DNA of 64,000 nt, taken from Symbiodinium natans. Lineage: Eukaryota; Sar; Dinophyceae; Suessiales; Symbiodiniaceae. Of this stretch, positions 1-64,000 are shown in pieces. Within the stretch, counting starts at the first letter, position 1. Every line of letters starts with the position of its first letter. Below the pieces are notes generated by a model. That model did no database searches and had not been told where the DNA came from. It saw only the letters and a list, made by a program, of their open reading frames with translations. The stretch lies in contig CAJNDS010000058.1 in assembly GCA_905221605.1 (NCBI GenBank), forward strand, positions 873,492 through 937,491. The letters are read 5' to 3'. The translations under genes were made by a program, and so were the position numbers.

Positions 1-398
1 AAAGCCGTGAACCTTTGAAGCCATACCCGAAAGCCTTGCAGGCCCACATTCCTAGAGGCCCTAAACCCTAAACCCTAAACCCTAGACCCTAAACCCTAAA
101 CCCTAAACCTTAAACCTTACAGCCCAAGAGCCCCAAAACCCGAGACCTGCAAACCTATCCTATAGGGGCCTGAATAATTAGAAAGGGGCTTTGGGGGGGT
201 TATTATGATAGAATTACAAAGGGACTCTACTAAGGGACCATAAGGGACTACTATGAGCAACTATTCCGACCCCTATCTATATACATATACACACATGTAC
301 ATATTATGTAAACACCAAACGCCCTGAGCCCGCCTAAACCCTAAACCCTAAACCCTAAACCCTAAACCCCAGAAATCCCTAAACCCCAGAAATCCCCT

Positions 399-467
399 GA
401 GCTGTGCGCAAACTTGAGCAATGCCGCGGCCAACTCTCCGAGCCTTTGCTGGGCTCTTTTGGGGTCT
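399..467 (+). CDS. Exon-like fragment, unknown protein
   Basis: This short open segment lies between a CCCTAAA tract on its left and TTTAGGG on its right. The plus-strand reading begins ELCANLSNAAANSPSL. The minus strand is also open, so the strand is chosen only by the flank pattern seen at better-supported exons. No family is recognised and it could be chance in GC-rich DNA. Confidence 0.22.
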
Positions 468-1202
468 CGGGTTTAGATTTTGGGGTTTAGGGTTTGGGGT
501 TTAGGGTTTGGGGTGTGGGGCTTAGGGCCTTGGAGTTTTGGGTTTGGGGTGGGTTGGGGGGGCTTGGGGTTGGTTTAGGGTCTTTCGGGTTTCGGCCTTA
601 GGGTGTAGGGTCGGGGGCTCAGAGCTTAGGATTTGGGGTTTAAGGTTTGGGGATTAGGGCTTAGGGTCCTTAGGGTGCCTGGGCTCTTTAGGGGTTAGGG
701 TCTAGGGTTTAGGGTTTAGGGTTTGGGGTTTGGGGTTTAGGGTGTCGGTTTTAGGGTTTAGGGTTTAGGGCTTAGGGTGTCGGGTTTAGGGTTTAGGGTT
801 TGGTGTTTGGTGTTTGGGATTTTAAGATTTTGGGTTTGGGTTTTGGGTTTAGGATTTAGGGTTTACGCCTGAGAGCGCCCTGAATGGGGAAACTGTAACT
901 AAACTAAGAAACCATACCAGTTCCTATACATCCAATATCGTGATAACTCAGCTCCTCAGCAGACCAGTTTCGGGAGCCAGAGATTTTCTACGTTGCTCAG
1001 GGCTCAGGGTTTAGGGCGTAGGCCTAAGCCTCAACAGCCTCGCCGCACTCCACCAAACATGACCCTAACCCCAGGTAACCTGCTTCAAACACCAAACCAG
1101 CCCATAAACCCTAAATCCTAAACCCCAAACCCCAAACCCTAAACCCGAAACCCAAAACCCTAAACCCTAAACCTTAAACCCTCAACCCTCAACCCTGAAC
1201 CC

Positions 1203-1623
1203 TGCACCCTGAACCGACCGTAGGCCTCACAAAGGCCAACTTTCTTACCGCCACTCGTGCGCATGAGCCTGTGCTCAAAGATTTTGAGGTGCGACGGGCT
1301 TGAAAGGCCTCCGTGCCATCCGAAAAGGGCTCGGCTAGAAGAGACGCCGAATCTCCGTTGATGAACCAGGCCAGAATCTTGTAACGTACTGGTCTTTTCT
1401 GTGGAACTTGCAGAAATGCATCTTTGATATCAAGTGACCAAATACTCCATCGATTTGCCAATGCCAGAATTGGAATCAGCCTCGTCAACGACGGAGAGGT
1501 AGCTGGGCTGAACACATCTTCTCGTTTCGAGCTGTTGCACTCTCTCGCTACCAATCTCGCTCTTCTTTGCCAGCATCTTCTTGGCTTCAGGACTTCTGGA
1601 GGAACTTCTTGTTGGTTCCAACC
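1203..1623 (-). pseudogene. Copia-type (Ty1/copia) reverse transcriptase fragment
   Basis: Minus-strand translation gives RARLVARE, then FSPATSPSLTRLIPILALA, then IWSLDIKDAFLQVPQ. This is the order of conserved blocks at the start of the RVT_2 domain of copia-type Pol: a lysine/arginine-rich lead into LVAR, the FSP block, and the D-x-K-x-A-F-L motif holding the first catalytic aspartate. The frame opens after a stop near 1624 and no local ATG is needed, so this is an internal piece. No YVDD box, RNase H or integrase follows. Instead the frame runs straight into degenerate CCCTAAA repeats at about 1200. It is a truncated relic embedded in telomere-type repeats. The family assignment is confident; the exact ends are not. 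Confidence 0.72.
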
Positions 1624-1652
1624 CTAAACAAGTCCGAAGAAGTGAACCACAT

Positions 1653-1787
1653 GGTAGTTTCATGGGCCCTGAATATGGTCCCTAACCTCCCTTAAAGGGT
1701 TCTGATGTATGGGCCCCTAATTTGTACAGGGTATGTAAGGGGTACACAAGGGGTACCAGTTTAAGGGCCCAAACTAACCATGAAACG
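1653..1787 (-). mobile_element. Foldback element family G, copy 1
   Basis: The ends are inverted repeats built on GTTTCATGGGCCC on the left and GGGCCC...CCATGAAAC on the right. In reverse complement the interior shares several blocks in the same order with the element at 5235-5360, including TACCCCTTACATACCC and TCAGAACCCTTTAAGGGAGG. The pair are therefore diverged copies of one short non-autonomous element. It has no coding capacity. Confidence 0.6.
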
Positions 1788-1849
1788 ACCCCAAGACTGA
1801 AACCCTGAAGGCTCGGCTATCTAGCCAAAGGCCAGGGTTTGAGTCTTGA

Positions 1850-1959
1850 AGGTTGCCCAGTAACCTAGGATTAAAACGGGTGCCCATTTTTGCTTGAAGG
1901 GGTTCATGAGGGAGCCTAAACCCCCCCAAACGGGAATAAGGGAACTACCTGGGCATCCT
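1850..1959 (+). mobile_element. Foldback element family I, copy 1
   Basis: The ends AGGTTGCCCAG and CTGGGCATCCT are imperfect inverted repeats about 110 bases apart. After the left end, GCCCAGTAACCTA leads to AAAACGGGTGCCC and a T-rich run. The copy at 3828-3941 has the same order. Confidence 0.5.
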
Positions 1960-2340
1960 GATTCTTTAAGGTTGTTTCGGGTTTAGGGTTTAGGGTTCAG
2001 GGTTTAGGGCTTAGGGTTTAGGATGAAGGCTTGGCTAAATTAGGGTTTACGATTTCTGGGCTTCGGCTTAAGGCTTCAGGGCTGCAGGGCTGTGGCTTCA
2101 GGCTTGTCTCAGGGTTTTAAGGTCTCGGGGCATTTGCGTTTCAGGTCTGAGGGCTCAATACCTCAAACCTTAGCCCAACCTCACACTCCCATGTCCTACC
2201 AAAGCGCCAGGACACCTAACCCTAAACTCCTAAACCCTGAACTCCAAAACCCTGCACCCTAAACCCTGAACCTAAAAATTAAACCCTAAACCCTGCCCCC
2301 GGTTCTTGCAAAGCATAAGCCACAGCTGAACCCACCTAAA

Positions 2341-2440
2341 AGCTCCCAAGCCCGAAGACGCGGCTTGATGGTTCATGGATAGCGATACTGGTGGGAAGAT
2401 GTGTGCCTTGGTCACGGCGTGGAGGGCAAAGATGTAGCCC
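2341..2440 (-). CDS. Exon-like fragment, unknown protein
   Basis: The minus-strand reading begins YIFALHAVTKAHIFPPVS and is open throughout between two CCCTAAA tracts. The residue mix looks protein-like, but no domain is recognised and a plus frame is also open. Confidence 0.25.
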
Positions 2441-2561
2441 TGAACCCCAAACCCTTACCCCTAAACCCTAAACCCTAAAACCTAACCCTAAACCCTAAAC
2501 CCTAAACCCTAAACCCTAAACCCTAACCCCTAAACCCTAAACCCTGTCTCGGCCCTGGCCA

Positions 2562-2659
2562 CTCCCAGCTGAGCGGCTTCTGACTCGGGTCCGCGATGAT
2601 GCCGAGCGGTACATTGACGTTGTACTTCTTGTTGAACAGATTCCTGGCCGAAGCCAAGG
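2562..2659 (+). CDS. Exon-like fragment, unknown protein
   Basis: A plus-strand open segment reads LPAERLLTRVRDDAERYIDV and continues VLLVEQIPG. It has charged and hydrophobic residues spaced as in an amphipathic helix. It is preceded by CCCTAAA and ends exactly at GTTTAGGG (2660), which supplies a GT donor. The opposite strand is open but less convincing. No family is recognised. Confidence 0.4.
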
Positions 2660-3827
2660 GTTTAGGGCTTAGGGTTTAGGGTTTAGGGTTTGGGGTTTAG
2701 AGTTTAGGGTATAGGGCTGAGAGTTGAGGGTTTAGGGTTTAGGGTCGGGATAGCCAGCTCCCCAAACCTTCAAAGTCTAAGCCACAACCCTAAACCCTAA
2801 ATCCTAAACCCTAAACCCTAAACCCGAAACCCCAACCCCCCTGCCCCCTTAAACACAAAACCCTTGTGGTCGCCTCAGCTGCACCAGCTCCAGTGAGTCG
2901 AGTCCTCAGCCCAAAGCGGCTTGGGGTTGAGGGCTTTGGGGTTTAGGGTTTAGGGTTTAGGGTTTGAGGTTTGGGGTTTGGGGTTTGGGGTTTGGGGTTT
3001 GGGGTTTAGGGTTTAGGGTTTATTGCGTGGGGGTTTAGGCTTTAGGGTTTAGGGGGCTTGGGGTTTTGTCTTTGCATTTAATATTTGGTTTTTATTGTGA
3101 TTATATTGCTTTGTTTGTTTTTTTTTTTTTTTTTTTGGGGGGGGGGGTCTGGGGGTTTCAAGGGTTTACGCAATTTGTAAGGTACTGGATTTAGGCTTGG
3201 GGTTTAGGCAGCTTGTACGATCCTGATTTAGGGTATATATATATAGGGTTGGGTTCCGGCATTGGGAGTCGGGGGGTGTAGGACTTATGGTGGTTTGGGG
3301 TATAGGTGTTGGGGTTGGGAGTTTGGGGGTTAGGGCTTTTGGGCTGGGTGGCTAAATTACAGTTTAACAAACCTTGCAGGAATTCATCATATGTGGGAGG
3401 GGGCGCCTGAGGACAAGAGCATTCGCCAGCACCCATCAGCGTCAGCAAGGTGGGAGGCACCCGGTTTTCTAGAACCCAGCAGAAGGAGGATCACGTCAAG
3501 TTTGCTGTGCAGGCTGGACCAAGCTCTTCATCCGGCACAGCTGATCGGTAGTTGGCTTCGGATTTAGGATCTCGGGTTTGCTGTAACAAGCGTTTTGTGA
3601 AGTTTTGTGCTTAGAGCCAGGGTGTGGTATGGGAGTTGATATCGAACTCGTCCGTTCTACTCAAGCCCGAAAAGCATTCCGGGTTCCACAACCCAAGCAA
3701 ACAAAGGAGAAACAGAAACCACGAATGAAGCCGAAAGACCCCCAGCATACAGCCCAACAAGCCCTGAGCCCGAAACCCGAAAGACCGAACACCTCATAGG
3801 CCCCATTCATCCTGCTACAAATGAAGA

Positions 3828-3941
3828 CTTGGCAGCCCAGTAACTATATCAAAACAAGGGTACCCTTTTTTTGCGGTTGGTTCCTTCATAAGGGAACCTT
3901 GAACCCCAAAAAAAGGAAAAGGGCACCACCGGGCTACCAAG
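3828..3941 (+). mobile_element. Foldback element family I, copy 2
   Basis: The terminal inverted repeats are CTTGGCAGCCCAGT and ACCGGGCTACCAAG. Inside are GGTACCCTTTTTTTGCGGTT and a second small hairpin, GGTTCCTTCATAAGGGAACC. The order matches the element at 1850-1959. Similar pieces (CAGTGGTACCCT, GGTTCCCTTA) occur at 31199-31268 and 35095-35160. Confidence 0.6.
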
Positions 3942-4188
3942 AAGATGCTAGCCGTAAAGCCCAAACCCTCCATGCACCGAAACCGTGCCATTTGAGGCCC
4001 TTAGGGCTTTCAGGGTCTAGGGTGGGGTTTAGGGCTTCGGGTTTGGGGCTTGGGCGCTGAAGATTCCAGGCTGCCTCAGGATTCAGAGTTTAGGGCACAG
4101 GGCAGCTTGAAGGTTTCAGGGTTTATAGGGAGGAGCTGAAGCCCTCAACGGTTTAGGGTGTAGGATTTAGGGCTTAGGGCCCTCAACT

Positions 4189-4297
4189 CTTGACGCAAAA
4201 GACCAAGTGGCCGAGTTGATGCAGAGACTTCCCCTTGACTCGGCCCCTTGGCACAACCGTGTCTCGGGCGCTTTGAGATCTTACCTTTGTTGCCTGT
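4189..4297 (+). CDS. Exon-like fragment, unknown protein (strand uncertain)
   Basis: The plus reading is STLDAKDQVAELMQRLPLDS followed by APWHNRVSG, open across the whole unique segment between a TTTAGGG tract and a long CCCTAAA array. The minus strand is also open, and the flank orientation would favour minus. I prefer plus on residue composition only. Confidence 0.28.
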
Positions 4298-5002
4298 CTA
4301 CCCTAAACCCTAAACCCTAAACCCTAAACCCTAAACCCTAAACCCTAAACCCTAAACCCTAAACCCTAACGCTAAACCCTAACACGAAATCCCGTAACCC
4401 CAAACTCTGCTCCATGTATCCCCTGAACACCCTAAACCCTAAACCCTAAACCCTAAACCCTAAACCCTAAACCCTAAACCCTAAACCCTAAACCCTAAAC
4501 CCTAAACCCTGAACTGAAGTCGGTGTTGCGTTGCGTTCGAGTGCTCCTCACACTCCCTGTAGACACCATGTGGTCTAAAACGTGCATAAGAAGATTTAAG
4601 GCTCCGGGTTTAGGGTTTCGGCGAATTCTTCACGGAAACCCTAAACCCTAAACCCTAAACCCTAAACCCTAAACCCTAAACCCTAAACCTTGAACCCCTA
4701 AACCCTAACTTAGAGAATGTTCTGCGGATCGCCCTTAAACCCTAAAACCCGACAACCAATCCCCGAACCCGATGATCTAAAGCCCCTAAGCACCCGGCAT
4801 AGAAACCTGAAGCCTAGAAATGCCCTTTTGGGGAGTCCAAACCCTAAACCCTAAACCCAAACCTGAACCCTGAACTCACTCCCTAAACCCTTAGGGTATG
4901 AGGGAATTGGGCACCTTATACCCCCCCCCCCAAAAAAAAAAAAAAAAAAAACATCTCCCTGAAGCCTAAAGCCTAAATCCCAAATCCTAAGCCCTTTCTT
5001 GG

Positions 5003-5110
5003 GCCCTGTTGACTTAGCAAGTGGAGTTAGTAAGTTGGGCTGTGGGGATTCGAATAGGGCTTCTACGGGATACTAAGTAGACGTACGAAGTCAAAAGTCA
5101 AAAGAGCTTC
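5003..5110 (+). mobile_element. Foldback element family K, copy 1
   Basis: It begins with CCCTGTTGACTTAGCAAGT and ends with AAGTCAAAAGAGCTTC, inverted over the GACTT/AAGTC core. It shares GACTTAGCAAGT, GTTAGTAA, ACTAAGTAGAC and the right end with 32871-32985, so the two are copies of one element. Confidence 0.65.
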
Positions 5111-5234
5111 CAAGTAAGGGCTTCTACAGGGGTTCGGAACTCCCCAAATTCCCTACTCTTAGGGGTTTAGGGTTTAGGGTTTAGGGTTTAGGGTTCCTAA
5201 ACCCTAAACCCTAAACCCTAAACCCTAAACCCCA

Positions 5235-5360
5235 GGGTAGTGACATGGCGCCTTAAACGGAGACCCCTCGTATACCCCTTACATACCCGGACAACCCAGG
5301 GGCCCGTACTTCAGAACCCTTTAAGGGAGGCAAGGGACCATAGGAAGGGCCCACACAACC
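5235..5360 (+). mobile_element. Foldback element family G, copy 2
   Basis: It is the partner of 1653-1787 in opposite orientation. The shared blocks are TACCCCTTACATACCC, AGGGGCCC, TCAGAACCCTTTAAGGGAGG and AGGGACCATA. CCCTAAA arrays flank its left side. Confidence 0.6.
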
Positions 5361-5626
5361 ACCCTTAGATAGGGGTTCGCTAAACCCTTGCACCCTAAAT
5401 CCTAAACCCTAAATCCTAAACGCTAAACCCTACAACCTAAATCCTAAACCCTAGATCCTAAACCTTAGAGGAATGAACTCCCCCTGTTCCCTGAGAAGAG
5501 CCGGTGAGCTTAGGGCTTACGGCTTCTTGAAAGAGCTCGGGGAGCTTGATGTCGTTCAACAGCGAGATCGGTTTAGGGTTTAGGGTTTCGGGTTTCGGGT
5601 TTGGGGTTGAGGGTTTGCTGAACTTG

Positions 5627-5728
5627 CTGGTTCTTCGTAGGGGCTGGGGGGAATTAGGTACCCCATACAAGCCCTTAAAAGGGTAGAAGGGGTACAGAAT
5701 TCATCCATCATTCCCTACTAGGAACCAG
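5627..5728 (+). mobile_element. Foldback element family M, copy 1
   Basis: The terminal inverted repeats are CTGGTTCTTCGTAGGG and CCCTACTAGGAACCAG. The interior has GAATTAGGTACC. Similar complete or half elements occur at 51503-51591, 27987 (left end), 31125 (right end), 7525 (left end) and 62130 (left end). Confidence 0.6.
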
Positions 5729-8721
5729 CAGATAAACTGAACCCTAAACCTTACTGAAACCCTAAACCCTGCACCCTAAACCCTAAACCCAAAACCCCAA
5801 CCCCTAAACCCGAAACCCTAAACCCGAAACCCTAAACCCGAAACCCTAAACCCAAAACCCCAAACCCGAAACCCTAAACCCTAAACCCAAACCCCAAACC
5901 CCAAACCCTAAACCCCAAACCCTAAACCCTAAACCGAAACCCAAAACCCTAAACCCGAAACCCTAAACCCTAAACCCCAAACCCGAAACCCTAAACGCGA
6001 AACCCCCAACCCTAAACCCTAAACCCGGAATTCTAAACCCGAAGCCCTGAACCCTGAACCTTAAAACTGCGTGAGGCCGCGCTCCAGGGGCCCGACCAGC
6101 TGCCCCCGCCAGCTTTGGCTTGCTGGGCCAAGAATCCCTTGGCGCTTTCTTGGGTTTAGGGTTTAGGGTTTAGGGTTTAGGGTTTAGGGTTTAGGACGAA
6201 GTGTACCAAGAGCTCGGGTTGTGAGTAGGGTGGCTTAGGGGAGTTTAGGGTTTGAGGGGTTTTGGGGTTTAGTAGGTGGTTCTAACCCTAAACCCTAAAC
6301 CCTAAACCGGTTCAAGGTCTGGGGCTCGGCCTCAGGGCTCGGGGTTTAGGGTTTAGGGTCGGGGAGAGCTTGGGGTGTGCAATTCTGCACTGTACCCAAA
6401 ACCTTAGACCCTAAACCCTAAACCCTAAACCCGAAACCCTACACCCTAAACCTTGAACGCTAAACCTAAAAACCCTAAAACCCAAAGCCGAAACCCAAAA
6501 CCCTTGCACTCCTGATCTCATTAGACAGATCATGCGCTAGACCGCCAAGTCCGGGTTTGGGGTTTAGGGTTTAGGGTTTAGGGTTTAGGGTTTGGGGTTT
6601 GGGGTTTGGGGTTTAGGCTTCGGGGTTTGGGGTTTAGGTTTAGGGTTTAGGGCTTTAGGCGGAAGGCCTGTTCATGTGATCTCCTGTTTGTTAGTCATGA
6701 GTCCGAGAGCACGAAAAGGAGCACATCCCCGCTGCCCAGAGGTTTAGGGTTTAGGGTTTAGGGTTTAGGGTTTAGGGTTTAGGACTTAATGCCAACGGTC
6801 CTTGTCTGAACCCGAACATCACTGATTGTACCAGGACTGTTCGCTGGAAGGTGGCATTGACAAATGTGTTGTTCTGTCAAGTGCAGGGCATTTCGATTGC
6901 CAGCGTCTCATGAAAGATAGGAGAGTAGGTGAGTGGAAACCCTCATCTTGGTGACCAGCAGATGTACCTGGCTTGAGGTTGTTGTGGACGAAGTTGCCTG
7001 CAGTTGAACTGCCTGCGCTGAATCAGTAGGTGGACAATCTCAGGGTAGATCGCACTTGGTCATTAGCAACATCAGTGTTGATGAAGTTCAATGCCACTTG
7101 ACTTGCCGAATAAATCCGCACATTGTTGTCGCGGGAGCCGAAATCTCCCCGAGTGAACAACGCTCGCATGCGCAAACACTGGGGATTCACTGATGTTGGT
7201 GACTTCACCAGCAGATCTCTGACGTCCAGTACCACGTTTGCAGTCACAGCGAGCCAGCTCCAAGCCAGCTTCTTGAGAAGTATGCTAACATTGAAAGTAG
7301 CTCGCAGACGGGCACGCAGGTACATGGCCAGAGAATGGCTCTCCTTGAGAAACATCCTCTGCCACCTGCCCTAAACTCCACAAAACCCCAAACCCGAAAC
7401 CCGAAAGCCTGAACCCTAAAACCCTAAATCCAAAACCACAAAACCCTAGACAAACCCTACATCCCAAACCCCTAAAGCCTGAACTCCCCAAACCAGAAAA
7501 CAACCCAAAGCCCCCGTCTCTCCTAATCGTTCTTCGTAGGGATTAAGGTACCCTATAGGATCCCTGAAAGGTAGATAGATACACAGATACATATACATAT
7601 AATATATATATATATAAGCTAAAACCCCAACTCCTAAACCCTCAACCTTAAACCCCAAAACCATCCCTTTGAGGGTGTATATATATATATGTATACATAT
7701 ACACAAATCAATCAATAAATAAATAATTAGATAAATAAATAATAAATATATCTATAGATATGTGTATCTATATATATATATATATATACATACATATAGA
7801 GGGATATAGGGTCTACACACATATATTGAACATTAAGCCCTAAACCCGAAATCCTACACCCCAAACCCTAAACCCTGAACCCTAAACCCTAAACCCCAAA
7901 CCCTAAACCTCAAACCCCAAACCCTAAACCCCAAACCCTAAACCCTAAACCCCAGACTCTTAGTTCTAGTCTCAACTGAGCTCGGCGCCTGCACTGAGCC
8001 CTCTTTGGAGCCCTTGTCCTGCGGTGGCTAACGCGAACACAAAGGGTTTAGGGTTTAGGGTTTAGGGTTTAGGGTTTAGGGTTTAGGGTTTAGGGCTAGG
8101 GTTTAGGGGTTAGGGTTTAGGGGCGCGCCCTCATCCGTTCAAGTACGGCTCTCTCTTGTCTTGTGTGTTCTGGCAGGGTCAAACCTTTCTGGCTCACTTG
8201 CCGAGTTCCGGCTCACTGATCCCTTCGCGGCAACAGATCCTAACCCGAAATACCCTGAACCCTAAACCCTAAACCCTAAACTCCTAAACCCTAAACCCTA
8301 AACCCTAAACCCTAAACCCTAAACCCCGAACCCTAAACAGGGGGATGAGGGGACACATCCTTGCAACCTCAAACTTTCTCCAGGGCTCCTCGGTCGCGCC
8401 CTCCTCCTTTGCTGGAGCTGTCTGCCCTGGCAACGCGCTTCTGGCTACTTGATCTTACGGTTCTCCAGCCCTAAACCCTAAACCCTAAATCCTAAACCCT
8501 AAACCCTAAACCCTAACTCTAAACCCTAAACCCCAAACCCCAAACCCTAAACCCTAAATCCTAAAACGCTATAAACCCTCCAAAACCTAAACCCCGGGAA
8601 CCTTCAAGCAAGGCCGAAGGCTTGGTGGGCAGGGCTTCGAGGCTTTTCAGGGCTTCTGCTTACAGGGCATACTGTAGGGTTTAGGGTTTAGGGTTTAGGG
8701 TTTAGGGTTTAGGGTTTAGGG

Positions 8722-8907
8722 TTATGCTGTGCATGGAGGAAATCTTGCACCGCTTGATGCAGACAATGATCGGGCAAAGGCTCCGGCTACAAAGCTCATC
8801 TGTCTATGATACAAATGATGCCATGCAGTGCCCTCGAAGCCTTTTGTACTTGCCAGTACGGTATACCCACCTGTCAGAACTCGGGATTGCATGGGGTTGC
8901 CTGACCC
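8722..8907 (-). CDS. C-terminal exon-like fragment, unknown protein
   Basis: On the minus strand about 60 codons are open: RVLTGGYTVLASTKGFEGTA, then WHHLYHRQMSFVAGAFARSL, ending ARFPPCTA. The stop TAA lies within the adjacent telomere-type tract. A 71-residue plus-strand frame overlaps it but is less protein-like. The reading starts after a stop at 8908, so an upstream exon would be needed. No domain is recognised. Confidence 0.42.
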   Translation of the reverse strand, partial: GSGNPMQSRVLTGGYTVLASTKGFEGTAWHHLYHRQMSFVAGAFARSLSASSGARFPPCTA

Positions 8908-9180
8908 CTAATACGAAACGCCCTCAGAACAACTTATAGTATCTATTGATGCACCTTGTCTGCAAGCCAGTGCATGGGAGATTAACGTCTAGGGCTTTAG
9001 CAGGGTTTGGGTTATACTACAGGCCCTTTAGAACCCCAAACCCTCCGCAAACATGTCGGGTTTCTGGTCTAAGGTTCAAGGTTTTGCATAGCGCCAGGGT
9101 TCGAGCTAGGGTTTAGGGTTTAGGGTTTCGGGCTTAGGGTTGCGGGTTTAGGGTTTAGGGGTTTAGGGTTTAGGGCTCAG

Positions 9181-9273
9181 GACACCCTTACATCTTTAAG
9201 ACCAGCCGGGAAGACTCTCGTGCACGTGATCCAGAATGGGCAAGTCCTGCTCACAGTGCCGATATTTGATTGA
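9181..9273 (+). CDS. C-terminal exon-like fragment, unknown protein
   Basis: The plus-strand reading is DTLTSLRPAGKTLVHVIQNG then QVLLTVPIFD and a stop. It sits between two TTTAGGG tracts, directly after TTTAGGGCTCAG, which ends in AG and could be an acceptor. It is too short for a family call. Confidence 0.4.
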   Translation, partial: DTLTSLRPAGKTLVHVIQNGQVLLTVPIFD

Positions 9274-9502
9274 GGGCCTCTGGGATGGCCCTTAAGGTTT
9301 AGGGTTTAGGGTTTAGGGTTTAGGGTTTAGGGTTTAGGGTTTAGGGTTTAGGGTTTAGGGTTTAGGGACCCAATAAGGGAAACTATAAAATGTCCCAAGG
9401 GCCTACCTAGGCCACAGGCTTGCGGGTTTGGGCCCTGCACCCTAAGCTTTGTAGGGCTCAATGATCCTCATACTCCTTAAGGAAGAAAGCTATGCTTTGG
9501 GG

Positions 9503-9588
9503 ATTTTCCCCCTTCTACGAAGAGTCCTTAATAAGAGATTATACAAGGGGGGTACTATAATCCCTCTTGAGGACTGTACATATAAATC
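9503..9588 (+). mobile_element. Foldback element family C, copy 1
   Basis: The left end is TTCCCCCTTCTACGAAGAGT leading to AGTCCTTAATAAG. The centre has a G-run followed by GTACTATAATCCC. The right end is TTGAGGACTGTACATATAA. Other copies are at 33497-33582, 36189-36262 and 45984-46075. The inverted AGTCCTTAA/TTGAGGACT ends define the family. Confidence 0.65.
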
Positions 9589-10496
9589 CCAAGCTATACT
9601 ACCTTACGAACGGATTCGCATACAGGGCCTGTGGGCAACGGAAATGCGCACCAACAAACGTTACTAGCCAAGGCTGAGAATGACACACGCATTTAGGGGG
9701 CTTACACATCATAAAAATTGAATGAAATGACCCCGAAAATATGATCACAAACAGAATAACGGAATTTAGGGGGCTTAGGGTTTTTGGCTAGAGTTTGGGG
9801 TTTAGGGTGCGGAAGTTCTTGTCGCAAGACCCTCCGCGAACGCGTCAGCGCCTCTGCAGCAAATTGAAACTCCTGACATCCGAGAATCCCCCGGCAAGCC
9901 CCATAAACCCTAAACCCTGAACCCTGAACTCTAAACCCTAAACCCTAAACCCTAAACCCTAAACCCTAAACCCCAAACCCCTAGACCCCTAAACCCCTAA
10001 ACCCTAAACACACCAAACACGCCTTCGACCAAGACCATGGCTTCAACTCCCCCGACGAAACCGAAAGTTCAAAGCGACCCCACCAACCCCAAACCCTCAG
10101 CCCCGAAACCCTAAACCCTAAACCCCGAAACCCCTAGACCCCTAAACCCTAAACGCCGAAACCCTAAACCCTAAACCCCTAAACCCTAAACGCCGAAACC
10201 CTAAACCCTAAACCCTAAACTCTAAACCCTAAACCCTAAACCCTGAGCCTTAAAATGCCAAGTCCTGCCATTGGGACTTCTGCCATTCCACGTCGCAGGC
10301 GCAGAGCTGCGTAGTGCTGGGCTCCGCCTCGTGCGTTCACAGAAGCCCCCTAAACCCTAAACCCTAAACCCTAAACCCTAAACCGTAAACCCTAAACCCG
10401 AAACCCTAAACCCTAAACCCTAAACCCTAAACCCTAAACCCTAACCCTAAACCCTAAACCCTAAACCCTGAACCCTGAACCCTGAACCCTGAACCC

Positions 10497-10706
10497 TTGT
10501 ACTGGGCCCGCAGGCAGTCCAAAGACCTCGGTTGTCAGGTTCTGATGGCTCTCCTGCCAGAGGCTCAGAAGTTTAATGTGCAACGAACGCCGCTTGTAGT
10601 TCAATGCTCTGCCTCCCCTCTCTGCACGGCCGCGAAAGCGCTCGCAAGACCAACTAGCTCTGAGCGGCGAGCAGCAGATAGCATCCAAATGCGAAGTGTC
10701 GCGTAG
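10497..10706 (+). CDS. Exon-like open frame, unknown protein
   Basis: The plus frame begins YWARRQSKDLGCQVLMALLP, continues EAQKFNVQRTPLVV and ends DSIQMRSVA and a stop. It starts immediately after degenerate CCCTAAA/CCCTGAA repeats and reaches a natural stop in unique sequence. The minus frame of 75 codons runs into the repeats and looks like a shadow. There is no recognised domain and no ATG at the start, so it would be a 3' exon. Confidence 0.38.
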   Translation: MYWARRQSKDLGCQVLMALLPEAQKFNVQRTPLVVQCSASPLCTAAKALARPTSSERRAADSIQMRSVA

Positions 10707-10821
10707 CGCAGAGAGGGTCGCGCCGCGTAGCTGGCAATGGAGGTTCGCGGTGAAACCTTCAAAAAACCTTTAAACCCTAAACCCCAGACTCCTCCACCTA
10801 CCTAGAATTCTGGCATTGCAG

Positions 10822-10900
10822 GGCTTTCCCTAAGATCCGGAAGCCCCAGCATCCCCCACACGGCCTATTCACAGCAAACTCGGATGCAGCCTTTTGGGCG
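10822..10900 (+). CDS. Exon-like fragment with acceptor and GTTTAGGG donor
   Basis: It is preceded by TTCTGGCATTGCAG, a good acceptor, and followed exactly by GTTTAGGG repeats. The internal reading is AFPKIRKPQHPPHGLFTANS then DAAFWA. CCCTAAA lies to the left and TTTAGGG to the right. Unknown function. Confidence 0.4.
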
Positions 10901-11066
10901 GTTTAGGGTTTAGGGTTTAGGGTTTAGGGTTTAGGGTTTAGGGTTTAGGGTTTGGGCTTTGGGTTGGTTTACCTATAGAGTAAAATGCTCGGAAGCCAAA
11001 TCCGAGGAACTCAAGGACACACGCGCGCAATGTGTTGAATCAGAAGCCCTACCAGGATGGGCTATT

Positions 11067-11143
11067 AGGCCTTAAAATCCCCATAATGAACCCTATAAAG
11101 GGCCTTTTAAGGGATTGTAGGGTATAATAGCCCGTGCTGGTAA
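11067..11143 (+). mobile_element. Short foldback element
   Basis: The terminal inverted repeats are ACCAGGATGGGCTATTA and TAATAGCCCGTGCTGGT, about 75 bases apart. Inside is a weaker pair around CCCTATAAAGGG. No second copy was noticed. Confidence 0.45.
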
Positions 11144-12143
11144 CGCCTCAACCCTAAGCCCTCAACGCTAAACCCTAATATACGGGATTTGAGGTCTCGG
11201 GTAAACCCTAAGAAGCACAGCCAGCAAATGTCCTTCAGAGCTTCTTGGGAACTCCTAGGTCCGGGATAACCCACATCACTCAGGGTTCTAAGGTTTTAGG
11301 GTTTAGGGTTTGGGCTTTTGGGCGGGTTTAGGGTTTAGGGTTTAGGGTTTAGGGTTTAGGGTTTAGGGTTTAGGTTTAGGGTTTAGGGTTTAGGGCTTAG
11401 GGGATCGGGGCTTAGGTTGCCTGCAGGGCTTTCATATCTAATGTGCCCTCCAATTAGGGTTTAGGGTTTGGGGTTTAGGGTTTAGGGGCTGCAATATGCT
11501 GTAGCTGCTGTTTCTTTCAAGCTCGGCCTGTGATTTCTCTCCTGCTGCCCAACACCCTGAACCTCAAACCACGAAAGCCTTGACCCCGAAACCCTAAACC
11601 ACGAAGCCCTACACCCGGAACCCTTAAACCTGAAACCCTAAACCCAAAACTCTTCTCGGCTTCTGAAACCTCAAGGGTGGGACCTGAAGGGCTCTGAAGG
11701 CTTCGGGACAAGTGCTCGGGCTGTTGGATTCAAACGCGAGTGTAGAAAGTAGACGGGTGGCAAGAAGGGGGGGGGGGGGGGGGGGGGAGCAAGTGGGTTC
11801 CCCAAAACCGGGCTCTAACCCAAATCCCAAACCATTTGGGTAACTTGGCAGGGGTGGGAGCTGGGGGAGGAGGTCCCGCAATATAAGAACATTAGAAAGG
11901 ACAATAAGTCACCCAAGCCACAAAAACCCAAACCTGAAAAGAAACCGAAACGCTGAGAACCACAAAGACCCAAGCTAAATCTGCTCTTCGGGCTGGCTTG
12001 CTTAAGGTTTAGGGTTTAGGGTCTAGTTTGGGTTTAGGGTTTAGGGTTTAGGGTTTAGGGTTTAGGGTTTAGGGTTTAGGGTTTAGGGTTCAGGGTTTAG
12101 GGTTAGGGGTTAGGGTTTAGGGTTTAGGGCTTAGGGCTTAGGG

Positions 12144-12305
12144 TACGACAAGCTCATTCCTGCCTGGTTCACCTGTCTCAGCGCTACAGCAAGGCATCGC
12201 AGAGCTGCCGCTGTGGAAAGAGGCCTGAGCGAAACTAAACTTTTCACGGTCTACCCACAACTCCATCTACCTCAAGTGTTGTCGATACTGAACTTGGAAC
12301 CCTAG
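12144..12305 (+). CDS. C-terminal exon-like fragment, unknown protein
   Basis: The plus reading has 53 codons: YDKLIPAWFTCLSATARHRR, then AAAVERGLSETKLFTVYPQL, then HLPQVLSILNLEP and a stop. It begins right after TTAGGGCTTAGGG, so TTAG could act as the acceptor. There is no ATG, consistent with a last exon. No family is recognised. Confidence 0.45.
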   Translation, partial: YDKLIPAWFTCLSATARHRRAAAVERGLSETKLFTVYPQLHLPQVLSILNLEP

Positions 12306-12575
12306 CAAAATTAGAATTAGCTGTCTCTGAGGAATTATAGTACTCAAAATCTAAGCGCCGTCACACGAACTAGGGTCTGTTGCCTACTGCTATCATACAG
12401 AGCCTGAATAGATTTGTGTATTGTATATAGGGTACTCAAGAAAGGGGACTTTCATTTCACAAGATTCCCTCCTTTTAGGTTACTCTAGGTAGGGTCGAGG
12501 ACCTGGGGGTCTACATTCTGCATCCTCCTGTTTTCTGGCTTAACATGAACGCCAACTCATTCCGCACCCTAAAGG

Positions 12576-12709
12576 GATTAAGACTCGTACCCCTAAGAAT
12601 GTACCCCGCAAGGTTTCCCTGTATATACTCCAAATATGGCCCTTATACTCCATCAGAGGATCCTTAAAAAGCGTTCCCAAACCCATTGGTACAACCTTAG
12701 GGGTCCAAG
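12576..12709 (+). mobile_element. Foldback element family B, copy 1
   Basis: It starts GATTAAGACTCGTACCCC and ends ACCTTAGGGGTCCAAG. The inner ends ACCCCTAAGAATGTACC and GGTACAACCTTAGGGGT are inverted repeats. It matches 45074-45205 in order and length (134 against 132 bases), including AAATATGGCCCT or AATATGGCCCT in the middle. Confidence 0.72.
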
Positions 12710-12732
12710 GTAGAATCCCAAACCCTAAACCC

Positions 12733-12840
12733 TAAACCCCAAACCCTTAATCCCAAACCCCAAACCCCAAACCCCAAACCCCAAACCCCAAACCCTTAAC
12801 CCCAAACCCCAAACCCCAAACCCCAAACCCCAAACCCCAA
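12733..12840 (+). repeat. Homogeneous CCCCAAA variant array
   Basis: About fourteen units of CCCCAAA, interrupted by two CCCTTAA units, lie between ordinary CCCTAAA blocks. Variant units are clustered, not scattered. Confidence 0.85.
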
Positions 12841-13106
12841 ACCCTAAACCCTAAACCCTAAACCCTAAACTAAACCCTATAAACCCTATAGATCCTATAA
12901 ACCCTCAATCCTTGAAAGCCCCAAGACATGGCTCAGGTCTCTACGTGTCGCCCTCCTTCACTGCCTGCTCGTATGCCTTGGTTCCCACCTGCATGCTGGG
13001 GGTTTAGGGTTTAGGGTTTAGGGTTTAGGGTCTAGGGTTTAGGGTTTGGGGTTTAGGGTTTAGGGTTTGGGGTTTGGGGCTTGGGGGTGTGGGGGGGGGG
13101 TTTACA

Positions 13107-13193
13107 TGGGTGGAGCTGCCTGGCGTCGGCTGTGTCTTAGAGGTTCGAAACGATCTTGCCATAGAAGGTCATCTCAGAGTTGGCATTCCCAAA
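13107..13193 (+). CDS. Sm-like (LSm2-type) exon fragment
   Basis: The plus reading WVELPGVGCVLEVRNDLAIE followed by GHLRVGIPK contains V-L-E-V-R-N-D-L-A-I-E-G-H-L. This closely resembles the Sm1 motif of LSm2-type RNA-binding proteins (V-E-L-K-N-D-L-x-I-x-G-x-L). The expected Sm2 motif and the rest of the fold are absent. The frame runs into telomere-type repeats and a G-run. If real, it is a single exon or a gene scrap of an mRNA decay or U6 snRNP component. Confidence 0.38.
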
Positions 13194-13418
13194 CCCCCAG
13201 CCCTAAACCCCAAACCGTTAGACTTTTTTTTGGGGGGGAGGGGGGAGGGGGGGGGGGGGGGGGTGGGTGGCTTAAATAGGGTCTATTTGGAAGCTGAGAC
13301 TCGGGTTTTTAGACTAACCAATGCGTCTCCACGAGAGTATTCTTGGAAGCTGAGAGTGGTGTTTTTGTGTGGTAGATACAAAGGAAAGGGCATAAGAAAG
13401 TAGCGAAAGGAGCTCCTC

Positions 13419-16247
13419 AATTCCCTTCCTTATCTCCTATGCTCTTTTCTGTATTCATTGCAACAGGAGAATACAGGAAAAGGGCCTCCATTCCCCTCTT
13501 GTTCTTCCTTTCTTGTGTTTTTGTCATTTAAAGGGGAACAGGAGAAGAGAAGGGAAAGAGAAGGAGAGAGGAGAGATAAAAGGAAGACAATTTTAATGGG
13601 AAGAGCCAAGAAAAGAATAGAAAAGAGAGATGAACAAAGAAGATGGAGAGACAAAACAAGGCGCAAAGAAAATGGCACTCTTCTTTATCTATCCTCTCTC
13701 CCTTCTCTCTCCCTTCCCTCTTTCTTTTCGAAACAGAAAAACGAAAAAGGAAGAACTTGAAAAGGAGAAGGGTAAGGAAAAGAGCAGAAGAGACAGGCCG
13801 AAAAGAGGGATATGATGAAGTATGGGCAAGGTCCACGCGCAAGGAGTCACTCTCTGCTTACCCTTCCACTGCTTTATCATACAAGTTCCTTTCTTGTGTT
13901 ATATTAGTTAAAAGGTAACAGAAGGAGAGAAGGGCAAGAGAAGTGAGAGAGGAGAGACAACAAGGAGGCCATTTGAATTTTCTGGAGGGGCACTGAAAAG
14001 AAGAGAAGACACAATAAACAAGGAGACGGATAGCACTCTTCTTTATCTATCATCTGTCCCTTCCTTGTCTCTCGCTTTTCCCTCTATAATTAAAAAATAG
14101 GTGCCCTCTCTCCTCTTCAGGAAGCCCCCTTGCCCTTATTTTGCTAGCTTTCTGAAACGACAAGGAAAACAACACATAGAAAGAGAGGAAAGGGAATGAA
14201 ACAATAGGCAGTGGAGCTCTTCAGTGTCTTTACCTATCTCTTTTCTTCTTTTTCTTTTTCATTCAATAAGGAAAAGAAGCTTCCTTTGGTGTGATTTTGA
14301 GATTCAAAAGAGAACAAGAGAAGAGAAGGGAGAGAGAAAGGAGAGAGGAGAGATCAAAAGGAAACAATTTTCATGGGAAGAGCAATGAAAATCATGGAAG
14401 AGAAATGAAGACAGGAGAGGGAGGTGCAAAATCAGGCAAAGAGAAGATGGTGCTCGTTTTCTTCTTTCCTCTCTTTCTTATCTTTCCCTTTTAAATAAAA
14501 AAACAAAAGGAAGAACAATGAACATGTAAAGGAACCCATTTTCTTTTTCCGTTTGGGAACAAGGAAAAGAACAGAGGCGATAGGGCGAGAGGAGGGATTT
14601 GCTGCAGCGTGGGGAGGGTCTACGGACAAGGAGCCAACCCCGCTCACTTTCCCCATCCATTGGAAAAGAAAGGAACATGGCCTCCATTCCCCTCTTGTTC
14701 TTCCTTTCTTGCGTTTTTGTCATTTAAAGGGGAACAGGAGAAGAGAAGGGAGAGAGAAGGAGAGAGGAGAGACAAAAGGATTGCATTGTTAATGGGAAGA
14801 GCAAAGAAAAGAATAGAAGAGAGATGAATAGAGAAGAGGGAGAGACAAAACAAGGCGCAGAGAAGATGGCACTCACTCTTTATCTATCCTCTCTTCCTTA
14901 TCTCTCCCTGCCATCTTTCTTTTCGAAATAAGAAAACAAAAAGGAAGAACTATGAGAAGGAGAAGGGTAAGGAAAGGAACAGAAGAGATAGGCCGAGAGG
15001 AGGGGTATGATGAAGTATGGACCGGTCCACGCGCCAGGAGTCACCCTCTGCTTACCCTTCCACTGCCTTATCATACAAGTTCCTGTCTTGTGGTTTATCA
15101 GTCAGAAGGAAACAGAAGGAGAGAAGGGAAAGGGAAGTGAGAGGAGATAACAAGGATGCCATTTTTCTGGAAGCACAACTGTACCGGAATGTGGCCACAA
15201 CAAGCAGGCCAGGGAGGCTCAGGCGGGGCAAGTCTCTCCCTAATTAGAAAAAATCAACCTTGCTATTCACAGGTAGGCGCCCTTCTTCCTCTTCAGGAAA
15301 TCGCCTTTCCCTTATTTTGTTATTTTGCTTTTTGAAGCGAATAAGAAAAACAACAAATAAGAAGAGAGGACAGGAAATGACTAGGTAAAGAGAGGAGCTT
15401 TTCAATTTCCTCCCTATCTCTTATGTTACTTTTCCTTCTTGGGCGGGTGTCCTTTTTCTTCCTTGAAGATGCAGAAAACTATCAAAAAGGACACCCGTTC
15501 CATCGCCCACAATTCCCTTCCTTATCTCCTATGCTCTTTTCCTTATTCATTGCAACAGGAGAATTCAGGAAAAGGGCCTCCATTCCTCTCTTGTTCTTCC
15601 TTTCTCGTGTTTTTGTCATTTAAAGGGGAACAGGAGAAGAGAAGGGAAAGAGAAGGAGAGAGGAGAGATAAAAGGAAGACAATTCTAATGGGAAGAGCCA
15701 AGAAAAGAATAGAAAAGAGAGACGAACAAAGAAGATGGAGAGACAAAACAAGGCGCAAAGAAAATGGCACTCTTCTTTATCTATCCTCTCTCCCTTCTCT
15801 CTCCCTTCCCTCTTTCTTTTCGAAACAGAAAAACGAAAAAGGAAGAACTTGAAAAGGAGAAGGGTAAGGAAAAGAGCAGAAGAGACAGGCCGAAAAGAGG
15901 AATACGATGAACTGAAAAGAAGAGAAGACACAAGAAACAAGGAGACGGATAGCACTCTTCTTTATCTATCTTTTGTCCCTTCCTTGTCTCTCGCTTTTCC
16001 CTCTATAATTAAAAAATAGGTGCCCTCTCTCCTCTTCAGGAAGCCCCCTTGCCCTTATTTTGCTAGCTTTCTGAAACGACAAGGAAAACAACACATAGAA
16101 AGAGAGGAAAGGGAATGAAACAATAGGCAGTGGAGCTCTTCAGTGTCTTTACCTATCTCTTTTCTTCTTTTTCTGTTTCATTCAATAAGGAAAAGAAGCT
16201 TCCTTTGGTGTGATTTGAGATTGAAAAGAGAACAAGAGAAGAGAAGG
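13419..16247. repeat. Duplicated purine/pyrimidine-skewed segments
   Basis: The blocks are built of AGAGAAGGG-type purine runs and their pyrimidine counterparts. 13419-13815 recurs as 15507-15903, 13992-14340 as 15914-16247, and part again at 14672-15110. The 15.5-kb copy lacks about 180 bases present at 13816-13991. Open frames of 60-137 codons occur on both strands but are low-complexity (KRREREGERR-like) and are not gene candidates. Confidence 0.82.
15441..15510. repeat. Hairpin unique to one duplicate copy
   Basis: GGGTGTCCTTTTT (15445-15457) and AAAAAGGACACCC (15484-15496) are a perfect 13-base inverted pair with a 26-base loop. It directly precedes the point where similarity to the 13.4-kb copy resumes. 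Confidence 0.7.
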
Positions 16248-17443
16248 GAGACCCGGGCTCGTAATTTAGTATTGAGGGGGAGGCCCGGGCTCGTGATTTA
16301 GTATCGGGGAATTTAAAAAGTCAATTTCATTTCAATGTCCAGGGGCCCGATTTGGCCAAATTTTGCCGGGCAAAATTTGGCCAAATCGAGCCGCGCATTT
16401 CTCATCGCGTACGACGAGCAGCCCGATTTGGCCAAATTTTGCCCGCAGGCTGCCCGGCAAAATTTGGCCAAATCGAGCCGCGATAGTTTAAATAATTTCG
16501 GGCCTCCAGAAAGGCGCGGCTCGATTTGGCCAAATTTTGCCGGGCAGCCTCCGGGCAAAATTTGGCCAAATCGGGCTGCCCTTCGTATGCGATGAGAAAT
16601 GCGCGGCTCGATTTGGCCAAATCTTGCCCGGAGGCTGCCCGGCAAAATTTGGCCAAATCGAGCCGCGCCTTTCTGGAGGCCCGAAATTATTTAAACTATC
16701 GCGGCTCGATTTGGCCAAATTTTGCCGGGCAGCCTCCGGGCACTTTTGGCCCCCCCCCTTTTCGGATTTAAATTATTTAAATTATTTAAATGATTTAAAT
16801 TATTTAATTCCAGGGTGGAATTAAATAGTTTTAATAATTTAAAGCCCCCTTGCCCTTATTTTGCTAGCTTTCTGAAACGACAAGGACAACAACACATAGA
16901 AAGAGAGGAAAGGAATGAAACAGTAGGCAGTGGAGCTCTTCAGTGTCTTTACCTATCTCTTTTCTTCTTTTTCTTTTTCATTCAATAAGGAAAAGAAGCT
17001 TCCTTTGGTGTGACTTTGAGATTTAAAAGAGAACAAGAGAAGAGAAAGGAGACCCGGGCTCGTAATTTAGTATTGAGGGGGAGGCCCGGGCTCGTGATTT
17101 AGTATCGGGGAATTTAAAAAATCAATTTCATTTCAATGTCCAGGGGCCCTGCCGGGCAAAATTTGGCCAAATCGAGCCGCGCATTTCTCATCGCGTACGA
17201 CGAGCAGCCCGATTTGGCCAAATTTTGCCCGCAGGCTGCCCGGCAAAATTTGGCCAAATCGAGCCGCGATAGTTTAAATAATTTCGGGCCTCCAGAAAGG
17301 CGCGGCTCGATTTGGCCAAATTTTGCCGGGCAGCCTCCGGGCAAAATTTGGCCAAATCGGGCTGCCCTTCGTATGCGATGAAGAAATGCGCGGCTCGATT
17401 TGGCCAAATCTTGCCCGGAGGCCCGGCAAATTTTGACCGGCAA
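16248..17443. repeat. Duplicated GC-rich palindromic block
   Basis: It is made of GATTTGGCCAAATTTTGCC and its reverse complement, with GGGCAGCCTCCGGGC linkers, giving nested palindromes. 16248-16600 recurs at 17050-17400, starting with the same doubled CCCGGGCTCGTRATTTAGTA. The second copy has small deletions. Frames rich in LAKFC/IWPNFAG are by-products of the palindrome and open on both strands. Confidence 0.82.
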
Positions 17444-17445
17444 AT

Positions 17446-19113
17446 GTTGTTCCTACCCGTTCCCCGTTTTGTGTGGTATTTGCATCACTTTTCCATGGTG
17501 CCAAGGGGATCCCGGCAAATTTTGACCCGCAAAGTTGTTCCTACCCTTTCCCGTTTTGTGTGGTATTTGCATCACTTTTCCAGGGTGCCAAGGGAATCCC
17601 GGCAAATTTTGACCCGCAAAGTTGTTCCTACCCTTTCCCGTTTTGTGTGGCATTTGCAGGACTTTTCCAGGGTGCCAAGGGAATCCTGGCAAATTTTGAC
17701 CGGAAAAGTTGTTCCTACCCTTTCCCGTTTTGTGTGGTATTTGCAGGACTTTTCCAGGGTGCCAAGGGAATCCCGGCAAATTTTGACCGGCAAAGTTGTT
17801 CCTACCCGTTCCCGTTTTGTGTGGTATTTGCATCACTTTTCAAGGGTACCAAGGGGATCCCGGCAAATTTTGACCGGCAAAGTTGTTCCTACCCTTTCCC
17901 GTTTTGTGTGGTATTTGCATCACTTTTCCCGGGTGCCAAGGGGGTCCCGGCAAATTTTGACCCGCAAAGTTGTTCCTACCCGTTCCCGTTTTGTGTGGTA
18001 TTTGCATCACTTTTGCCGAGTGCCAAGGGGATCCCGGCAAATTTTGACCGGCAAAGTTGTTCCTACCCTTTCCCGTTTTGTGTGGTATTTGCAGGACTTT
18101 TCCAGGGTGCCAAGGGAATCCCGGCAAATTTTGACCCGCAAAGTTGTTCCTACCCTTTCCCGTTTTGTGTGGTATTTGCATCACTTTTCTAGGGTGCCAA
18201 GGGAATCCCGGCAAATTTTGACCGGCAAAGTTGTTCCTACCCTTTCCCGTTTTGTGTGGTATTTGCAGGACTTTTCCAGGGTGCCAAGGGAATCCCGGCA
18301 AATTTTGACCGGCAAAGTTGTTCCTACCCGTTCCCGTTTTGTGTGGTATTTGCATCACTTTTCCAGGGTGCCAAGGGGATCCCGGCAAATTTTGACCGGC
18401 AAAGTTGTTCCTACCCTTTCCCGTTTTGTGTGGTATTTGCATCACTTTTCCCGGGTGCCAAGGGGGTCCCGGCAAATTTTGACCCGCAAAGTTGTTCCTA
18501 CCCGTTCCCGTTTTGTGTGGCATTTGCATCACTTTTCCCGAGTGCCAAGGGGATCCCGGCAAATTTTGACCGGCAAAGTTGTTCCTACCCTTTCCCGTTT
18601 TGTGTGGTATTTGCATCACTTTTCTAGGGTGCCAAGGGAATCCCGGCAAATTTTGACCGGCAAAGTTGTTCCTACCCTTTCCCGTTTTGTGTGGTATTTG
18701 CAGGACTTTTCTAGGGTGCCAAGGGAATCCCGGCAAATTTTGACCCGCAAAGTTGTTCCTACCCTTTCCCGTTTTGTGTGGTATTTGCATCACTTTTCCG
18801 GGGTGCCAAGGGAATCCCGGCAAATTTTGACCGGCAAATGTTGTTCCTACCCTTTCCCGTTTTGTGTGGTATTTGCAGGACTTTTCCAGGGTGCCAAGGG
18901 GATCCCGGCAAATTTTGACCGGCAAAGTTGTTCCTACCCTTTCCCGTTTTGTGTGGTATTTGCAGGACTTTTCCAGGGTGCCAAGGGGATCCCGGCAAAT
19001 TTTGACCGACAAAGTTGTTCCTACCCTTTCCCGTTTTGTGTGGTATTTGCATCACTTTTCCAGGGTGCCAAGGGGATCCCGGCAAGTTTTGACCGGCAAA
19101 GTTGCTCCTGCCC
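17446..19113. repeat. 87-bp minisatellite, about 19 units
   Basis: The unit contains GTTGTTCCTACCCTTTCCCG, TTTTGTGTGGTATTTGCA, then GGTGCCAAGGG and GGCAAATTTTGACC. The spacing is exactly 87 bases (17534, 17621, 17708). Variation is mostly point changes: CATCAC/CAGGAC, ACCCTTTCCC/ACCCGTTCCC, GACCGG/GACCCG. As 87 = 3 x 29 and the unit has no stops in several frames, frames of up to 612 codons (plus) and 390 codons (minus) arise automatically. I do not call them genes. Confidence 0.9.
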
Positions 19114-19149
19114 CAGGCCCTCCTGGGCCCCAAGAAGCAATGAAACATA

Positions 19150-19510
19150 AGAAACAGATGAAGGATGAAGCAGATGAAGCAGATCATGAAGATGATGAAG
19201 ATGATGGAGATGATGAAGATGATGAAGATGATGAAGATGATGAAGATGATGAAAATGATGAAGATGATGAAGATGATGAAGATGATGAAGATGATGAAGA
19301 TGATGATGAAGCTGATTGGGATCATTGATGTCAAGGATGCACATGAAACATATTGGAACAACCGTGGAGATGAGAGAGATGATGGGGATGATGAAAAAAG
19401 ATGATGAAGATGATGAAGATGATGATGATAGATGATGAAGATGATGACGATAATGAAGATGATGATGATGATGCGGATGAGGATGAGGATGATGATGATG
19501 AAGCTGATTG
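19150..19510. repeat. GATGAA/GAT microsatellite
   Basis: A run of GATGAAGAT-type hexamers and trimers would encode D/E-rich or M-K repeats depending on frame. It abuts the minisatellite on the left and the AT satellite on the right. Confidence 0.9.
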
Positions 19511-20945
19511 AGGGGGCCCTCCCGCAGGAGGAATTAAATAATTTAAATATGAAGGCCCCGATTTAAATATGAATATTTAATTCGGGGCCTTCATATTTAA
19601 ATTATTTAATTCCTCCTGCGGGAGGAAGCCCGGCCCCCCCCCCTCCAGGATTTAAATTATTTAAATTATTTAAATTATTTAATTCCCGGGCCCGATTTAC
19701 ATAATTTAAATATGAAGCTCCCGAATTAAATATTCATATTAAATCGTGGCCTTCATATTTAAATTATTTAAATCGGGCCCGGGAATTAAATAATTTAAAT
19801 AATTTAAATAATTTAAATAATTTAAATAATTTAAATCCTGGAGGGGGGGGGGGGCCTCCTCCCCCAGGAGGAATTAAATAATTTAAATATGAAGGCCTCG
19901 ATTTAAATATGAATATTTAATTCGGGGCCTTCATATTTAAATTATTTAATTCCTCCTGCAAAAGGAGGCCCGGCCCCCCCCCCTCCCGGATTTAAATAAT
20001 TTAAATTATTTAAATTATTTAAATTATTTAAATTATTTAAACTATTTAAATTTTTTAATTGCCGGGCCCGATTTAAATAATTTAAATATGAAGGCCACGG
20101 TTTAAATATGAATATTTAATTCCTTCATATTTAAATTATTTAATTCGGGCCCGGGAATTAAATAATTTAAATTGAAGGCCACGATTTAAATATGAATATT
20201 TAATTCCGGAGCTTCATATTTTAAATTATTTAAATCGGGCCCGGGAATTTACCAATAATTTAAATAATTTAAATAATTTAAATAATTTAAATCTGGAGGC
20301 GGGGGGGAACGGGCCTCCCCGCAGGAGGAAGGAGGAATTAAATAATTTAAAAATTGAAGCCCGAATTAAATATAAATCGGGGGGGGGGGGCCGGCCTCCC
20401 CCGGCAGGAGAGGCTGGCCGCCCACCCCCCCCCCCAGGATTTAAATTATTTAAATTATTTAAATTGTTTAATTCCCGGGCCCGATTTAAATGATTTAAAT
20501 ATGAAGCTCCCGAATTAAATATTCATATTTAAATCGTGGCCTTCATATTTAAATTATTTAAATCGGGCCCGGGAATTAAATAATTTAATTAATTTAAATA
20601 TTTTAAATAATTTAAATAATTTAAATCCGGGAGGGGGGGGGGGCCGGGCCTCCTTTTGCAGGAGGAATTAAATAATTTAAATATGAAGGCCCCGAATTAA
20701 ATATTCATATTTTAAATCGAGGCCTTCATATTTAAATTATTTAATTCCTCCTGGGGGAGGAGGCCCGCCCCCCCCCCCTCCAGGATTTAAATTATTTAAA
20801 TTATTTAAATTATTTAAATTATTTAAATTATTTAAATTATTTAATTCCCGGGCCCGAATTAAATAATTTAAATATGAAGCTCCAGAATTAAATGTTCATA
20901 TTTAAATCGGGGCCTTCATATTTAATTCAGGCCTGGGACCCCCCC
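19511..20945. repeat. AT-rich palindromic satellite with G/C-run spacers
   Basis: Runs of AATTTAAAT cores are separated by GGCCCGGGAATTAAA, CCTTCATATTTAAATT and G- or C-runs. Each block is close to self-complementary, for example GAATTAAATAATTTAAATAT...ATATTTAAATTATTTAATTC. At least five blocks of about 250-300 bases are present. There is no coding potential. Confidence 0.88.
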
Positions 20946-20953
20946 TAGGACCT

Positions 20954-21047
20954 AAAATAGGGTCTATTTGGAAGTTGGCTCTTGTTGATTGGGGCCTTTT
21001 TTCCTCTTGTGAACACGAGTGCCAGCTTCCAAATAAACCCTATTTAA
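20954..21047 (+). mobile_element. Foldback element family D
   Basis: AATAGGGTCTATTTGGAAGT and CTTCCAAATAAACCCTATTT are inverted ends around a 45-base interior. The left end recurs at 13272-13296 (TTAAATAGGGTCTATTTGG), where the right end is not conserved as an inverted copy. Confidence 0.62.
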
Positions 21048-21283
21048 GCTGCACACCCGAGGGGCGGCTGGGGGGGGGGGGGCAGTCCCCTCAAGCCCCG
21101 TAGAAGAAGAACATTAGAACATTACGAGGTTATACACGATGCATAATAAATATTGTATTTTACGAAAGCCACATTGTACAAAAAAGGGCATTTTTTACAT
21201 GAATGGCAGCAGCTCCTGGAGATGAAAGCAGACAGGAAATAGCTTCAATCCATAGCGACCTGGGCTTGATAAGAAAAAAGAAG

Positions 21284-21425
21284 TGTTGGTTAGGGTTTAG
21301 GATTTAGGGTTTAGGGTTTAGGGTTTAGGGTTTAGGGTTTAGGGTTTAGGGTTTAGGGTTTAGGGTTTAGGGTTTAGGGTTTAGGGTTTAGGGTTTAGGG
21401 TTTAGGGTTTAGGTTTCGGGTTTAG
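21284..21425 (+). repeat. Long TTTAGGG array
   Basis: About twenty nearly perfect TTTAGGG units form one of the longest clean arrays here. It is followed by unique DNA (21427-21790). That stretch holds only a weak 62-codon plus frame starting LHVRNEKMFVEFV, which I do not promote to a gene. Confidence 0.92.
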
Positions 21426-21803
21426 GGTTGCACGACTATGCTTCATGTGAGGAATGAGAAAATGTTTGTTGAATTTGTAGGTGCGAGGGCAAGAGGCATC
21501 ATGAGGTCAGAAAAGCAACAGGAAGAGACTACCATACAACAATACCGTTTGTTCACGACATTTTGTTATTCTATGTCACGGCATTCAATTGACAGGGTTA
21601 TGGGTTTTGGGGGGACTTTTCTGTGAGGTTGCTGCCCCCCCGACCTCATGGTGAGAAGAAGGTTTAAAGGCATGACAGCGTACTCCATGTAGTAATGACT
21701 ATCCACCTGACATGCTCCGTGTCAGGGTTCATGTTCGTGTTGGTGTCTCTGTTGGGTCCTGGGGTGGCCAAAATCATCCCTAAGCCCCACAGAACGCTCA
21801 GGT

Positions 21804-22018
21804 ATTAATAGTATTAGTAGTACTAATAGTATTAATAGTATTAATAGTATTAATAGTATTAATAGCAGAATAGTATTAATAGTATTAATAGTATTAATAG
21901 TATTAATAGTATTAATAGTATTAATAGTATTAATAGTATTAATAGTATTAATAGTATTAATAGTATTAATAGTATTAATAGTATTAATAGTATTAATAGT
22001 ATTAATAGTATTAATAGA
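21804..22018. repeat. TTAATAGTA 9-bp satellite
   Basis: About 23 units of the nonamer are interrupted once by TAATAGCAGAATAG. The minus strand reads LILLILL without stops. The adjacent 22025-22120 has a minus-strand reading LAMVPGASKVSLELPAPEAY that could be exonic. Confidence 0.88.
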
Positions 22019-22174
22019 AGAGCCCTTAGGGTTCCAGAATAGGCTTCGGGCGCCGGCAGCTCGAGAGAGACCTTCGAAGCCCCAGGAACCATGGCCAGAC
22101 CAACATCGAGCTGGCCGTGGTCATAAGCAGCTCAGCTGTATATTTGCACATGATATATGATGTGAGATGTATCT

Positions 22175-22285
22175 CTCTCTATATATATATATATATTTTT
22201 ATTTATTTATTTTTTATGTACATATGATACGACACGACATATATATATATATATGATATATATATATATATATATATGTATGCAG
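22175..22285. repeat. TA-rich microsatellite block
   Basis: Two runs of (TA)n separated by TTTTTATTTATT and ATACGACACGACA. Similar runs occur at 27246-27300, 31088-31122 and 59256-59335. Confidence 0.85.
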
Positions 22286-22754
22286 ATAGATCATATATGA
22301 TAAACCTTGAATAGTGGCGCGACTGGTAAGTAAGGCAGATGCGCACTAAGAACCCTAACCCCTAAACCCTAAACTCTTAGAGCCCTTTGTCAAAGGTCAT
22401 GTTTTTTCGTGGCAGAACTATGCTGTCAAGGCATGTCAAGGCTAAGCTGGCCCGCCTCGGCTAGTGGATTCTACAGCCCGGAAGCCTCTATCCGAAGGTG
22501 CGGTTTAGAGTTTAGGGTTTAGGGTTTAGGGTTTAGGGTTTAGGGTTTAGGGTGGTGTTTAAAGGTTTCAGGCCTAGGCCCTGACTCATATGGTTCCACG
22601 CGCAATGTGAGGGCTACAATCATCCTCTTAAGGCAATCTTTGGGGGGTGGCAGACTATAAGGGGTTTTAGTTGAATCCCTAACCCTAAACCCTAAACCCT
22701 AAACCCTAAACCCTAAACCCTAAACCCTAAACCCTAAACCCTAAACCGATCATA

Positions 22755-22853
22755 GCGCTTCGGAGCCAAGGCAAAAAGCTTGCTGACCTGAACCTTCGGG
22801 ATGCCCAGGCCAGCTGCCTCGAGGACCTGAAGGGGTTTCAGGGCCTCACTTAG
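22755..22853 (+). CDS. Exon-like fragment (strand uncertain)
   Basis: The plus reading is ALRSQGKKLADLNLRDAQAS then CLEDLKGFQGLT and a stop. CCCTAAA lies to the left and a long TTTAGGG array to the right. The minus strand also reads well (LEAAGLGIPKVQVSKLFALA). No family is recognised on either strand. Confidence 0.33.
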   Translation, partial: ALRSQGKKLADLNLRDAQASCLEDLKGFQGLT

Positions 22854-22979
22854 GGTTTAGGGTTTAGGGTTTAGGGTTTAGGGTTTAGGGTTTAGGGTTT
22901 AGGGTTTAGGGTTTAGGGTTTAGGGTTTAGGGTTTAGGGTTTAGGGTTTAGGGTTTAGGGTTTAGGGTTTAGGGTTTAG
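22854..22979 (+). repeat. Long TTTAGGG array
   Basis: About eighteen clean TTTAGGG units directly follow the exon-like segment ending at 22853. Confidence 0.92.
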
Positions 22980-23563
22980 CTTACTTGGCCAATAGTTGAA
23001 CTTTAAAACTTTTTGAGTTTCCTTATTTGGTAAGAACAACGCTTAATCTTTTTGTTGCCCTTGGTTGTTTGAGAAGAAGGGGGCTGAGGAGCTACGGGTT
23101 TGGAGTTGTTTTCTCTTTGGGGTGGGGGTGGGGAGGAGGAGGAGGGGGGTGTTTAACTTGCTTCTCTTTTTCCCCCCCCCCCAGGCTTTAGGGGGGGTTA
23201 AGTGTAGGGGGCGCTTTGAGGGCATAGGGGGCTTCGGCGGCAGTGTGTCTGCTAGAACGGGCCATCCCAGAGCTTCCGAGCCTTTAAGGGTATAGGGTTT
23301 AGGGTTTTAGGGTTTCGGGTTTCGGGATTAGAGCATCGGGTCTTTGGGATCTCTGTTTGTCGGCCGTCGCGGGATGTACGCGAGCAGTTGGGGCTCCGCC
23401 CTGCTTCGCTGGCAGCACCCCAAACCCTAAACCCCAAATCTCTTGGCCCTATGCCCTAAACCCTAAACCTTCAACCCTAAACCCGAAACCCTAAACACCA
23501 AACCCGAAACCCTAAACCCCAAACCCTAAACCCTAAACCCTAAACCCCTGGCGTCCTGTTCAG

Positions 23564-23976
23564 GACAAGCACATGATCGACCAGCTCGTGGCGGCACAGC
23601 CCGGAGGCTTTGAGCAGGTGAACGTCTACCTCACCCAGGAGCCGATGGCCTGGGGGTTAGGGTTTAGGGTCTAGAGTGGGGTAGGGTTTAGGGTTTAGGG
23701 TTTAGGGTTTAAGGTTTAGGGTTTAGGGTTTAGGGTTTAGGGTGTAGGGTTTAGGGTTTAGGATTTTCTGGTTTAGGGTCTAGGGTTTAGGGCTGGGTGG
23801 AGGCTTGAAGCTGAGCTAGATTGCAGGGAAGCTCGGCCTTAACCCTAAACCCTAAACCCTAAACCCTAAACCCTAAACCCTAAACCGCAAGATCCCGTTT
23901 CCCTCTTGAGGCGGTCAATGCCGCTCTTCAAGCCACGGCCCAGCGCTTTCAGGAGGAGCGGGGGGATTCCAAGTAG
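23564..23976 (+). CDS. Two-exon 3' gene fragment with a telomere-repeat intron
   Basis: Exon a (23564-23655) follows TGTTCAG and reads DKHMIDQLVAAQPGGFEQVN then VYLTQEPMAW. Exon b (23892-23976) reads SRFPLEAVNAALQATAQRF then QEERGDSK and a stop. The intron 23656-23891 starts GTTAGGG and ends CGCAAG. It holds TTTAGGG units, a 60-base spacer and then CCCTAAA units, so it is an inverted repeat. Exon a ends with two bases (GG) and exon b begins with one (A), so joining keeps the frame through to the stop. I do not recognise the protein. The upstream exon is not located; a piece at about 23350-23420 (plus reading SVCRPSRDVREQLGLRPASL) is a possible candidate. Confidence 0.55.
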
Positions 23977-24417
23977 CAACCCAGGAGCCCAATAAACCCC
24001 TTCGAATTCGGGGTTTGGGAATGATTTAGGGTTGGGGCCTTAGGGTTTAGGGTTTAGGGTTTATAGCATATCTTTAAGCTGTCATGCATGGGGGATTCTC
24101 TAGATTTTGCGTCCTTTCGGGTTCGCTGTTTCTAGGGCTCCGTATTCTAATCGGAAACCCTAAACGGACCAACATTTTTATTTGGGTCATGGTAAAAAAA
24201 TGGATATCGGAACCAGATAAATTTTCACCAGATGGGTCGTTATTATCTCAATTGAGGCCCGTGATGGGGCACGCTAGGGTTTAAGATTGAGGGTCCGTGG
24301 GGTTTGGGAGACGGTGGGGGCGGGGGGGGTGGGGTGGTGTAGGTGGGCGAACAGAGCTGCTGCGGACCCAGTCCTCATGCACTGACAGGAACTTGTTGAA
24401 GGTTTAGGTTTTAGGGT

Positions 24418-24580
24418 TTAGGACTTGGTAGGGCTTAAAGGTGAAGTCATCTCTTGTCGGGTGATGTACACAGCTTGGACACTGGCCACCACTTGCCTGG
24501 GGCTGTGCAAGTTGAGACAAGTCACAATTTTCGCAGTGTCGACTTCAGCGTCAGCTTTGCTGAAAGACCGTAAGCCTCGT
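24418..24580 (-). CDS. C-terminal exon-like fragment, unknown protein
   Basis: The minus reading SFSKADAEVDTAKIVTCLNL, then HSPRQVVASVQAVYITRQEM, is followed by a short tail. The stop is TAA at the edge of a TTTAGGG tract. A 60-codon plus frame overlaps (GEVISCRVMYTAWTLATTC). Minus looks more protein-like. A second minus piece (24336-24400, FNKFLSVHEDWVRSSSVRPP) lies beyond the stop. Confidence 0.36.
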
Positions 24581-25295
24581 CAATACTATCGCCCGATGAG
24601 CCCGTGAAACCCTTGAAGGCGTGAAAGCACCTATAACCACCCCATAAACCTTATAGAAGCTATGAGTGACTACAACGCTAAGTGCTAAACCGTTCACCCT
24701 AGTCATCCTCATGAACCTCCCAGACTCTAAGCCCTCCAAGCATGATAAGCCTGGGTTGTGCTTTGCGATAGTTCTTGAATCCCCTGCTTTACTGATAAGG
24801 AGACCTGTTCATAAATAACTTGCAAAGAGCTTAAAGCACAACTCACAAGCCTCAAGCCATGAAGCCTTGAAGCAACCAGGACCTCTGCCACCTGCACCAC
24901 CGTCTTGCCTCTCGCTCCGAGGGTTGCCACACGAACGCCGAGGCGTTGGCTCAGGAAACCTAACCAACACCCCTCCCCCCCCCCCCCCCCCCCCCCCCCG
25001 CCCCCAAAAAAACTAAAAAAAGTAAAAAACACAGACATTCTTCCTTATAAGGACAATATAGGAATACTACCGTTTGCTTTTGGAGCTTCTTCAGCAAATA
25101 GTATTGGGTGGGGGGGAGGTAGGGCTGAACCTTAGAGCAGAAAGAGAGCTAGGAGCATGTTACCACGCGGGCAAGCAGCCTTACTTACAATGGCCCCAAG
25201 TGTTTAAGTACAGCATAAGGTTGGAGGGGACACCGGGCATGACATAGGTTGCAAGGCCGTGGGGTGTAGATGAGGAGTACAACCAGGGGGTCTGA

Positions 25296-25520
25296 CCCCG
25301 CAACGGACAAGACCGATCCAACACTGCAGCAGCTCGATATGCGCCGAAACCCCGAAGCCCTGAACAGGATGCAGATCGGAGCAGCTACGCCACCTTTGAG
25401 AACAAGGCCCGGACCTTCCCCGGGATTCTGGGGCATCCGGCCGTGAAGCGCCCGCGAGCGGAGGGCAGCCAGGCTGCTTCGAAAGCCTTCGCGGGGACCG
25501 AAGGTCTCTTGAAGCTTTAA
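25296..25520 (+). CDS. C-terminal exon-like open frame, unknown protein
   Basis: The plus reading has 74 codons, including NTAAARYAPKPRSPEQDADR, SSYATFENKARTFPGILGHP and ASKAFAGTEGLLKL before TAA. It is bounded upstream by a TGA at 25293 and has no ATG, so it would be a last exon. The opposite strand is open for 113 codons. Composition (mixed charge, few cysteines) favours plus. No domain is recognised. Confidence 0.4.
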   Translation, partial: PRNGQDRSNTAAARYAPKPRSPEQDADRSSYATFENKARTFPGILGHPAVKRPRAEGSQAASKAFAGTEGLLKL

Positions 25521-25911
25521 CTTCACAGGTCGTCTAGGCCCGCATATGGGCTGTGTAAGCCCTATAAGACCTGTAAGCCCCTCTCATCCCTCCAAAACCC
25601 TGAACAGATGAAGTTGCACAGAAAGTGTTCCTGGAGCTCCTGGCTCGGCAGCCGCTAAGCCTGTCCGGCTTACGCTCCTTGCCTAGCTCTCACTGTGGCA
25701 CTCGCTCCTATCACTCGGCATGACCGCCCTCTGCTACTCCTAAGTATGGGGACAAACATGATTCCCCATACTTGGTGGTGGTGCGCTTTGTCCCAAAGCT
25801 TGTGTCCCTCAACTTGGTCAGCAAGCCCAATGGTCCGGCTTGTCTGCACAGAAGGGGCCTCTGCCTTTGAGACGGGCGCCTGTAAAGACGAGGGGGCCCA
25901 TAGCCCTGTGC

Positions 25912-26139
25912 TCAATTTTGGTTGCATGGCATCGCAAACAGATGACGTGCTTGCAGCAATCCATGTATGTCCTCATCATTAATACTTGCGTTGGATTGTT
26001 TGGAATCGAGTGCAGGAATGCAAACTCCGCCTGAAGCTGCATACACGCCATCGACTTGTACAGGCATGTTCAGTTCCGTGGTCGGAGCATCGCGAAGCTT
26101 ATCTGGAGCCATGACCAGCATGTCAATTAACGGACGTCA
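25912..26139 (-). CDS. Open frame, unknown protein
   Basis: The minus reading runs from RPLIDMLVMAPDKLRDAPTT to NMPVQVDGVYAASGGVCIPA, LDSKQSNASINDEDIHGLLQ and a stop. It lies in unique sequence without telomere-type repeats (25530-26290). An overlapping minus frame reads CKHVICLRCHATKIEHRAMG. The two could be one frameshifted gene. No family is recognised. Confidence 0.4.
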
Positions 26140-26315
26140 AGTTCTGCATGTACAAAACCCACGCCGGCATCGCCACATTCATTGGAGAATATACTTGTTA
26201 TAACTATGAATGCTAGTACTGAGTAGTATACTATTCTCAAAATACGGGTACTGCAAATACCAAATTGTGCATCGGTCACAGCAGCTGACTTTGTGATTAA
26301 CCCGAAACCCGTCAC

Positions 26316-26430
26316 CCGAAACCCTAAACCCTAAACCCTAAACCCTAAACCCTAAACCCTAAACCCTAAACCCTAAACCCTAAACCCTAAACCCTAAACC
26401 CTAAACCCTAAACCCTAAACCCTAAACCCA
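26316..26430 (+). repeat. Long CCCTAAA array
   Basis: About sixteen near-perfect CCCTAAA units, directly upstream of the exon-like segment 26438-26535. Confidence 0.92.
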
Positions 26431-26437
26431 ACCCTCC

Positions 26438-26535
26438 ACCTGGCTCCAAGGTTTGGATGCCGATGCCAATGACAAGCCCACGAAGTACATCCCGGAATCG
26501 CACATCCCAGCCGGCTCCTCCGAAGTCCCTGCAGG
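26438..26535 (+). CDS. Exon-like fragment between opposed telomere-type arrays
   Basis: The plus reading is TWLQGLDADANDKPTKYIPE then SHIPAGSSEVPAG. A 115-base CCCTAAA array precedes it, and the segment stops exactly at GTTTAGGG (26536), a possible donor. It is hydrophilic with D/K/E content typical of coding. The function is unknown. Confidence 0.45.
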
Positions 26536-26665
26536 GTTTAGGGTTTGGGGTTTAGGGTTTTGGGTTTGGGGTTTGGGGTTTAGGGTTTGGGGTTTGGGGT
26601 TCACGGTTTAGGGTGTAGGGTTTAGGGTCTGGGTTTTAGGGTTTAGGTAGGGTTTAGGGTTTTAG

Positions 26666-26860
26666 AGGATTACACCGTCATGTTGGAGAACTGCGGCCGT
26701 GGACGTGTCACCCCAGGTCTTCAAGCTGTTCCTCCGTGGTGATAAGCAGAACCCGATTGCCTTCAAGGGCCAGAGAACTCTGAAAGGCCGCGGCCTTAGC
26801 GGAGCAAGGTTTTTCTGCACACCCTCTAAGGATCCATGTGCGGATTTATGCTACACTTAG
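26666..26860 (+). CDS. Exon-like frame resembling a thioredoxin-fold (PDI-type) tail
   Basis: The plus reading has 64 codons, bounded by TAG at 26663 and TAG at 26858. It contains VDVSPQVFKLFLRGDKQNPI then AFKGQRTLKG. The pattern F-K-L-F-x-x-G-D-K-x-N-P-I-x-F-x-G-x-R-T-L resembles the last strands of thioredoxin domains in protein disulfide isomerases (LFF-x-x-G...Y-x-G-x-R-x-L-x-G). There is no CxxC here. The 3' part overlaps the foldback ending at 26930, so the true exon probably stops earlier, near 26808 (GTTTTTCTG donor). Confidence 0.36.
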   Translation, partial: RITPSCWRTAAVDVSPQVFKLFLRGDKQNPIAFKGQRTLKGRGLSGARFFCTPSKDPCADLCYT

Positions 26861-26930
26861 GCCATAAAGGGGTTCCTAGAAAGCAGCTTCAGGGCCCAAG
26901 TATATACCATATGGGTAGATGGATCCTTAG
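26830..26930. mobile_element. Foldback element between coding-like segments
   Basis: CTAAGGATCCAT and ATGGATCCTTAG form a perfect 12-base inverted pair about 100 bases apart. Coding-like DNA lies on both sides (26666-26829 plus, 26927-27064 minus), as expected for an intron-forming insertion. Confidence 0.55.
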
Positions 26931-27064
26931 GGACAGGCTGCATCCTGAGTTAGACGACCCCGGAGGGCCTTGATCGTCATTCGAAGCTCAGCGTAGCCGC
27001 TGCCGGGAGTTGCTGAGGCTTCCTGACCTTCCTCCGGCAGCACACCAAGCTGGATATCCAGGAC
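26927..27064 (-). CDS. Exon-like fragment, unknown protein
   Basis: The minus reading is VLDIQLGVLPEEGQEASATP, then GSGYAELRMTIKALRGRLTQ, then DAACP. It is open for 45 codons and terminates inside the foldback element (a GTCCC donor there would remove the stop). It looks strongly coding-like, but the family is unknown. Confidence 0.42.
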   Translation of the reverse strand, partial: VLDIQLGVLPEEGQEASATPGSGYAELRMTIKALRGRLTQDAACP

Positions 27065-27130
27065 TTAGGGGTTTAGGGTTTAGGGTTTAGGGTTTAGGGT
27101 TTGGGGTTTAGGGTTTAGGGTTTATAGGGT

Positions 27131-27235
27131 TTAGGCTTTCCTTGCCGCGGCATTCCAGGGTTGTGGGCCTTGGGGCTCGTGGGCGCCAGAAAGAGAGGCT
27201 CTGACGGGCAAGGGCGTGCCCCCGGGAACTTTCAT
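27131..27235 (-). CDS. Small open frame (34 codons)
   Basis: It runs from ATG at 27235 to a TAA supplied by the TTTAGGG tract. The reading is MKVPGGTPLPVRASLSGAHE then PQGPQPWNAAARKA. It could be a short exon. There is no homology call. Confidence 0.3.
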   Translation of the reverse strand: MKVPGGTPLPVRASLSGAHEPQGPQPWNAAARKA

Positions 27236-27458
27236 GCGGCCCTTATATATATATATATACATATCTATCTATATCTATAATATATATATATATATATTGT
27301 ATATATGCTGAGGTGAATGTAGACACCTGTCAGACCATATCCAGGTGTCGTGGCCTTGAGTTCAGTACGTCGAAGCAAACGTCCCCAAAGCAAGAACTGA
27401 AAGCTGAGAAAGGTGATGGTCTATAGGCCATAGGGCTAAGGGGTGGAAAGGTTAATGT

Positions 27459-28011
27459 ATGTGTGAGGACGCCTTGCGCCTACTGTACACCGACTACTGC
27501 GTTGACAAGTCCATTGAGGAGTTGTACAGGCTCAGACCTTTGTTTGGCTGTATTCTTTCGCACGAGTGGGATGAGCTTCTTCTGTGCACAGCCGACACAA
27601 GGACGCAGAGTGGCCCCTATTCCCTTGTTCTAGGGTTTAGGTTCCCTTATCAGCCCCTTCAAACCAAATAGGGCTCCCTTTTTGTTCCTAGCTTACTCTT
27701 GGGTCTAGGACAGTAGTCGCATGAAAGCTCTTGTTTCGATCGAGTCTCATGGCGTTGCTTTCCAAAAGTGGGGTGTGAAATGGTTGGGACAGATGCAGGG
27801 CTGCATGCGACCATCAATGCCAGAAGCAACCCTCGCTGCTATGAGAGGCAAACATGTCGTTTCTGACTATCTCAAGTTTTGGTCTGATTGGCCTGCTTGT
27901 GGCGGGCTTTCCATGCTTGACACATCGCTTCCTCAAACCAGCAAAGCTGCACTCATCGTCACACTCGGGCTCGCCCCTGAAGGTGGCTGGCTGGTTCTTA
28001 GTAGGGAATGA
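27459..28011 (+). CDS. Two adjacent exon-like frames, unknown protein
   Basis: The first frame (27459-27671) reads CEDALRLLYTDYCVDKSIEE then LYRLRPLFGCILSHEWDELL. The second (27721-28011) reads KALVSIESHGVAFQKWGVKW, QGCMRPSMPEATLAAMRGKH, then SDYLKFWSDWPACGGL. Both look protein-like over more than 60 residues, more than most pieces here. They are in different frames, so an intron between about 27630 and 27715 is likely (GTTCTAGGGTTTAGG is a candidate donor). The second ends at a family M left end (CTGGTTCTTAGTAGGG, 27987). I do not recognise the family. Confidence 0.48.
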
Positions 28012-28080
28012 GGGAATGAGGTACCCTATACAATCTCTTAACAGGTATATATCTATATCTATATGGGTCACCGCCTATAG

Positions 28081-28880
28081 CGGTTCCCCTGTGTTTTTTG
28101 CACATTCCCTTAAACAGTTTAAACCATTTAGCCATTCAACCAATGGTTTCCCCATACGAAAATCCCTAAAACCATTAAACCATTAAACCGTTAAACCATT
28201 AAACCATTAAACCATTAAACCATTAAACCATTACACCATTAAACCAATAAACCATTAAACCATTAAACCAGTAAACCAATGGTTTCCCTTTTATGAAAAT
28301 CCCCAAAACCATTAAACCATTAAACCATTAAACCATTCAACCATTAAACCATTAAACCATTAAACCATTAAACCATTAAACCAATGGTTTCCCCCTTATG
28401 AAAAACCCCCTAAACCATTAAACCATTAAACTATTAAACCATTAAACCATTAAACCAATGGTTTCCCCCTTATGAAAATCCCCTCAACCATTAAACCATT
28501 AAACCATAAACCATTAAACCATGAAACCATTGGTTTCCCCCATATGAGAATCCCCTTAACCATTCAACCATTTTCATGGGGGGGGGGGGGCAACCATTGG
28601 TTTAATGGTTTAATGGCTTAATGGCTTAATGGCTTAATGGCTTAATGGCTTAATGGTTTAATGGTTTAATGGTTTAATGGTTTAATGGTTTCAGGGATTC
28701 TCATATGGGGAAAACCATTGGTTTAATGGTTTAATGGTTTAATGGTTCAATGGTTTAATAGTTTAGGGGATTCTCATAAGGGGGAAACCATTGGTTTAAT
28801 GGTTTAATGGTTCAATGGTTTAAGGGTTTAAAGGTTCAATGGTTTAATGGTTTAATGGTTTAATGGTTTAATGGTGCTCC
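28081..28880. repeat. ATTAAACC satellite in two facing halves
   Basis: Units of ATTAAACC run to about 28570. A G-run follows, then the reverse complement (GGTTTAAT) runs to 28875, so the block is a large inverted repeat. Every 80-120 bases each half carries a spacer, GGTTTCCCCCTTATGAAAA or its complement. The facing arms could form a hairpin of several hundred bases. Confidence 0.88.
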
Positions 28881-28894
28881 TGCCGAGGTACCTC

Positions 28895-29012
28895 GTCCGC
28901 ATCTTTTCTGCTCCTAAAAAGCCTGATTCGCACGCAGTGTCCCCTGTGTCTTTTCTGCTCCGAATATTCTGAATCGCAAGCAGTGTCCCCCGTGTCTTTT
29001 CTGCTCATAAGT
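28895..29012 (+). repeat. About 55-bp tandem repeat, two and a half units
   Basis: GTGTCTTTTCTGCTC is followed by CTGATTCGCACGCAGTGTCC or CTGAATCGCAAGCAGTGTCC in successive units. It separates the satellite from the next tandem repeat. Confidence 0.75.
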
Positions 29013-29028
29013 GTATGTATACTATATG

Positions 29029-31030
29029 GGATTGCGCCTTAAACCCTAACTCCTTAAACCCTAACTCTATAGGGTTTAAAGGTTAGGGTTTAGGTTGAAT
29101 TGCCGGCTTAGGTGAAAATGCTTCAATCTTAAACCCTAAACCTGTCAACCTTAACCCTATAGGCTTGGGGTGCCTACATCATGATCGGATTTGACGAGCT
29201 CTGCGGAAATATCTATATGACAAGGTTATAACTTATTGCTGTGCTTATAGCTATGGGTTGGGGTTTGATTTTTATACACTTATGTAAACCCATAAGAATA
29301 AGGGGAAGCCCATCACACCCCAATAAGCGAAACAAAACATCTGTCCCAAAGACTTTGCCTTAGCTAAGATATCTCAAGCAACCATCCCCCGATAAGCAAA
29401 ACCTGAATTCCATCATTTAACGATATAGTTTGCTTACATGTTGAATCCCAGCAAGTAGGATATATGTGTATGACAAGGTTATAACTTTTTGCTGCGGTTA
29501 TAACTAGGGTTTGATTTATATACATGTAAATAAACCTATAAGACAATGACGGTAACCCCATCACGCCCCAATAAGCAAAACAAAACCCATCCAGAAAACT
29601 CTACCTTGCCTAAGATATCTCAAACAACCATCCCCCGATAAGCAAAACTTGAATTATCCTTTTTGTTTCTATTTTGAAGGACATTTGCTCACAGTATTCG
29701 CGCGTCACCGGGACGAAAGCCCTACAAAAGTAGGCATAACCCTATGGGATTTAAGGTTTAGGGATATAAGCCTCAAGCGCTATAGGGTGGTTCTATTGTA
29801 TAGGTAATTAATGCCAAAACCTTAAACCCTAATAACCCTAAACCTTTAAACCCTATAGGGTTCAATGGTTCGATGTATACCTTCAGCACCCTTTAGGGTT
29901 AAAACCTTTGTTCCTTGTAGAGCCCTATCGGGCTTTAGGGTTCTGACCCTAAACGAATCAGGGTTAAGGTATAAATGCCCGAACTTTAAACCCTTAAGGT
30001 GAAAACTCTTTGAGTTTTCGTTTTAAATGCCTAAATCCTAAACCCTAACCCCTTAAACCTTAACTCTATAGGGTTTCAAGGTTCGGGTTGAGGTGGAATT
30101 GCCGGCTTAGGTTTACATGCCTCAATCTTAAACCCTGAACCTGTCAACCTTAACCCTAGAGGGTTGGGGCGCCTACATCATGATCGGATTTGACGAGCTC
30201 TGCGGATATATGTAAATGACAAGGTTATAACTTTTTGCTGCGGTTATAACTAGGGTTCAGGGTTTGATTTATATCCATGTAAATAAACTATAAGACAATG
30301 AGGGTAACCCCATCACGCCCCAATAAGCAAAACAAAGCCTCTATCCTAAAAACTTTACCTAGGCTAAGATATCCCAAGCAACCATCCCCCGATAAGCAAA
30401 ACCTGAATTCTATCATATGACGATATGGTTCGTGTATATTTTGAATCCCAGGAAGTAGTGAAAGGACGTTTGCTCACAGTATTCTCACGTCACCGGGACG
30501 AAAGCCCTACAAACGTAGGCATAACCCTATGGGATTAAGGTTTAGGGATTTAAGCCCGAAGCCCTATATGGCTTTAAGGTTCTATTGTATTGGTAATGCC
30601 CAAACCTTTAGCCCTAAGCCTTTAAACCCTGTAGGGTTCAATGGTTCAAGAAAACCTAAGGTCTCGGCATGTATACCTTCAGCACCCTTTAGGGTCAAGA
30701 CCTTTGTTCCTTGTAGAGCCCTATCGGGCTTTAGGGTTCTGACCCTAAACGAATCAGGGTTAAGGTCTAAATGCCCGAACTTTAAACCCTTAAGGTTAAA
30801 TCTCTATGGGTTTAGGTTTAAAGTTTAAAAATACTAAATCTGAAACCCTAACCGCTTAACCTTAACTCTATCGGGTTGAACGGTTAGGGTTTAGGTTTCA
30901 TTGCGGGCTTACGTTTAAATGCCTCAATCTTAAGCCCTAAACCAGTCAAACTTAACCCTATAGGTTTGGGGTGCCTACATCATCATCGACTTGTTGCCGT
31001 GGTTATGACGATGGTTTAGGGTTTAAAATA
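29029..31030 (+). repeat. Noncoding tandem repeat of about 0.8-1.0 kb, two units plus a truncated third
   Basis: The landmark ATGATCGGATTTGACGAGCT occurs at 29181 and 30180, and a decayed version at about 30980. Shared blocks in order include CGATAAGCAAAACCTGAATT, CACCGGGACGAAAGCCCTAC and ACCTTTGTTCCTTGTAGAGC. Unit 1 has an internal partial duplication (29215-29410 repeated at 29457-29650), which explains its extra length. Many segments carry loose TTTAGGG/CCCTAAA motifs. There are no long frames. Confidence 0.82.
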
Positions 31031-31155
31031 TATACATTTATGTAACCTATACAAGAATCAGGGGAACCGCAATAGGCGGACGCCCATCTATATATATATA
31101 TATATGTCTATATATATATATATGGCTCCAATTCCCTCATTCCTTTCTAAGAACC

Positions 31156-31200
31156 GTGGAGGAGGTTGTTCATGCTGAAGATGCCTCGGTAGCGCAGTGG
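31156..31200 (+). CDS. Micro-exon between two foldback elements
   Basis: The plus reading is VEEVVHAEDASVAQW. On its left is the right end of a family M element (CATTCCTTTCTAAGAACC), and on its right a family I-like element starting GGTACCCT. A coding-like 45-base island between two element ends suggests both elements are introns. The sequence GCCTCGGTAGCGCAGTGG resembles a tRNA 5' arm but is part of this island. Confidence 0.36.
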
Positions 31201-31268
31201 TACCCTGTGCCCGTTTTTGTTGGTTCCAGGTTCCCTTATGACCGTAACCAACCCCCAACAAGGGTACC
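31199..31268 (+). mobile_element. Foldback element, family I-like
   Basis: The ends GGTACCCT and AGGGTACC are inverted repeats 70 bases apart. Inside, GTTGGTTCC...GGTTCCCTTA resembles the interior of 3828-3941. Confidence 0.5.
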
Positions 31269-32006
31269 CTTACCGTAAGATGGTGACAAGGCTAAACCCT
31301 AAACCCGAAACCCTAAACCCTTAACCCTAAAAAAAAACACAATTTACCCAAGGGACCACCTTCAGTTCACGTGCTTGGTTGCCAGAGGCGTCTCTTGGCC
31401 TGCCTTGTGGCCGCCCCCTCCTTGCCGCCCAACCTCCTTCGCCAGGGCCCTGCCATAGTGGAAGCTTAGGTTTCAGGGTTATGGATGGGGCTTAGGATTT
31501 AGGGTTTAGGGTTAGTGTTCAGGCTGGAAGGATCAGGGTTCAGGGTTCAGGGTTCAGGGTTCAGGGTTTAGGGTTTAAGGTTCAGGGTCTTGGGCTTCGG
31601 GTTCGGTTGGATTTTTTCCCTGTCCCTGCCTTTTCTAACATGCCTCTCAGAGTCGATATGGGGATTCTTTATGTTTTCGTGCTTGTTCTTCTTGGGGGAG
31701 GCGGGGAGGGGCACCCCCCCCCAGAAAAAGGCTCCGTATTATTAAAATGGAATGCCCCAAAAAGGGCCTCCCCCTAAGCTCAACGGCCCTCCCATGCCCT
31801 CCCCGAAACAAGAAGCAGCAATGACCTCCCTACTCTTCAGCGAGCCCCCCCCCGTCGGAGGGTGCGTGCTGCTAGCTGTGCTGTTCCTCTTGGGGGGGAG
31901 GGGGGACGGGGGGCAGGAAACCCTAAACCCTAAACCCTAAACCCTATAAACCCTAAACCCTAAACCCTAAACCCTAAACCCTAAACCCTAAACCCTAAAC
32001 CTTGGC

Positions 32007-32126
32007 TGGTCCAGCCCTGAAGTTGACCAGGTTGGGCCGAGCAGTACTTCATCGATCCCGAGCGCTTTCTTCCTTCCGCCGCTGCCTCGAAGAGTTTTTT
32101 TGGCATACGATGGGCAAGAAATCTGG
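32007..32126 (+). CDS. Exon-like fragment before a GTTTAGGG donor
   Basis: The plus reading is WSSPEVDQVGPSSTSSIPSA then FFLPPLPRRVFLAYDGQEIW, ending exactly at GTTTAGGG (32127). A long CCCTAAA array (31918-32003) precedes it. A second plus frame (LKLTRLGRAVLHRSRALSSF) is also open. No family is recognised. Confidence 0.4.
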
Positions 32127-32159
32127 GTTTAGGGTTTAGGATTTAGGGTTCTGAGTCTA

Positions 32160-32645
32160 ATGACCATGTCCTTTGCAAGCACCTTCTTTGTGGAGCAGGA
32201 TATGAGCACGCATAGATGTGTACGCAGATCACGCCAGAGGGAGGAAGCCACGTTCGTAGGGCAACTGAGGGGTTTAGGGTTCAAGGTTCAGGCACGTTCA
32301 AGAGAAGGCTTGGGTTTAGGGATGAGTTCTTATCAACAGAGAACTATACTCAGAGAACCAAATCGCTGTAACCATGCTTTCAGGCATCTCAGCATGCAGG
32401 GTGATTGCTCTTTCTCCTGCTCTGTGGTGGGTTTCCGAAAAATGGGCCCCCAACATAGACCTAAAAATAGTAGGATCCCCTTATCGTACGGACCCCCCAA
32501 TAAAGTACCCCCCCCCTAATATCCTAAACCCCATGTGCCTCAGTATCATCAGCACCCGCCAGCTGCTGGGTTCAAAAGGAGCACAAAGCCCTCAGACCTC
32601 CAGAGCCACGACAACTCCAAACACCGTAGGTGTCAAAGAGCTGCA
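32160..32645 (+). CDS. Overlapping exon-like frames, unknown protein
   Basis: One frame reads SFASTFFVEQDMSTHRCVRR then REEATFVGQLRG. A second, from 32374, reads MLSGISACRVIALSPALWWV. TTTAGGG-like units and a J-like motif (GGGTTTCCGAAAAATGGG) interrupt them, so they are more likely separate exon scraps than one gene. Confidence 0.3.
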
Positions 32646-32870
32646 TTAGGTCTACCTGTACCTCCAAAGTCTGTAAAAAATAGCCCAAAAAACCCATTAA
32701 AAAAAGGCAATTGCTTTGCATGCTTTGCAGGTTTGGCCAGGGTTTAAGGCTTCTACTCAGGGTGCGTCCTCCTTGTCACCTCCCCAACTGTGCAATTTCG
32801 CAGACCCTAACCCCAGCAACTTCCGAGGACAGACCTCGAAGGCCTAAAGCCACCCAAAGGACTGCACTCG

Positions 32871-32985
32871 GAAGCCCTTTTGACTTAGCAAGTAGGGTTA
32901 GTAAAGGTGATTGATACTAGGGTTTCTAGGGATGCTAAGTAGAATTTAAGTAGACTAAGTAGACTTCCAAAGTCAAAGGAGCTTC
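32871..32985 (+). mobile_element. Foldback element family K, copy 2
   Basis: The terminal inverted repeats are GAAGCCCTTTTGACTT and AAGTCAAAGGAGCTTC. The interior GTTAGTAAAG and GCTAAGTAGA match copy 1 at 5003-5110. The preceding DNA has a coding-like plus reading (TPATSEDRPRRPKATQRTAL). Confidence 0.7.
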
Positions 32986-33250
32986 AAAGTATGCGTGCTT
33001 CCCTCAACCAGCCCAAGTCCAAACGTTCAACCGACATCCCAAACTGCCCCCATCCTGGTTAATTAAGGTTAGGTTATCAGCCCAAACCCTGTAAGCCCAC
33101 CAATTTAAGCATCAAACCCCTACACCCTGAACCCGACCACCCCCCAAACACTGAACCCTAAACCCCAAACCCCAAATCCTAAACCCCAAACCCAACCCCC
33201 AAAACCCCAAACCCCAAACCCTAAACCCCAAACCCTAACGCCAAAAAAGC

Positions 33251-33340
33251 CAGGGCGCTGACGACTCGATTCGTCAGGCCTTGGAAGCAGTGCCCTCGGC
33301 ACTTCTACCGGAGGCCAGGACTTTGAACTGTTATTGTGGG
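33251..33340 (+). CDS. Exon-like fragment, unknown protein
   Basis: The plus reading QGADDSIRQALEAVPSALLP then EARTLNCYCG is helix-like and follows CCCTAAA/CCCCAAA repeats. It ends in a G-run. Function unknown. Confidence 0.38.
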
Positions 33341-33486
33341 AGGGGGGGGGGGTTATTGTTGTTACTTTTTTTTCTTTTGTTTTTGTTTTGCTGGCGGGGG
33401 GGGGGGGGGGGGGGGGTGGGGGGGGGGGCGGGGGGGGGGGGGGGGTGGCGGGGGGGGGGGGGGGGGGTGGCGGGGGGGGGGGGGAG
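33341..33486 (+). repeat. G-rich tract (146 bases)
   Basis: Runs of 8-22 consecutive G are separated by single T, C or A. It is a strong G-quadruplex candidate on the plus strand. Glycine-rich frames here are artefacts. Confidence 0.9.
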
Positions 33487-33496
33487 GTGCAAACCA

Positions 33497-33582
33497 GTCC
33501 TTAACAGGGTTATTGTACCCCCCAACTATAATCCCTATTGAATACCTATTGAGGACCGTTAGTATAAGAGGGAAGATCCCAA
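33497..33582 (-). mobile_element. Foldback element family C, copy 2
   Basis: Read in reverse complement it starts TTCCCTCTTATACTAACGGT and CCTCAATAGG, and ends TTAAGGACTGG. It is the same plan as 9503-9588 but inverted. Confidence 0.62.
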
Positions 33583-34059
33583 CCCTAAACAGTTATGAGC
33601 TCAGGGGCGCTACTTGGTTTGGCTCACGCTTTACGGGCGAGTCAAGTGTTGACGAATCCCTGAATCCCAAACCCTAACTGAGTGAGAACGAGTATTTTGG
33701 GGGTAGTTTGTACTGCTGATTGTAGACCTCTTTTTTGGGGGGATGGTATTGGGAGTTAGGTAGGCTACTGTATCAGCCTAAGCCCTACTTCGACCTTCAA
33801 AAAAGGTTTTCAAAACGTATGGCTCATGATATCCTTTCAACCTACATAGTAGTTAGGGGTTGGGGAGATCATACTCTGGCCCCATGCCCATGAGAGTAGC
33901 CAACCCTCCAGGTATCCTTCAATGTACCCGAAAATACCCGCAACAAGATGACCTCAGGCCCTTAGCAACCCTCTAGGCCCCTAGGGGGTTGCAGGTAGGC
34001 TGAGACATCGTCTTTTTTCCCGAGTTCGAGTACGGGTAAGGGTTTAGGATTTGCGGATT

Positions 34060-34268
34060 TAGGACGTTTGGGCCGCAATGCTGAGGCACTCGGGGTATAT
34101 GGGCAGTTCTCTCAAGTCGGGTTCTCTTTTTGACGGTAGCTTATCAAGAGAGGCTCCATACATTCCAAGGCTTTATGCTTGCATGTTCTGCATCGTTTTG
34201 TATCATGGCTTTGTGCCTGGGAGGCCTTGCGGCCACTTCCTGAAGGAACGAAGGCACAGCCGGGCGGT
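34060..34268 (-). pseudogene. Frameshifted exon-like fragment
   Basis: Two minus frames continue one another. PAVPSFLQEVAARPPRHKAM then IQNDAEHASIKPW is upstream, and GMYGASLDKLPSKREPDLRE then LPIYPECLSIAAQTS ends at a stop. The switch near 34160 needs a one-base shift, so this is a decayed gene piece or contains a sequencing error. A 68-codon plus frame overlaps. Confidence 0.33.
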
Positions 34269-34947
34269 CACCCTTAAACTCTAAGCCCTGCTTTCCCCAA
34301 ACCCAAAACTCATAAGAGCCCTAGAAGCCCTTGAGCCCTAGCGCTCTGGAACTTCAAACCCCTAAACCCTCTAAAGCCCGCAAGTTAATTTAGGACTTGT
34401 GGTTTAAGAGTCTTCTGGGTTTGGGGTTAGGGTTCAGGGTTTGGGAGGTCCCTCGTTAGTTATAGCTGCAAGTATAAGTAACTCGTGTGAGATTGGCTAT
34501 GACCTTACCAAGGGTACCTCTAACCCTCCTAAAACCACCCATAAACCTTCAAGTACACCCCAAACCCTAAACCTTCGAAGTAGTTCGAGAGCCCAAAGCC
34601 CTCAAGGTTTGGGTTTAGGGTCGGTTCCTCAGTCCTCCACGACCTCGGGTGAATCAGGGTTTGTTTTTTTTAGGTTTTGAGTTAGGGTTTAGGGTTTAGG
34701 GTTTAGGGTTTAGGGTTTAGGGTTTAGGGTTTAGGGTTTAGGGTTTAGGGGTTAGGGGTTAGGGGTTACCGGTCCAAGGCTTGGGTGGGTTCTTGGAGAA
34801 CACTGGGCTTTGGAGTACTATACTTTCATACTTCTTTTGGTTTTGGGTTCCCATTAAAGATACTTATACCTAAAAAGTATATACTTTTTTTCTGGGTCTA
34901 CTCCAGAGGTAGGAACAGTTCCTCCTGCAACCCTACACCAAAAGCCC

Positions 34948-35058
34948 TTAAGCCGTCGCCGGACTTTTGCGCAGATTTTGCTCACAGGTTCGCGTCACCC
35001 GCCACGAAGCCACCTTGGACAGGCAGGGCCCTTCGATCGAAGAATGCTTGCAGTCAGG
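34948..35058 (-). CDS. Exon-like fragment, unknown protein
   Basis: The minus reading is PDCKHSSIEGPCLSKVASWR then VTRTCEQNLRKSPATA and a stop. It overlaps a 121-codon plus frame of poorer composition. No family. Confidence 0.33.
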   Translation of the reverse strand, partial: PDCKHSSIEGPCLSKVASWRVTRTCEQNLRKSPATA

Positions 35059-35071
35059 GTTTGGGAGTAGG

Positions 35072-35400
35072 GTTGACTGGGACGCCGCCCAGTGGTACCC
35101 TTAGTTTCTTCTGTGGGGCATTCGGTTCCCTTACTACAAACCCCTTGTAACGAAAACGGGCAGACTTGTAGACCTGAATCCAGGGGTCATCCCGGGATCA
35201 CTTCGAGGTTCATGGTACTTATGAACCAATGATAACCACACTTATCATCGTACTGAAAACCCTCTTAGGGCACTTCAAAGGCTTAAAAGTGGGTTAGAAG
35301 TACAGGTTTACTTGCTAGATAAGTACCATGAACCTCCAAGCAAGGCTTGATCCAAGACACGAATCTCCAGGCATGCACCCCAAACCCTGTTCTGGGTTGA
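35072..35400 (+). CDS. Candidate gene piece with exons split by two foldback elements
   Basis: Three short plus-strand coding-like pieces occur in order: VDWDAAQW (35072-35095), GRLVDLNPGVIPGSL (about 35159-35204), and a piece after 35340 that is open in two frames (ARLDPRHESPGMHPK or KQGLIQDTNLQ). Between the first two is a family I-like element beginning GTACCC; between the last two is the perfect foldback 35201-35340. Excision from GTTCATGG to CTCCAAG would give continuous coding. Each piece is tiny, so this is suggestive only. Confidence 0.3.
35201..35340. mobile_element. Foldback element family E with perfect 18-bp inverted ends
   Basis: GAGGTTCATGGTACTTAT (35205-35222) is the exact reverse complement of 35319-35336. 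One mismatch further out, the match extends to CTTCGAGG/CCTCCAAG. The interior is about 96 bases and noncoding. The near-perfect arms suggest recent insertion. Confidence 0.75.
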
Positions 35401-35461
35401 GGCTCAGCCTCATCCCTTTAAGGCTCTGAACCCTTTGCTCCCCCCCCCCCCCCCACCGGGG

Positions 35462-35599
35462 GCCTCCCAGATGAGGACCCAGAAGATGGTTTGCGGCGTC
35501 TTTGACCAGCGATGTGCTCGCAAGGACGCGCTGCACGTGGGTTTGGGGCACATTGCACATCAGGCCATGGGTCGTCTTCGGCTCCGAACTTCGAACCCT
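35462..35599 (+). CDS. Exon-like fragment before GTTAGGG
   Basis: The plus reading is ASQMRTQKMVCGVFDQRCAR then KDALHVGLGHIAHQAMGRLR, ending RTSNP at GTTAGGGTTTAGGG. A C-run precedes it. The opposite strand also reads openly (NVPQTHVQRVLASTSLVKDA). No family call. Confidence 0.38.
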
Positions 35600-35837
35600 G
35601 TTAGGGTTTAGGGTTTAGGGTTTAGGGTTTACTTTATCATAGTGGGGTAACATTTTACATTTTTAAGGGTACTTAAACTCAATAAGGAATAAAATTTTAA
35701 AATTTTATTTCTATCCCAACTATGAACCAGTTTAGGGTCGAACCCTGAACCTTTGAGCCCTCACAATGGGCAGCCCCTCAAGAAATCGTCAGGAAATCGT
35801 CGGTACTTGAGGGGCTCGGAACACAAGGAGAGTCTAA

Positions 35838-35946
35838 GAGAAATCCTGTGAGGAGCTACTGGGCCAGTTGGGTGTGGTGCTCTCTGTGAATGGCAACGAA
35901 GTCGAGGCCGCAGGGCTTCGGGCTTCGTGTTTTGAAGTCATGAAAA
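35838..35946 (+). CDS. Exon-like fragment, unknown protein
   Basis: The plus reading EKSCEELLGQLGVVLSVNGN then EVEAAGLRASCFEVM is open after a TAA at 35835. Just upstream, GCCCCTCAAG...CTTGAGGGGC (35774-35815) forms a hairpin. Confidence 0.4.
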
Positions 35947-36029
35947 TTATGATTGCGATTGTGTTGTGGAATTTGTATTTTCTGTTATTGTTATTTCTTC
36001 TTCTTTTTTTTTGGGGGGGGGATCCCACT

Positions 36030-36357
36030 GGACATTTCAACTTCTGAGCCTGCATGTCCTAAAGTCCTATATTGTACAAGCTCCCTGCATCAAACCCCCT
36101 CCGAAGCTGCAATGTTTTGGGGCAGCTGCGGCTGCAAGGTTTTTGAGGGGATTCGGGATGGATACGTGGGATGTTCCCACTTACACTAACAGTCCTTAAT
36201 CGGCATTATCATAGGGGGTACTATAAGTCTCTATTAAGGACTGTGAGTAAAAGGGGGAGCGTCCCAAATGCTTGCCATGAGTACGCATTTTTTCCACCGC
36301 TTTGACGATCGACCTTTGGGATGTATGGGTGTCAGCCTTATCGCCATGTGGGAAATG
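36030..36357 (+). CDS. Candidate two-exon piece split by a family C element
   Basis: The first piece (to about 36185) reads HWTFQLLSLHVLKSYIVQAP then CIKPPPKLQCFGAAAAARFL, with a second frame also open. The second piece (36265-36357) reads QMLAMSTHFFHRFDDRPLGC then MGVSLIAMWEM and ends exactly at GTAAGTAG, a consensus 5' splice site. The family C element 36189-36262 lies between. The element's position and the good donor support an intron role. The protein is unknown. Confidence 0.42.
36189..36262 (-). mobile_element. Foldback element family C, copy 3
   Basis: The plus strand shows ACTAACAGTCCTTAATCGG and TATTAAGGACTGTGAGTAAA as inverted ends with GGGGGTACTATAAG between. In reverse complement it aligns with 9503-9588. 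Confidence 0.66.
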
Positions 36358-36360
36358 GTA

Positions 36361-36945
<585 letters not shown>

Positions 36946-37165
36946 GGCAAGTAATAGCACCTTCTAGTAAGGTGGTACTAAAGATGTGTAAAGAAGCCTT
37001 TGACGACCATAGTTGACAACAATAAAAGCAGAATTAGTAATACAATCCCCAAACACAACAAGTTCAACAAGAATAGTCAGAATACTGACAAACAACAAGA
37101 AGTCATACTTCTATTCAGAATATAACAAAGGTAAATAGTAATGGTCCCCCGTCAGCATCCTACGA

Positions 37166-37258
37166 CGAGCCAAGGTGCAATTCCCACCCGACTTGCTGGT
37201 GTCCGTGCCCTGGACCATTGCACGTTCCGAAATGCTGCGAACATGTGGTCGTAACTGA
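37166..37258 (+). CDS. Exon-like fragment, unknown protein
   Basis: The plus reading RAKVQFPPDLLVSVPWTIAR then SEMLRTCGRN ends in TGA eight bases before the foldback element at 37266. Two other plus frames read less well. If the adjacent element is an intron, the true frame may cross it. Confidence 0.38.
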   Translation, partial: RAKVQFPPDLLVSVPWTIARSEMLRTCGRN

Positions 37259-37265
37259 AAAAAAG

Positions 37266-37374
37266 GTACCCAAAGGCTCCAATGGAGTTCCTTTTCGGGT
37301 TACTTTTCGGGTTAGTTACAAGGGGATTCTAGTATACTACCCCAGAAAGGCACTGCACAGGAGCCTTTGGGTAG
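37266..37374 (+). mobile_element. GT-AG foldback element (introner-like)
   Basis: It starts GTACCCAAAGGCTCC and ends GGAGCCTTTGGGTAG. A 14-base perfect inverted repeat is set one base in from each end, so the 109-base element itself begins GT and ends AG. Coding-like sequence precedes it. Confidence 0.7.
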
Positions 37375-37791
37375 CTTCTTCGTCCGACTCCTTCCTAGCT
37401 TTTACACCTACCTAAACCCTAAACCCTAAACCCTAAACCCTAAACCCTAAACCCTAAACCCTAAACCCTAAACTACACCCGAAACGCAACCCTGTGCACG
37501 TTTCAAGGCCAATGCGGTCCCATGGCCCGAAGCCCCGATGGGGAAATCTGGCAAGGGTCTCAGTCATGCGGGGACCATGACAGCACAGCGAATTTGTGCC
37601 CAGAGGCGACATGAAACTTGCTGCTTCTTGGAGTCTCCCCCAAATTCTTGTTGATTACTTTCGAGCCCTACTGTCAAGAACTTCAAGCCCTGCTTCTGCG
37701 ACTAGCCCCTCCTGTCTTTCTCTGCGCAATGTAGACTCTATGCCTAGATGATTCCTCTTGTCTAAGCCCTAAACCCCCCGAATTCCGCTAG

Positions 37792-37920
37792 GCGCGGTTT
37801 CAAGATCTGGAGCGCCGTGGCATTGCAATCCTGCATCGCCAAGCTTTGGAAATCGAGGCAGGAATCGGGCTCACGACAGTCGGCCTGTGGGTCTCCCGAC
37901 ACACGCCGAAGAGACCCTAA
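37792..37920 (+). CDS. C-terminal exon-like fragment, unknown protein
   Basis: The plus reading is ARFQDLERRGIAILHRQALE, then IEAGIGLTTVGLWVSRHTPK, then RP and a TAA formed at the start of repeat-like DNA. Amphipathic pattern; family unknown. 37500-37790 is unique, with ambiguous open frames. Confidence 0.42.
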   Translation, partial: ARFQDLERRGIAILHRQALEIEAGIGLTTVGLWVSRHTPKRP

Positions 37921-38565
37921 ATCCCCAAACCCCAAACCTCTAAACCCCCCAAACCCCCAGCTCCTGAAGCCCTAGGCCCTAGACTTCGGGTTTTGGAGGA
38001 TAAAGGGCTGGGTGCTTCGGGTTTAAACACGTCGGGGAATCTCATGTTTTCGTGCTTGCAGAGCGAGCACCACATACTGCAGCAAACCCTACATCCTACA
38101 AGTTTAGGGTTTCGGGTTTAGGGTTTAGGAAACCGCAAAACCCTTAAACTCAAAACCCAGGCCAGAGAGTAGGCAGAGCAGGCTTCGTGCGGGCCCAGGG
38201 GCGGAGAAAAGAACAAGAACTCAAGCATTAAGGAGCTGAGGACAAGCAATCCCTTGGGGTTTAGGGTTTAGGGTTTCGGGCTTAGGGTTTAGGTTCCGCT
38301 GTTGCTAAAGGCCTCCCTCCCTGATTTTTCAGTGTTGTTTTCCCCAACCCCCCCCCCCCCCCTGTGTGCCCAGCCCAATTCTAAAACTGCTGGAGAATTA
38401 AGGGGTGGCCGGGGTCGAGGCTCTTCGTTTTGGAGTTGAGCCTTTCTCAGTTAGGGTTTGAGTTTAGGGCTTAGGGCTGAGAGGGATTTGCTTGATCTCA
38501 GCTTTTTTTCTTTGGGTGCAAGATGGTCTTTGGTGCTGTTTAGGGGTTAGGGAATCACTTGTTCT

Positions 38566-38595
38566 GTCTCTCTCTCTCTCGCTCGCTCGCTCACC

Positions 38596-38641
<46 letters not shown>

Positions 38642-38648
38642 CTCGCTC
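38566..38648 (+). repeat. CT microsatellite
   Basis: (CT)n with interspersed CTCG units. The plus frame reads S/L repeats and is not a gene. Confidence 0.88.
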
Positions 38649-39091
38649 GAGTTCAGAACCCCTCGAATTTGTAACAATTTCTGGCCGATCCGAATTGTAG
38701 ATTAGCTTCGAGAGAGGGAGGGGGGAGGGGTGGGTGGCTTGTATGAGGGGGAAGCGATTACAGCAGCGAACAGGCATCGAGCTGCCAGCAGCCTCCAAAT
38801 GGCCAAAGAAAACAGGGCATGTCAGGGTTTTTTTTTAAAGAGTTTTTGGGGTTGAGGGGTATGGGTGTAGCAGACACCATGTGGCCTATGACGCAGGAAC
38901 AAGCAGAACTTGTCATGCATGGCTTTTGCTGAAGACGCCAGGGCCGCGCCCGTGCTCTTCAGCTGACATCAAAGCTGACATGCATCCCACGTTATAGCCC
39001 TTGGATATGGGGATTCCAAAACTTAGGGGTGACTTTTTACGGGCCTTCTTCGGATACTTTGGGGGTTCACGGTGAGCGGGACCGATCCCCC

Positions 39092-40541
39092 ATGCCCCTC
39101 GCGATTGAGCTGAGCCTGCTAAGTGGCAGGACGGTTTCACTGGAAGCAGATCCGGATGAGACCGTAAAAACATTCAGGAGCAGAGCTCAGAAGACTCTGG
39201 CAGTTGGCAGGGGCAGACTCTTGGACTCCTCCGGAAGCGTTCTGAATGGAGCAGCCACGCTTGAAGAATGCAGGTTGCAGAGCGGCGACAGGCTGACCTT
39301 TCAAATGAGCAGCATTCGCGTGCGCGGCAACTCTGGGGCTTTTGCTGCTATCCTTGGTGATGGGTCAGTTGTGACCTGGGGACATGTGAAGGCTGCGGCA
39401 GCGACAGCAGTGATGTGCAGGCTCAGCTGAAGGACGTGCAGAAGATCGAAGCTACCAGCAGTGCTTTTGCTGCCATTTTGGGCGATGGCTCTGCTGTGAC
39501 ATGGGGGAGTGCTCTTGTTGGTGGCGATAGCAGTGATGTACAAGGCCAGCTGAGGCACGTGTGGCAGATCCAAGGTACCAGCTGTGCTTTTTCTGCCATT
39601 GTTGGCGATGGATCCGTGGTCGTCTGGGGAGTTGCCTACCCCCAGGGAGTACCCCATACCAGATCAGCTGAAGGACGTCCGGGAGATCCATTCATCGCCG
39701 TCGGTTTTTGCTGCGATCCTTGGCGATGGGTCTGTTGTGACCTGGGGCGATGCTGTCTGTGGTGGCGACAACAGTCGTGTTCGAGATCAGCTGCGGGGTG
39801 TTCGGCAGCTCAAAGGTTCTGCATGGGCTTTTGCTGCCATTCTGGGTGACTTAGTAGTAGAGTAGGTAACCTTTAACCTTTTTGGGTTAATATAATCCCC
39901 TTTATAACCCGAAAGGTTAACCTTTAAAACCCCTAGGTACTGGACAACTAAGGTGATGGGTCTGTTGTGACCTGGGGCCATCCTGTGGTGGCGACAGCAC
40001 TGCCGTACAAGGTGAGCTGAAGGAAGTGAAGCAGATCCAAGCTTCCCGCAAGGCCTTTGCCGCCATACTGGCTGATGGGCGTGTCGTGACCTGGGGCGAT
40101 GATGACTGCGGCGGCGACAGCAGTGATGTGCAAGGTCAGCTGAAGGACGTGCAGCAGATAAGAGCCACCGAGACAGCGTTTGCTGCCATTCTGGCTGATG
40201 GGTCTGTTGTGACATGGGGCGTTGCTAGCAGCGGCGGCTGCAGCAGTGCTGTGCAGGGGCAGTTGACAGACGTGCAGCAGATCCAAGCTACCAACAGGGC
40301 TTTTGCTGCCATTCTGGGTGATGGTTCTGTTGTCAGCTGGGGTGATGCTGACTGTGGTGGCGACAGCAGTGGTGTGCAAGATTGGCTCAAGGACGTGCAC
40401 GAGATCCAAGCTACCAGTGGTGCCTTTGCAGCCGTTCTGAGTGACGCATCTATTGTCACCCGGGGCAATGCCCGTCGCGGTGGGGACAGCAGTGGTGTGC
40501 AAGACCAGCTGAGAAACTGCGGTTTAGGGTTCAGGGTTTAG
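39092..40541 (+). pseudogene. Ubiquitin-like + RCC1-like repeat protein, frame-disrupted
   Basis: From ATG at 39092 the first ~72 residues form a ubiquitin-like domain (MPLAIELSLLSGRTVSLEAD, then GRLLDSSGSVLNGAATLEEC and GDRLTF). At least nine repeats of about 50 residues follow, each carrying FAAILGDGSVVTWG, then GGDSS-V-QGQLKDV-QIQA. Such proteins are usually labelled RCC1/HERC-like in dinoflagellate genomes; biochemical function is not established. The reading shifts frame near 39390, near 39650 and near 39985, where single bases appear missing or extra. A 107-base intron (39846-39952) splits repeat five. The last repeat is cut off at about 40515 by TTTAGGG-like sequence. The shifts could be decay or assembly error. 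An upstream in-frame codon at 39029 is possible, but 39092 fits the family start. Confidence 0.72.
39846..39952 (+). mobile_element. Foldback intron inside the RCC1-like gene
   Basis: Removing GTGACTTAG...CAACTAAG joins ATTCTGG to GTGATGGGTCT and restores I-L-G-D-G-S exactly as in the other repeats. The sequence after each end begins GTGA (GTGAC, GTGAT), which looks like a short target duplication. Internal arms TTAACCTTTTTGGGTTA and TAACCCGAAAGGTTAA (39873-39920) are inverted. The intron is the only in-frame break of this repeat. Confidence 0.75.
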
Positions 40542-40898
40542 AACGCTCGAAATACATGGACAGAATGCACATTGGGCAGAGCTACTTCCGGATCATGTGG
40601 GCTTCAGGGCATAGACTTTTTAGATATTTTGTTTGCGACACACAAATCGAGCGAGCCGAGCTTCACCCATTTCAGAATCGCTCCAGGCAATACTGGCGGG
40701 CAAACCAAATCCCTGGATCCTAGATGCTACAGTAGGGTTTGGGATCATATATTATGTACACAATGCACATATATATATATAATATGTGTAGTAGAATATA
40801 AGATTATACTGTATGGGTTGTTTTTGTGGATTTGAGGCTTAAGGGCCCCTAGAGCAGGCCTTCGGAGTTTTGGAGTTCGGGGATTCTTCATGTATGCC

Positions 40899-40983
40899 TA
40901 AACCCTAAACCCTAAACCCCAAACCCTAAACCCTAAACCCTAAACCCTAAACCCTAAACCCTAAACCCTAAACCCTAAACCCG
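40899..40983 (+). repeat. CCCTAAA array
   Basis: About twelve units with one CCCCAAA variant, directly before an exon-like segment. Confidence 0.9.
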
Positions 40984-40990
40984 TTGGGTC

Positions 40991-41077
40991 GGGGAGTCCC
41001 TGACTCCCTTGCTTTTGGCATTCGGCTTGAGAGGCCGAGATTGCTGCTGCGCAGTCGCGCCTGCCTCAGTACTCCAG
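40991..41077 (+). CDS. Exon-like fragment between opposed arrays
   Basis: The plus reading ESLTPLLLAFGLRGRDCCCA then VAPASVLQ is preceded by CCCTAAA and ends CAG|GTTTAGGG. It is hydrophobic with a CCC triplet. Function unknown. Confidence 0.36.
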
Positions 41078-41286
41078 GTTTAGGGTTTGGGGTTTAGGGT
41101 TTAGGGTTTAGGGTTTAGGGTTTAGGGTTTAGGGTAACCGAGTAACCGAGGCTTCTTCCCCACCTCTCGGAATTGGGTTGCAACGTCGTTAACTCAACTG
41201 CTATCCTCACGAGGGAATCCTGGCCCGGTTGCACACCCCCACAGGATTCGGCAGCGAATCTTGAGCGACCAATCCCATTAATTATC

Positions 41287-41426
41287 GGGTTCTTAAGGGA
41301 GGGGGCTTCAAGGGGGGTATGCAACCCAAGACTCCCTAGTACTCCCTGCTATTCCCTACGGCGCCCTATGCTTCCCTACGGTTCCCTAAGTACCTACCCC
41401 CCTTGAACCCCCCTCCCCAAGAATCC
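41287..41426. mobile_element. Foldback element with about 33-bp inverted ends
   Basis: The left arm starts GGGTTCTTAAGGGAGGGGGC and runs to AAGGGGGGTA. The right arm TACCCCCCTTGAACCCCCCT continues to AAGAATCC. The arms match with about four mismatches. The flanks share CGGCA...AATCCCA on both sides, so an imperfect duplication may border it. Confidence 0.68.
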
Positions 41427-41682
41427 GGCACTGTATCCATGAGTGCCCGGCCAATCCCAGATGATCGTCCTATATCCCCATGGGGAATTATTGTTGTTTT
41501 TTGTTCATAAACATTTAAGAGGATATCAAAAGAATATGATTTTGTTATGAAGGTTCAAAGGGGAGTATAGCCTCATTTCAGTGCCCATCAAACGCTCAAG
41601 TTGTTGGTGTGGGATGCTCGAGGTATGTGAAGTATGGTATTGAATTGGGCAGTGTGCAAAGCTACGGTCTCCTGTGGTGCAC

Positions 41683-41900
41683 AACCCTAAACCCTAAACC
41701 CTAAACCCTAGACCCTAGACCCTAAACCCTAAACCCTAAACCCTAAACCCTAAACCCTAAACCCTAAACCCTAAACCCTTAAACCTAAACCCTAAACCCT
41801 AAACCCTAAACCCTAAACCCTAAACCCTAAACCCTAAACCCTAAACCCTAAACCCTAAACCCTAAACCCTAAACCCTAAACCCTAAACCCTAAACCCATC
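41683..41900 (+). repeat. Longest CCCTAAA array in the window
   Basis: About thirty units with few substitutions (CCCTAGA twice, one short unit). It lies just upstream of the exon-like frame at 41921. Confidence 0.93.
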
Positions 41901-41920
41901 CTTAACCCTAAACCCTAAAC

Positions 41921-42061
41921 TACCATGTAGCATGGTGTGAACTAGGGCTCGAGATTGCTGCGTTCAGCTGCACATCAGTAGAAGACTCAGGCATCAGCGG
42001 TCAATCTCTTGCGGACGCAGTCCATCAAACCCTCAAAAGTGTTGCAGTGGTTCTTCTATAA
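41921..42061 (+). CDS. C-terminal exon-like frame, unknown protein
   Basis: The plus reading is YHVAWCELGLEIAAFSCTSV, then EDSGISGQSLADAVHQTLKS, then VAVVLL and a stop. If AACTAG acts as acceptor the exon would start at 41946. It is among the more convincing coding-like pieces. Family unknown. Confidence 0.46.
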   Translation, partial: YHVAWCELGLEIAAFSCTSVEDSGISGQSLADAVHQTLKSVAVVLL

Positions 42062-42169
42062 ATGAGTCAACTTTTCTTTCCCCTCCCCAAATAGGAGTAC
42101 TTCATGAGGCCCCCAATTCAAAAACACAGCCCCCTACACCCTACACCCTGAACCCTCAACACTAACCAC

Positions 42170-42201
<32 letters not shown>

Positions 42202-42264
42202 CCCTAAACCCTAAACCCTAAACCTAAACCCTAAACCCAAAACCCTAAACCCTAAACCCTAAAC

Positions 42265-42369
42265 CGGGAGATTCCCTTGTTGGCAAACGCCCGTGTCACC
42301 GGCGCCGAGGCGAAAGAACAAGTGGGCCGAGGCCACGCTGTTAAAAAAAAGAGTTTCTTAAAGTTTGGG
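42265..42369 (+). CDS. Exon-like fragment between opposed arrays
   Basis: The plus reading REIPLLANARVTGAEAKEQV then GRGHAVKKKSFLKFG ends exactly at GTTTAGGG (42370). CCCTAAA precedes. Lysine-rich end; unknown. Confidence 0.43.
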
Positions 42370-42530
42370 GTTTAGGGTTTGGGTTTGGGGTGTAGGATTT
42401 AGGGTTTAGGGTTTAGGGTTTAGGGTTTAGGGTTTAGGGTTTAGGGTAGGGTTTAGGGTAACCCCCCATTCAGCCATACACAGAAGCCCTATGAACGCCA
42501 GAAGCACCACGAGCCCCAAAAGCGATATGC

Positions 42531-42630
42531 GGGGGTTTACGAAACTAAGGGACACCTAGTCTAGACCGCCCAATCGCAAGATTCCTTTCCCGCAATGTGG
42601 TACCCTACTTTCGGATGCCCCCATATCAAC
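42531..42630. mobile_element. Foldback element family J, copy 1
   Basis: GGGGTTTACGAAACTAAGGG and the inverted-type right end TACCCTACTTTCGGATGCCCC resemble the element at 43085-43192. The left motif GGGTTTCCGAAAAATGGG also appears at 32431. Confidence 0.45.
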
Positions 42631-42763
42631 CCTGAGCCCTGAACCCTAAACTCGAACCCTAAACCCTAAACCCAAAACCCCAAACCCTAAACCCTAAACT
42701 CTAAACCCTGAACCCTTAAACCCTAAAACCCTAAACCCTTGAGATATCAACCCTCAACTCTAA

Positions 42764-42844
42764 CAACTTGAAACTGTCGAGAGCTGCGGCTTTTCGGAGG
42801 TGTGGGACTCCTTGTGGCGAGCTCGGCATCGGAAGCGGGTGTAG
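42764..42844 (+). CDS. C-terminal exon-like fragment
   Basis: The plus reading is LETVESCGFSEVWDSLWRAR then HRKRV and TAG. CCCTAAA lies to the left, TTTAGGG to the right. Unknown protein. Confidence 0.42.
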   Translation, partial: QLETVESCGFSEVWDSLWRARHRKRV

Positions 42845-43084
42845 TCTTCCCATTGATTAAGGTTTAGGGTTAAGGGTTTAGGGTTTAGGGTTTTGGGTTA
42901 AGGAGCTCTGAGCTGAAAATCAGAGCCCTCAGGTTTAGGGTCCTGCTCGTTCACGAGTCCTACCCCGAAAACACCCCTCGCTAAACCTGTCACGGACCCT
43001 CCCCCCCCCCCCCCCCCCCCCCCCCCCTTGGAATAAAATGCCGAGACCCCATACAAAACACACAAAGCCCTACAATGTGAAACC

Positions 43085-43192
43085 TCATACATGGGGGTTT
43101 CTGAAAATAGGGGACCGCAAATATAGACCCCCCAAAGGTGATTCCCTTGTAAAACATGACCCCAATACGGTGCCCCCTAATTTCGGGGAAGA
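43085..43192. mobile_element. Foldback element family J, copy 2
   Basis: GTTTCTGAAAATAGGGGACC and TGCCCCCTAATTTCGGGGAA leading to GAAAC are imperfect inverted ends. The interior has ATAGACCCCCC and GATTCCCTTGTAAAACATG. Confidence 0.5.
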
Positions 43193-43286
43193 AACCCTAA
43201 ACCCTAAACCCTAAACCCTAAACCCTAAACCCTAAACCCTAAACCCTAAACCCTAAACCCTAAACCCTAAACCCTAGCCCCCACAG

Positions 43287-43397
43287 ATCAAGGCCAGCTG
43301 CAGAGAAGGCGCGGCTCCACGATCTGATACTCCGGCTCGATGCCCAGCTCCTGAACGCGCAGCCGGGCGACCCGAGGCGGGAGCTTTTTTTGGGTGG
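43287..43397 (+). CDS. Exon with acceptor and GTTTAGGG donor, unknown protein
   Basis: It is preceded by CTAGCCCCCACAG, a pyrimidine-rich acceptor, and followed exactly by GTTTAGGG (43398). The internal reading is SRPAAEKARLHDLILRLDAQ then LLNAQPGDPRRELFLG, a typical helical coding pattern. A second plus frame is open but poorer. CCCTAAA array (43195-43275) lies left and TTTAGGG array (43398-43467) right, the full pattern seen around many exons here. Confidence 0.52.
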
Positions 43398-43951
43398 GTT
43401 TAGGGTTTAGGGTTTAGGGTTTAGGGTTTAGGGTTTAGGGTTTAGGGTTTAGGGTTTAGGGTTTAGGTTCCCTTATGGTCCCTATATACTTATACTAGAG
43501 CAAACCCCGAAACCCCATTCTAATTGTTTAGGCCCCTACAAACGATGGTCCCTTGTAAAGCTCCTGCCATAATACGAAGCCTAACAAGTCGTGCCCTAAA
43601 GGGACTAGATTTGGCAGGGATGGCAAGGGGAACTTGCTGGAACTTGTTTAGGCCCCAGTATTTGGGTATTGAGGGTTTAGGAGGGGATTGCAGAGCTTAG
43701 ATATGGCCCATTACTAGGGACAAAAGGGCGAGAAAGTGTGCAGGGAGGAAGTGCATAGCATGTCTCCCTAACCCTGAACACCTAAACCCAAAACCGAGCT
43801 TTGCTTGGCGTAGTCTGTTGATAGACCCTGAGCCGAAAATCAGGGGCCCCAAGTCCAGGGTTTAGGGTTTAGGGTTTAGGGTTTAGGGTTTAGGGTTATA
43901 AAGGGGGTTACGGTTGCTGCGCAGCAGCTGATTACGACTTTTGTCTTTGGG

Positions 43952-44210
43952 GTGCGTGAGCTCAGAGGTTGCGGGTTTCTGGGAGCATGGCTCTGCTTAT
44001 TGAGAGGCTTTCCTCTGTTTAGCGAATGTTACCCTCACCGCCCCCCCCCCCACCCCTCCAACAAAAATTGTACTGGCAGGGAGTTTCTGGTGCAAGCCAT
44101 CACAGATGGGAACCCTCTGACCACCTCGCAGCGTGCCTGTAGCGAGCTGTCCTGGCTTGCAGCCGTCAGTTCAAGTTTAGTAGGGGCTCTTAAGCTAAGG
44201 TTAAACCCCA
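43952..44210 (+). CDS. Exon-like frame, unknown protein
   Basis: The plus reading RELRGCGFLGAWLCLLRGFP, then a P/H-rich run from a C-tract, then FLVQAITDGNPLTTSQRACS and ELSWLAAVSSSLVGALKL. An intron is likely across the C-tract, with GTACTGGCAG (about 44069-44079) as acceptor. The second part is clearly protein-like. Family unknown. Confidence 0.43.
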
Positions 44211-44973
44211 AACCCGAAGCCCTAAGCCCTACACCAACCCTGAACCCCAGATTTCAGGTCTTGTAGGCTCAATGCTGAGGATCTCGAGCTGGCATCACAA
44301 ATCTGCTGTTCTTGAATAGCCACCATTGGTCGGCACCGCAAAACCCTACCCTGACCCAAAGCTATATACCCTGAATGAATTTTAGGGGTACAACCCCTAC
44401 TACAAGGGGCTACAGGGTTCTATAGGCGTGAAAGGCCTTGAAAGGGAATTTATGAGGGGCAGCACAAGGCCACTCTCCCCGCCGCAGTTGGGGGAGACTT
44501 TCTCTCTTGATTTTCCCTAAACCCTAAACCCTAAAAAGGCCATCCTCAAGGTTATGTCGAGGCTTTGAACCTACGTGTCGCTGCGATTCGGGGTTTAGGG
44601 GTTAGGGTTTAGGGTTCTTTTAGAGCTAGCTGGGTCTCTTCTCCGAATTTGGATGCTGAGCAGAACTTCTGACTATATAAACTTAGTCCTGATTGTTTTC
44701 AGCTCCAAATTCCCAGTTGAGTCTCCACCATGCCTGGGGCTACTAGTTTTGCGGGGACTTTGCCCGCTAAGCACCTACATATCGGTCGTAGATGTACACC
44801 CTAAAACCCTATCCTAAACCCCTTCGCCACAGCAGGCTTCCACATTTAGAAGTTCCCAAGCCTAAAGCCTAAACTCCTGATCTCCGAACAGAGGGAAGCC
44901 TGAACATTGAAGCCCCAAGCCCGAAGCCTGAAAGGGTTTCGGGTTTGGGGTTACATCCGGTTTCAGTTCCCTT

Positions 44974-45073
44974 CCGAGGACCGTGTACCCACACTTCTCT
45001 GGTGCTCACCGACCAGCGAAGGTGGCGGTGAAAGCCCCACGGGCCATGGGCAAGCAGGAGGCTGGGTTCAAGG
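44974..45073 (+). CDS. Exon-like fragment ending at a family B element
   Basis: The plus reading is PRTVYPHFSGAHRPAKVAVK then APRAMGKQEAGFK. It ends at GATTAAG, the left end of the family B element (45074). A further coding-like stretch (NPVDGCQNAGSHDMGVRAQW) follows the element, supporting an intron with a GA donor, a class reported in dinoflagellates. Another frame reads through the element for 131 codons but is compositionally odd. Confidence 0.42.
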
Positions 45074-45205
45074 GATTAAGACTCGCACCCCTAAGGTTGT
45101 ACACCTAGAGGTTCCCCTTGAAATGCTCCGAATATGGCCCTGCTACCTGGAGCTTCTAATAAAGGGTCCTAAAAGCACCCAAAGGCACAACCTTATGGAT
45201 CCAAG
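45074..45205 (+). mobile_element. Foldback element family B, copy 2
   Basis: It starts GATTAAGACTCGCACCCC and ends GGATCCAAG. Internal ends ACCCCTAAGGTTGTAC and GCACAACCTTATGG are inverted. It matches 12576-12709 along its length. Both copies are followed by GTA and preceded by AAGG, compatible with GA...AAG|G intron borders. Confidence 0.72.
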
Positions 45206-45298
45206 GTACAACCCCGTAGATGGGTGTCAGAACGCAGGATCACATGACATGGGCGTTCGAGCACAGTGGAGAAGGCTCTCAGAATGGACTTCCCATCA

Positions 45299-45450
45299 CT
45301 AAAACCCTAAGCGCCATACTCTCAACTTGATAGCGATTATACTCTTTTGGACAAACACCGTCATTCGTTTTTCATCATACGGGGCTTCGAAGACTCTCAG
45401 CCCTTCACCACCTTTCGCGCGACAAGTCCAAGAAGCCCTTGCAGTCCCAT
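45299..45450 (-). CDS. C-terminal exon-like frame, unknown protein
   Basis: The minus reading is WTCRAKGGEGLRVFEAPYDE then KRMTVFVQKSIIAIKLRVWR, LGF and a stop. Further upstream the frame becomes repeat-like. Good composition; family unknown. Confidence 0.42.
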
Positions 45451-45631
45451 AAGCCCTACAAGCCCTATAGCCCCTAACCCGCCATCCCAAACCCGAAAAC
45501 CCTGAAACCCTCAAACCCTGAAGCCTCGAAAGCCGGATAACCCCAACACCCTCTAACCTTAAAGCCCCAAATCCCAAGCCCCCCTCCCTTTAGGGTTTAG
45601 GGCTTAGGGTAAGCCCTGAACCCCAATCCCT

Positions 45632-45695
45632 CCAACGGAGGCCAATGCTGCCTGGCCTGAGTTGGAAAGCGCCTTGGGCACCCTGCGAAGAGAGC
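45632..45695 (+). CDS. Exon-like fragment before GTTTAGG
   Basis: The plus reading PTEANAAWPELESALGTLRR ends at C|GTTTAGGGGG. Short but strongly helical. Confidence 0.36.
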
Positions 45696-45727
45696 GTTTA
45701 GGGGGGTTTTGGGGGTTTTTAGGGGTT

Positions 45728-45973
45728 TTAGGGCTCCGTTATTGCTAGTATTCGTACGATCATTATCATTATTGTTGCTACTTTCTGAGAACTAGTCTTA
45801 TTTTTCGGTTCAGTGTATACATGGTTACCTTTGAGAACATTCGCATGGCAGAGAGCTACTTGCTGAGGTGCACTGTTTTTGCCCGACGCCTTTGGTCTCC
45901 GCGGCCCTGGAGCCATCGAACGTGTTGCCTTGTTTGTACCCATCGGAGGTTTATCTGAACACCCCAGGTACAC
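45728..45973 (-). CDS. Open frame adjacent to a family C element
   Basis: The minus reading has about 80 codons: VYLGCSDKPPMGTNKATRSM, then APGPRRPKASGKNSAPQQVA, LCHANVLKGNHVYTEPKNKT and IMIMIVRILAITEP. It starts immediately next to the family C element at 45984, which could be the preceding intron. No domain is recognised. Confidence 0.45.
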   Translation of the reverse strand: MYLGCSDKPPMGTNKATRSMAPGPRRPKASGKNSAPQQVALCHANVLKGNHVYTEPKNKTSSQKVATIMIMIVRILAITEP

Positions 45974-45983
45974 CTTGGGATGT

Positions 45984-46075
45984 TCCCCCTTTATACGAAT
46001 AATCCTGAATAGGGACTAGAGTACCCCCCCCCCCCCCTATTGTAATCTTATTGATGACTGTTAATATATGGTACA
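45984..46075 (+). mobile_element. Foldback element family C, copy 4
   Basis: TTCCCCCTTTATACGAATAA then TCCTGAATAG, a C-run, and TTGATGACTGTTAATATA. Same orientation as 9503-9588. Confidence 0.6.
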
Positions 46076-46141
46076 CCTCAATCAGGGACCTATAATAGGT
46101 AACTCAGACATGTCGGCTGAGGTCTGCCAAGGATCGTTCTT

Positions 46142-46831
46142 ATGGGGCGTTTAGGTTACGAACGGTTACTATTCATACATTGTCCCCAGCGTGGCAGTCG
46201 ATTGAAGAAATGTGGGGAATCCATTGGGATGTCGGAGCAGCATACAGCAGCAAGGAATTGGCGTTGCGAGTTCCTTGACGCACGCATACATGGCGTGTTC
46301 TTCACACATTCGGGTCGCACGTTTACACAGAGCATTAGATTTACTTTGGAAGAACTGCGGATGGGTACGGTTGTCAACTCTATTACTGTGATCGAGCATG
46401 CTGCAAAAGATGAGCCGGAAGGTGGAACAGCTCTAAAGTTGCGGTCGGAAAAATTACTCATAGTGACCCCTATATGTGTATACTATGTTCAAATCTCCCC
46501 CTATAGGCGGCTTCACGCAAGAGTGTCTTGAGGAGGAGACGACGTACGGCTGCAGTTCTTGCGAGAGTTGCTGTCCAGGCCAGCAGTGCACTTTGGCCAT
46601 TCAATCTCTCAACATTCTATGATGCAGGTGTGTTTTGACGGGCTCTGCATTCAGATATACTAGCAGCAGCTAATGAGTTAGTTCCGCCATGATGTCGACA
46701 CTAAGCTGCACCATTCTCACGTCATCGTCAACTCCAGCACTGTTGCAGGGGCCTGGCGCCAGACTACAGCATCTCCCTCAGACGGTTCAGGGTTTTGTAA
46801 CTCAGGAGTTTGGGCTTTTGAGGCCCAGAAG
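46142..46831 (+). CDS. Candidate multi-exon gene, unknown protein
   Basis: The first frame (46142-46462) reads LGYERLLFIHCPQRGSRLKK, then ARIHGVFFTHSGRTFTQSIR, then FTLEELRMGTVVNSITVIEH. A short GTGACC...CCCTATAG segment (46463-46506) could be an intron. After it, one frame reads RKSVLRRRRTAAVLARVAVQ and another reads GFTQECLEEETTYGCSSCES. A third piece (46681-46831) reads FRHDVDTKLHHSHVIVNSST then GSGFCNSGVWAFEAQKP and a stop. No repeats interrupt the region, unlike its surroundings. Minus frames of 76-101 codons overlap. Family unknown; exon joins are tentative. Confidence 0.4.
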
Positions 46832-47012
46832 CCTTAGAAGCCGAGAGTTCCCCCGCCCTTGTGAATACAAACGCCAATATGAGAGTTTCTCTCTGACTTT
46901 TGTGGCCCCTTCCTGACCACACCTAGTGCAGGGCTCTAGCAACCCAAACAGTACCTTAATTTAGGGTTTAAGGTTTAGGGTTTAGGAATCATTTTCCCAT
47001 GCTGCCCCCCAG

Positions 47013-47090
47013 GCTTCCGCGGGCGGCCGCTGCTCCATCGTGCTTGCGAGTTCTCACCCCAGTCTTGCGGAGGGTTGGATTTGGGCTTAA
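47013..47090 (+). CDS. Exon-like fragment with acceptor
   Basis: It is preceded by ATGCTGCCCCCCAG. The plus reading ASAGGRCSIVLASSHPSLAE then GWIWA ends in TAA. Unknown. Confidence 0.35.
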   Translation, partial: ASAGGRCSIVLASSHPSLAEGWIWA

Positions 47091-47331
47091 GCCGTAGGGT
47101 TGAGGGTGAATGTAGGGTTTGGGGTTTAGAGTTTAGGGTTTAGGGTTTAGGGACATCAACTCCAATTCAGACCATGAGTAGTTATAGCTGGGGTTCTGAG
47201 CAACTTGGGGTCTGCTGGGTTTGACCCCAGAACTACCTCTTTTGAGGAGTGCTGTTTAGGGTTTAGGGTTTAGAGTTTAGGGTTTAGGGTTAGGGTTTAG
47301 GGTTAATACCCTATACCCTAAAAGCCCAAAC

Positions 47332-47442
47332 CTGCACGACCCGGAAAAGCCTGAACCTCCACCAGCCTCACTTGCTGAAGGGCTTCAACACCAGCTTCCG
47401 GCTTGCCTCTGTGAGTGGACCTGCTCCACGCGCCCTCATTAG
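47332..47442 (+). CDS. C-terminal exon-like fragment
   Basis: The plus reading LHDPEKPEPPPASLAEGLQH then QLPACLCEWTCSTRPH ends in TAG at the edge of a TTTAGGG array. CCCTAAA-like repeats lie left. Unknown protein. Confidence 0.42.
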   Translation: MHDPEKPEPPPASLAEGLQHQLPACLCEWTCSTRPH

Positions 47443-47728
47443 GTGGGGTTTAGGGTTTAGGGTTTAGGGTTTAGGGTTTAGGGTTTAGGGTTTAGGGTTT
47501 AGGGTTTAGGGTTTAGGGTTTAGGATTCAGGGTTTAGGATTCAGGGTTCAAGGTTTAGGGCTGAGGCTTTCAGCTCTGGCCTTCTTAGGGCTCTGGATTT
47601 AGGACTCGGGGCATGATGTGGCCAATTTTGGTCATCTCCCTAAACCCTAAACCCTAAACCCTAAACCCTAAACCCTAAACCCTAAACCCTAAACCCTAAA
47701 CCCCCAAACCCCAGACCCTAAATCTCTG

Positions 47729-47986
47729 CCCTGCTTCTCCAAAGTGAGAGCCGAGTCGCCGAGGCCCGGAGACTTGAAGCTGGTAAATCCTAAACCCTAA
47801 ACCCTAACCCTAACCCTAAACCCTAAACCCTAAATCTCTAATCTACTTCTGAGGTCTGGAGACTTGCAGCTGGTGGAGCTCCTCTTTGCTTGCGGCGCCG
47901 ACCTGTGCAGCACTCGGTACATTCCACTTTCTCAGCTGAAAGAGGCTTCGATAGGGCCCGAAATAGTAGGTATACGAGTACCTTAA
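47729..47986 (+). CDS. Ankyrin-repeat exons around a CCCTAAA intron
   Basis: Exon a ends GDLKL at GTAAATCC (47783). Exon b (from about 47855) reads SGDLQLVELLFACGADLCST then RYIPLSQLKEASIG, the second half of an ankyrin repeat (LVELLFACGADL). Between them is a CCCTAAA tract. The two exon edges share GGAGACTTGAAGCTGGT (47768-47784) and the same 17 bases with one change at 47858-47874, as if the intron arrived with a target duplication. Joining through the duplicated bases gives GDLKLVELLFACGADL. Confidence 0.55.
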
Positions 47987-48108
47987 TTTGTTAGTATAGA
48001 TTCATACATAATTATGGTTCTATTGTATTATGATCTTAGAAAGAATCAGAGTCCTGAGCCCTCAGGCCTAAATCCCATGATTGCTTCTGACTGAGAAGAT
48101 GAGTGTAA

Positions 48109-48234
48109 CGGGTCATGCTGGGTTGGGCCGTTGACGCCATCGCTCCTCGCGAGCGAACCCTCCTCTCAAGGCACGCGCGTGGTGGAGAGGAGATGAGCTT
48201 ACCGATTGAGGTGCCGGGCTCCACTTGCAGTTGA
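48109..48234 (+). CDS. Exon-like frame, unknown protein
   Basis: The plus reading is RVMLGWAVDAIAPRERTLLS then RHARGGEEMSLPIEVPGSTC and a stop. Two minus frames of 62 and 78 codons overlap, one ending QKQSWDLGLRAQDSDSF. Plus fits the gene direction of this region. Confidence 0.36.
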   Translation, partial: RVMLGWAVDAIAPRERTLLSRHARGGEEMSLPIEVPGSTCS

Positions 48235-48655
48235 GGGTGGCCCTAAATTGTGAACCCTGAACACCAAAGCTACAAGATTGTCGAGCCCGGTTTTGTGTGA
48301 GCGCGTTCCTGCACCCCACACAAAATGACTTGCCAGTATCTTCCCTCACCAGAAATTAGCAGTACAACCACCAGATGTAGGAGTAGATGGTTTGGACCCT
48401 AAACCCTAAGCCACAAGGCCCTAAACCCCTACACCCCTGAAGCCCAAAACCCCTCAACGTTCATTGACGATTTTTTGTGATTGCCCCTCCCTTACTTCCT
48501 TTGCTTTGCATGCTTTCGCCTATACCTGCAGCGCTGCACGCTCCTACCTGATATGATCATGATCCCTAAACCCTAAACCCTATACCCTAATCCTTAGACC
48601 CGAACCTGGCGACGCAAGCCCCTGCACCGGAGCCTGAACCCTCGAGGACATCGGG

Positions 48656-48777
48656 GTACCTATCTTTCTCGGGGATGAAGTGAACCCCTAAAAGGGTTTG
48701 TGTTCCTATACCTTAATAGGAATAATTCGTAGTATAGGGTATATGACCCCAATTTTAGGGTTGCTTTGGTTCCCAAG
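48656..48777 (+). mobile_element. Introner-like element, same family as the GNAT intron
   Basis: It begins GTACC, continues CTCGGGGATGAAGTGAACC, and ends GCTTTGGTTCCCAAG|G. The element at 58138-58252 has TTGGGGACGAAATGAACC and CTTTTGGTCCCCAAG|G in the same places. Coding-like sequence follows (VRALRARKVVSLKHNLYI). Two diverged copies, one in a solid gene, indicate a mobile intron family. Confidence 0.65.
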
Positions 48778-49126
48778 GTTCGGGCTCTTCGAGCGAGGAA
48801 AGTGGTTTCTTTGAAGCACAACTTGTACATAAGGGTACCCCTAAACCCTAAAGACTGAGTCCAAAACCCTGTTCCGTGTTAATTCATACGCGAACGACGC
48901 AAAAGCCCGTCCCTGCCACAGGGTTTGCAGGGCTCAGGCTACTACCCTTGGGCGAAGTCTAGATAGCGCAAGCCAACCGAAACTGCAGCGCTACCCGACA
49001 CCCTAAACCCTAATCCCTAATCCCTACAGCCTGAAATCCTAAACCCTACTCCATAAACCCTGAAACCCTAAACCCTCATCCCCGTCCCTGTTCAAAAACC
49101 CCGAAGCCCCAAACTCTTCCTTGCAG

Positions 49127-49216
49127 GTTGCAACCTTTTGCGGTCAGATGGGCATCCTCCGCCTTCTCCTCATGAACGGTGCCTTCCTGCCTTCAGCACT
49201 CCCTGCCCTGCGTTGA
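49127..49216 (+). CDS. Ankyrin-repeat exon
   Basis: It follows CTCTTCCTTGCAG. The reading VATFCGQMGILRLLLMNGAF matches the two-helix half of an ankyrin repeat (A-x-x-G-x-x-x-I-L-R-L-L-L-x-x-G-A). It then leaves the motif and stops at TGA. Probably one exon of an ankyrin gene on the plus strand. Confidence 0.52.
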   Translation, partial: VATFCGQMGILRLLLMNGAFLPSALPALR

Positions 49217-49217
49217 T

Positions 49218-49223
49218 TCATAA

Positions 49224-49300
<77 letters not shown>
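49218..49300 (+). repeat. ACT trinucleotide microsatellite
   Basis: About 26 perfect CTA/ACT triplets. Poly-threonine (plus) and poly-valine (minus) frames are artefacts. Confidence 0.92.
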
Positions 49301-49644
49301 TTTTAGTATTTGTATTCTTTACTACAACTACTATTGTTGTAATTGTTGTTACTAAACTTTGTGAGAGCGTATGTGTGTAAATTTGATATTTCAGGGCTTC
49401 TGCTGGGGCACAGGAGGGTTGGTCTAAACTGGGATTCTTGCAGGTGCAACCCAGCATCGTTTATAGAAAGGGTTGGGCCTGAGCAAAGCGCACAAGCACC
49501 GCTCTAAACCATTAACCCTAAACCCTAAACCCTCTAAACCCAAAAACCCTACCAACAAACACCCCGATAATCCTATAGCCCTATAAACCCCAAACCCTAA
49601 ACCCTAAGCCCGACCACCGGGCCCAAGTGGGCAGGCTCATGCTT

Positions 49645-49719
49645 CGGCCGCTCCCTACACATGGCAGCCTTGGCGGGCCATGTTGAGGTGCCTTTTCTGC
49701 TTTTTCTGCTTGAACGTGG
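49645..49719 (+). CDS. Ankyrin-repeat exon
   Basis: The plus reading FGRSLHMAALAGHVEVPFLL then FLLERG fits G-R-S-L-H-x-A-A-x-x-G-H-x-E-V...L-L-x-x-G. It ends at GG|GTAGGGTCC, a plausible donor. Overlapping minus frames are shadows. Confidence 0.55.
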
Positions 49720-50226
49720 GTAGGGTCCAGGGTGTAGGGAGTAGGGTTTTCGGGGTGGCCAGGGGCTGTAATGGTACTGTAGGGTTCTGACATGCAAAAT
49801 AGGCCAAACCCTAAGCCCTAAGCCCCAAACGCCAGCGGGCGTCGGGCTTCGGACTTCGAAGTCGACTGCTGCGCCCAAGTACTCCAACCTCTTAGTGAGT
49901 TGGCGCTCGCGCACGTTGCAGAGCTGACGGCCAAAATAGTGTCGAAGGTGTTCTATCATGCGAAAAGCAAGATGGTTATTAGTATGTGTGGTACTATTCC
50001 TGCTATTATGATAGTGGCGGCTTTTTTTAGTATCTGTATATTGTTATGCTACGATATTGGTATGTGATTACAAGTTTGTAGTTTCATACAGTCCTTTATG
50101 GTAATATTCATGCAATACTGTGCCATCACAGTCTTATGTTAATGATGATCGTTTAAGACCCTGAACCCTGCACCCTAGACCCTAGACCCTAACTAAGCCC
50201 TAGTTGGCGCAAGCTCGTGATATTTA

Positions 50227-50313
50227 GAGGCTCTTCAGCTGCTGCTGGCCTACGGAGCACGTGCTGACCTGCGGGTGGCCACTCGGAAGAGCAGTCGGCT
50301 AGGAAGGCCTTAG
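50227..50313 (+). CDS. Ankyrin-repeat exon fragment
   Basis: The reading EALQLLLAYGARADLRVATR matches the end of an ankyrin repeat (A-L-Q-L-L-L-A-Y-G-A-R-A-D). It then ends in TAG at the start of a long TTTAGGG array (50308-50397). The AT-rich unique DNA at 49957-50160 contains nothing I recognise. Confidence 0.5.
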   Translation, partial: EALQLLLAYGARADLRVATRKSSRLGRP

Positions 50314-50860
50314 GGTTTAGGGTTTAGGGTTTAGGGTTTAGGGTTTAGGGTTTAGGGTTTAGGGTTTAGGGTTTAGGGTTTAGGGTTTAGGGTTTAGGCT
50401 TCGGGATTAGAGCTTTGGGTGTATTGGGTTTACGGAGTTTCATTTAGGAATATGTTTCAGAGTGTTTTAGGGGGCCGTCCTGGCAACCGTGCTGATGGAA
50501 TCCCCTGGACCCTCAAGAGTTTAAAGCCGGAGGTTCGGGAGTAAATCTGCAGGGTTTGGGGTTTAGGTGCATCAATCTGGAACTGGAGATGTGCAGAGTT
50601 CCGGAAAGTTTTGGAGAAACACGGCGTCCCTCTAAAACAATTCGACCATTTCCGATGTCAACATCTTTGAAACACTCTGCCTTCTGAACCGTGAACCTGA
50701 TTCGTCTTGCTTGCCGTCGCCAATTCTTCCAGGATGTGGCCACTCTAACTGAACCCTAAACCCCAAACCTGCCCTAAACCCTAAACCCTAGACCCTAAGC
50801 CCTGAACCCTAAACCCTAAACCCTAAACCCCCCTGACCCTAAACCCACAACCCCAAAACC

Positions 50861-50941
50861 CCTGAGGCCGGCTACGGCGCCCTGGATTTGGCGGTGGCTG
50901 CGGCCCAGGACCGCGACAAGCAACAGGGGAGGGCATTGTAG
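50861..50941 (+). CDS. Ankyrin-like exon fragment
   Basis: The reading PEAGYGALDLAVAAAQDRDK then QQGRAL and TAG resembles G-Y-x-A-L-D-L-A-V in ankyrin repeats. CCCTAAA lies left, GTTTAGGG right. Confidence 0.42.
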   Translation, partial: PEAGYGALDLAVAAAQDRDKQQGRAL

Positions 50942-51397
50942 CGTTTAGGGTTTACAGGGCTTTGGGTTTACAGCTTATAGGGTTCAGGGTTCAGGGTTCA
51001 GGGTTTAGGGTTTAGGGTTTAGGGTTTAGGGTTTAGGGTTTGGGGACTGTAGGGTTTAGAGTTTTACAGTTTAGGGTTCGGAGTCTAGGGATTGTAGGGT
51101 TCAGGGGTTAGGGAAACTGTTAGAAGGGTTGGAGCTGGTAAACCCCTAAAATGGGTTTAGTGCTTTGCTTGCACGGGCTTGGGGGTTTTCTGATGCGGCC
51201 TTACGCTCCAGGTTGGGGCAAAAAAGGGCCCAACATGTGCATCAGCCCCCCCCCACGTGACATGGAGATTCTTCTAAGTCATGAGCTCTTTTTGGGATTC
51301 GGGTTTAGGGTTAGGGTTTAGGGCCTAATTAGGCTGTTTTGGTCCTTGTGCATTCTGAGTAATAGGCCCCACCTCCAGACATTCGGCCATCTGTCAG

Positions 51398-51492
51398 GCA
51401 CCAATCGTGGATCTGCTCCTCCAGTGCAAGGACTCTGCAGTGTCAGTAGGACACCTGCTTTGTGCTTTTTGGGTTTCTGGGTTTCCTGTACT
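51398..51492 (+). CDS. Ankyrin-like exon fragment
   Basis: It follows CGGCCATCTGTCAG. APIVDLLLQCKDSA resembles an ankyrin second helix. The next sequence leads into the family M element at 51503. Confidence 0.36.
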
Positions 51493-51502
51493 GGTTTGTT
51501 GT

Positions 51503-51591
51503 CTGGTTTGTAGTAGGGAATGGGGGGATTTGGTTTAAGGGATTGTCATTGTATAGGGTACCTCATTCCCTCATTCCCTACGAAGAACCAG
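51503..51591 (+). mobile_element. Foldback element family M, copy 2
   Basis: CTGGTTTGTAGTAGGGAATG and CATTCCCTACGAAGAACCAG are inverted ends. It lies between the ankyrin-like exon and the exon at 51593. Confidence 0.66.
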
Positions 51592-51592
51592 C

Positions 51593-51685
51593 CAGGTTTT
51601 CGTAATCCCCCCCACATGCCCCAACCCCGACAAACAGCTCCCCGAGGAGCTGGAGACCAGCGCAGAGGAGCGGCTGAGCTCCCAG
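51593..51685 (+). CDS. Exon with GTAGGG donor, unknown protein
   Basis: The plus reading QVFVIPPTCPNPDKQLPEEL then ETSAEERLSSQ ends exactly at GTAGGGCC. It begins right after the family M element. E-rich helical tail; function unknown. Confidence 0.46.
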
Positions 51686-51797
51686 GTAGGGCCATGTTGG
51701 GGTCCTGGGAGGTTAGCCTGAGCCCTAAACCCTAAACCCTAAACCCTAAACCCTAAACCCTAAACCCTAAACCCTAAACCCTAAACCCTAGATTAGT

Positions 51798-51910
51798 TTC
51801 TTCAAGACGGGGACCGGATTGAGGGATTTTGTTCTTGGGAAAGTCGGGGACTTCCTGAGCTGTGGTATAGAAGGTTCAGAACATGGCAGAGAAGATCTAG
51901 GGGTCTTCGG
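51798..51910 (+). CDS. Exon-like fragment between opposed arrays
   Basis: The plus reading FFKTGTGLRDFVLGKVGDFL then SCGIEGSEHGREDLGVF ends at GTTTAGGG (51911). CCCTAAA array left. Unknown protein. Confidence 0.42.
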
Positions 51911-51937
51911 GTTTAGGGTTTGGGTTTAGGGTTCTAA

Positions 51938-52228
51938 ATGAGCTTCACTTTGTACAAAGGATCAGTAGAGCTTCTTATCAAGTTTTGCGGCTTCGGGCCG
52001 TCGCGAGCAGACGAAACCCCGACACCGCAAGCCCCACCTCCCCCCACCTTCGCGCGCGCCCCCCCAGCCTCTGAAAGAAGCAGCATCAGCACTGTCGTTA
52101 AACCTCCCAGCCTTGCACCTCGAACCCCTAAGACCCCCAAAGCTCCTGAAGCTCAACCCCCCGAACCCCCCTCCCCGCCCCGAAGCCACCCCGAAACCTC
52201 CCCGAAGCCTCCCCCGAAACCTCCCTAA
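51938..52228 (+). CDS. Proline-rich open frame
   Basis: ATG at 51938 opens 96 codons: MSFTLYKGSVELLIKFCGFG, then a P/T/K-rich tail (VVKPPSLAPRTPKTPKAPEA) ending at TAA formed by CCCTAAA. The N-terminal third looks protein-like. The tail could be low-complexity linker or degenerate repeat. Minus frames overlap. Confidence 0.35.
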   Translation: MSFTLYKGSVELLIKFCGFGPSRADETPTPQAPPPPTFARAPPASERSSISTVVKPPSLAPRTPKTPKAPEAQPPEPPSPPRSHPETSPKPPPKPP

Positions 52229-52283
52229 ACCCTAAACCCTAAACCCTGAAACCTGAAACCTGAAAGCTGAAACCTTTCCAAAA

Positions 52284-52391
52284 AAACCGAAGGTGCAGGG
52301 CCGATTCGGCCTAGCAGGCCGAAGCCGGCGCCTGCATCTGGCAGCCAAGCTGGGTGGCCCCAGAGGCCGCCCCTCTTTCCTGGTTGGGTAA
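52284..52391 (+). CDS. Exon-like fragment
   Basis: The plus reading KPKVQGRFGLAGRSRRLHLA then AKLGGPRGRPSFLVG ends in TAA. CTTTCCTGGTTGGG occurs twice in tandem (52375-52388 and 52394-52407) at the junction with the TTTAGGG array. Confidence 0.36.
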   Translation, partial: KPKVQGRFGLAGRSRRLHLAAKLGGPRGRPSFLVG

Positions 52392-53042
52392 CGCTTTCCT
52401 GGTTGGGTTTTGGGTTTAGGGTTTAGGGTTTAGGGTTTAGGGTTTAGGGTTTAGGGTTTAGGGTTTAGGGTTTAGGGTTTAGGGTTTAGGGAGTGGGGTT
52501 TCTGTCAGCCTTTCGGGTCTGTTTTAGAGGGGGCCCCTTGTTGTTTCTTTTTGAGCTACTATGACTTTGTATGGGGGGTTCGGAGGGATTCGGAGGGTTG
52601 AGGGCCTTCACGGTTTAGGGCGCTGTCTTTTGATGTTTAGCGCCTCCAGCAACACATGCCGGCTGCGCTCGTCTTTCTTCATCTTGCTATTTTTTGCGAG
52701 GACTCGGAATAATTGCTGCGACTCTGATTAGTATGATTCTCGTTCTCTCTGAGCTTGCTGTTGCATCTGCGATGTCTCTCGAAACAAGGGCAAGTTAGGT
52801 GGAGGGTTTAGGACGGGTTAAAATCTTTGGCTGTTATCCAGGTTTTGAATGCATTTCAGGCATGGGGCTGAAGGGAACCTCTAGCCTAAGTGCTTGGAGG
52901 TTCAGGGAGTAGTTGTTTAAAGTTATTTCCGGCTTTGAAATAGGCTATGAAATAGGGTAACTGTCGATGAAGCTTAGTTGGACACCCTTTCTTATATTTT
53001 GCTACTTCTACGCGGACCAATACTGCAAAATCGGGTTGAAGG

Positions 53043-53249
53043 GTGGTCGTGGCAGGGTCAGCCAACTCGCGCATGCCAGGTGCTATCATGGAACTGCTCC
53101 TCAAGCAAGTCAGGGCGCTTCGAGGTGACGACTCCTGGCTTCTCATGGAAGCGGAGGACAGGGCGTGTGCCTATTTCAGGAGGGGGAGGGACATGTACCA
53201 AATGAAGATCAGCTTATTTTCTAGAAAATGGACATTTCTGTTTTCTTAA
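53043..53249 (+). CDS. Ankyrin-like exon fragment
   Basis: GAIMELLLKQVRALRGDDSW resembles an ankyrin helix followed by a linker; LLMEAEDRACAYFRRGRD follows. Opposite and alternative frames are open. 53251-53604 has further open frames of uncertain value. AT-rich DNA at 53760-54230 carries only a hydrophobic 73-codon frame that I do not trust. Confidence 0.33.
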   Translation: MVVAGSANSRMPGAIMELLLKQVRALRGDDSWLLMEAEDRACAYFRRGRDMYQMKISLFSRKWTFLFS

Positions 53250-53641
53250 ATTGGATCGGGTGGATGCATGGGTTGCGCTGAGCTTCGATCTGCAAAGTTG
53301 TTTGCGACGCCCTGCAGCTCAATGGATACTGATTGGGGGCCCTTCTTTCTCTCAGATGCCCTCTAAACTCCAAGCCCCAAGCCGAAAGACGTCAGAACAT
53401 TTATTTCCGATGCCCCTTTCTGGAGGACGGCCGCACGCCTTACCAGGTTGCCGCTTTGCCGATTCGCTTGCAGATGAAACCCAACTGCCTGGATGTTTGG
53501 CTACTCGGCTTTGGGGATGGGGGGAGGAGGGGGGGGGGGGGCTGAGACCTTTTGCACTTGTCCAGCCTAACCCTAAGAAACTCTATAGCAACCTTCAACC
53601 CTAAACTCTAAACCCTAAACCCTAAACCCCCCTAAACCCTC

Positions 53642-53716
53642 GTGTCGGATGAGTACTTCCATGCTGGGCGCGCGAAGGTCGACGCTCCTGCGCAGCTGGC
53701 CACAGCCTGCAGGTGA
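53642..53716 (+). CDS. C-terminal exon-like fragment
   Basis: The plus reading VSDEYFHAGRAKVDAPAQLA then TACR ends in TGA, immediately after CCCTAAA repeats. Confidence 0.36.
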   Translation: MSDEYFHAGRAKVDAPAQLATACR

Positions 53717-54298
53717 AGCAGGGCTAGCAGCCCTTCGAACCGTGCTGGAGGCCAGGAAAACATGAAACGGGACCTCACGTTGTGTTGTTTTCAAAACTAG
53801 TAGTTATCATTGTCGTACTGCTCATAAGAATCATAAGTCTCATGATAGTCAATGTAGTAGTTCACGAAGGCCAAACATATTTGTACCAGGTGATTAACAA
53901 GTCGTTATTGCAACTATTTCTACTCTTTTTGAGAATGCATGAATGTTCGCAGCTTGTCATCATGAACACCTTTTTAATAGCAATAACCTTCTCATTATTA
54001 TGAGCCGTGTATGGTTAGACTCCCAAATCTGTATACCAAACACATACAGGATGACATCATCATAAACTTCAAGAGTGAGTGCTTTTGATTCTGCTGTATT
54101 TCTATCAAACTATTTATGAATAATTTCATTATCCAGCACTGCTTTTTTCATTTGGTCACGATCACACTCCTCATTGTTGTAGTCAGCAACTTAGTGAATA
54201 TGCCCGATTTCATCCTATATTACGTACCCTTTAGCCCTCCCTAAACCCTAAACCCAACACCCAAAACCCTAAACCCCAAACCCTAAACCCCTGCGCCC

Positions 54299-54589
54299 AT
54301 GAAGCCTCCCAAGGCGAAGGGCGACGCCAACACAGCGAATGCTGCCGGTTGGACACCCTTGCTGTTGTGCGCCATGGTTGATAGGCTGGACTGTGGGCTT
54401 TAGGGTTTCGGGTTCAGGGTTCAGGGTTTAGGGTTTAGGGCTAGGCTTTCGGGTTTAAAGGGTTTAGAGGTTCAAGCTATGCGGTACAGCAAGCAGCCGG
54501 CATGGTAAACCCCGACCTGAGCCATCGTCTGCGGCCGCAGGGGCGATGCTGTGGAGCTGCTGCTGAAGCACGGCGCCGATCCGTATCAG
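54299..54589 (+). CDS. Ankyrin-repeat gene fragment with a telomere-repeat GC-AG intron
   Basis: Exon a (54299-54396, ATG at start) reads MKPPKAKGDANTANAAGWTP then LLLCAMVDRLDC. Exon b (54541-54589) reads GDAVELLLKHGADPYQ and ends at GTGGCTC. The intron 54397-54540 begins GCTTTAGGG and ends CGGCCGCAG. Exon a ends with two bases (GG) and exon b begins with one (G). The join completes a textbook ankyrin repeat (GWTPLLLCA...AVELLLKHGADPY). GC donors are a known class in dinoflagellates. This is one of the clearest demonstrations here that a TTTAGGG tract sits within an intron. Confidence 0.68.
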
Positions 54590-54594
54590 GTGGC

Positions 54595-54636
54595 TCTGTG
54601 TGTGTGTGTGTGTGTGTATGTGTGTGTGTGTGTGTC
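54595..54636 (+). repeat. GT microsatellite
   Basis: (GT)n of about 40 bases with one TATG interruption, just inside the presumed intron after the ankyrin exon. Confidence 0.9.
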
Positions 54637-55302
54637 TGGTTTTTGATTTGTTCCCCGGGGCGTGGGGGGAGGTAGGGCCCCTGATGTAGCAATCCTTGAA
54701 CATGGTGGAGAAATCCTAAACCTCCTCAAGCCATGTGTTAAGCCAAGCAAACCTCGAAGGACCGGCTATGAAAGACCTCTGCCGACCCCTCCAAGTCCTC
54801 CACACCCTACAATTCTAGCTTCTAACTCCCCATGTTGGGTGATGGCTCGGAGGCCGGACCACGAGGGCGCACAGCCATGCTGTGGGCAGATTGGCTCCTT
54901 GCAAGCACGGAGGAGTTGGGGGGCCATCACAGAGTGGGCTTGAGTGGGGTTTAGATACATTTCGAGCGCACAGGCTCGCGTCTAACGCGCTGTGTGCTGT
55001 TGGGTCGTTTTTTTTGGCTGAGGTCTTAAACCCTAAACGCTAAACCCTAAACCCTAAACCCTTAACCCTTAACCCTTAACCCTCAAACCCTAAACCCTAA
55101 ACCCGAAACACCAAGCCCCAAGCTCCGCTTATGCCTTAGGTGCCTGCCGTTGGTTGTTCTGTACCTGGAAATCCACAAGCGATTTGCTTCAGGACCTTTC
55201 CGAATGAGCTCGCATAAGCCCTAAGCCCTATAAGCTAGAGCTCCATGAAGGCAGTAGGACAGGACCCTCACAACCCGGCAAAAGCTTGCATTCCGAAGCC
55301 CC

Positions 55303-55392
55303 TAGGGTTTAGGGTTTAGGGTTTAGGGTTTAGGGTTTAGGGTTTAGGGTTTAGGGTTTAGGGTTTAGGGTTTAGGGTTTAGGGTTTAGGGA
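55303..55392 (+). repeat. TTTAGGG array
   Basis: About thirteen clean units. Upstream 54650-55300 contains weak open frames and CCCTAAA variants (CCCTTAA, CCCTCAA). Confidence 0.9.
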
Positions 55393-55594
55393 AACCCCTT
55401 ACCCTCAACCCTTTGGAAGGCCAGGGGCTTTTTGGGAATTTGAAGGGGGGATGATAAGCTAAGGTGAGGGATCCTATGAATAGCCTGAGGTGAAAGAAAA
55501 ATTTGGTATAGGCACTACTCTATCAACCCTCTAAACCCCCCTAAACCCTGAACCCTAAACCCTAAACCCTAAACCGCCTCAACCCCCGTGTCAG

Positions 55595-55689
55595 GTACCG
55601 CTGCTCCTCGGCGCTGGCGATGCTGAAGGCTGACGGCCGCCGCGAGAAGCGCGAGGATCGCGAAGGTCGGACCCGCCTACCCAAAGAGG
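55595..55689 (+). CDS. Exon with acceptor and GTTTAGGG donor
   Basis: It follows CCCCCGTGTCAG and ends at GTTTAGGGG. The plus reading YRCSSALAMLKADGRREKRE then DREGRTRLPKE is charged and helical. It could be the linker between ankyrin units (D-R-E-G-R-T-x-L is the usual repeat start). Confidence 0.46.
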
Positions 55690-56534
55690 GTTTAGGGGTT
55701 TAGGGTTTAGGGGTTTGGGGTTTAGGGTTGAGGGTTGAGGGTTTAGGGTTGAGGGTTTAGGGTTTAGGGTTCAGGAGAGCCCCTTAACTAAGGAATATAG
55801 ACCTTCAATCATACAAAGGATCCCTACATGGTTCAAGGAGTATTACTTCATTAAGGGGTTTTGGGGCTCTTTGGGTAGTTAGGTTCTGGGGCTTTAGGGC
55901 CTTCTGGGGTTTTACAGGGGGTTTAGAGTTTTCGGGTTGTAGGTTCATCTGGTCTAGCGTTTCGGGTTTTAGGGTCTTCGGTTATAGGGTTTTGGACTAA
56001 TTACGTAGGGTGGGGGGTTTACGGTTGTTGGGGCCAAGTATGGAACACTAAGTGGTTGGCGTCCATACACTTCCAAACCCTAAACCCTAAACAGGGGTTG
56101 ATTTGAAACATATTTCTTGATTTTTAGTACCCTCTAATCCTTACGTAATCCTTATAAACCCATACAAAAATCACTTATTACAGGGCCCCCAAACCTGCCC
56201 TGGACCCTAAACCCTGAACCCTGAACCCTGAACTATGCTTGCCTTGGGCAGAGCTCCAGGCCTGAAGAGGCTGCAAACGGCGATGAAGGTGCGAATCGGT
56301 TGGGCTCTGCGTCTTAGAGGCTAAGGGCTTGGGGTTTAGGGTTTAGGGTTGAGGGTTTAGGGTTGAGGTCGGTCATCTGACCTACATAAAGCTGTGGTGT
56401 TTGCCTAGGCTTTGGGCAGCTTGGAGTCTAGGGGTTCGAAAGAAACCTGCCAGGATGGTACCCGTTGTAGGCCACGCGGAAGTTGTTTCGACTGGTGAAA
56501 GGCTGATCTTCGGCACATTGGCAAGCGATGAGTT

Positions 56535-56672
56535 AGGGTTCAGGGTTCAGGGTTCAGGGTTCAGGGTTCAGGGTTCAGGGTTCAGGGTTCAGGGTTCAGG
56601 GTTCAGGGTTTAGGGTTTAGGGTTTAGGGTTTAGGGTTTAGGGTTTAGGGTTTAGGGTTTAGGGTTTAGGGT
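56535..56672 (+). repeat. TTCAGGG block followed by TTTAGGG block
   Basis: About ten consecutive TTCAGGG units switch sharply to about nine TTTAGGG units. The variant is clustered, suggesting slippage or amplification after a single change. Confidence 0.92.
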
Positions 56673-57298
56673 TAGGGTTCACCGTTTAGGGTTTAGGGGG
56701 AAATAATGTGACCGACATCCAGAATTTCCACTGGCGAACGAATTACGATGTGCTTGCATTGTTTTTTTTGCATGCGACATTCAAGCACCACTTCAGCGGT
56801 GTTGAAGCATGTCCGCGAAAATTACTCCGCGTCTGAGTTTCTCAATAAAGGACATGAAGACAGATGATTCACATAGTTAGCTACACTTAGACACAGGTGC
56901 CTTGAACAAGTTTTGGGTAGTTATCTAAATCAGGGTCCTTTTGGGGTCCTTAGTTGTGATGGTACGGGTTCCGAATTCTGTAGAGGACCCAAAAAGGGAC
57001 CGCAATTTGGAGAACTATCCATATCGTCATCCAATCAAATACGGCTGTTTGGCTTGCAGGAGCGGGCCCATAGTACAGTGTCAGAAAAGCAGGCAAGCTG
57101 CTTCTGACCTGAAATGCTAGTACAAACCCAGACAAGATCAGCCACATGCAATCTATAAAGCAACTTGAGCCCTTGAGCCAACATCGAATCTGCTGGCTAG
57201 GATGACACATCCACTTTAGTGCAGCAGTGATCTCCATGCAGTCTGAGACCAAGAGTTTGGCATCCCAGGGCGTGATGCGCTCCTACTAACCCCCGGCA

Positions 57299-58998
57299 AT
57301 GGAGACGCTACGGACCAAGGAGGACTTCTTCCTGATCATTCGGCATGGCGCGCTGGAGGTGGCCCAGGAGGCTGTGGAGGCAGCCAAGCCGAGGCTGACG
57401 ATGAACGGCCAGACGTTGCTCTTTGCAGCCGCGGCGCGGCCGCAAAGCCTCGATGGGGCCGAGTACCTCTGCCGCCGGCTCGTGGCCAAGCATGTGAACG
57501 TCAGGGACACCGACGGGCGAGGAAGGACGCCGCTGTTCTATGCAGCTGAGGCCGGCCACGCTGGGTTCCTTCGGCTGCGGTTTCAACAAGAGACATGCTA
57601 GGAGGGCCCTGTCCTGTCAAAGAAACCTCACATCTAAGATATCGAAAAGATGATAGTTTAGGGTTTAGGGTTTAGGGTTGAGGGTTTAGGGTTTAGGGTT
57701 TCGGGTTTAAGGTTTAGGGTCTAGGGTTTAGGGTTTAGACGTAGTTGCCTCGTTCGCCAAGGCTTTGCGCCTTCCTGGTGGCAGAAGTCGGCATGGAGCT
57801 GGAGCGGCAAGATGATGTCGGCCTCACCCCGCTTGCATGCGCCCTGCAGGCGGGCCACATCGATGCATCCATCAGCTTACTGCGCCAGGGAGCCTCCTTA
57901 GGCCAGGGGGTAAGTTTGAACACATCGTTTTGGTGTTTATTCCCCTTCATCCCCTCTATAACCCTAAAACTTTGATTTTATAGGGCCCCCAAACCCGCCC
58001 CGGAGGCCTGGTGAACAAAGAGGGGAAGGGGATCTACCAGTTTGCCTCGGAGGGCACTCTCGAGCTCCTCCGTGAGCGACTTTCCGAGTGGGCACAAGCT
58101 CCGAGGGCTTCGGGCAGCCCTGGAAGCCAAACGATCCGTACCTTGGGGACGAAATGAACCTTAAAATTGGGGTCTCAAACCCTCTACTACTGTAATTCCT
58201 ATTGAGGTCTAGGAACCATAAACCCTTTTAGGGTTTTCTTTTGGTCCCCAAGGTACCTTGAGCGGTCACAAGCGTAAGCGTGGAGACTCCCAGAGTTCGC
58301 GTGCTTGTGGCTTGGAGGCCCTGCAGGAGTGGGCGCTTCAGCGCCCCAAGTGCTTCGTCGGAGAGCCGCAGGTGGCGGACCTGGCGGGCCGAGTCATCGT
58401 CGGGAACGACACCCACGCCACCTTCGTACCCACGGAGGACGCGGAGCTCCGCAAGGTGCGGCTCCTTGAGAAGGCCCTGGTCGTGGATCAGGCACGCCTC
58501 TTTGCGAGCGAGCTTTTTGTGCACTCCATGCGCCCAGAGCATTGGGCCGATGCGCTGGGCACGCATGCGAGTGAAGGCGTCGCCACTGACAGGGCACGGC
58601 GGGTCGTGCGATCAACGTCCTCAAGCAGTGAGACCATCGTGGCTGCAATCTGCCGTGACTCGGGGCACATCGTGGGCTTCTCGCGCGCTTCGGCAAGGCC
58701 AGGTGGCGAGCTCTACGTGGAGACGCTGAAGGTGCAGGCGGGCCATGAGCTTCAGGGCATTGCCAGGCTCATGGTGCAGGCCGTCGAGATCCGAGCCAGT
58801 CACAAAGGCTTCACATGCAAGAAGTTGGGGTCCCGATGCCTGCGCCGCAACTTGAATGCCCAGCGCTTCTTCAAGCAGCTGGGCTTTGTGGTGTGTGAAA
58901 GTGAGCCTACCAATGAGAACGAAAGCCCGCTTTCTGATTGCATCAAATTCGAGCGACCGATCGTGCGCCACCGAATCTGCAGCAAATCCTCGGCGTAG
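57299..58998 (+). CDS. Ankyrin-repeat GNAT-family acetyltransferase, four exons
   Basis: Exons 57299-57564, 57762-57909, 57984-58137 and 58253-58998 total 1314 bases: 437 residues plus stop, with one frame kept through all three joins. Residues 36-138 form about three ankyrin repeats (NGQTLLFAAAAR; GRTPLFYAAEAGHAGLCAFL; GLTPLACALQAGHID). Residues about 316-403 resemble a GNAT domain: IVAAICRDSGHIVGFSRA, ELYVETLKVQ, the acetyl-CoA loop HELQGIARLM (Q-G-I-A, but lacking the usual R/Q three places before the glycine), then NLNAQRFFKQLGF. GNAT enzymes transfer acetyl from acetyl-CoA to amines; the substrate here is unknown and ankyrin repeats probably bind a partner. The start ATG follows CCCCGGCA with no in-frame alternative nearby. 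Intron 1 carries TTTAGGG repeats; intron 3 is an introner-like element. Confidence 0.82.
57565..57761 (+). other. Intron 1 of the ankyrin-GNAT gene, containing TTTAGGG repeats
   Basis: It starts GTTCCTTCGG and ends GTTCGCCAAG. Most of its 3' half is TTTAGGG and variants (57658-57738). Splicing joins G-H-A-G to L-C-A-F-L in the middle of an ankyrin repeat, which supports the borders. Confidence 0.7.
57910..57983 (+). other. Intron 2 of the ankyrin-GNAT gene
   Basis: The 74-base intron starts GTAAGTTTG and ends TGATTTTATAG. A close copy of its 3' border with the following exon (CAGGGCCCCCAAACCTGCCC) occurs at about 56182-56206. Confidence 0.75.
58138..58252 (+). mobile_element. Intron 3: introner-like element with 8-bp target duplication
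   Basis: GTACCTTG occurs at 58138-58145 and again at 58253-58260. The 115-base element has inverted ends CTTGGGGAC and GTCCCCAAG. Excision leaves one GTACCTTG and reads I-R-T-L-S-G in frame. A diverged relative lies at 48656-48777. Confidence 0.8.
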
Positions 58999-59255
58999 GA
59001 TGGTCTGGTCATTCGGGCCTTCTAGCGACTGATCCCCTCCCCACCTAAAGCTAATATTGTGGGGGATTGGAGTGAGAGGTGTAGAGATCTCCACCGAGGA
59101 TTTGCAGAGCCAGCATGCCAAACTAAACTAATTCGACGCTTGCACTGCAAAGAAAGAGAACGAGAGAGCACCGGCTCCGGAGCTGACAGGACTCTGAGTG
59201 TTTTTTCCTGGCAAACATGAGATGACTGGGAAGGCCTTTGGGACATCATGTCATA

Positions 59256-59301
59256 TCATATCATATATATATATATATATTTTGTGTATATATTTATATT
59301 C

Positions 59302-59333
<32 letters not shown>

Positions 59334-59335
59334 CA
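59256..59335 (+). repeat. TA/TG microsatellite
   Basis: (AT)n, then TTTGTGTATATATTTAT, then (TG)n. Noncoding. Confidence 0.88.
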
Positions 59336-59469
59336 CACCCTTGTCGGGCTGAAGGGGATGATAATTTAGGACTTTTTCAGAGGGCTATGAACATTACAGC
59401 TGGCGGCCCGGTAGTCTGAACATCTTTGAATATAATTGACACCCCCTGCATGCATGGCCCCGGGAGGAA

Positions 59470-59498
59470 GGGGGATAAGGGGGGGGAGGTGGGAGGGG

Positions 59499-59558
<60 letters not shown>
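59470..59558 (+). repeat. G-tract, about 60 consecutive G
   Basis: Interrupted G-runs lead into an unbroken run of about 60 G (59499-59558), a strong G-quadruplex candidate and a likely polymerase block. Length may be unreliable in assembly. Confidence 0.92.
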
Positions 59559-59719
59559 CTTATGGGGGTAGGGTATGGTAGGCCCTGGAGGAACCCATTG
59601 GCTTGACTCGTTTTTGGGGGAACGAAGGGAAGTGTAGTTTGGGGTTTAGGATTCCCGCCCCAAACCCCAAACCCCAAACCCTAAATCCTAAACCCTAAAC
59701 CCCAAACCCCAAACCCACC

Positions 59720-59848
59720 AAAAAGAGCCTCAACCTCACAAGCCGAACTGGAGCCGAACTGGAGGATGAGCTGGTGGGCTCGCTGATGGCGGCCCTGACG
59801 CCTGAGGAGCTGGCTGTGGCCATGGACTATCCAGGCTGGCTTCCCTAG
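59720..59848 (+). CDS. C-terminal exon, unknown protein
   Basis: The plus reading KSLNLTSRTGAELEDELVGS then LMAALTPEELAVAMDYPGWL, P and TAG. AGCCGAACTGGA is duplicated in tandem at its start. CCCCAAA repeats precede and TTTGGGG/TTTAGGG follow. It has a strong helical pattern and no recognised family. Confidence 0.5.
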   Translation, partial: KKSLNLTSRTGAELEDELVGSLMAALTPEELAVAMDYPGWLP

Positions 59849-60015
59849 GGTTTGGGGGTGTAGGGTTCAGGGTTTAGGGTTTATTTAGGCTTTAGGGGTT
59901 AGCGGTTAGGGGTTTAGGGTTTAGGGTTTATTTAGGGTTTAGGGGTTAGGGCTAGGGGTTTAGGGTTTAGGGTTTAGGGTTTAGGGTTTAGGGTTTAGGG
60001 TTTAGGGTTAGGGTC

Positions 60016-60300
60016 ATGGGGTCGAGACCACAGTGTGTCAACAACAAGGGGGTTGTGTCGTCGATCTTGGGCCATAGGTGCCTACCTCGGGATGATGCAT
60101 ACTTTCCCTTTGCGGGTTTCAGAGGGGTCATATTGAGGAACGATTTTGCAGAAGGCTTAAAGAACCATTCTACTCGTAGAATCAGCCTCCAGATGTCTAG
60201 CGATGCCAAACTGAAGCTTAAACACTTTGACACCGGAACGAACGCTGCCAAGGGCCTCGTACTCGTGGTATTCTTAGTTTGCCGGCAGCATAGAGCTTGA
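60016..60300 (+). CDS. Open frame, unknown protein
   Basis: ATG at 60016 opens 94 codons in unique DNA: MGSRPQCVNNKGVVSSILGH, AYFPFAGFRGVILRNDFAEG, then SLQMSSDAKLKLKHFDTGTN and a stop. An 87-codon minus frame overlaps (LASLDIWRLILRVEWFFKPS). I prefer plus for its start and stop in unique DNA. Repeats flank both ends. Confidence 0.4.
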   Translation: MGSRPQCVNNKGVVSSILGHRCLPRDDAYFPFAGFRGVILRNDFAEGLKNHSTRRISLQMSSDAKLKLKHFDTGTNAAKGLVLVVFLVCRQHRA

Positions 60301-60440
60301 AGACCTGAACTTGAAAACCTAAACCCTCAACCTAAACACCGAATCCCCAATGTCCTACAGTCTGGAAGTACCCTAGACCCTAGACCCTAAACCCTAAACC
60401 CTAAACCCCAAACCCCAAACCCTAAACCCTAAACCCTAAC

Positions 60441-60527
60441 GCGAAAGGTCGGGACTTCCATGCGCTCGTCGCCGCTGCGCTGCCGAGGCAAGCAGAGGCC
60501 CCTCGGCAATGGGGTTGTAGCTTGTAA
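60441..60527 (+). CDS. C-terminal exon-like fragment
   Basis: The plus reading AKGRDFHALVAAALPRQAEA then PRQWGCSL ends in TAA. CCCTAAA left, TTTAGGG right. Confidence 0.4.
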   Translation, partial: AKGRDFHALVAAALPRQAEAPRQWGCSL

Positions 60528-60942
60528 GGCTGAGGGTTTAGGGTTTAGGGTTTAGGGTTTAGGGTTAGTGTTTACAGCTAGAGGGCTGAGGGCATATGAT
60601 CTACGAGTTCTGAGCTTTAGTGTTTAGGGGCTTGGAGTTTAGGGCTTAGAGCTCAGGAGGGCTCATAGGGTTTAGAGTTCAGGTTTATACTGCGAGTTCA
60701 GGTTTATATTGGATGCAGGGTTTAGGGTTTAGGGTTTAGGGTTTGAGTGCCGTTGGGCCTTTGTAGGTCTTGATGTCCGCCAGGAAGTATGTTACAAGTA
60801 TCGTGATCCCTTTAATTTAGGGCAGGCTGATGTCAGAATGTGTTCGGTAGTATTGAACTGTGTGCCTATAAACCCTGCGAACCCGATAAACCGTATCAGC
60901 CCTTTTCACCCTACAAGCCCTCTACACCCGATACACCCTTGA

Positions 60943-61108
60943 AGCCCCAAACCCCAAACCCCAAACCCCAAACCCCAAACCCCAAACCCCAAACCCCAAA
61001 CCCCAAACCCCAAACCCCAAACCCCAAACCCCAAACCCCAAACCCCAAACCCCAAACCCTAAACCCTAAACCCTAAACCCTAAACCCTAAACCCTAAACC
61101 CTAAACCC
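60943..61108 (+). repeat. CCCCAAA block followed by CCCTAAA block
   Basis: About sixteen uninterrupted CCCCAAA units switch sharply to eight CCCTAAA units. Confidence 0.93.
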
Positions 61109-61111
61109 CCC

Positions 61112-61197
61112 GCCAGCGGGTGTCGTTGCCCTACTAAGGTATGGGAGCCCATGAGGACAGGAAGCTCAACAGCTAGCAGCCTGCTGCAAGATGGCAG
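61112..61197 (+). CDS. Exon-like fragment before GTGGGTTTAGGG
   Basis: The plus reading SGCRCPTKVWEPMRTGSSTA then SSLLQDG ends CAG|GTGGGTTTAGGG. Flanks follow the CCCTAAA-exon-TTTAGGG rule. Unknown. Confidence 0.4.
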
Positions 61198-61310
61198 GTG
61201 GGTTTAGGGTTTAGGGTTTAGGGTTTAGGGTTTAGGGTTTAGGGTTTAGGGTTTAGGGTTTGCACGGTTTAGACGGTTTTGACGGTTTTGGGGTTACGGA
61301 CGATTACTGA

Positions 61311-61410
61311 GAAGTTGTGTCAGACATTTGGATGGCACGCCAAGGGCTCCAATCTCTGAGAGAGTTTCTGTTTACCGTGCTCTGCCTACAAGCTTGGCAT
61401 CCTATACAAC
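61311..61410 (+). CDS. Exon-like fragment before a C-run
   Basis: The plus reading EVVSDIWMARQGLQSLREFL then FTVLCLQAWHPIQP is open after TGA at 61308 and runs into a C-tract. The minus frame (82 codons) is poorer. Confidence 0.35.
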
Positions 61411-61584
61411 CCCCCCCCCCCCCCCCCCCCCCATGAAAAGGGTAGTGCTGGTGGGTGGACACCCTGTCAAACCCCAAACCCTGCAAAGCGCAGACCCCCA
61501 GTTGAGAGATTGAACTGCGCAGTGGAACCTGCCGCGCCCGTGTACACTTCATATGCAGGTGCGACTAAGAGGCCGAAACAGTGA

Positions 61585-61858
61585 GACAGCCGGCGAGCGG
61601 AGGCATCAGAAGCCTTGAAAGAAACAGTACAAGATCCTTCGCACGCCGAAGCATCTTATGACCGGATCCCCCTCATAAATCTCACAGGACCTGAAGTGAA
61701 CCTAAGCAGAAACAGCCTGACCGACCCCTCCAGGTAAGCTCTGGCTCTCGGGCGAAGACGCCGAAGCCGAAGCAGATGAAGTCCCACTGCACGAAGTGCT
61801 GAGCCAGGCGCAGTCGGGATGGGTCGTTCTCCGCCCCCAGGGTCCACTACTAGTATGA
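61585..61858 (+). pseudogene. Coding-like frame with one shift or splice site
   Basis: The first part reads SEALKETVQDPSHAEASYDR then IPLINLTGPEVNLSRNSLTD, stopping at CCAGGTAAGCT (61731-61740), which is itself a consensus donor. One frame over, the reading continues KLWLSGEDAEAEADEVPLHE then VLSQAQSGWVVLRPQGPLLV and a stop. Either the GTAAGC is a real donor and the downstream reading is coincidental, or this is one frame with a one-base shift. Confidence 0.45.
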
Positions 61859-61975
61859 TCAGGGAATGAAATCAATATGGGTTCTTGAGGGAACTCCACT
61901 TATATATCGGCTATATATGATCTATGATTTTGTTTTTGATTGAAAAAATATTAACATATTTCTTAATAGCACTAA

Positions 61976-62149
61976 AGCAAGCAACTCTTCTTCGTTCGTG
62001 GAGGCCTTAGCGCCGAAAGTCTACACCCTATTATTTATCCAACATACCATAGGCTGGACCTGGGACTCTCTTTGCCTAGCTTTATGGCTTATACCGTACT
62101 AGTTAAGGGGGAGTTACTACTCAACTTACTGTTGGTTAGCAGGGAATGA
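61976..62149 (+). CDS. Exon-like frame, hydrophobic, unknown protein
   Basis: The plus reading SKQLFFVRGGLSAESLHPII then YPTYHRLDLGLSLPSFMAYT and VLVKGELLLNLLLVSRE. It ends in the left end of a family M element (GTTGGTTAGCAGGGAATGAG). Preceding DNA is AT-rich and ends TCTTAATAG, a possible acceptor. Confidence 0.38.
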   Translation, partial: SKQLFFVRGGLSAESLHPIIYPTYHRLDLGLSLPSFMAYTVLVKGELLLNLLLVSRE

Positions 62150-62208
62150 GGGAATCAGGGCCGTATATATCCCTAAACCCTAAACCCTAAACCCTAAACT
62201 CTAGGTAG

Positions 62209-62268
62209 CTAGAGTCCCAGGGAGGCACCGACCAGCAGGAGTGGCGCAGTGAGGAAGCCTTACCCTGA
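62209..62268 (+). CDS. Exon-like fragment
   Basis: The plus reading LESQGGTDQQEWRSEEALP ends in TGA after a CCCTAAA tract. Very short. Confidence 0.3.
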   Translation, partial: LESQGGTDQQEWRSEEALP

Positions 62269-62506
62269 ACTCAGGGCGCATGTAGAAACCGCGATTCAGC
62301 GGCGCCATGGCACTCTAGGGTTTAGGGTTTAGGGTTTCGGGTTTAGGGTTCAGGGTTCGCTGAGATGGTCAGACTCGAAACCCCACGATGGACTCGTCTC
62401 TGAATTATGGTCCCTGTTCTCTACACCCTGAACCCCACACCCTAAACCCTTTTTGTTTTTTGGGCGGCCCTATGCAAAGCAACATCTGAAACAGAAGAAT
62501 CAACAT

Positions 62507-63190
62507 TCACTGTGAGAACGCCTGGAAAGCCGTGCTGCGGAGGAGCTTCTTGCACGTAGGCAGACCCACTAACCTACTCCAAACTGTGCGACATACTGCC
62601 AGCCTGTGAAGCTGCAAATATGCAAAAGGGTACTCTGGAGGAGGGGCTATGGCCTGTGAGGTGTGGGCGAGCCAATGAAAAGCGAGATCTGTGCATTGCT
62701 CGGCCCAAACAAAAGCACCAGTGAAGCAACAGTTCCTCTCCAGGTTGCTCGGGGATGCTCTCAAAACATGACCAAACAACTTGAGCTGCGCCCTGTGAAT
62801 GTGCTGCGCGGCCAGTGATCGCACACCTGTGTTCGTGACAGTGAGTTGTTGGGGGTTGTCAGTGAGGATCTTGGTGCAGTAGGTGCTGGGTATGCGCTGG
62901 GTTTTTCTGAGGGACTGTGAGTGCAAGGCCTCGAGTCTGTGGAGGTCAGCAGTGGTGATGGCCGCTGACTCCATTCCGTAAGCCAACATTGGGACAAAGA
63001 CCTCATTGTAGATGCGAAGCTTCCATCTCACACGCAGGCCGGTGTGTCTCCAAAACTGATGCAGAGTTTTGAAGTGTTTGCGCGCCTTGGCCAGACGCGT
63101 GGTGACGTCAGTTTTGGAAGCGGAGTCGGAGCGAAGTATCACGCCGAGATGCGTCGCGTGTGTGACAACCCTAAACCCCACAAGCCTCAA
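62507..63190 (-). pseudogene. LINE (non-LTR) reverse transcriptase C-terminal fragment
   Basis: About 220 residues on the minus strand. Near the start, ATHLGVILRSD matches the Y/H-L-G-v-x-L block that follows the RT palm in LINE elements. Next come KARKHFKTLHQFWRHTGLRV and KLRIYNEVFVPMLAYGMESA, the usual thumb region in which a new strand's primer is held. Further blocks are HRLEALHSQSLRKTQRIPST and HIHRAQLKLFGHVLRA. The catalytic YxDD box and the endonuclease are absent: the 5' end is cut at a CCCTAAA tract (about 63170), giving MRLVGFRV as repeat-derived residues. It ends at TGA in unique DNA. A dead, 5'-truncated copy. Confidence 0.78.
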
Positions 63191-63355
63191 CTCGAAACCC
63201 TAAACTCCTATAAACCCCTAAGCCCTAAATCCCTGAAACCCCAAAAAGTCCCACTAAACCCTAAACCCCGATACATCCCTAATTCCCTAAAGCCCCATCG
63301 AATCCTTGAACCCTCTTCCTAGCACCCTAGAAATTCCCCGGAGGCCCCTAAAACG

Positions 63356-63660
63356 TCGAAAGGCGGAGGTGCCCCCTAAACCCCTAAATCCCTAAACCCC
63401 AAACACCCTAAAGCCCCCTAACACTCCTAAAAACCCCCAAAACCCCCCCAAAACCCCTAAAAAACCCCTTAAAAACGCTTAAAGACCCCTAAGAAACCCC
63501 CCAAAATCCCCGCAAAAAAAGCCCTAACAACCGCCCAACAAACAAATATTTCCCGACCAGGCGGAGGTGCCCGGACCCGTCGGGGACCTTCCGAGCATGA
63601 AGGGCCTCGTGTCCGCGGCGCGGCTCCTGACCCAGGCCAAGGTTGCCGGAGGAGACCGGG
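63356..63660 (+). CDS. Exon flanked by a duplicated edge
   Basis: The exon (63560-63660) reads AEVPGPVGDLPSMKGLVSAA then RLLTQAKVAGGDR and ends at GTTTCGGGG. Its first bases GGCGGAGGTGCCC (63560-63572) also occur at 63361-63373, on the other side of about 185 bases of degenerate CCCTAAA/CCCCAAA. This looks like an insertion that duplicated the target and now forms an intron ending CCGACCAG. The upstream exon (ACGTCGAAA...) is too short to identify. Confidence 0.48.
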
Positions 63661-64000
63661 TTTCGGGGTCTCTCGGGAGTTTTTTAGGGTTTTAGGGGTT
63701 TTAGGGGTTTCGGGGTTTTTAGGGTGTTTTGGGGTTTTAGGGGTTTAAAGGTTTAGGGTCTAGGGGTTTAGGGTCTTTCAGGGCTTTTTAGGGTGTAGGG
63801 ATTTAGGGGTTTAGGCGGTAGTTTAGGGGTTTAGGAGGAGTTTTGGGGGTTTAGGGGCTTAGGGTTTTTTAGGGTTTTTAGGGAATATTACTTTTTTGAG
63901 GGCTTGGGGTGTTTATAGGGTTTAGGGGGTTAGGGGTTTAGGGGTTTTGGGGTTTTGGAGTTTGGTGTTTAGGGCTTAGGGGTTGAGGGGTGTTTTGGAT
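63661..64000 (+). repeat. Degenerate TTTAGGG tract
   Basis: Loose TTTAGGG/TTTTAGGGG/TTTCGGGG units without clean periodicity. It continues to the window end; no gene seen. Confidence 0.85.

Follow-up and report, generated by a model that had tools for sequence, protein, structure and literature searches.

The stretch of DNA considered here, the window (64,000 nt, at 873-937 kb on a 1.12-Mb contig of a 759-Mb genome of 2543 contigs), raises the question of why telomere-type repeats stand in a particular orientation beside exon-like pieces, and whether, as an earlier note on it proposed, they build a class of intron whose ends can pair. TTTAGGG tracts are denoted + and CCCTAAA tracts - below.

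Telomere-type tracts in the window and genome

The tract caller finds 259 telomere-type tracts in the window, occupying 20.8% of its length, and there are 856 occurrences of TTTAGGG or CCCTAAA against 33.9 expected; resampling with a first-order Markov model gave 7, 6 and 1 short tracts in three runs. Overlapping 21-mer matches genome-wide number 1,185,204 forward and 1,184,385 reverse (about 2.37 million), and these, with the window tracts, are interstitial telomeric repeats in the sense of telomere-motif arrays inside contigs. The likeness to known interstitial repeats is in such arrays being away from chromosome ends, and the differences here are the scale, the presence in introns and the link between orientation and splice sites. 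The accessible part of a review (PMC11453091) reports TTTAGGG for other dinoflagellates and makes no mention of telomeric tracts in introns. A single 541-base query of a phage collection gave no match. The genome is nuclear and dinoflagellate-type, with TTTAGGG-repeat arrays scattered on a very large scale.

Tract order and exon-like segments in the window

Adjacent tracts follow one another in random order window-wide (-- 62, -+ 67, ++ 63, +- 66). Gaps of exon size, 60-130 nt, are a different matter, being 39/67 of those in CCCTAAA-to-TTTAGGG order versus 35/191 in the other three orders (p 4e-9). In a tally of the window plus 14 loci, including the Prp8 and dynein loci, segments in that order are coding-like in 22/76 cases versus 10/131 in other orders (p 9e-5), and for the window alone the corresponding values, derived from rounded fractions, are about 10/48 versus 1/75.

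All eight plus-strand pieces earlier listed as having CCCTAAA to the left and TTTAGGG to the right are so flanked, with inter-tract segments of 91-123 nt. That at 2546-2656 (NLFNKKYNVNVPLGIIADPSQKPLSWEW), between tracts called at 2438-2545 (-) and 2657-2745 (+), and that at 43282-43395 have higher coding scores on the minus than on the plus strand (10.7 versus 6.7, and 12.8 versus 8.7, respectively); neither has a Pfam match, nor does the plus-strand piece at 26430-26532. The others, with no strand assigned, are at 10790-10899, 51791-51905, 61109-61199 and, with weak coding scores, 32002-32124 and 42266-42357. Similarly flanked on the plus strand, and also without Pfam match, are a strong exon-like segment at 23548-23652 (QDKHMIDQLVAAQPGGFEQVNVYLTQEPMA; coding score 15.1) and those at 55576-55686 (12.9) and 59717-59845 (14.8).

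The description of minus-strand pieces as ‘mirrored’ was a logical slip: CCCTAAA-exon-TTTAGGG is its own reverse complement, and minus-strand exons must therefore show the identical arrangement. The example offered, 8722-8907, for which the coding-like frame listed reads on the plus strand (score 6.6), sits in a 308-nt segment (8724-9031, no strand assigned) that, by the tract caller, has TTTAGGG to its left and to its right CCCTAAA, in a tract of 13 nt, and it contradicts the rule. Conversely, the supposed rule-breaker at 12900-13000 obeys it, the segment at 12913-12999 (best frame minus, coding score 10.5) being flanked - / +.

Among ten short window exons tested against Pfam, one gave a weak Ank match. 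It is the second part (54521-54598, plus strand; E 0.033 alone) of an ankyrin repeat whose first part (54291-54395, plus strand) has no match alone; joined by hand in a plausible phase, with the donor position approximate, the two give Ank with E 8.8e-6. A called CCCTAAA tract precedes the first part (54239-54290), and a called TTTAGGG tract (54396-54472) lies where the intervening intron starts or close by, subject to that approximate donor. A 50221/50861 join and one single piece gave no Pfam match.

Homology-placed introns

By homology, 123 introns were placed in Prp8 and six dynein loci, of which 112 were retained, 11 being dropped for a flanking exon below 25 nt or an intron of at least 2000 nt. 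One further locus (L022, C2417) was aligned yet excluded from the intron tally, and another (L036, C2477) was aligned for dynein paralogue comparison only. An earlier tally, 84/92 introns, is the basis of the GTTTAGGG-donor check and of the acceptor and AG-free-run figures. The aligner permitted GT, GC and GA donors and AG acceptors only, and no other type could appear. Within those types the introns are dinoflagellate-like, with GC donors in 54, GT in 32 and GA in 26, and G at exon position +1 in 93/112 (AG|G acceptors); T is at acceptor position -3 in 4/112. GC and GA donors besides GT are also what the available part of PMC11453091 describes for dinoflagellate non-canonical spliceosomal introns.

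Tracts are borne by 50/112 introns, with 62 being tract-free, and 46 of the 50 are from Prp8 and one dynein; at the other loci 4/34 introns have one. Median length is 399 nt for tract-bearing and 128 nt for tract-free introns. In 84 introns neither a pyrimidine tract nor a branch point at a fixed position is conspicuous. AG-free runs before acceptors in these are short (median 11 nt), and are 17 nt or less in 8/10 introns with a - tract adjoining the acceptor; simple shielding from extra AGs is therefore not the answer, and an AG-exclusion zone was rejected as full explanation.

The proposal that the right-hand tract begins GTTTAGGG and so supplies a GT donor found no instance among 84 homology-placed introns (0/84). 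Rule-obeying + tracts within 60 nt of a donor start 3-58 nt inside the intron, and the tract is not itself the splice site.

Orientation at splice sites

Close to splice sites tract orientation is strand-dependent. Within 30 nt of one, 33/36 tracts in the 112 introns follow the rule (p 2.3e-7), donors having 20 + versus 2 - and acceptors 13 - versus 1 +, which is an orientation-biased intronic repeat. The claim of a fixed orientation relative to exons thus stands beside splice sites and falls window-wide, where order is random. Within 60 nt the donor +:- is 26:3 and the acceptor -:+ 17:8, the latter not significant (p 0.11), and within 100 nt they are 27:5 and 19:15, the acceptor-side bias being lost by then and the donor-side bias extending further; the closest + tract to any acceptor is at 23 nt. 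In successive intron fifths, donor to acceptor, +:- is 20:3, 14:4, 11:10, 12:11 and 4:13, with orientation bias absent from mid-intron.

The bias is retained in the unfiltered 123 introns (within 30 nt, donor 22:2, acceptor 13:1), in Prp8 alone (41 introns; 12:2 and 7:1), under two other tract-caller settings, and with exact repeat units only (within 40 nt, 17:2 and 16:3). Tract-free introns of at least 100 nt (n=42) have no corresponding skew, and in all 62 tract-free introns isolated telomere-like 6-mers do not conform to the rule, with + 2 and - 8 in the first half and + 6 and - 15 in the second.

Splicing as a proposed filter of array orientation

The explanation preferred, with the balance of probability tilted somewhat in its favor by the DNA-level splice-site bias in this one genome, is that arrays arrive both ways round and that purifying selection on splicing sets which of them survive beside splice sites. 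TTTAGGG arrays would be acquired in either orientation, and those disturbing the nearest splice site would be removed by purifying selection. Near an acceptor, UUUAGGG would present numerous decoys in the form of AG|GG sites and G-runs, and near a donor CCCUAAA would present pyrimidine-rich, branch-point-like ones; the permitted orientations may even aid splicing. The inverted-repeat look of some introns would follow incidentally from two one-ended rules that are largely independent. Telomerase acting at breaks, captured telomeric DNA and expansion are candidate routes of arrival, and the wider question is how a dinoflagellate-like genome came to be filled with telomere repeats.

Primate Alu and L1 are the example of transposable-element orientation bias in introns, and the likeness is that one orientation is kept because the opposite one disturbs RNA processing. 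The differences are that here the favored orientation flips between intron ends, and that a 7-nt telomere array takes the place of a transposon. From a practical perspective, this amounts to a natural splicing experiment, with one 7-nt repeat in huge numbers and both orientations, whose survival beside splice sites is seemingly dependent on orientation and distance, such that DNA alone may reveal the RNA sequence tolerated at each distance from donor or acceptor where an organism's splice signals are weak.

Several observations sit uneasily with selection on splicing: the concentration of tract-bearing introns in two genes (46/50), the donor-side bias reaching into the second fifth, beyond an expected short-range splice-site effect, the lack of significance at 60 nt from acceptors, the 6-mers that do not keep to the rule in tract-free introns, and the upstream side of an ab initio test, which is weak at score 8 (14:9) and balanced at score 10 (6:6).

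Alternative explanations

Arrays may have been recruited as splicing signals, with post-donor G-runs and a pre-acceptor, C/U-rich, CUAAA-bearing tract defining introns weak in donor and branch-point signals of their own. G-runs are splicing enhancers, and the pyrimidine tract and branch point are acceptor-side signals, and the bias is located at splice sites in the order expected for these; donors are GC or GA in 80/112, and the inconspicuousness of other acceptor-side signals noted above is also pertinent. However, the 62 tract-free introns, with the same splice-site types, manage without arrays, and CCCTAAA is an inexact match to the branch-point consensus yUnAy; recruitment is unlikely, if still worth entertaining.

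Less credence, as a quite unlikely possibility, is due to an introner-like class in which telomeric terminal inverted repeats pair, draw the donor close to the acceptor and perhaps make the intron mobile. A + tract precedes a - tract in 14/112 introns versus 5 with the reverse; the seven introns with both tracts near splice sites have 42-83 pairs between their first and last 150 nt (ViennaRNA, raw counts without shuffled baseline); and tract-bearing introns are the longer ones. The part of PMC7789003 available reports introners in Amoebophrya that fall into sequence families and have 8-20 nt inverted repeats together with 3-5 nt direct repeats, and the likeness to these is that some introns have complementary ends able to bring exon boundaries together; as far as that part goes, the difference is that the tracts here span tens to hundreds of nt, are for the most part one-ended, and come without a common body. 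TTTAGGG near the start with CCCTAAA near the end, approximating the arrangement earlier put forward, does occur, in those 7/112 introns, and cannot be generalized, as 35/50 tract-bearing introns have one orientation only. Against 3.9 expected on independence (26 with + near the donor, 17 with - near the acceptor), the excess has a Fisher p of 0.07, and within the two tract-rich genes alone p is 0.23. A shared introner body was rejected, as 112 tract-masked introns gave 7 hit lines between 6 pairs. With most introns tract-free, no common body and the tract not being the splice site, an intron class of telomeric sequence is not upheld. As to target-site duplication, the intron-start G is aligner-imposed, and the exon +1 G, with tract classes pooled, is indistinguishable from the ordinary AG|G rule. 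Dynein paralogues have 12 intron positions in common versus about 8 expected from shifted positions; sharing not being clearly above chance, tract gain or loss at such positions was dropped as a line of inquiry.

A very doubtful extension is that the arrays are, in this lineage, working parts of intron recognition, with the spliceosome helped by UUUAGGG downstream of the donor and by CCCUAAA upstream of the acceptor, an intron hairpin forming where both are present, and TAG acceptors avoided. On that reading, the rarity of T at -3 would be such avoidance, and the abundant TTTAG|GG sites would therefore be left unspliced. If true, telomere DNA would shape the splicing code of the whole genome.

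Mutational polarity, with telomerase healing both ends of intronic breaks so that TTTAGGG grows away from each exon before the ends fuse, is more improbable again. At both exon edges the arrays point as they would at a telomere-capped end, and truncated copies of a Prp8 exon's own start and end adjoin arrays, which suggests break or template-switch repair. Under this model abutting TTTAGGG/CCCTAAA pairs should outnumber CCCTAAA/TTTAGGG ones, and 17 versus 14 were observed (within 5 nt); the model also predicts that bias is kept in mid-intron, where it is absent. With abutting head-to-head pairs not clearly enriched, telomere healing and fusion was rejected as sole cause.

An artefact of composition, aligner or sampling is most improbable and already largely refuted, for although two genes dominate, the genome is a single one and splice sites were inferred by the analysis's own aligner, tract-free introns are without the skew, the bias is robust to filters and tract-caller settings, and the coding-potential test in the window and other loci is concordant.

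Tracts at the splice sites of homology-placed introns

A custom-made spliced aligner, for which GT, GC and GA were the allowed donors and AG the acceptor, located 123 introns across Prp8 and six dynein loci (C72, C545, C1768, C1790, C1831 and C1844), the references being Prp8 residues from PDB matches and a dynein heavy chain of the same genome (locus L024, frames of 926 and 2283 aa). On contig C1079, the PROCN domain of Prp8 lies inside one 922-aa frame with many small exons around it. Removal of introns with a flanking exon under 25 nt, or themselves of 2000 nt or more, left 112 (Prp8 41, C1844 37, remaining loci 34). The C1844 alignment is less certain than that of Prp8, and its few very short exons were taken out by the filter.

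Close to the splice sites of these introns, TTTAGGG arrays (plus tracts, on the sense strand) mostly follow donors and CCCTAAA arrays (minus tracts) mostly precede acceptors. Within 30 nt there are 20 plus and 2 minus tracts at donors, and 13 minus and 1 plus at acceptors, so that 33 of 36 obey this rule (p 2.3e-7). The ratio of obeying to breaking tracts is 26:3 at donors and 17:8 at acceptors (the latter p 0.11) within 60 nt, and 27:5 and 19:15 within 100 nt, the donor-side bias extending further. By successive fifths of intron length, plus to minus runs 20:3, 14:4, 11:10, 12:11 and 4:13. Rule-obeying plus tracts begin 3-58 nt past the donor and rule-obeying minus tracts stop 5-56 nt ahead of the acceptor; plus tracts near acceptors are never closer than 23 nt. 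The bias survives omission of the filters, restriction to Prp8, two other caller settings and the use of exact units only. It was read from the DNA of a single genome, and two genes supply most of the 50 introns (of 112) that bear a tract, 23 each coming from Prp8 and the C1844 dynein. Tract-free introns have no matching skew, and their few single telomere-like 6-mers are off-rule (plus 2, minus 8 in the first half; plus 6, minus 15 in the second). With tracts masked, tract-bearing introns retain an excess of G and T near the donor (0.14 and 0.14) that looks like decayed tract.

Donors number 54 GC, 32 GT and 26 GA within the limits set by the aligner; GC and GA donors have been reported in dinoflagellates (PMC11453091). 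The first exon base is G in 93 of 112. An earlier note had proposed GTTTAGGG as the donor, and none of 84 homology-placed introns starts so. U1 snRNA is present in at least 11 copies above the Rfam cut-off (e.g. contig C479, 105124-105282), and its 5′ end, ACTTACCTG in the two copies read, looks conventional, even though GC and GA together make up the majority of donors. At acceptor position -3, the Prp8 and dynein stretches (L010, L011, L030 and L021-L035; 112 introns) have T 4, C 48, G 42 and A 18; T being rare there, TTTAG|GG is not favoured as an acceptor.

Tract order and coding-like segments

Such tracts are abundant. In the 759,417,921 bases (2543 contigs) of the genome, the 21-mer (TTTAGGG)3 has 1,185,204 forward and 1,184,385 reverse matches, overlapping ones counted, against 41 and 33 for the same pattern read backwards. 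The window, which spans 873492-937491 of contig C58, holds 856 TTTAGGG or CCCTAAA units vs 33.9 expected, and a Viterbi caller finds 259 imperfect tracts in it, amounting to 13,286 of 64,000 bases; three first-order Markov resamples gave 7, 6 and 1, all short. An 8-kb stretch at 13217-21289 is tract-free, with repeated DNA in blocks at 16364-16751, 17148-19113 and 19524-20925.

Successive tracts in the window are in random order (minus-minus 62, minus-plus 67, plus-plus 63, plus-minus 66). Gaps of 60-130 nt, however, make up 39 of 67 CCCTAAA-to-TTTAGGG intervals vs 35 of 191 in other orders (p 4e-9). In a wider tally of 211,621 bases that included the Prp8 and dynein loci, gaps of 61-130 nt are minus-plus 64, plus-minus 27, plus-plus 16 and minus-minus 25, and those over 300 nt plus-minus 39 and minus-plus 17. 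Judged by a codon model for which this genome's long Prp8 and dynein frames were the training set, 22 of 76 minus-plus segments score above Markov resamples of themselves (p<=0.05) vs 10 of 131 in other orders (p 9e-5). When coding-like segments of the window and of ten further loci were chosen ignoring tracts (score >=8, n=79), the nearest tract within 80 nt was plus 17, minus 8 downstream and minus 14, plus 9 upstream, agreeing in direction but weaker; at score 10 (37 segments) the ratios were 8:3 and 6:6.

All eight exon-like pieces that the earlier note listed do have CCCTAAA to the left and TTTAGGG to the right. The mirrored form claimed for minus-strand pieces does not exist: CCCTAAA-exon-TTTAGGG equals its own reverse complement, so exons on both strands must show it. 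The supposed mirror at 8722-8907 sits in a 308-nt TTTAGGG...CCCTAAA segment and is thus against the rule, the supposed exception at 12913-12999 obeys it, and two of the pieces read as plus score higher as coding on the minus strand.

Inverted repeats and a proposed filtering at splicing

Both ends obey the rule in seven of 112 introns vs 3.9 expected (p 0.07, or 0.23 when restricted to the two tract-rich genes). Folding of these seven joins the first 150 nt to the last 150 nt by 42-83 pairs, a count made without a shuffled control. Since 35 of 50 tract-bearing introns have one orientation only and no shared body was found among them, the description of introns as inverted repeats fits a minority only. 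The fixed orientation held beside splice sites and failed in mid-intron and in window-wide tract order.

AG exclusion alone is insufficient to explain the acceptor side. If insertion itself were polar, the bias should persist in mid-intron, where it is lost, and head-to-head junctions should be in excess, which they are not among abutting pairs (<=5 nt apart; plus-minus 17, minus-plus 14 in the 211,621 bases). Bias at splice sites, with none in mid-intron or the window at large, fits filtering at the level of splicing: arrays would arrive in both orientations, and an effect of RNA sequence on splicing would filter which of them remain. The favoured orientation may be either harmless or helpful to splicing. 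The arrangement is not described in the limited literature covered.

Individual loci

One Prp8 exon (contig C1079, joined stretches L010 and L011, minus-strand coordinates ~15800-15840 and ~16559-16590) has truncated copies on both sides, as if from break or template-switch repair: upstream about its first 32 nt including the acceptor, ending at a CCCTAAA tract, and downstream about its last 25 nt including the donor, preceded by a TTTAGGG tract. The dynein paralogues are extremely unlike (L024 vs L023, L026, L027 and L031-L033); one has a 3242-aa open frame, of which 2283 aa were used, behind a 926-aa frame, and that on C1844 has 45 placed introns within 24.6 kb.

In the window, an ankyrin repeat appears split by an intron beginning at or near a TTTAGGG tract: separately one part is without a match and the other gives Ank at E 0.033, and joined they reach E 8.8e-6 (26.2 bits vs a cut-off of 21.1). 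Another pair of joined window exons matched no domain. Ankyrin repeats at 57290-57598 lie upstream of a plus-strand 253-aa open frame with a GNAT acetyltransferase domain (58237-58995, E 1e-9). RCC1-type repeats, AFAAILGDGSVVTWG-like, occupy a plus-strand open frame at 39957-40520 (RCC1_2, E 3e-12), and a copia-type reverse transcriptase-like fragment lies on the minus strand at 1216-1623 (RVT_2, E 7e-4, under the curated cut-off).
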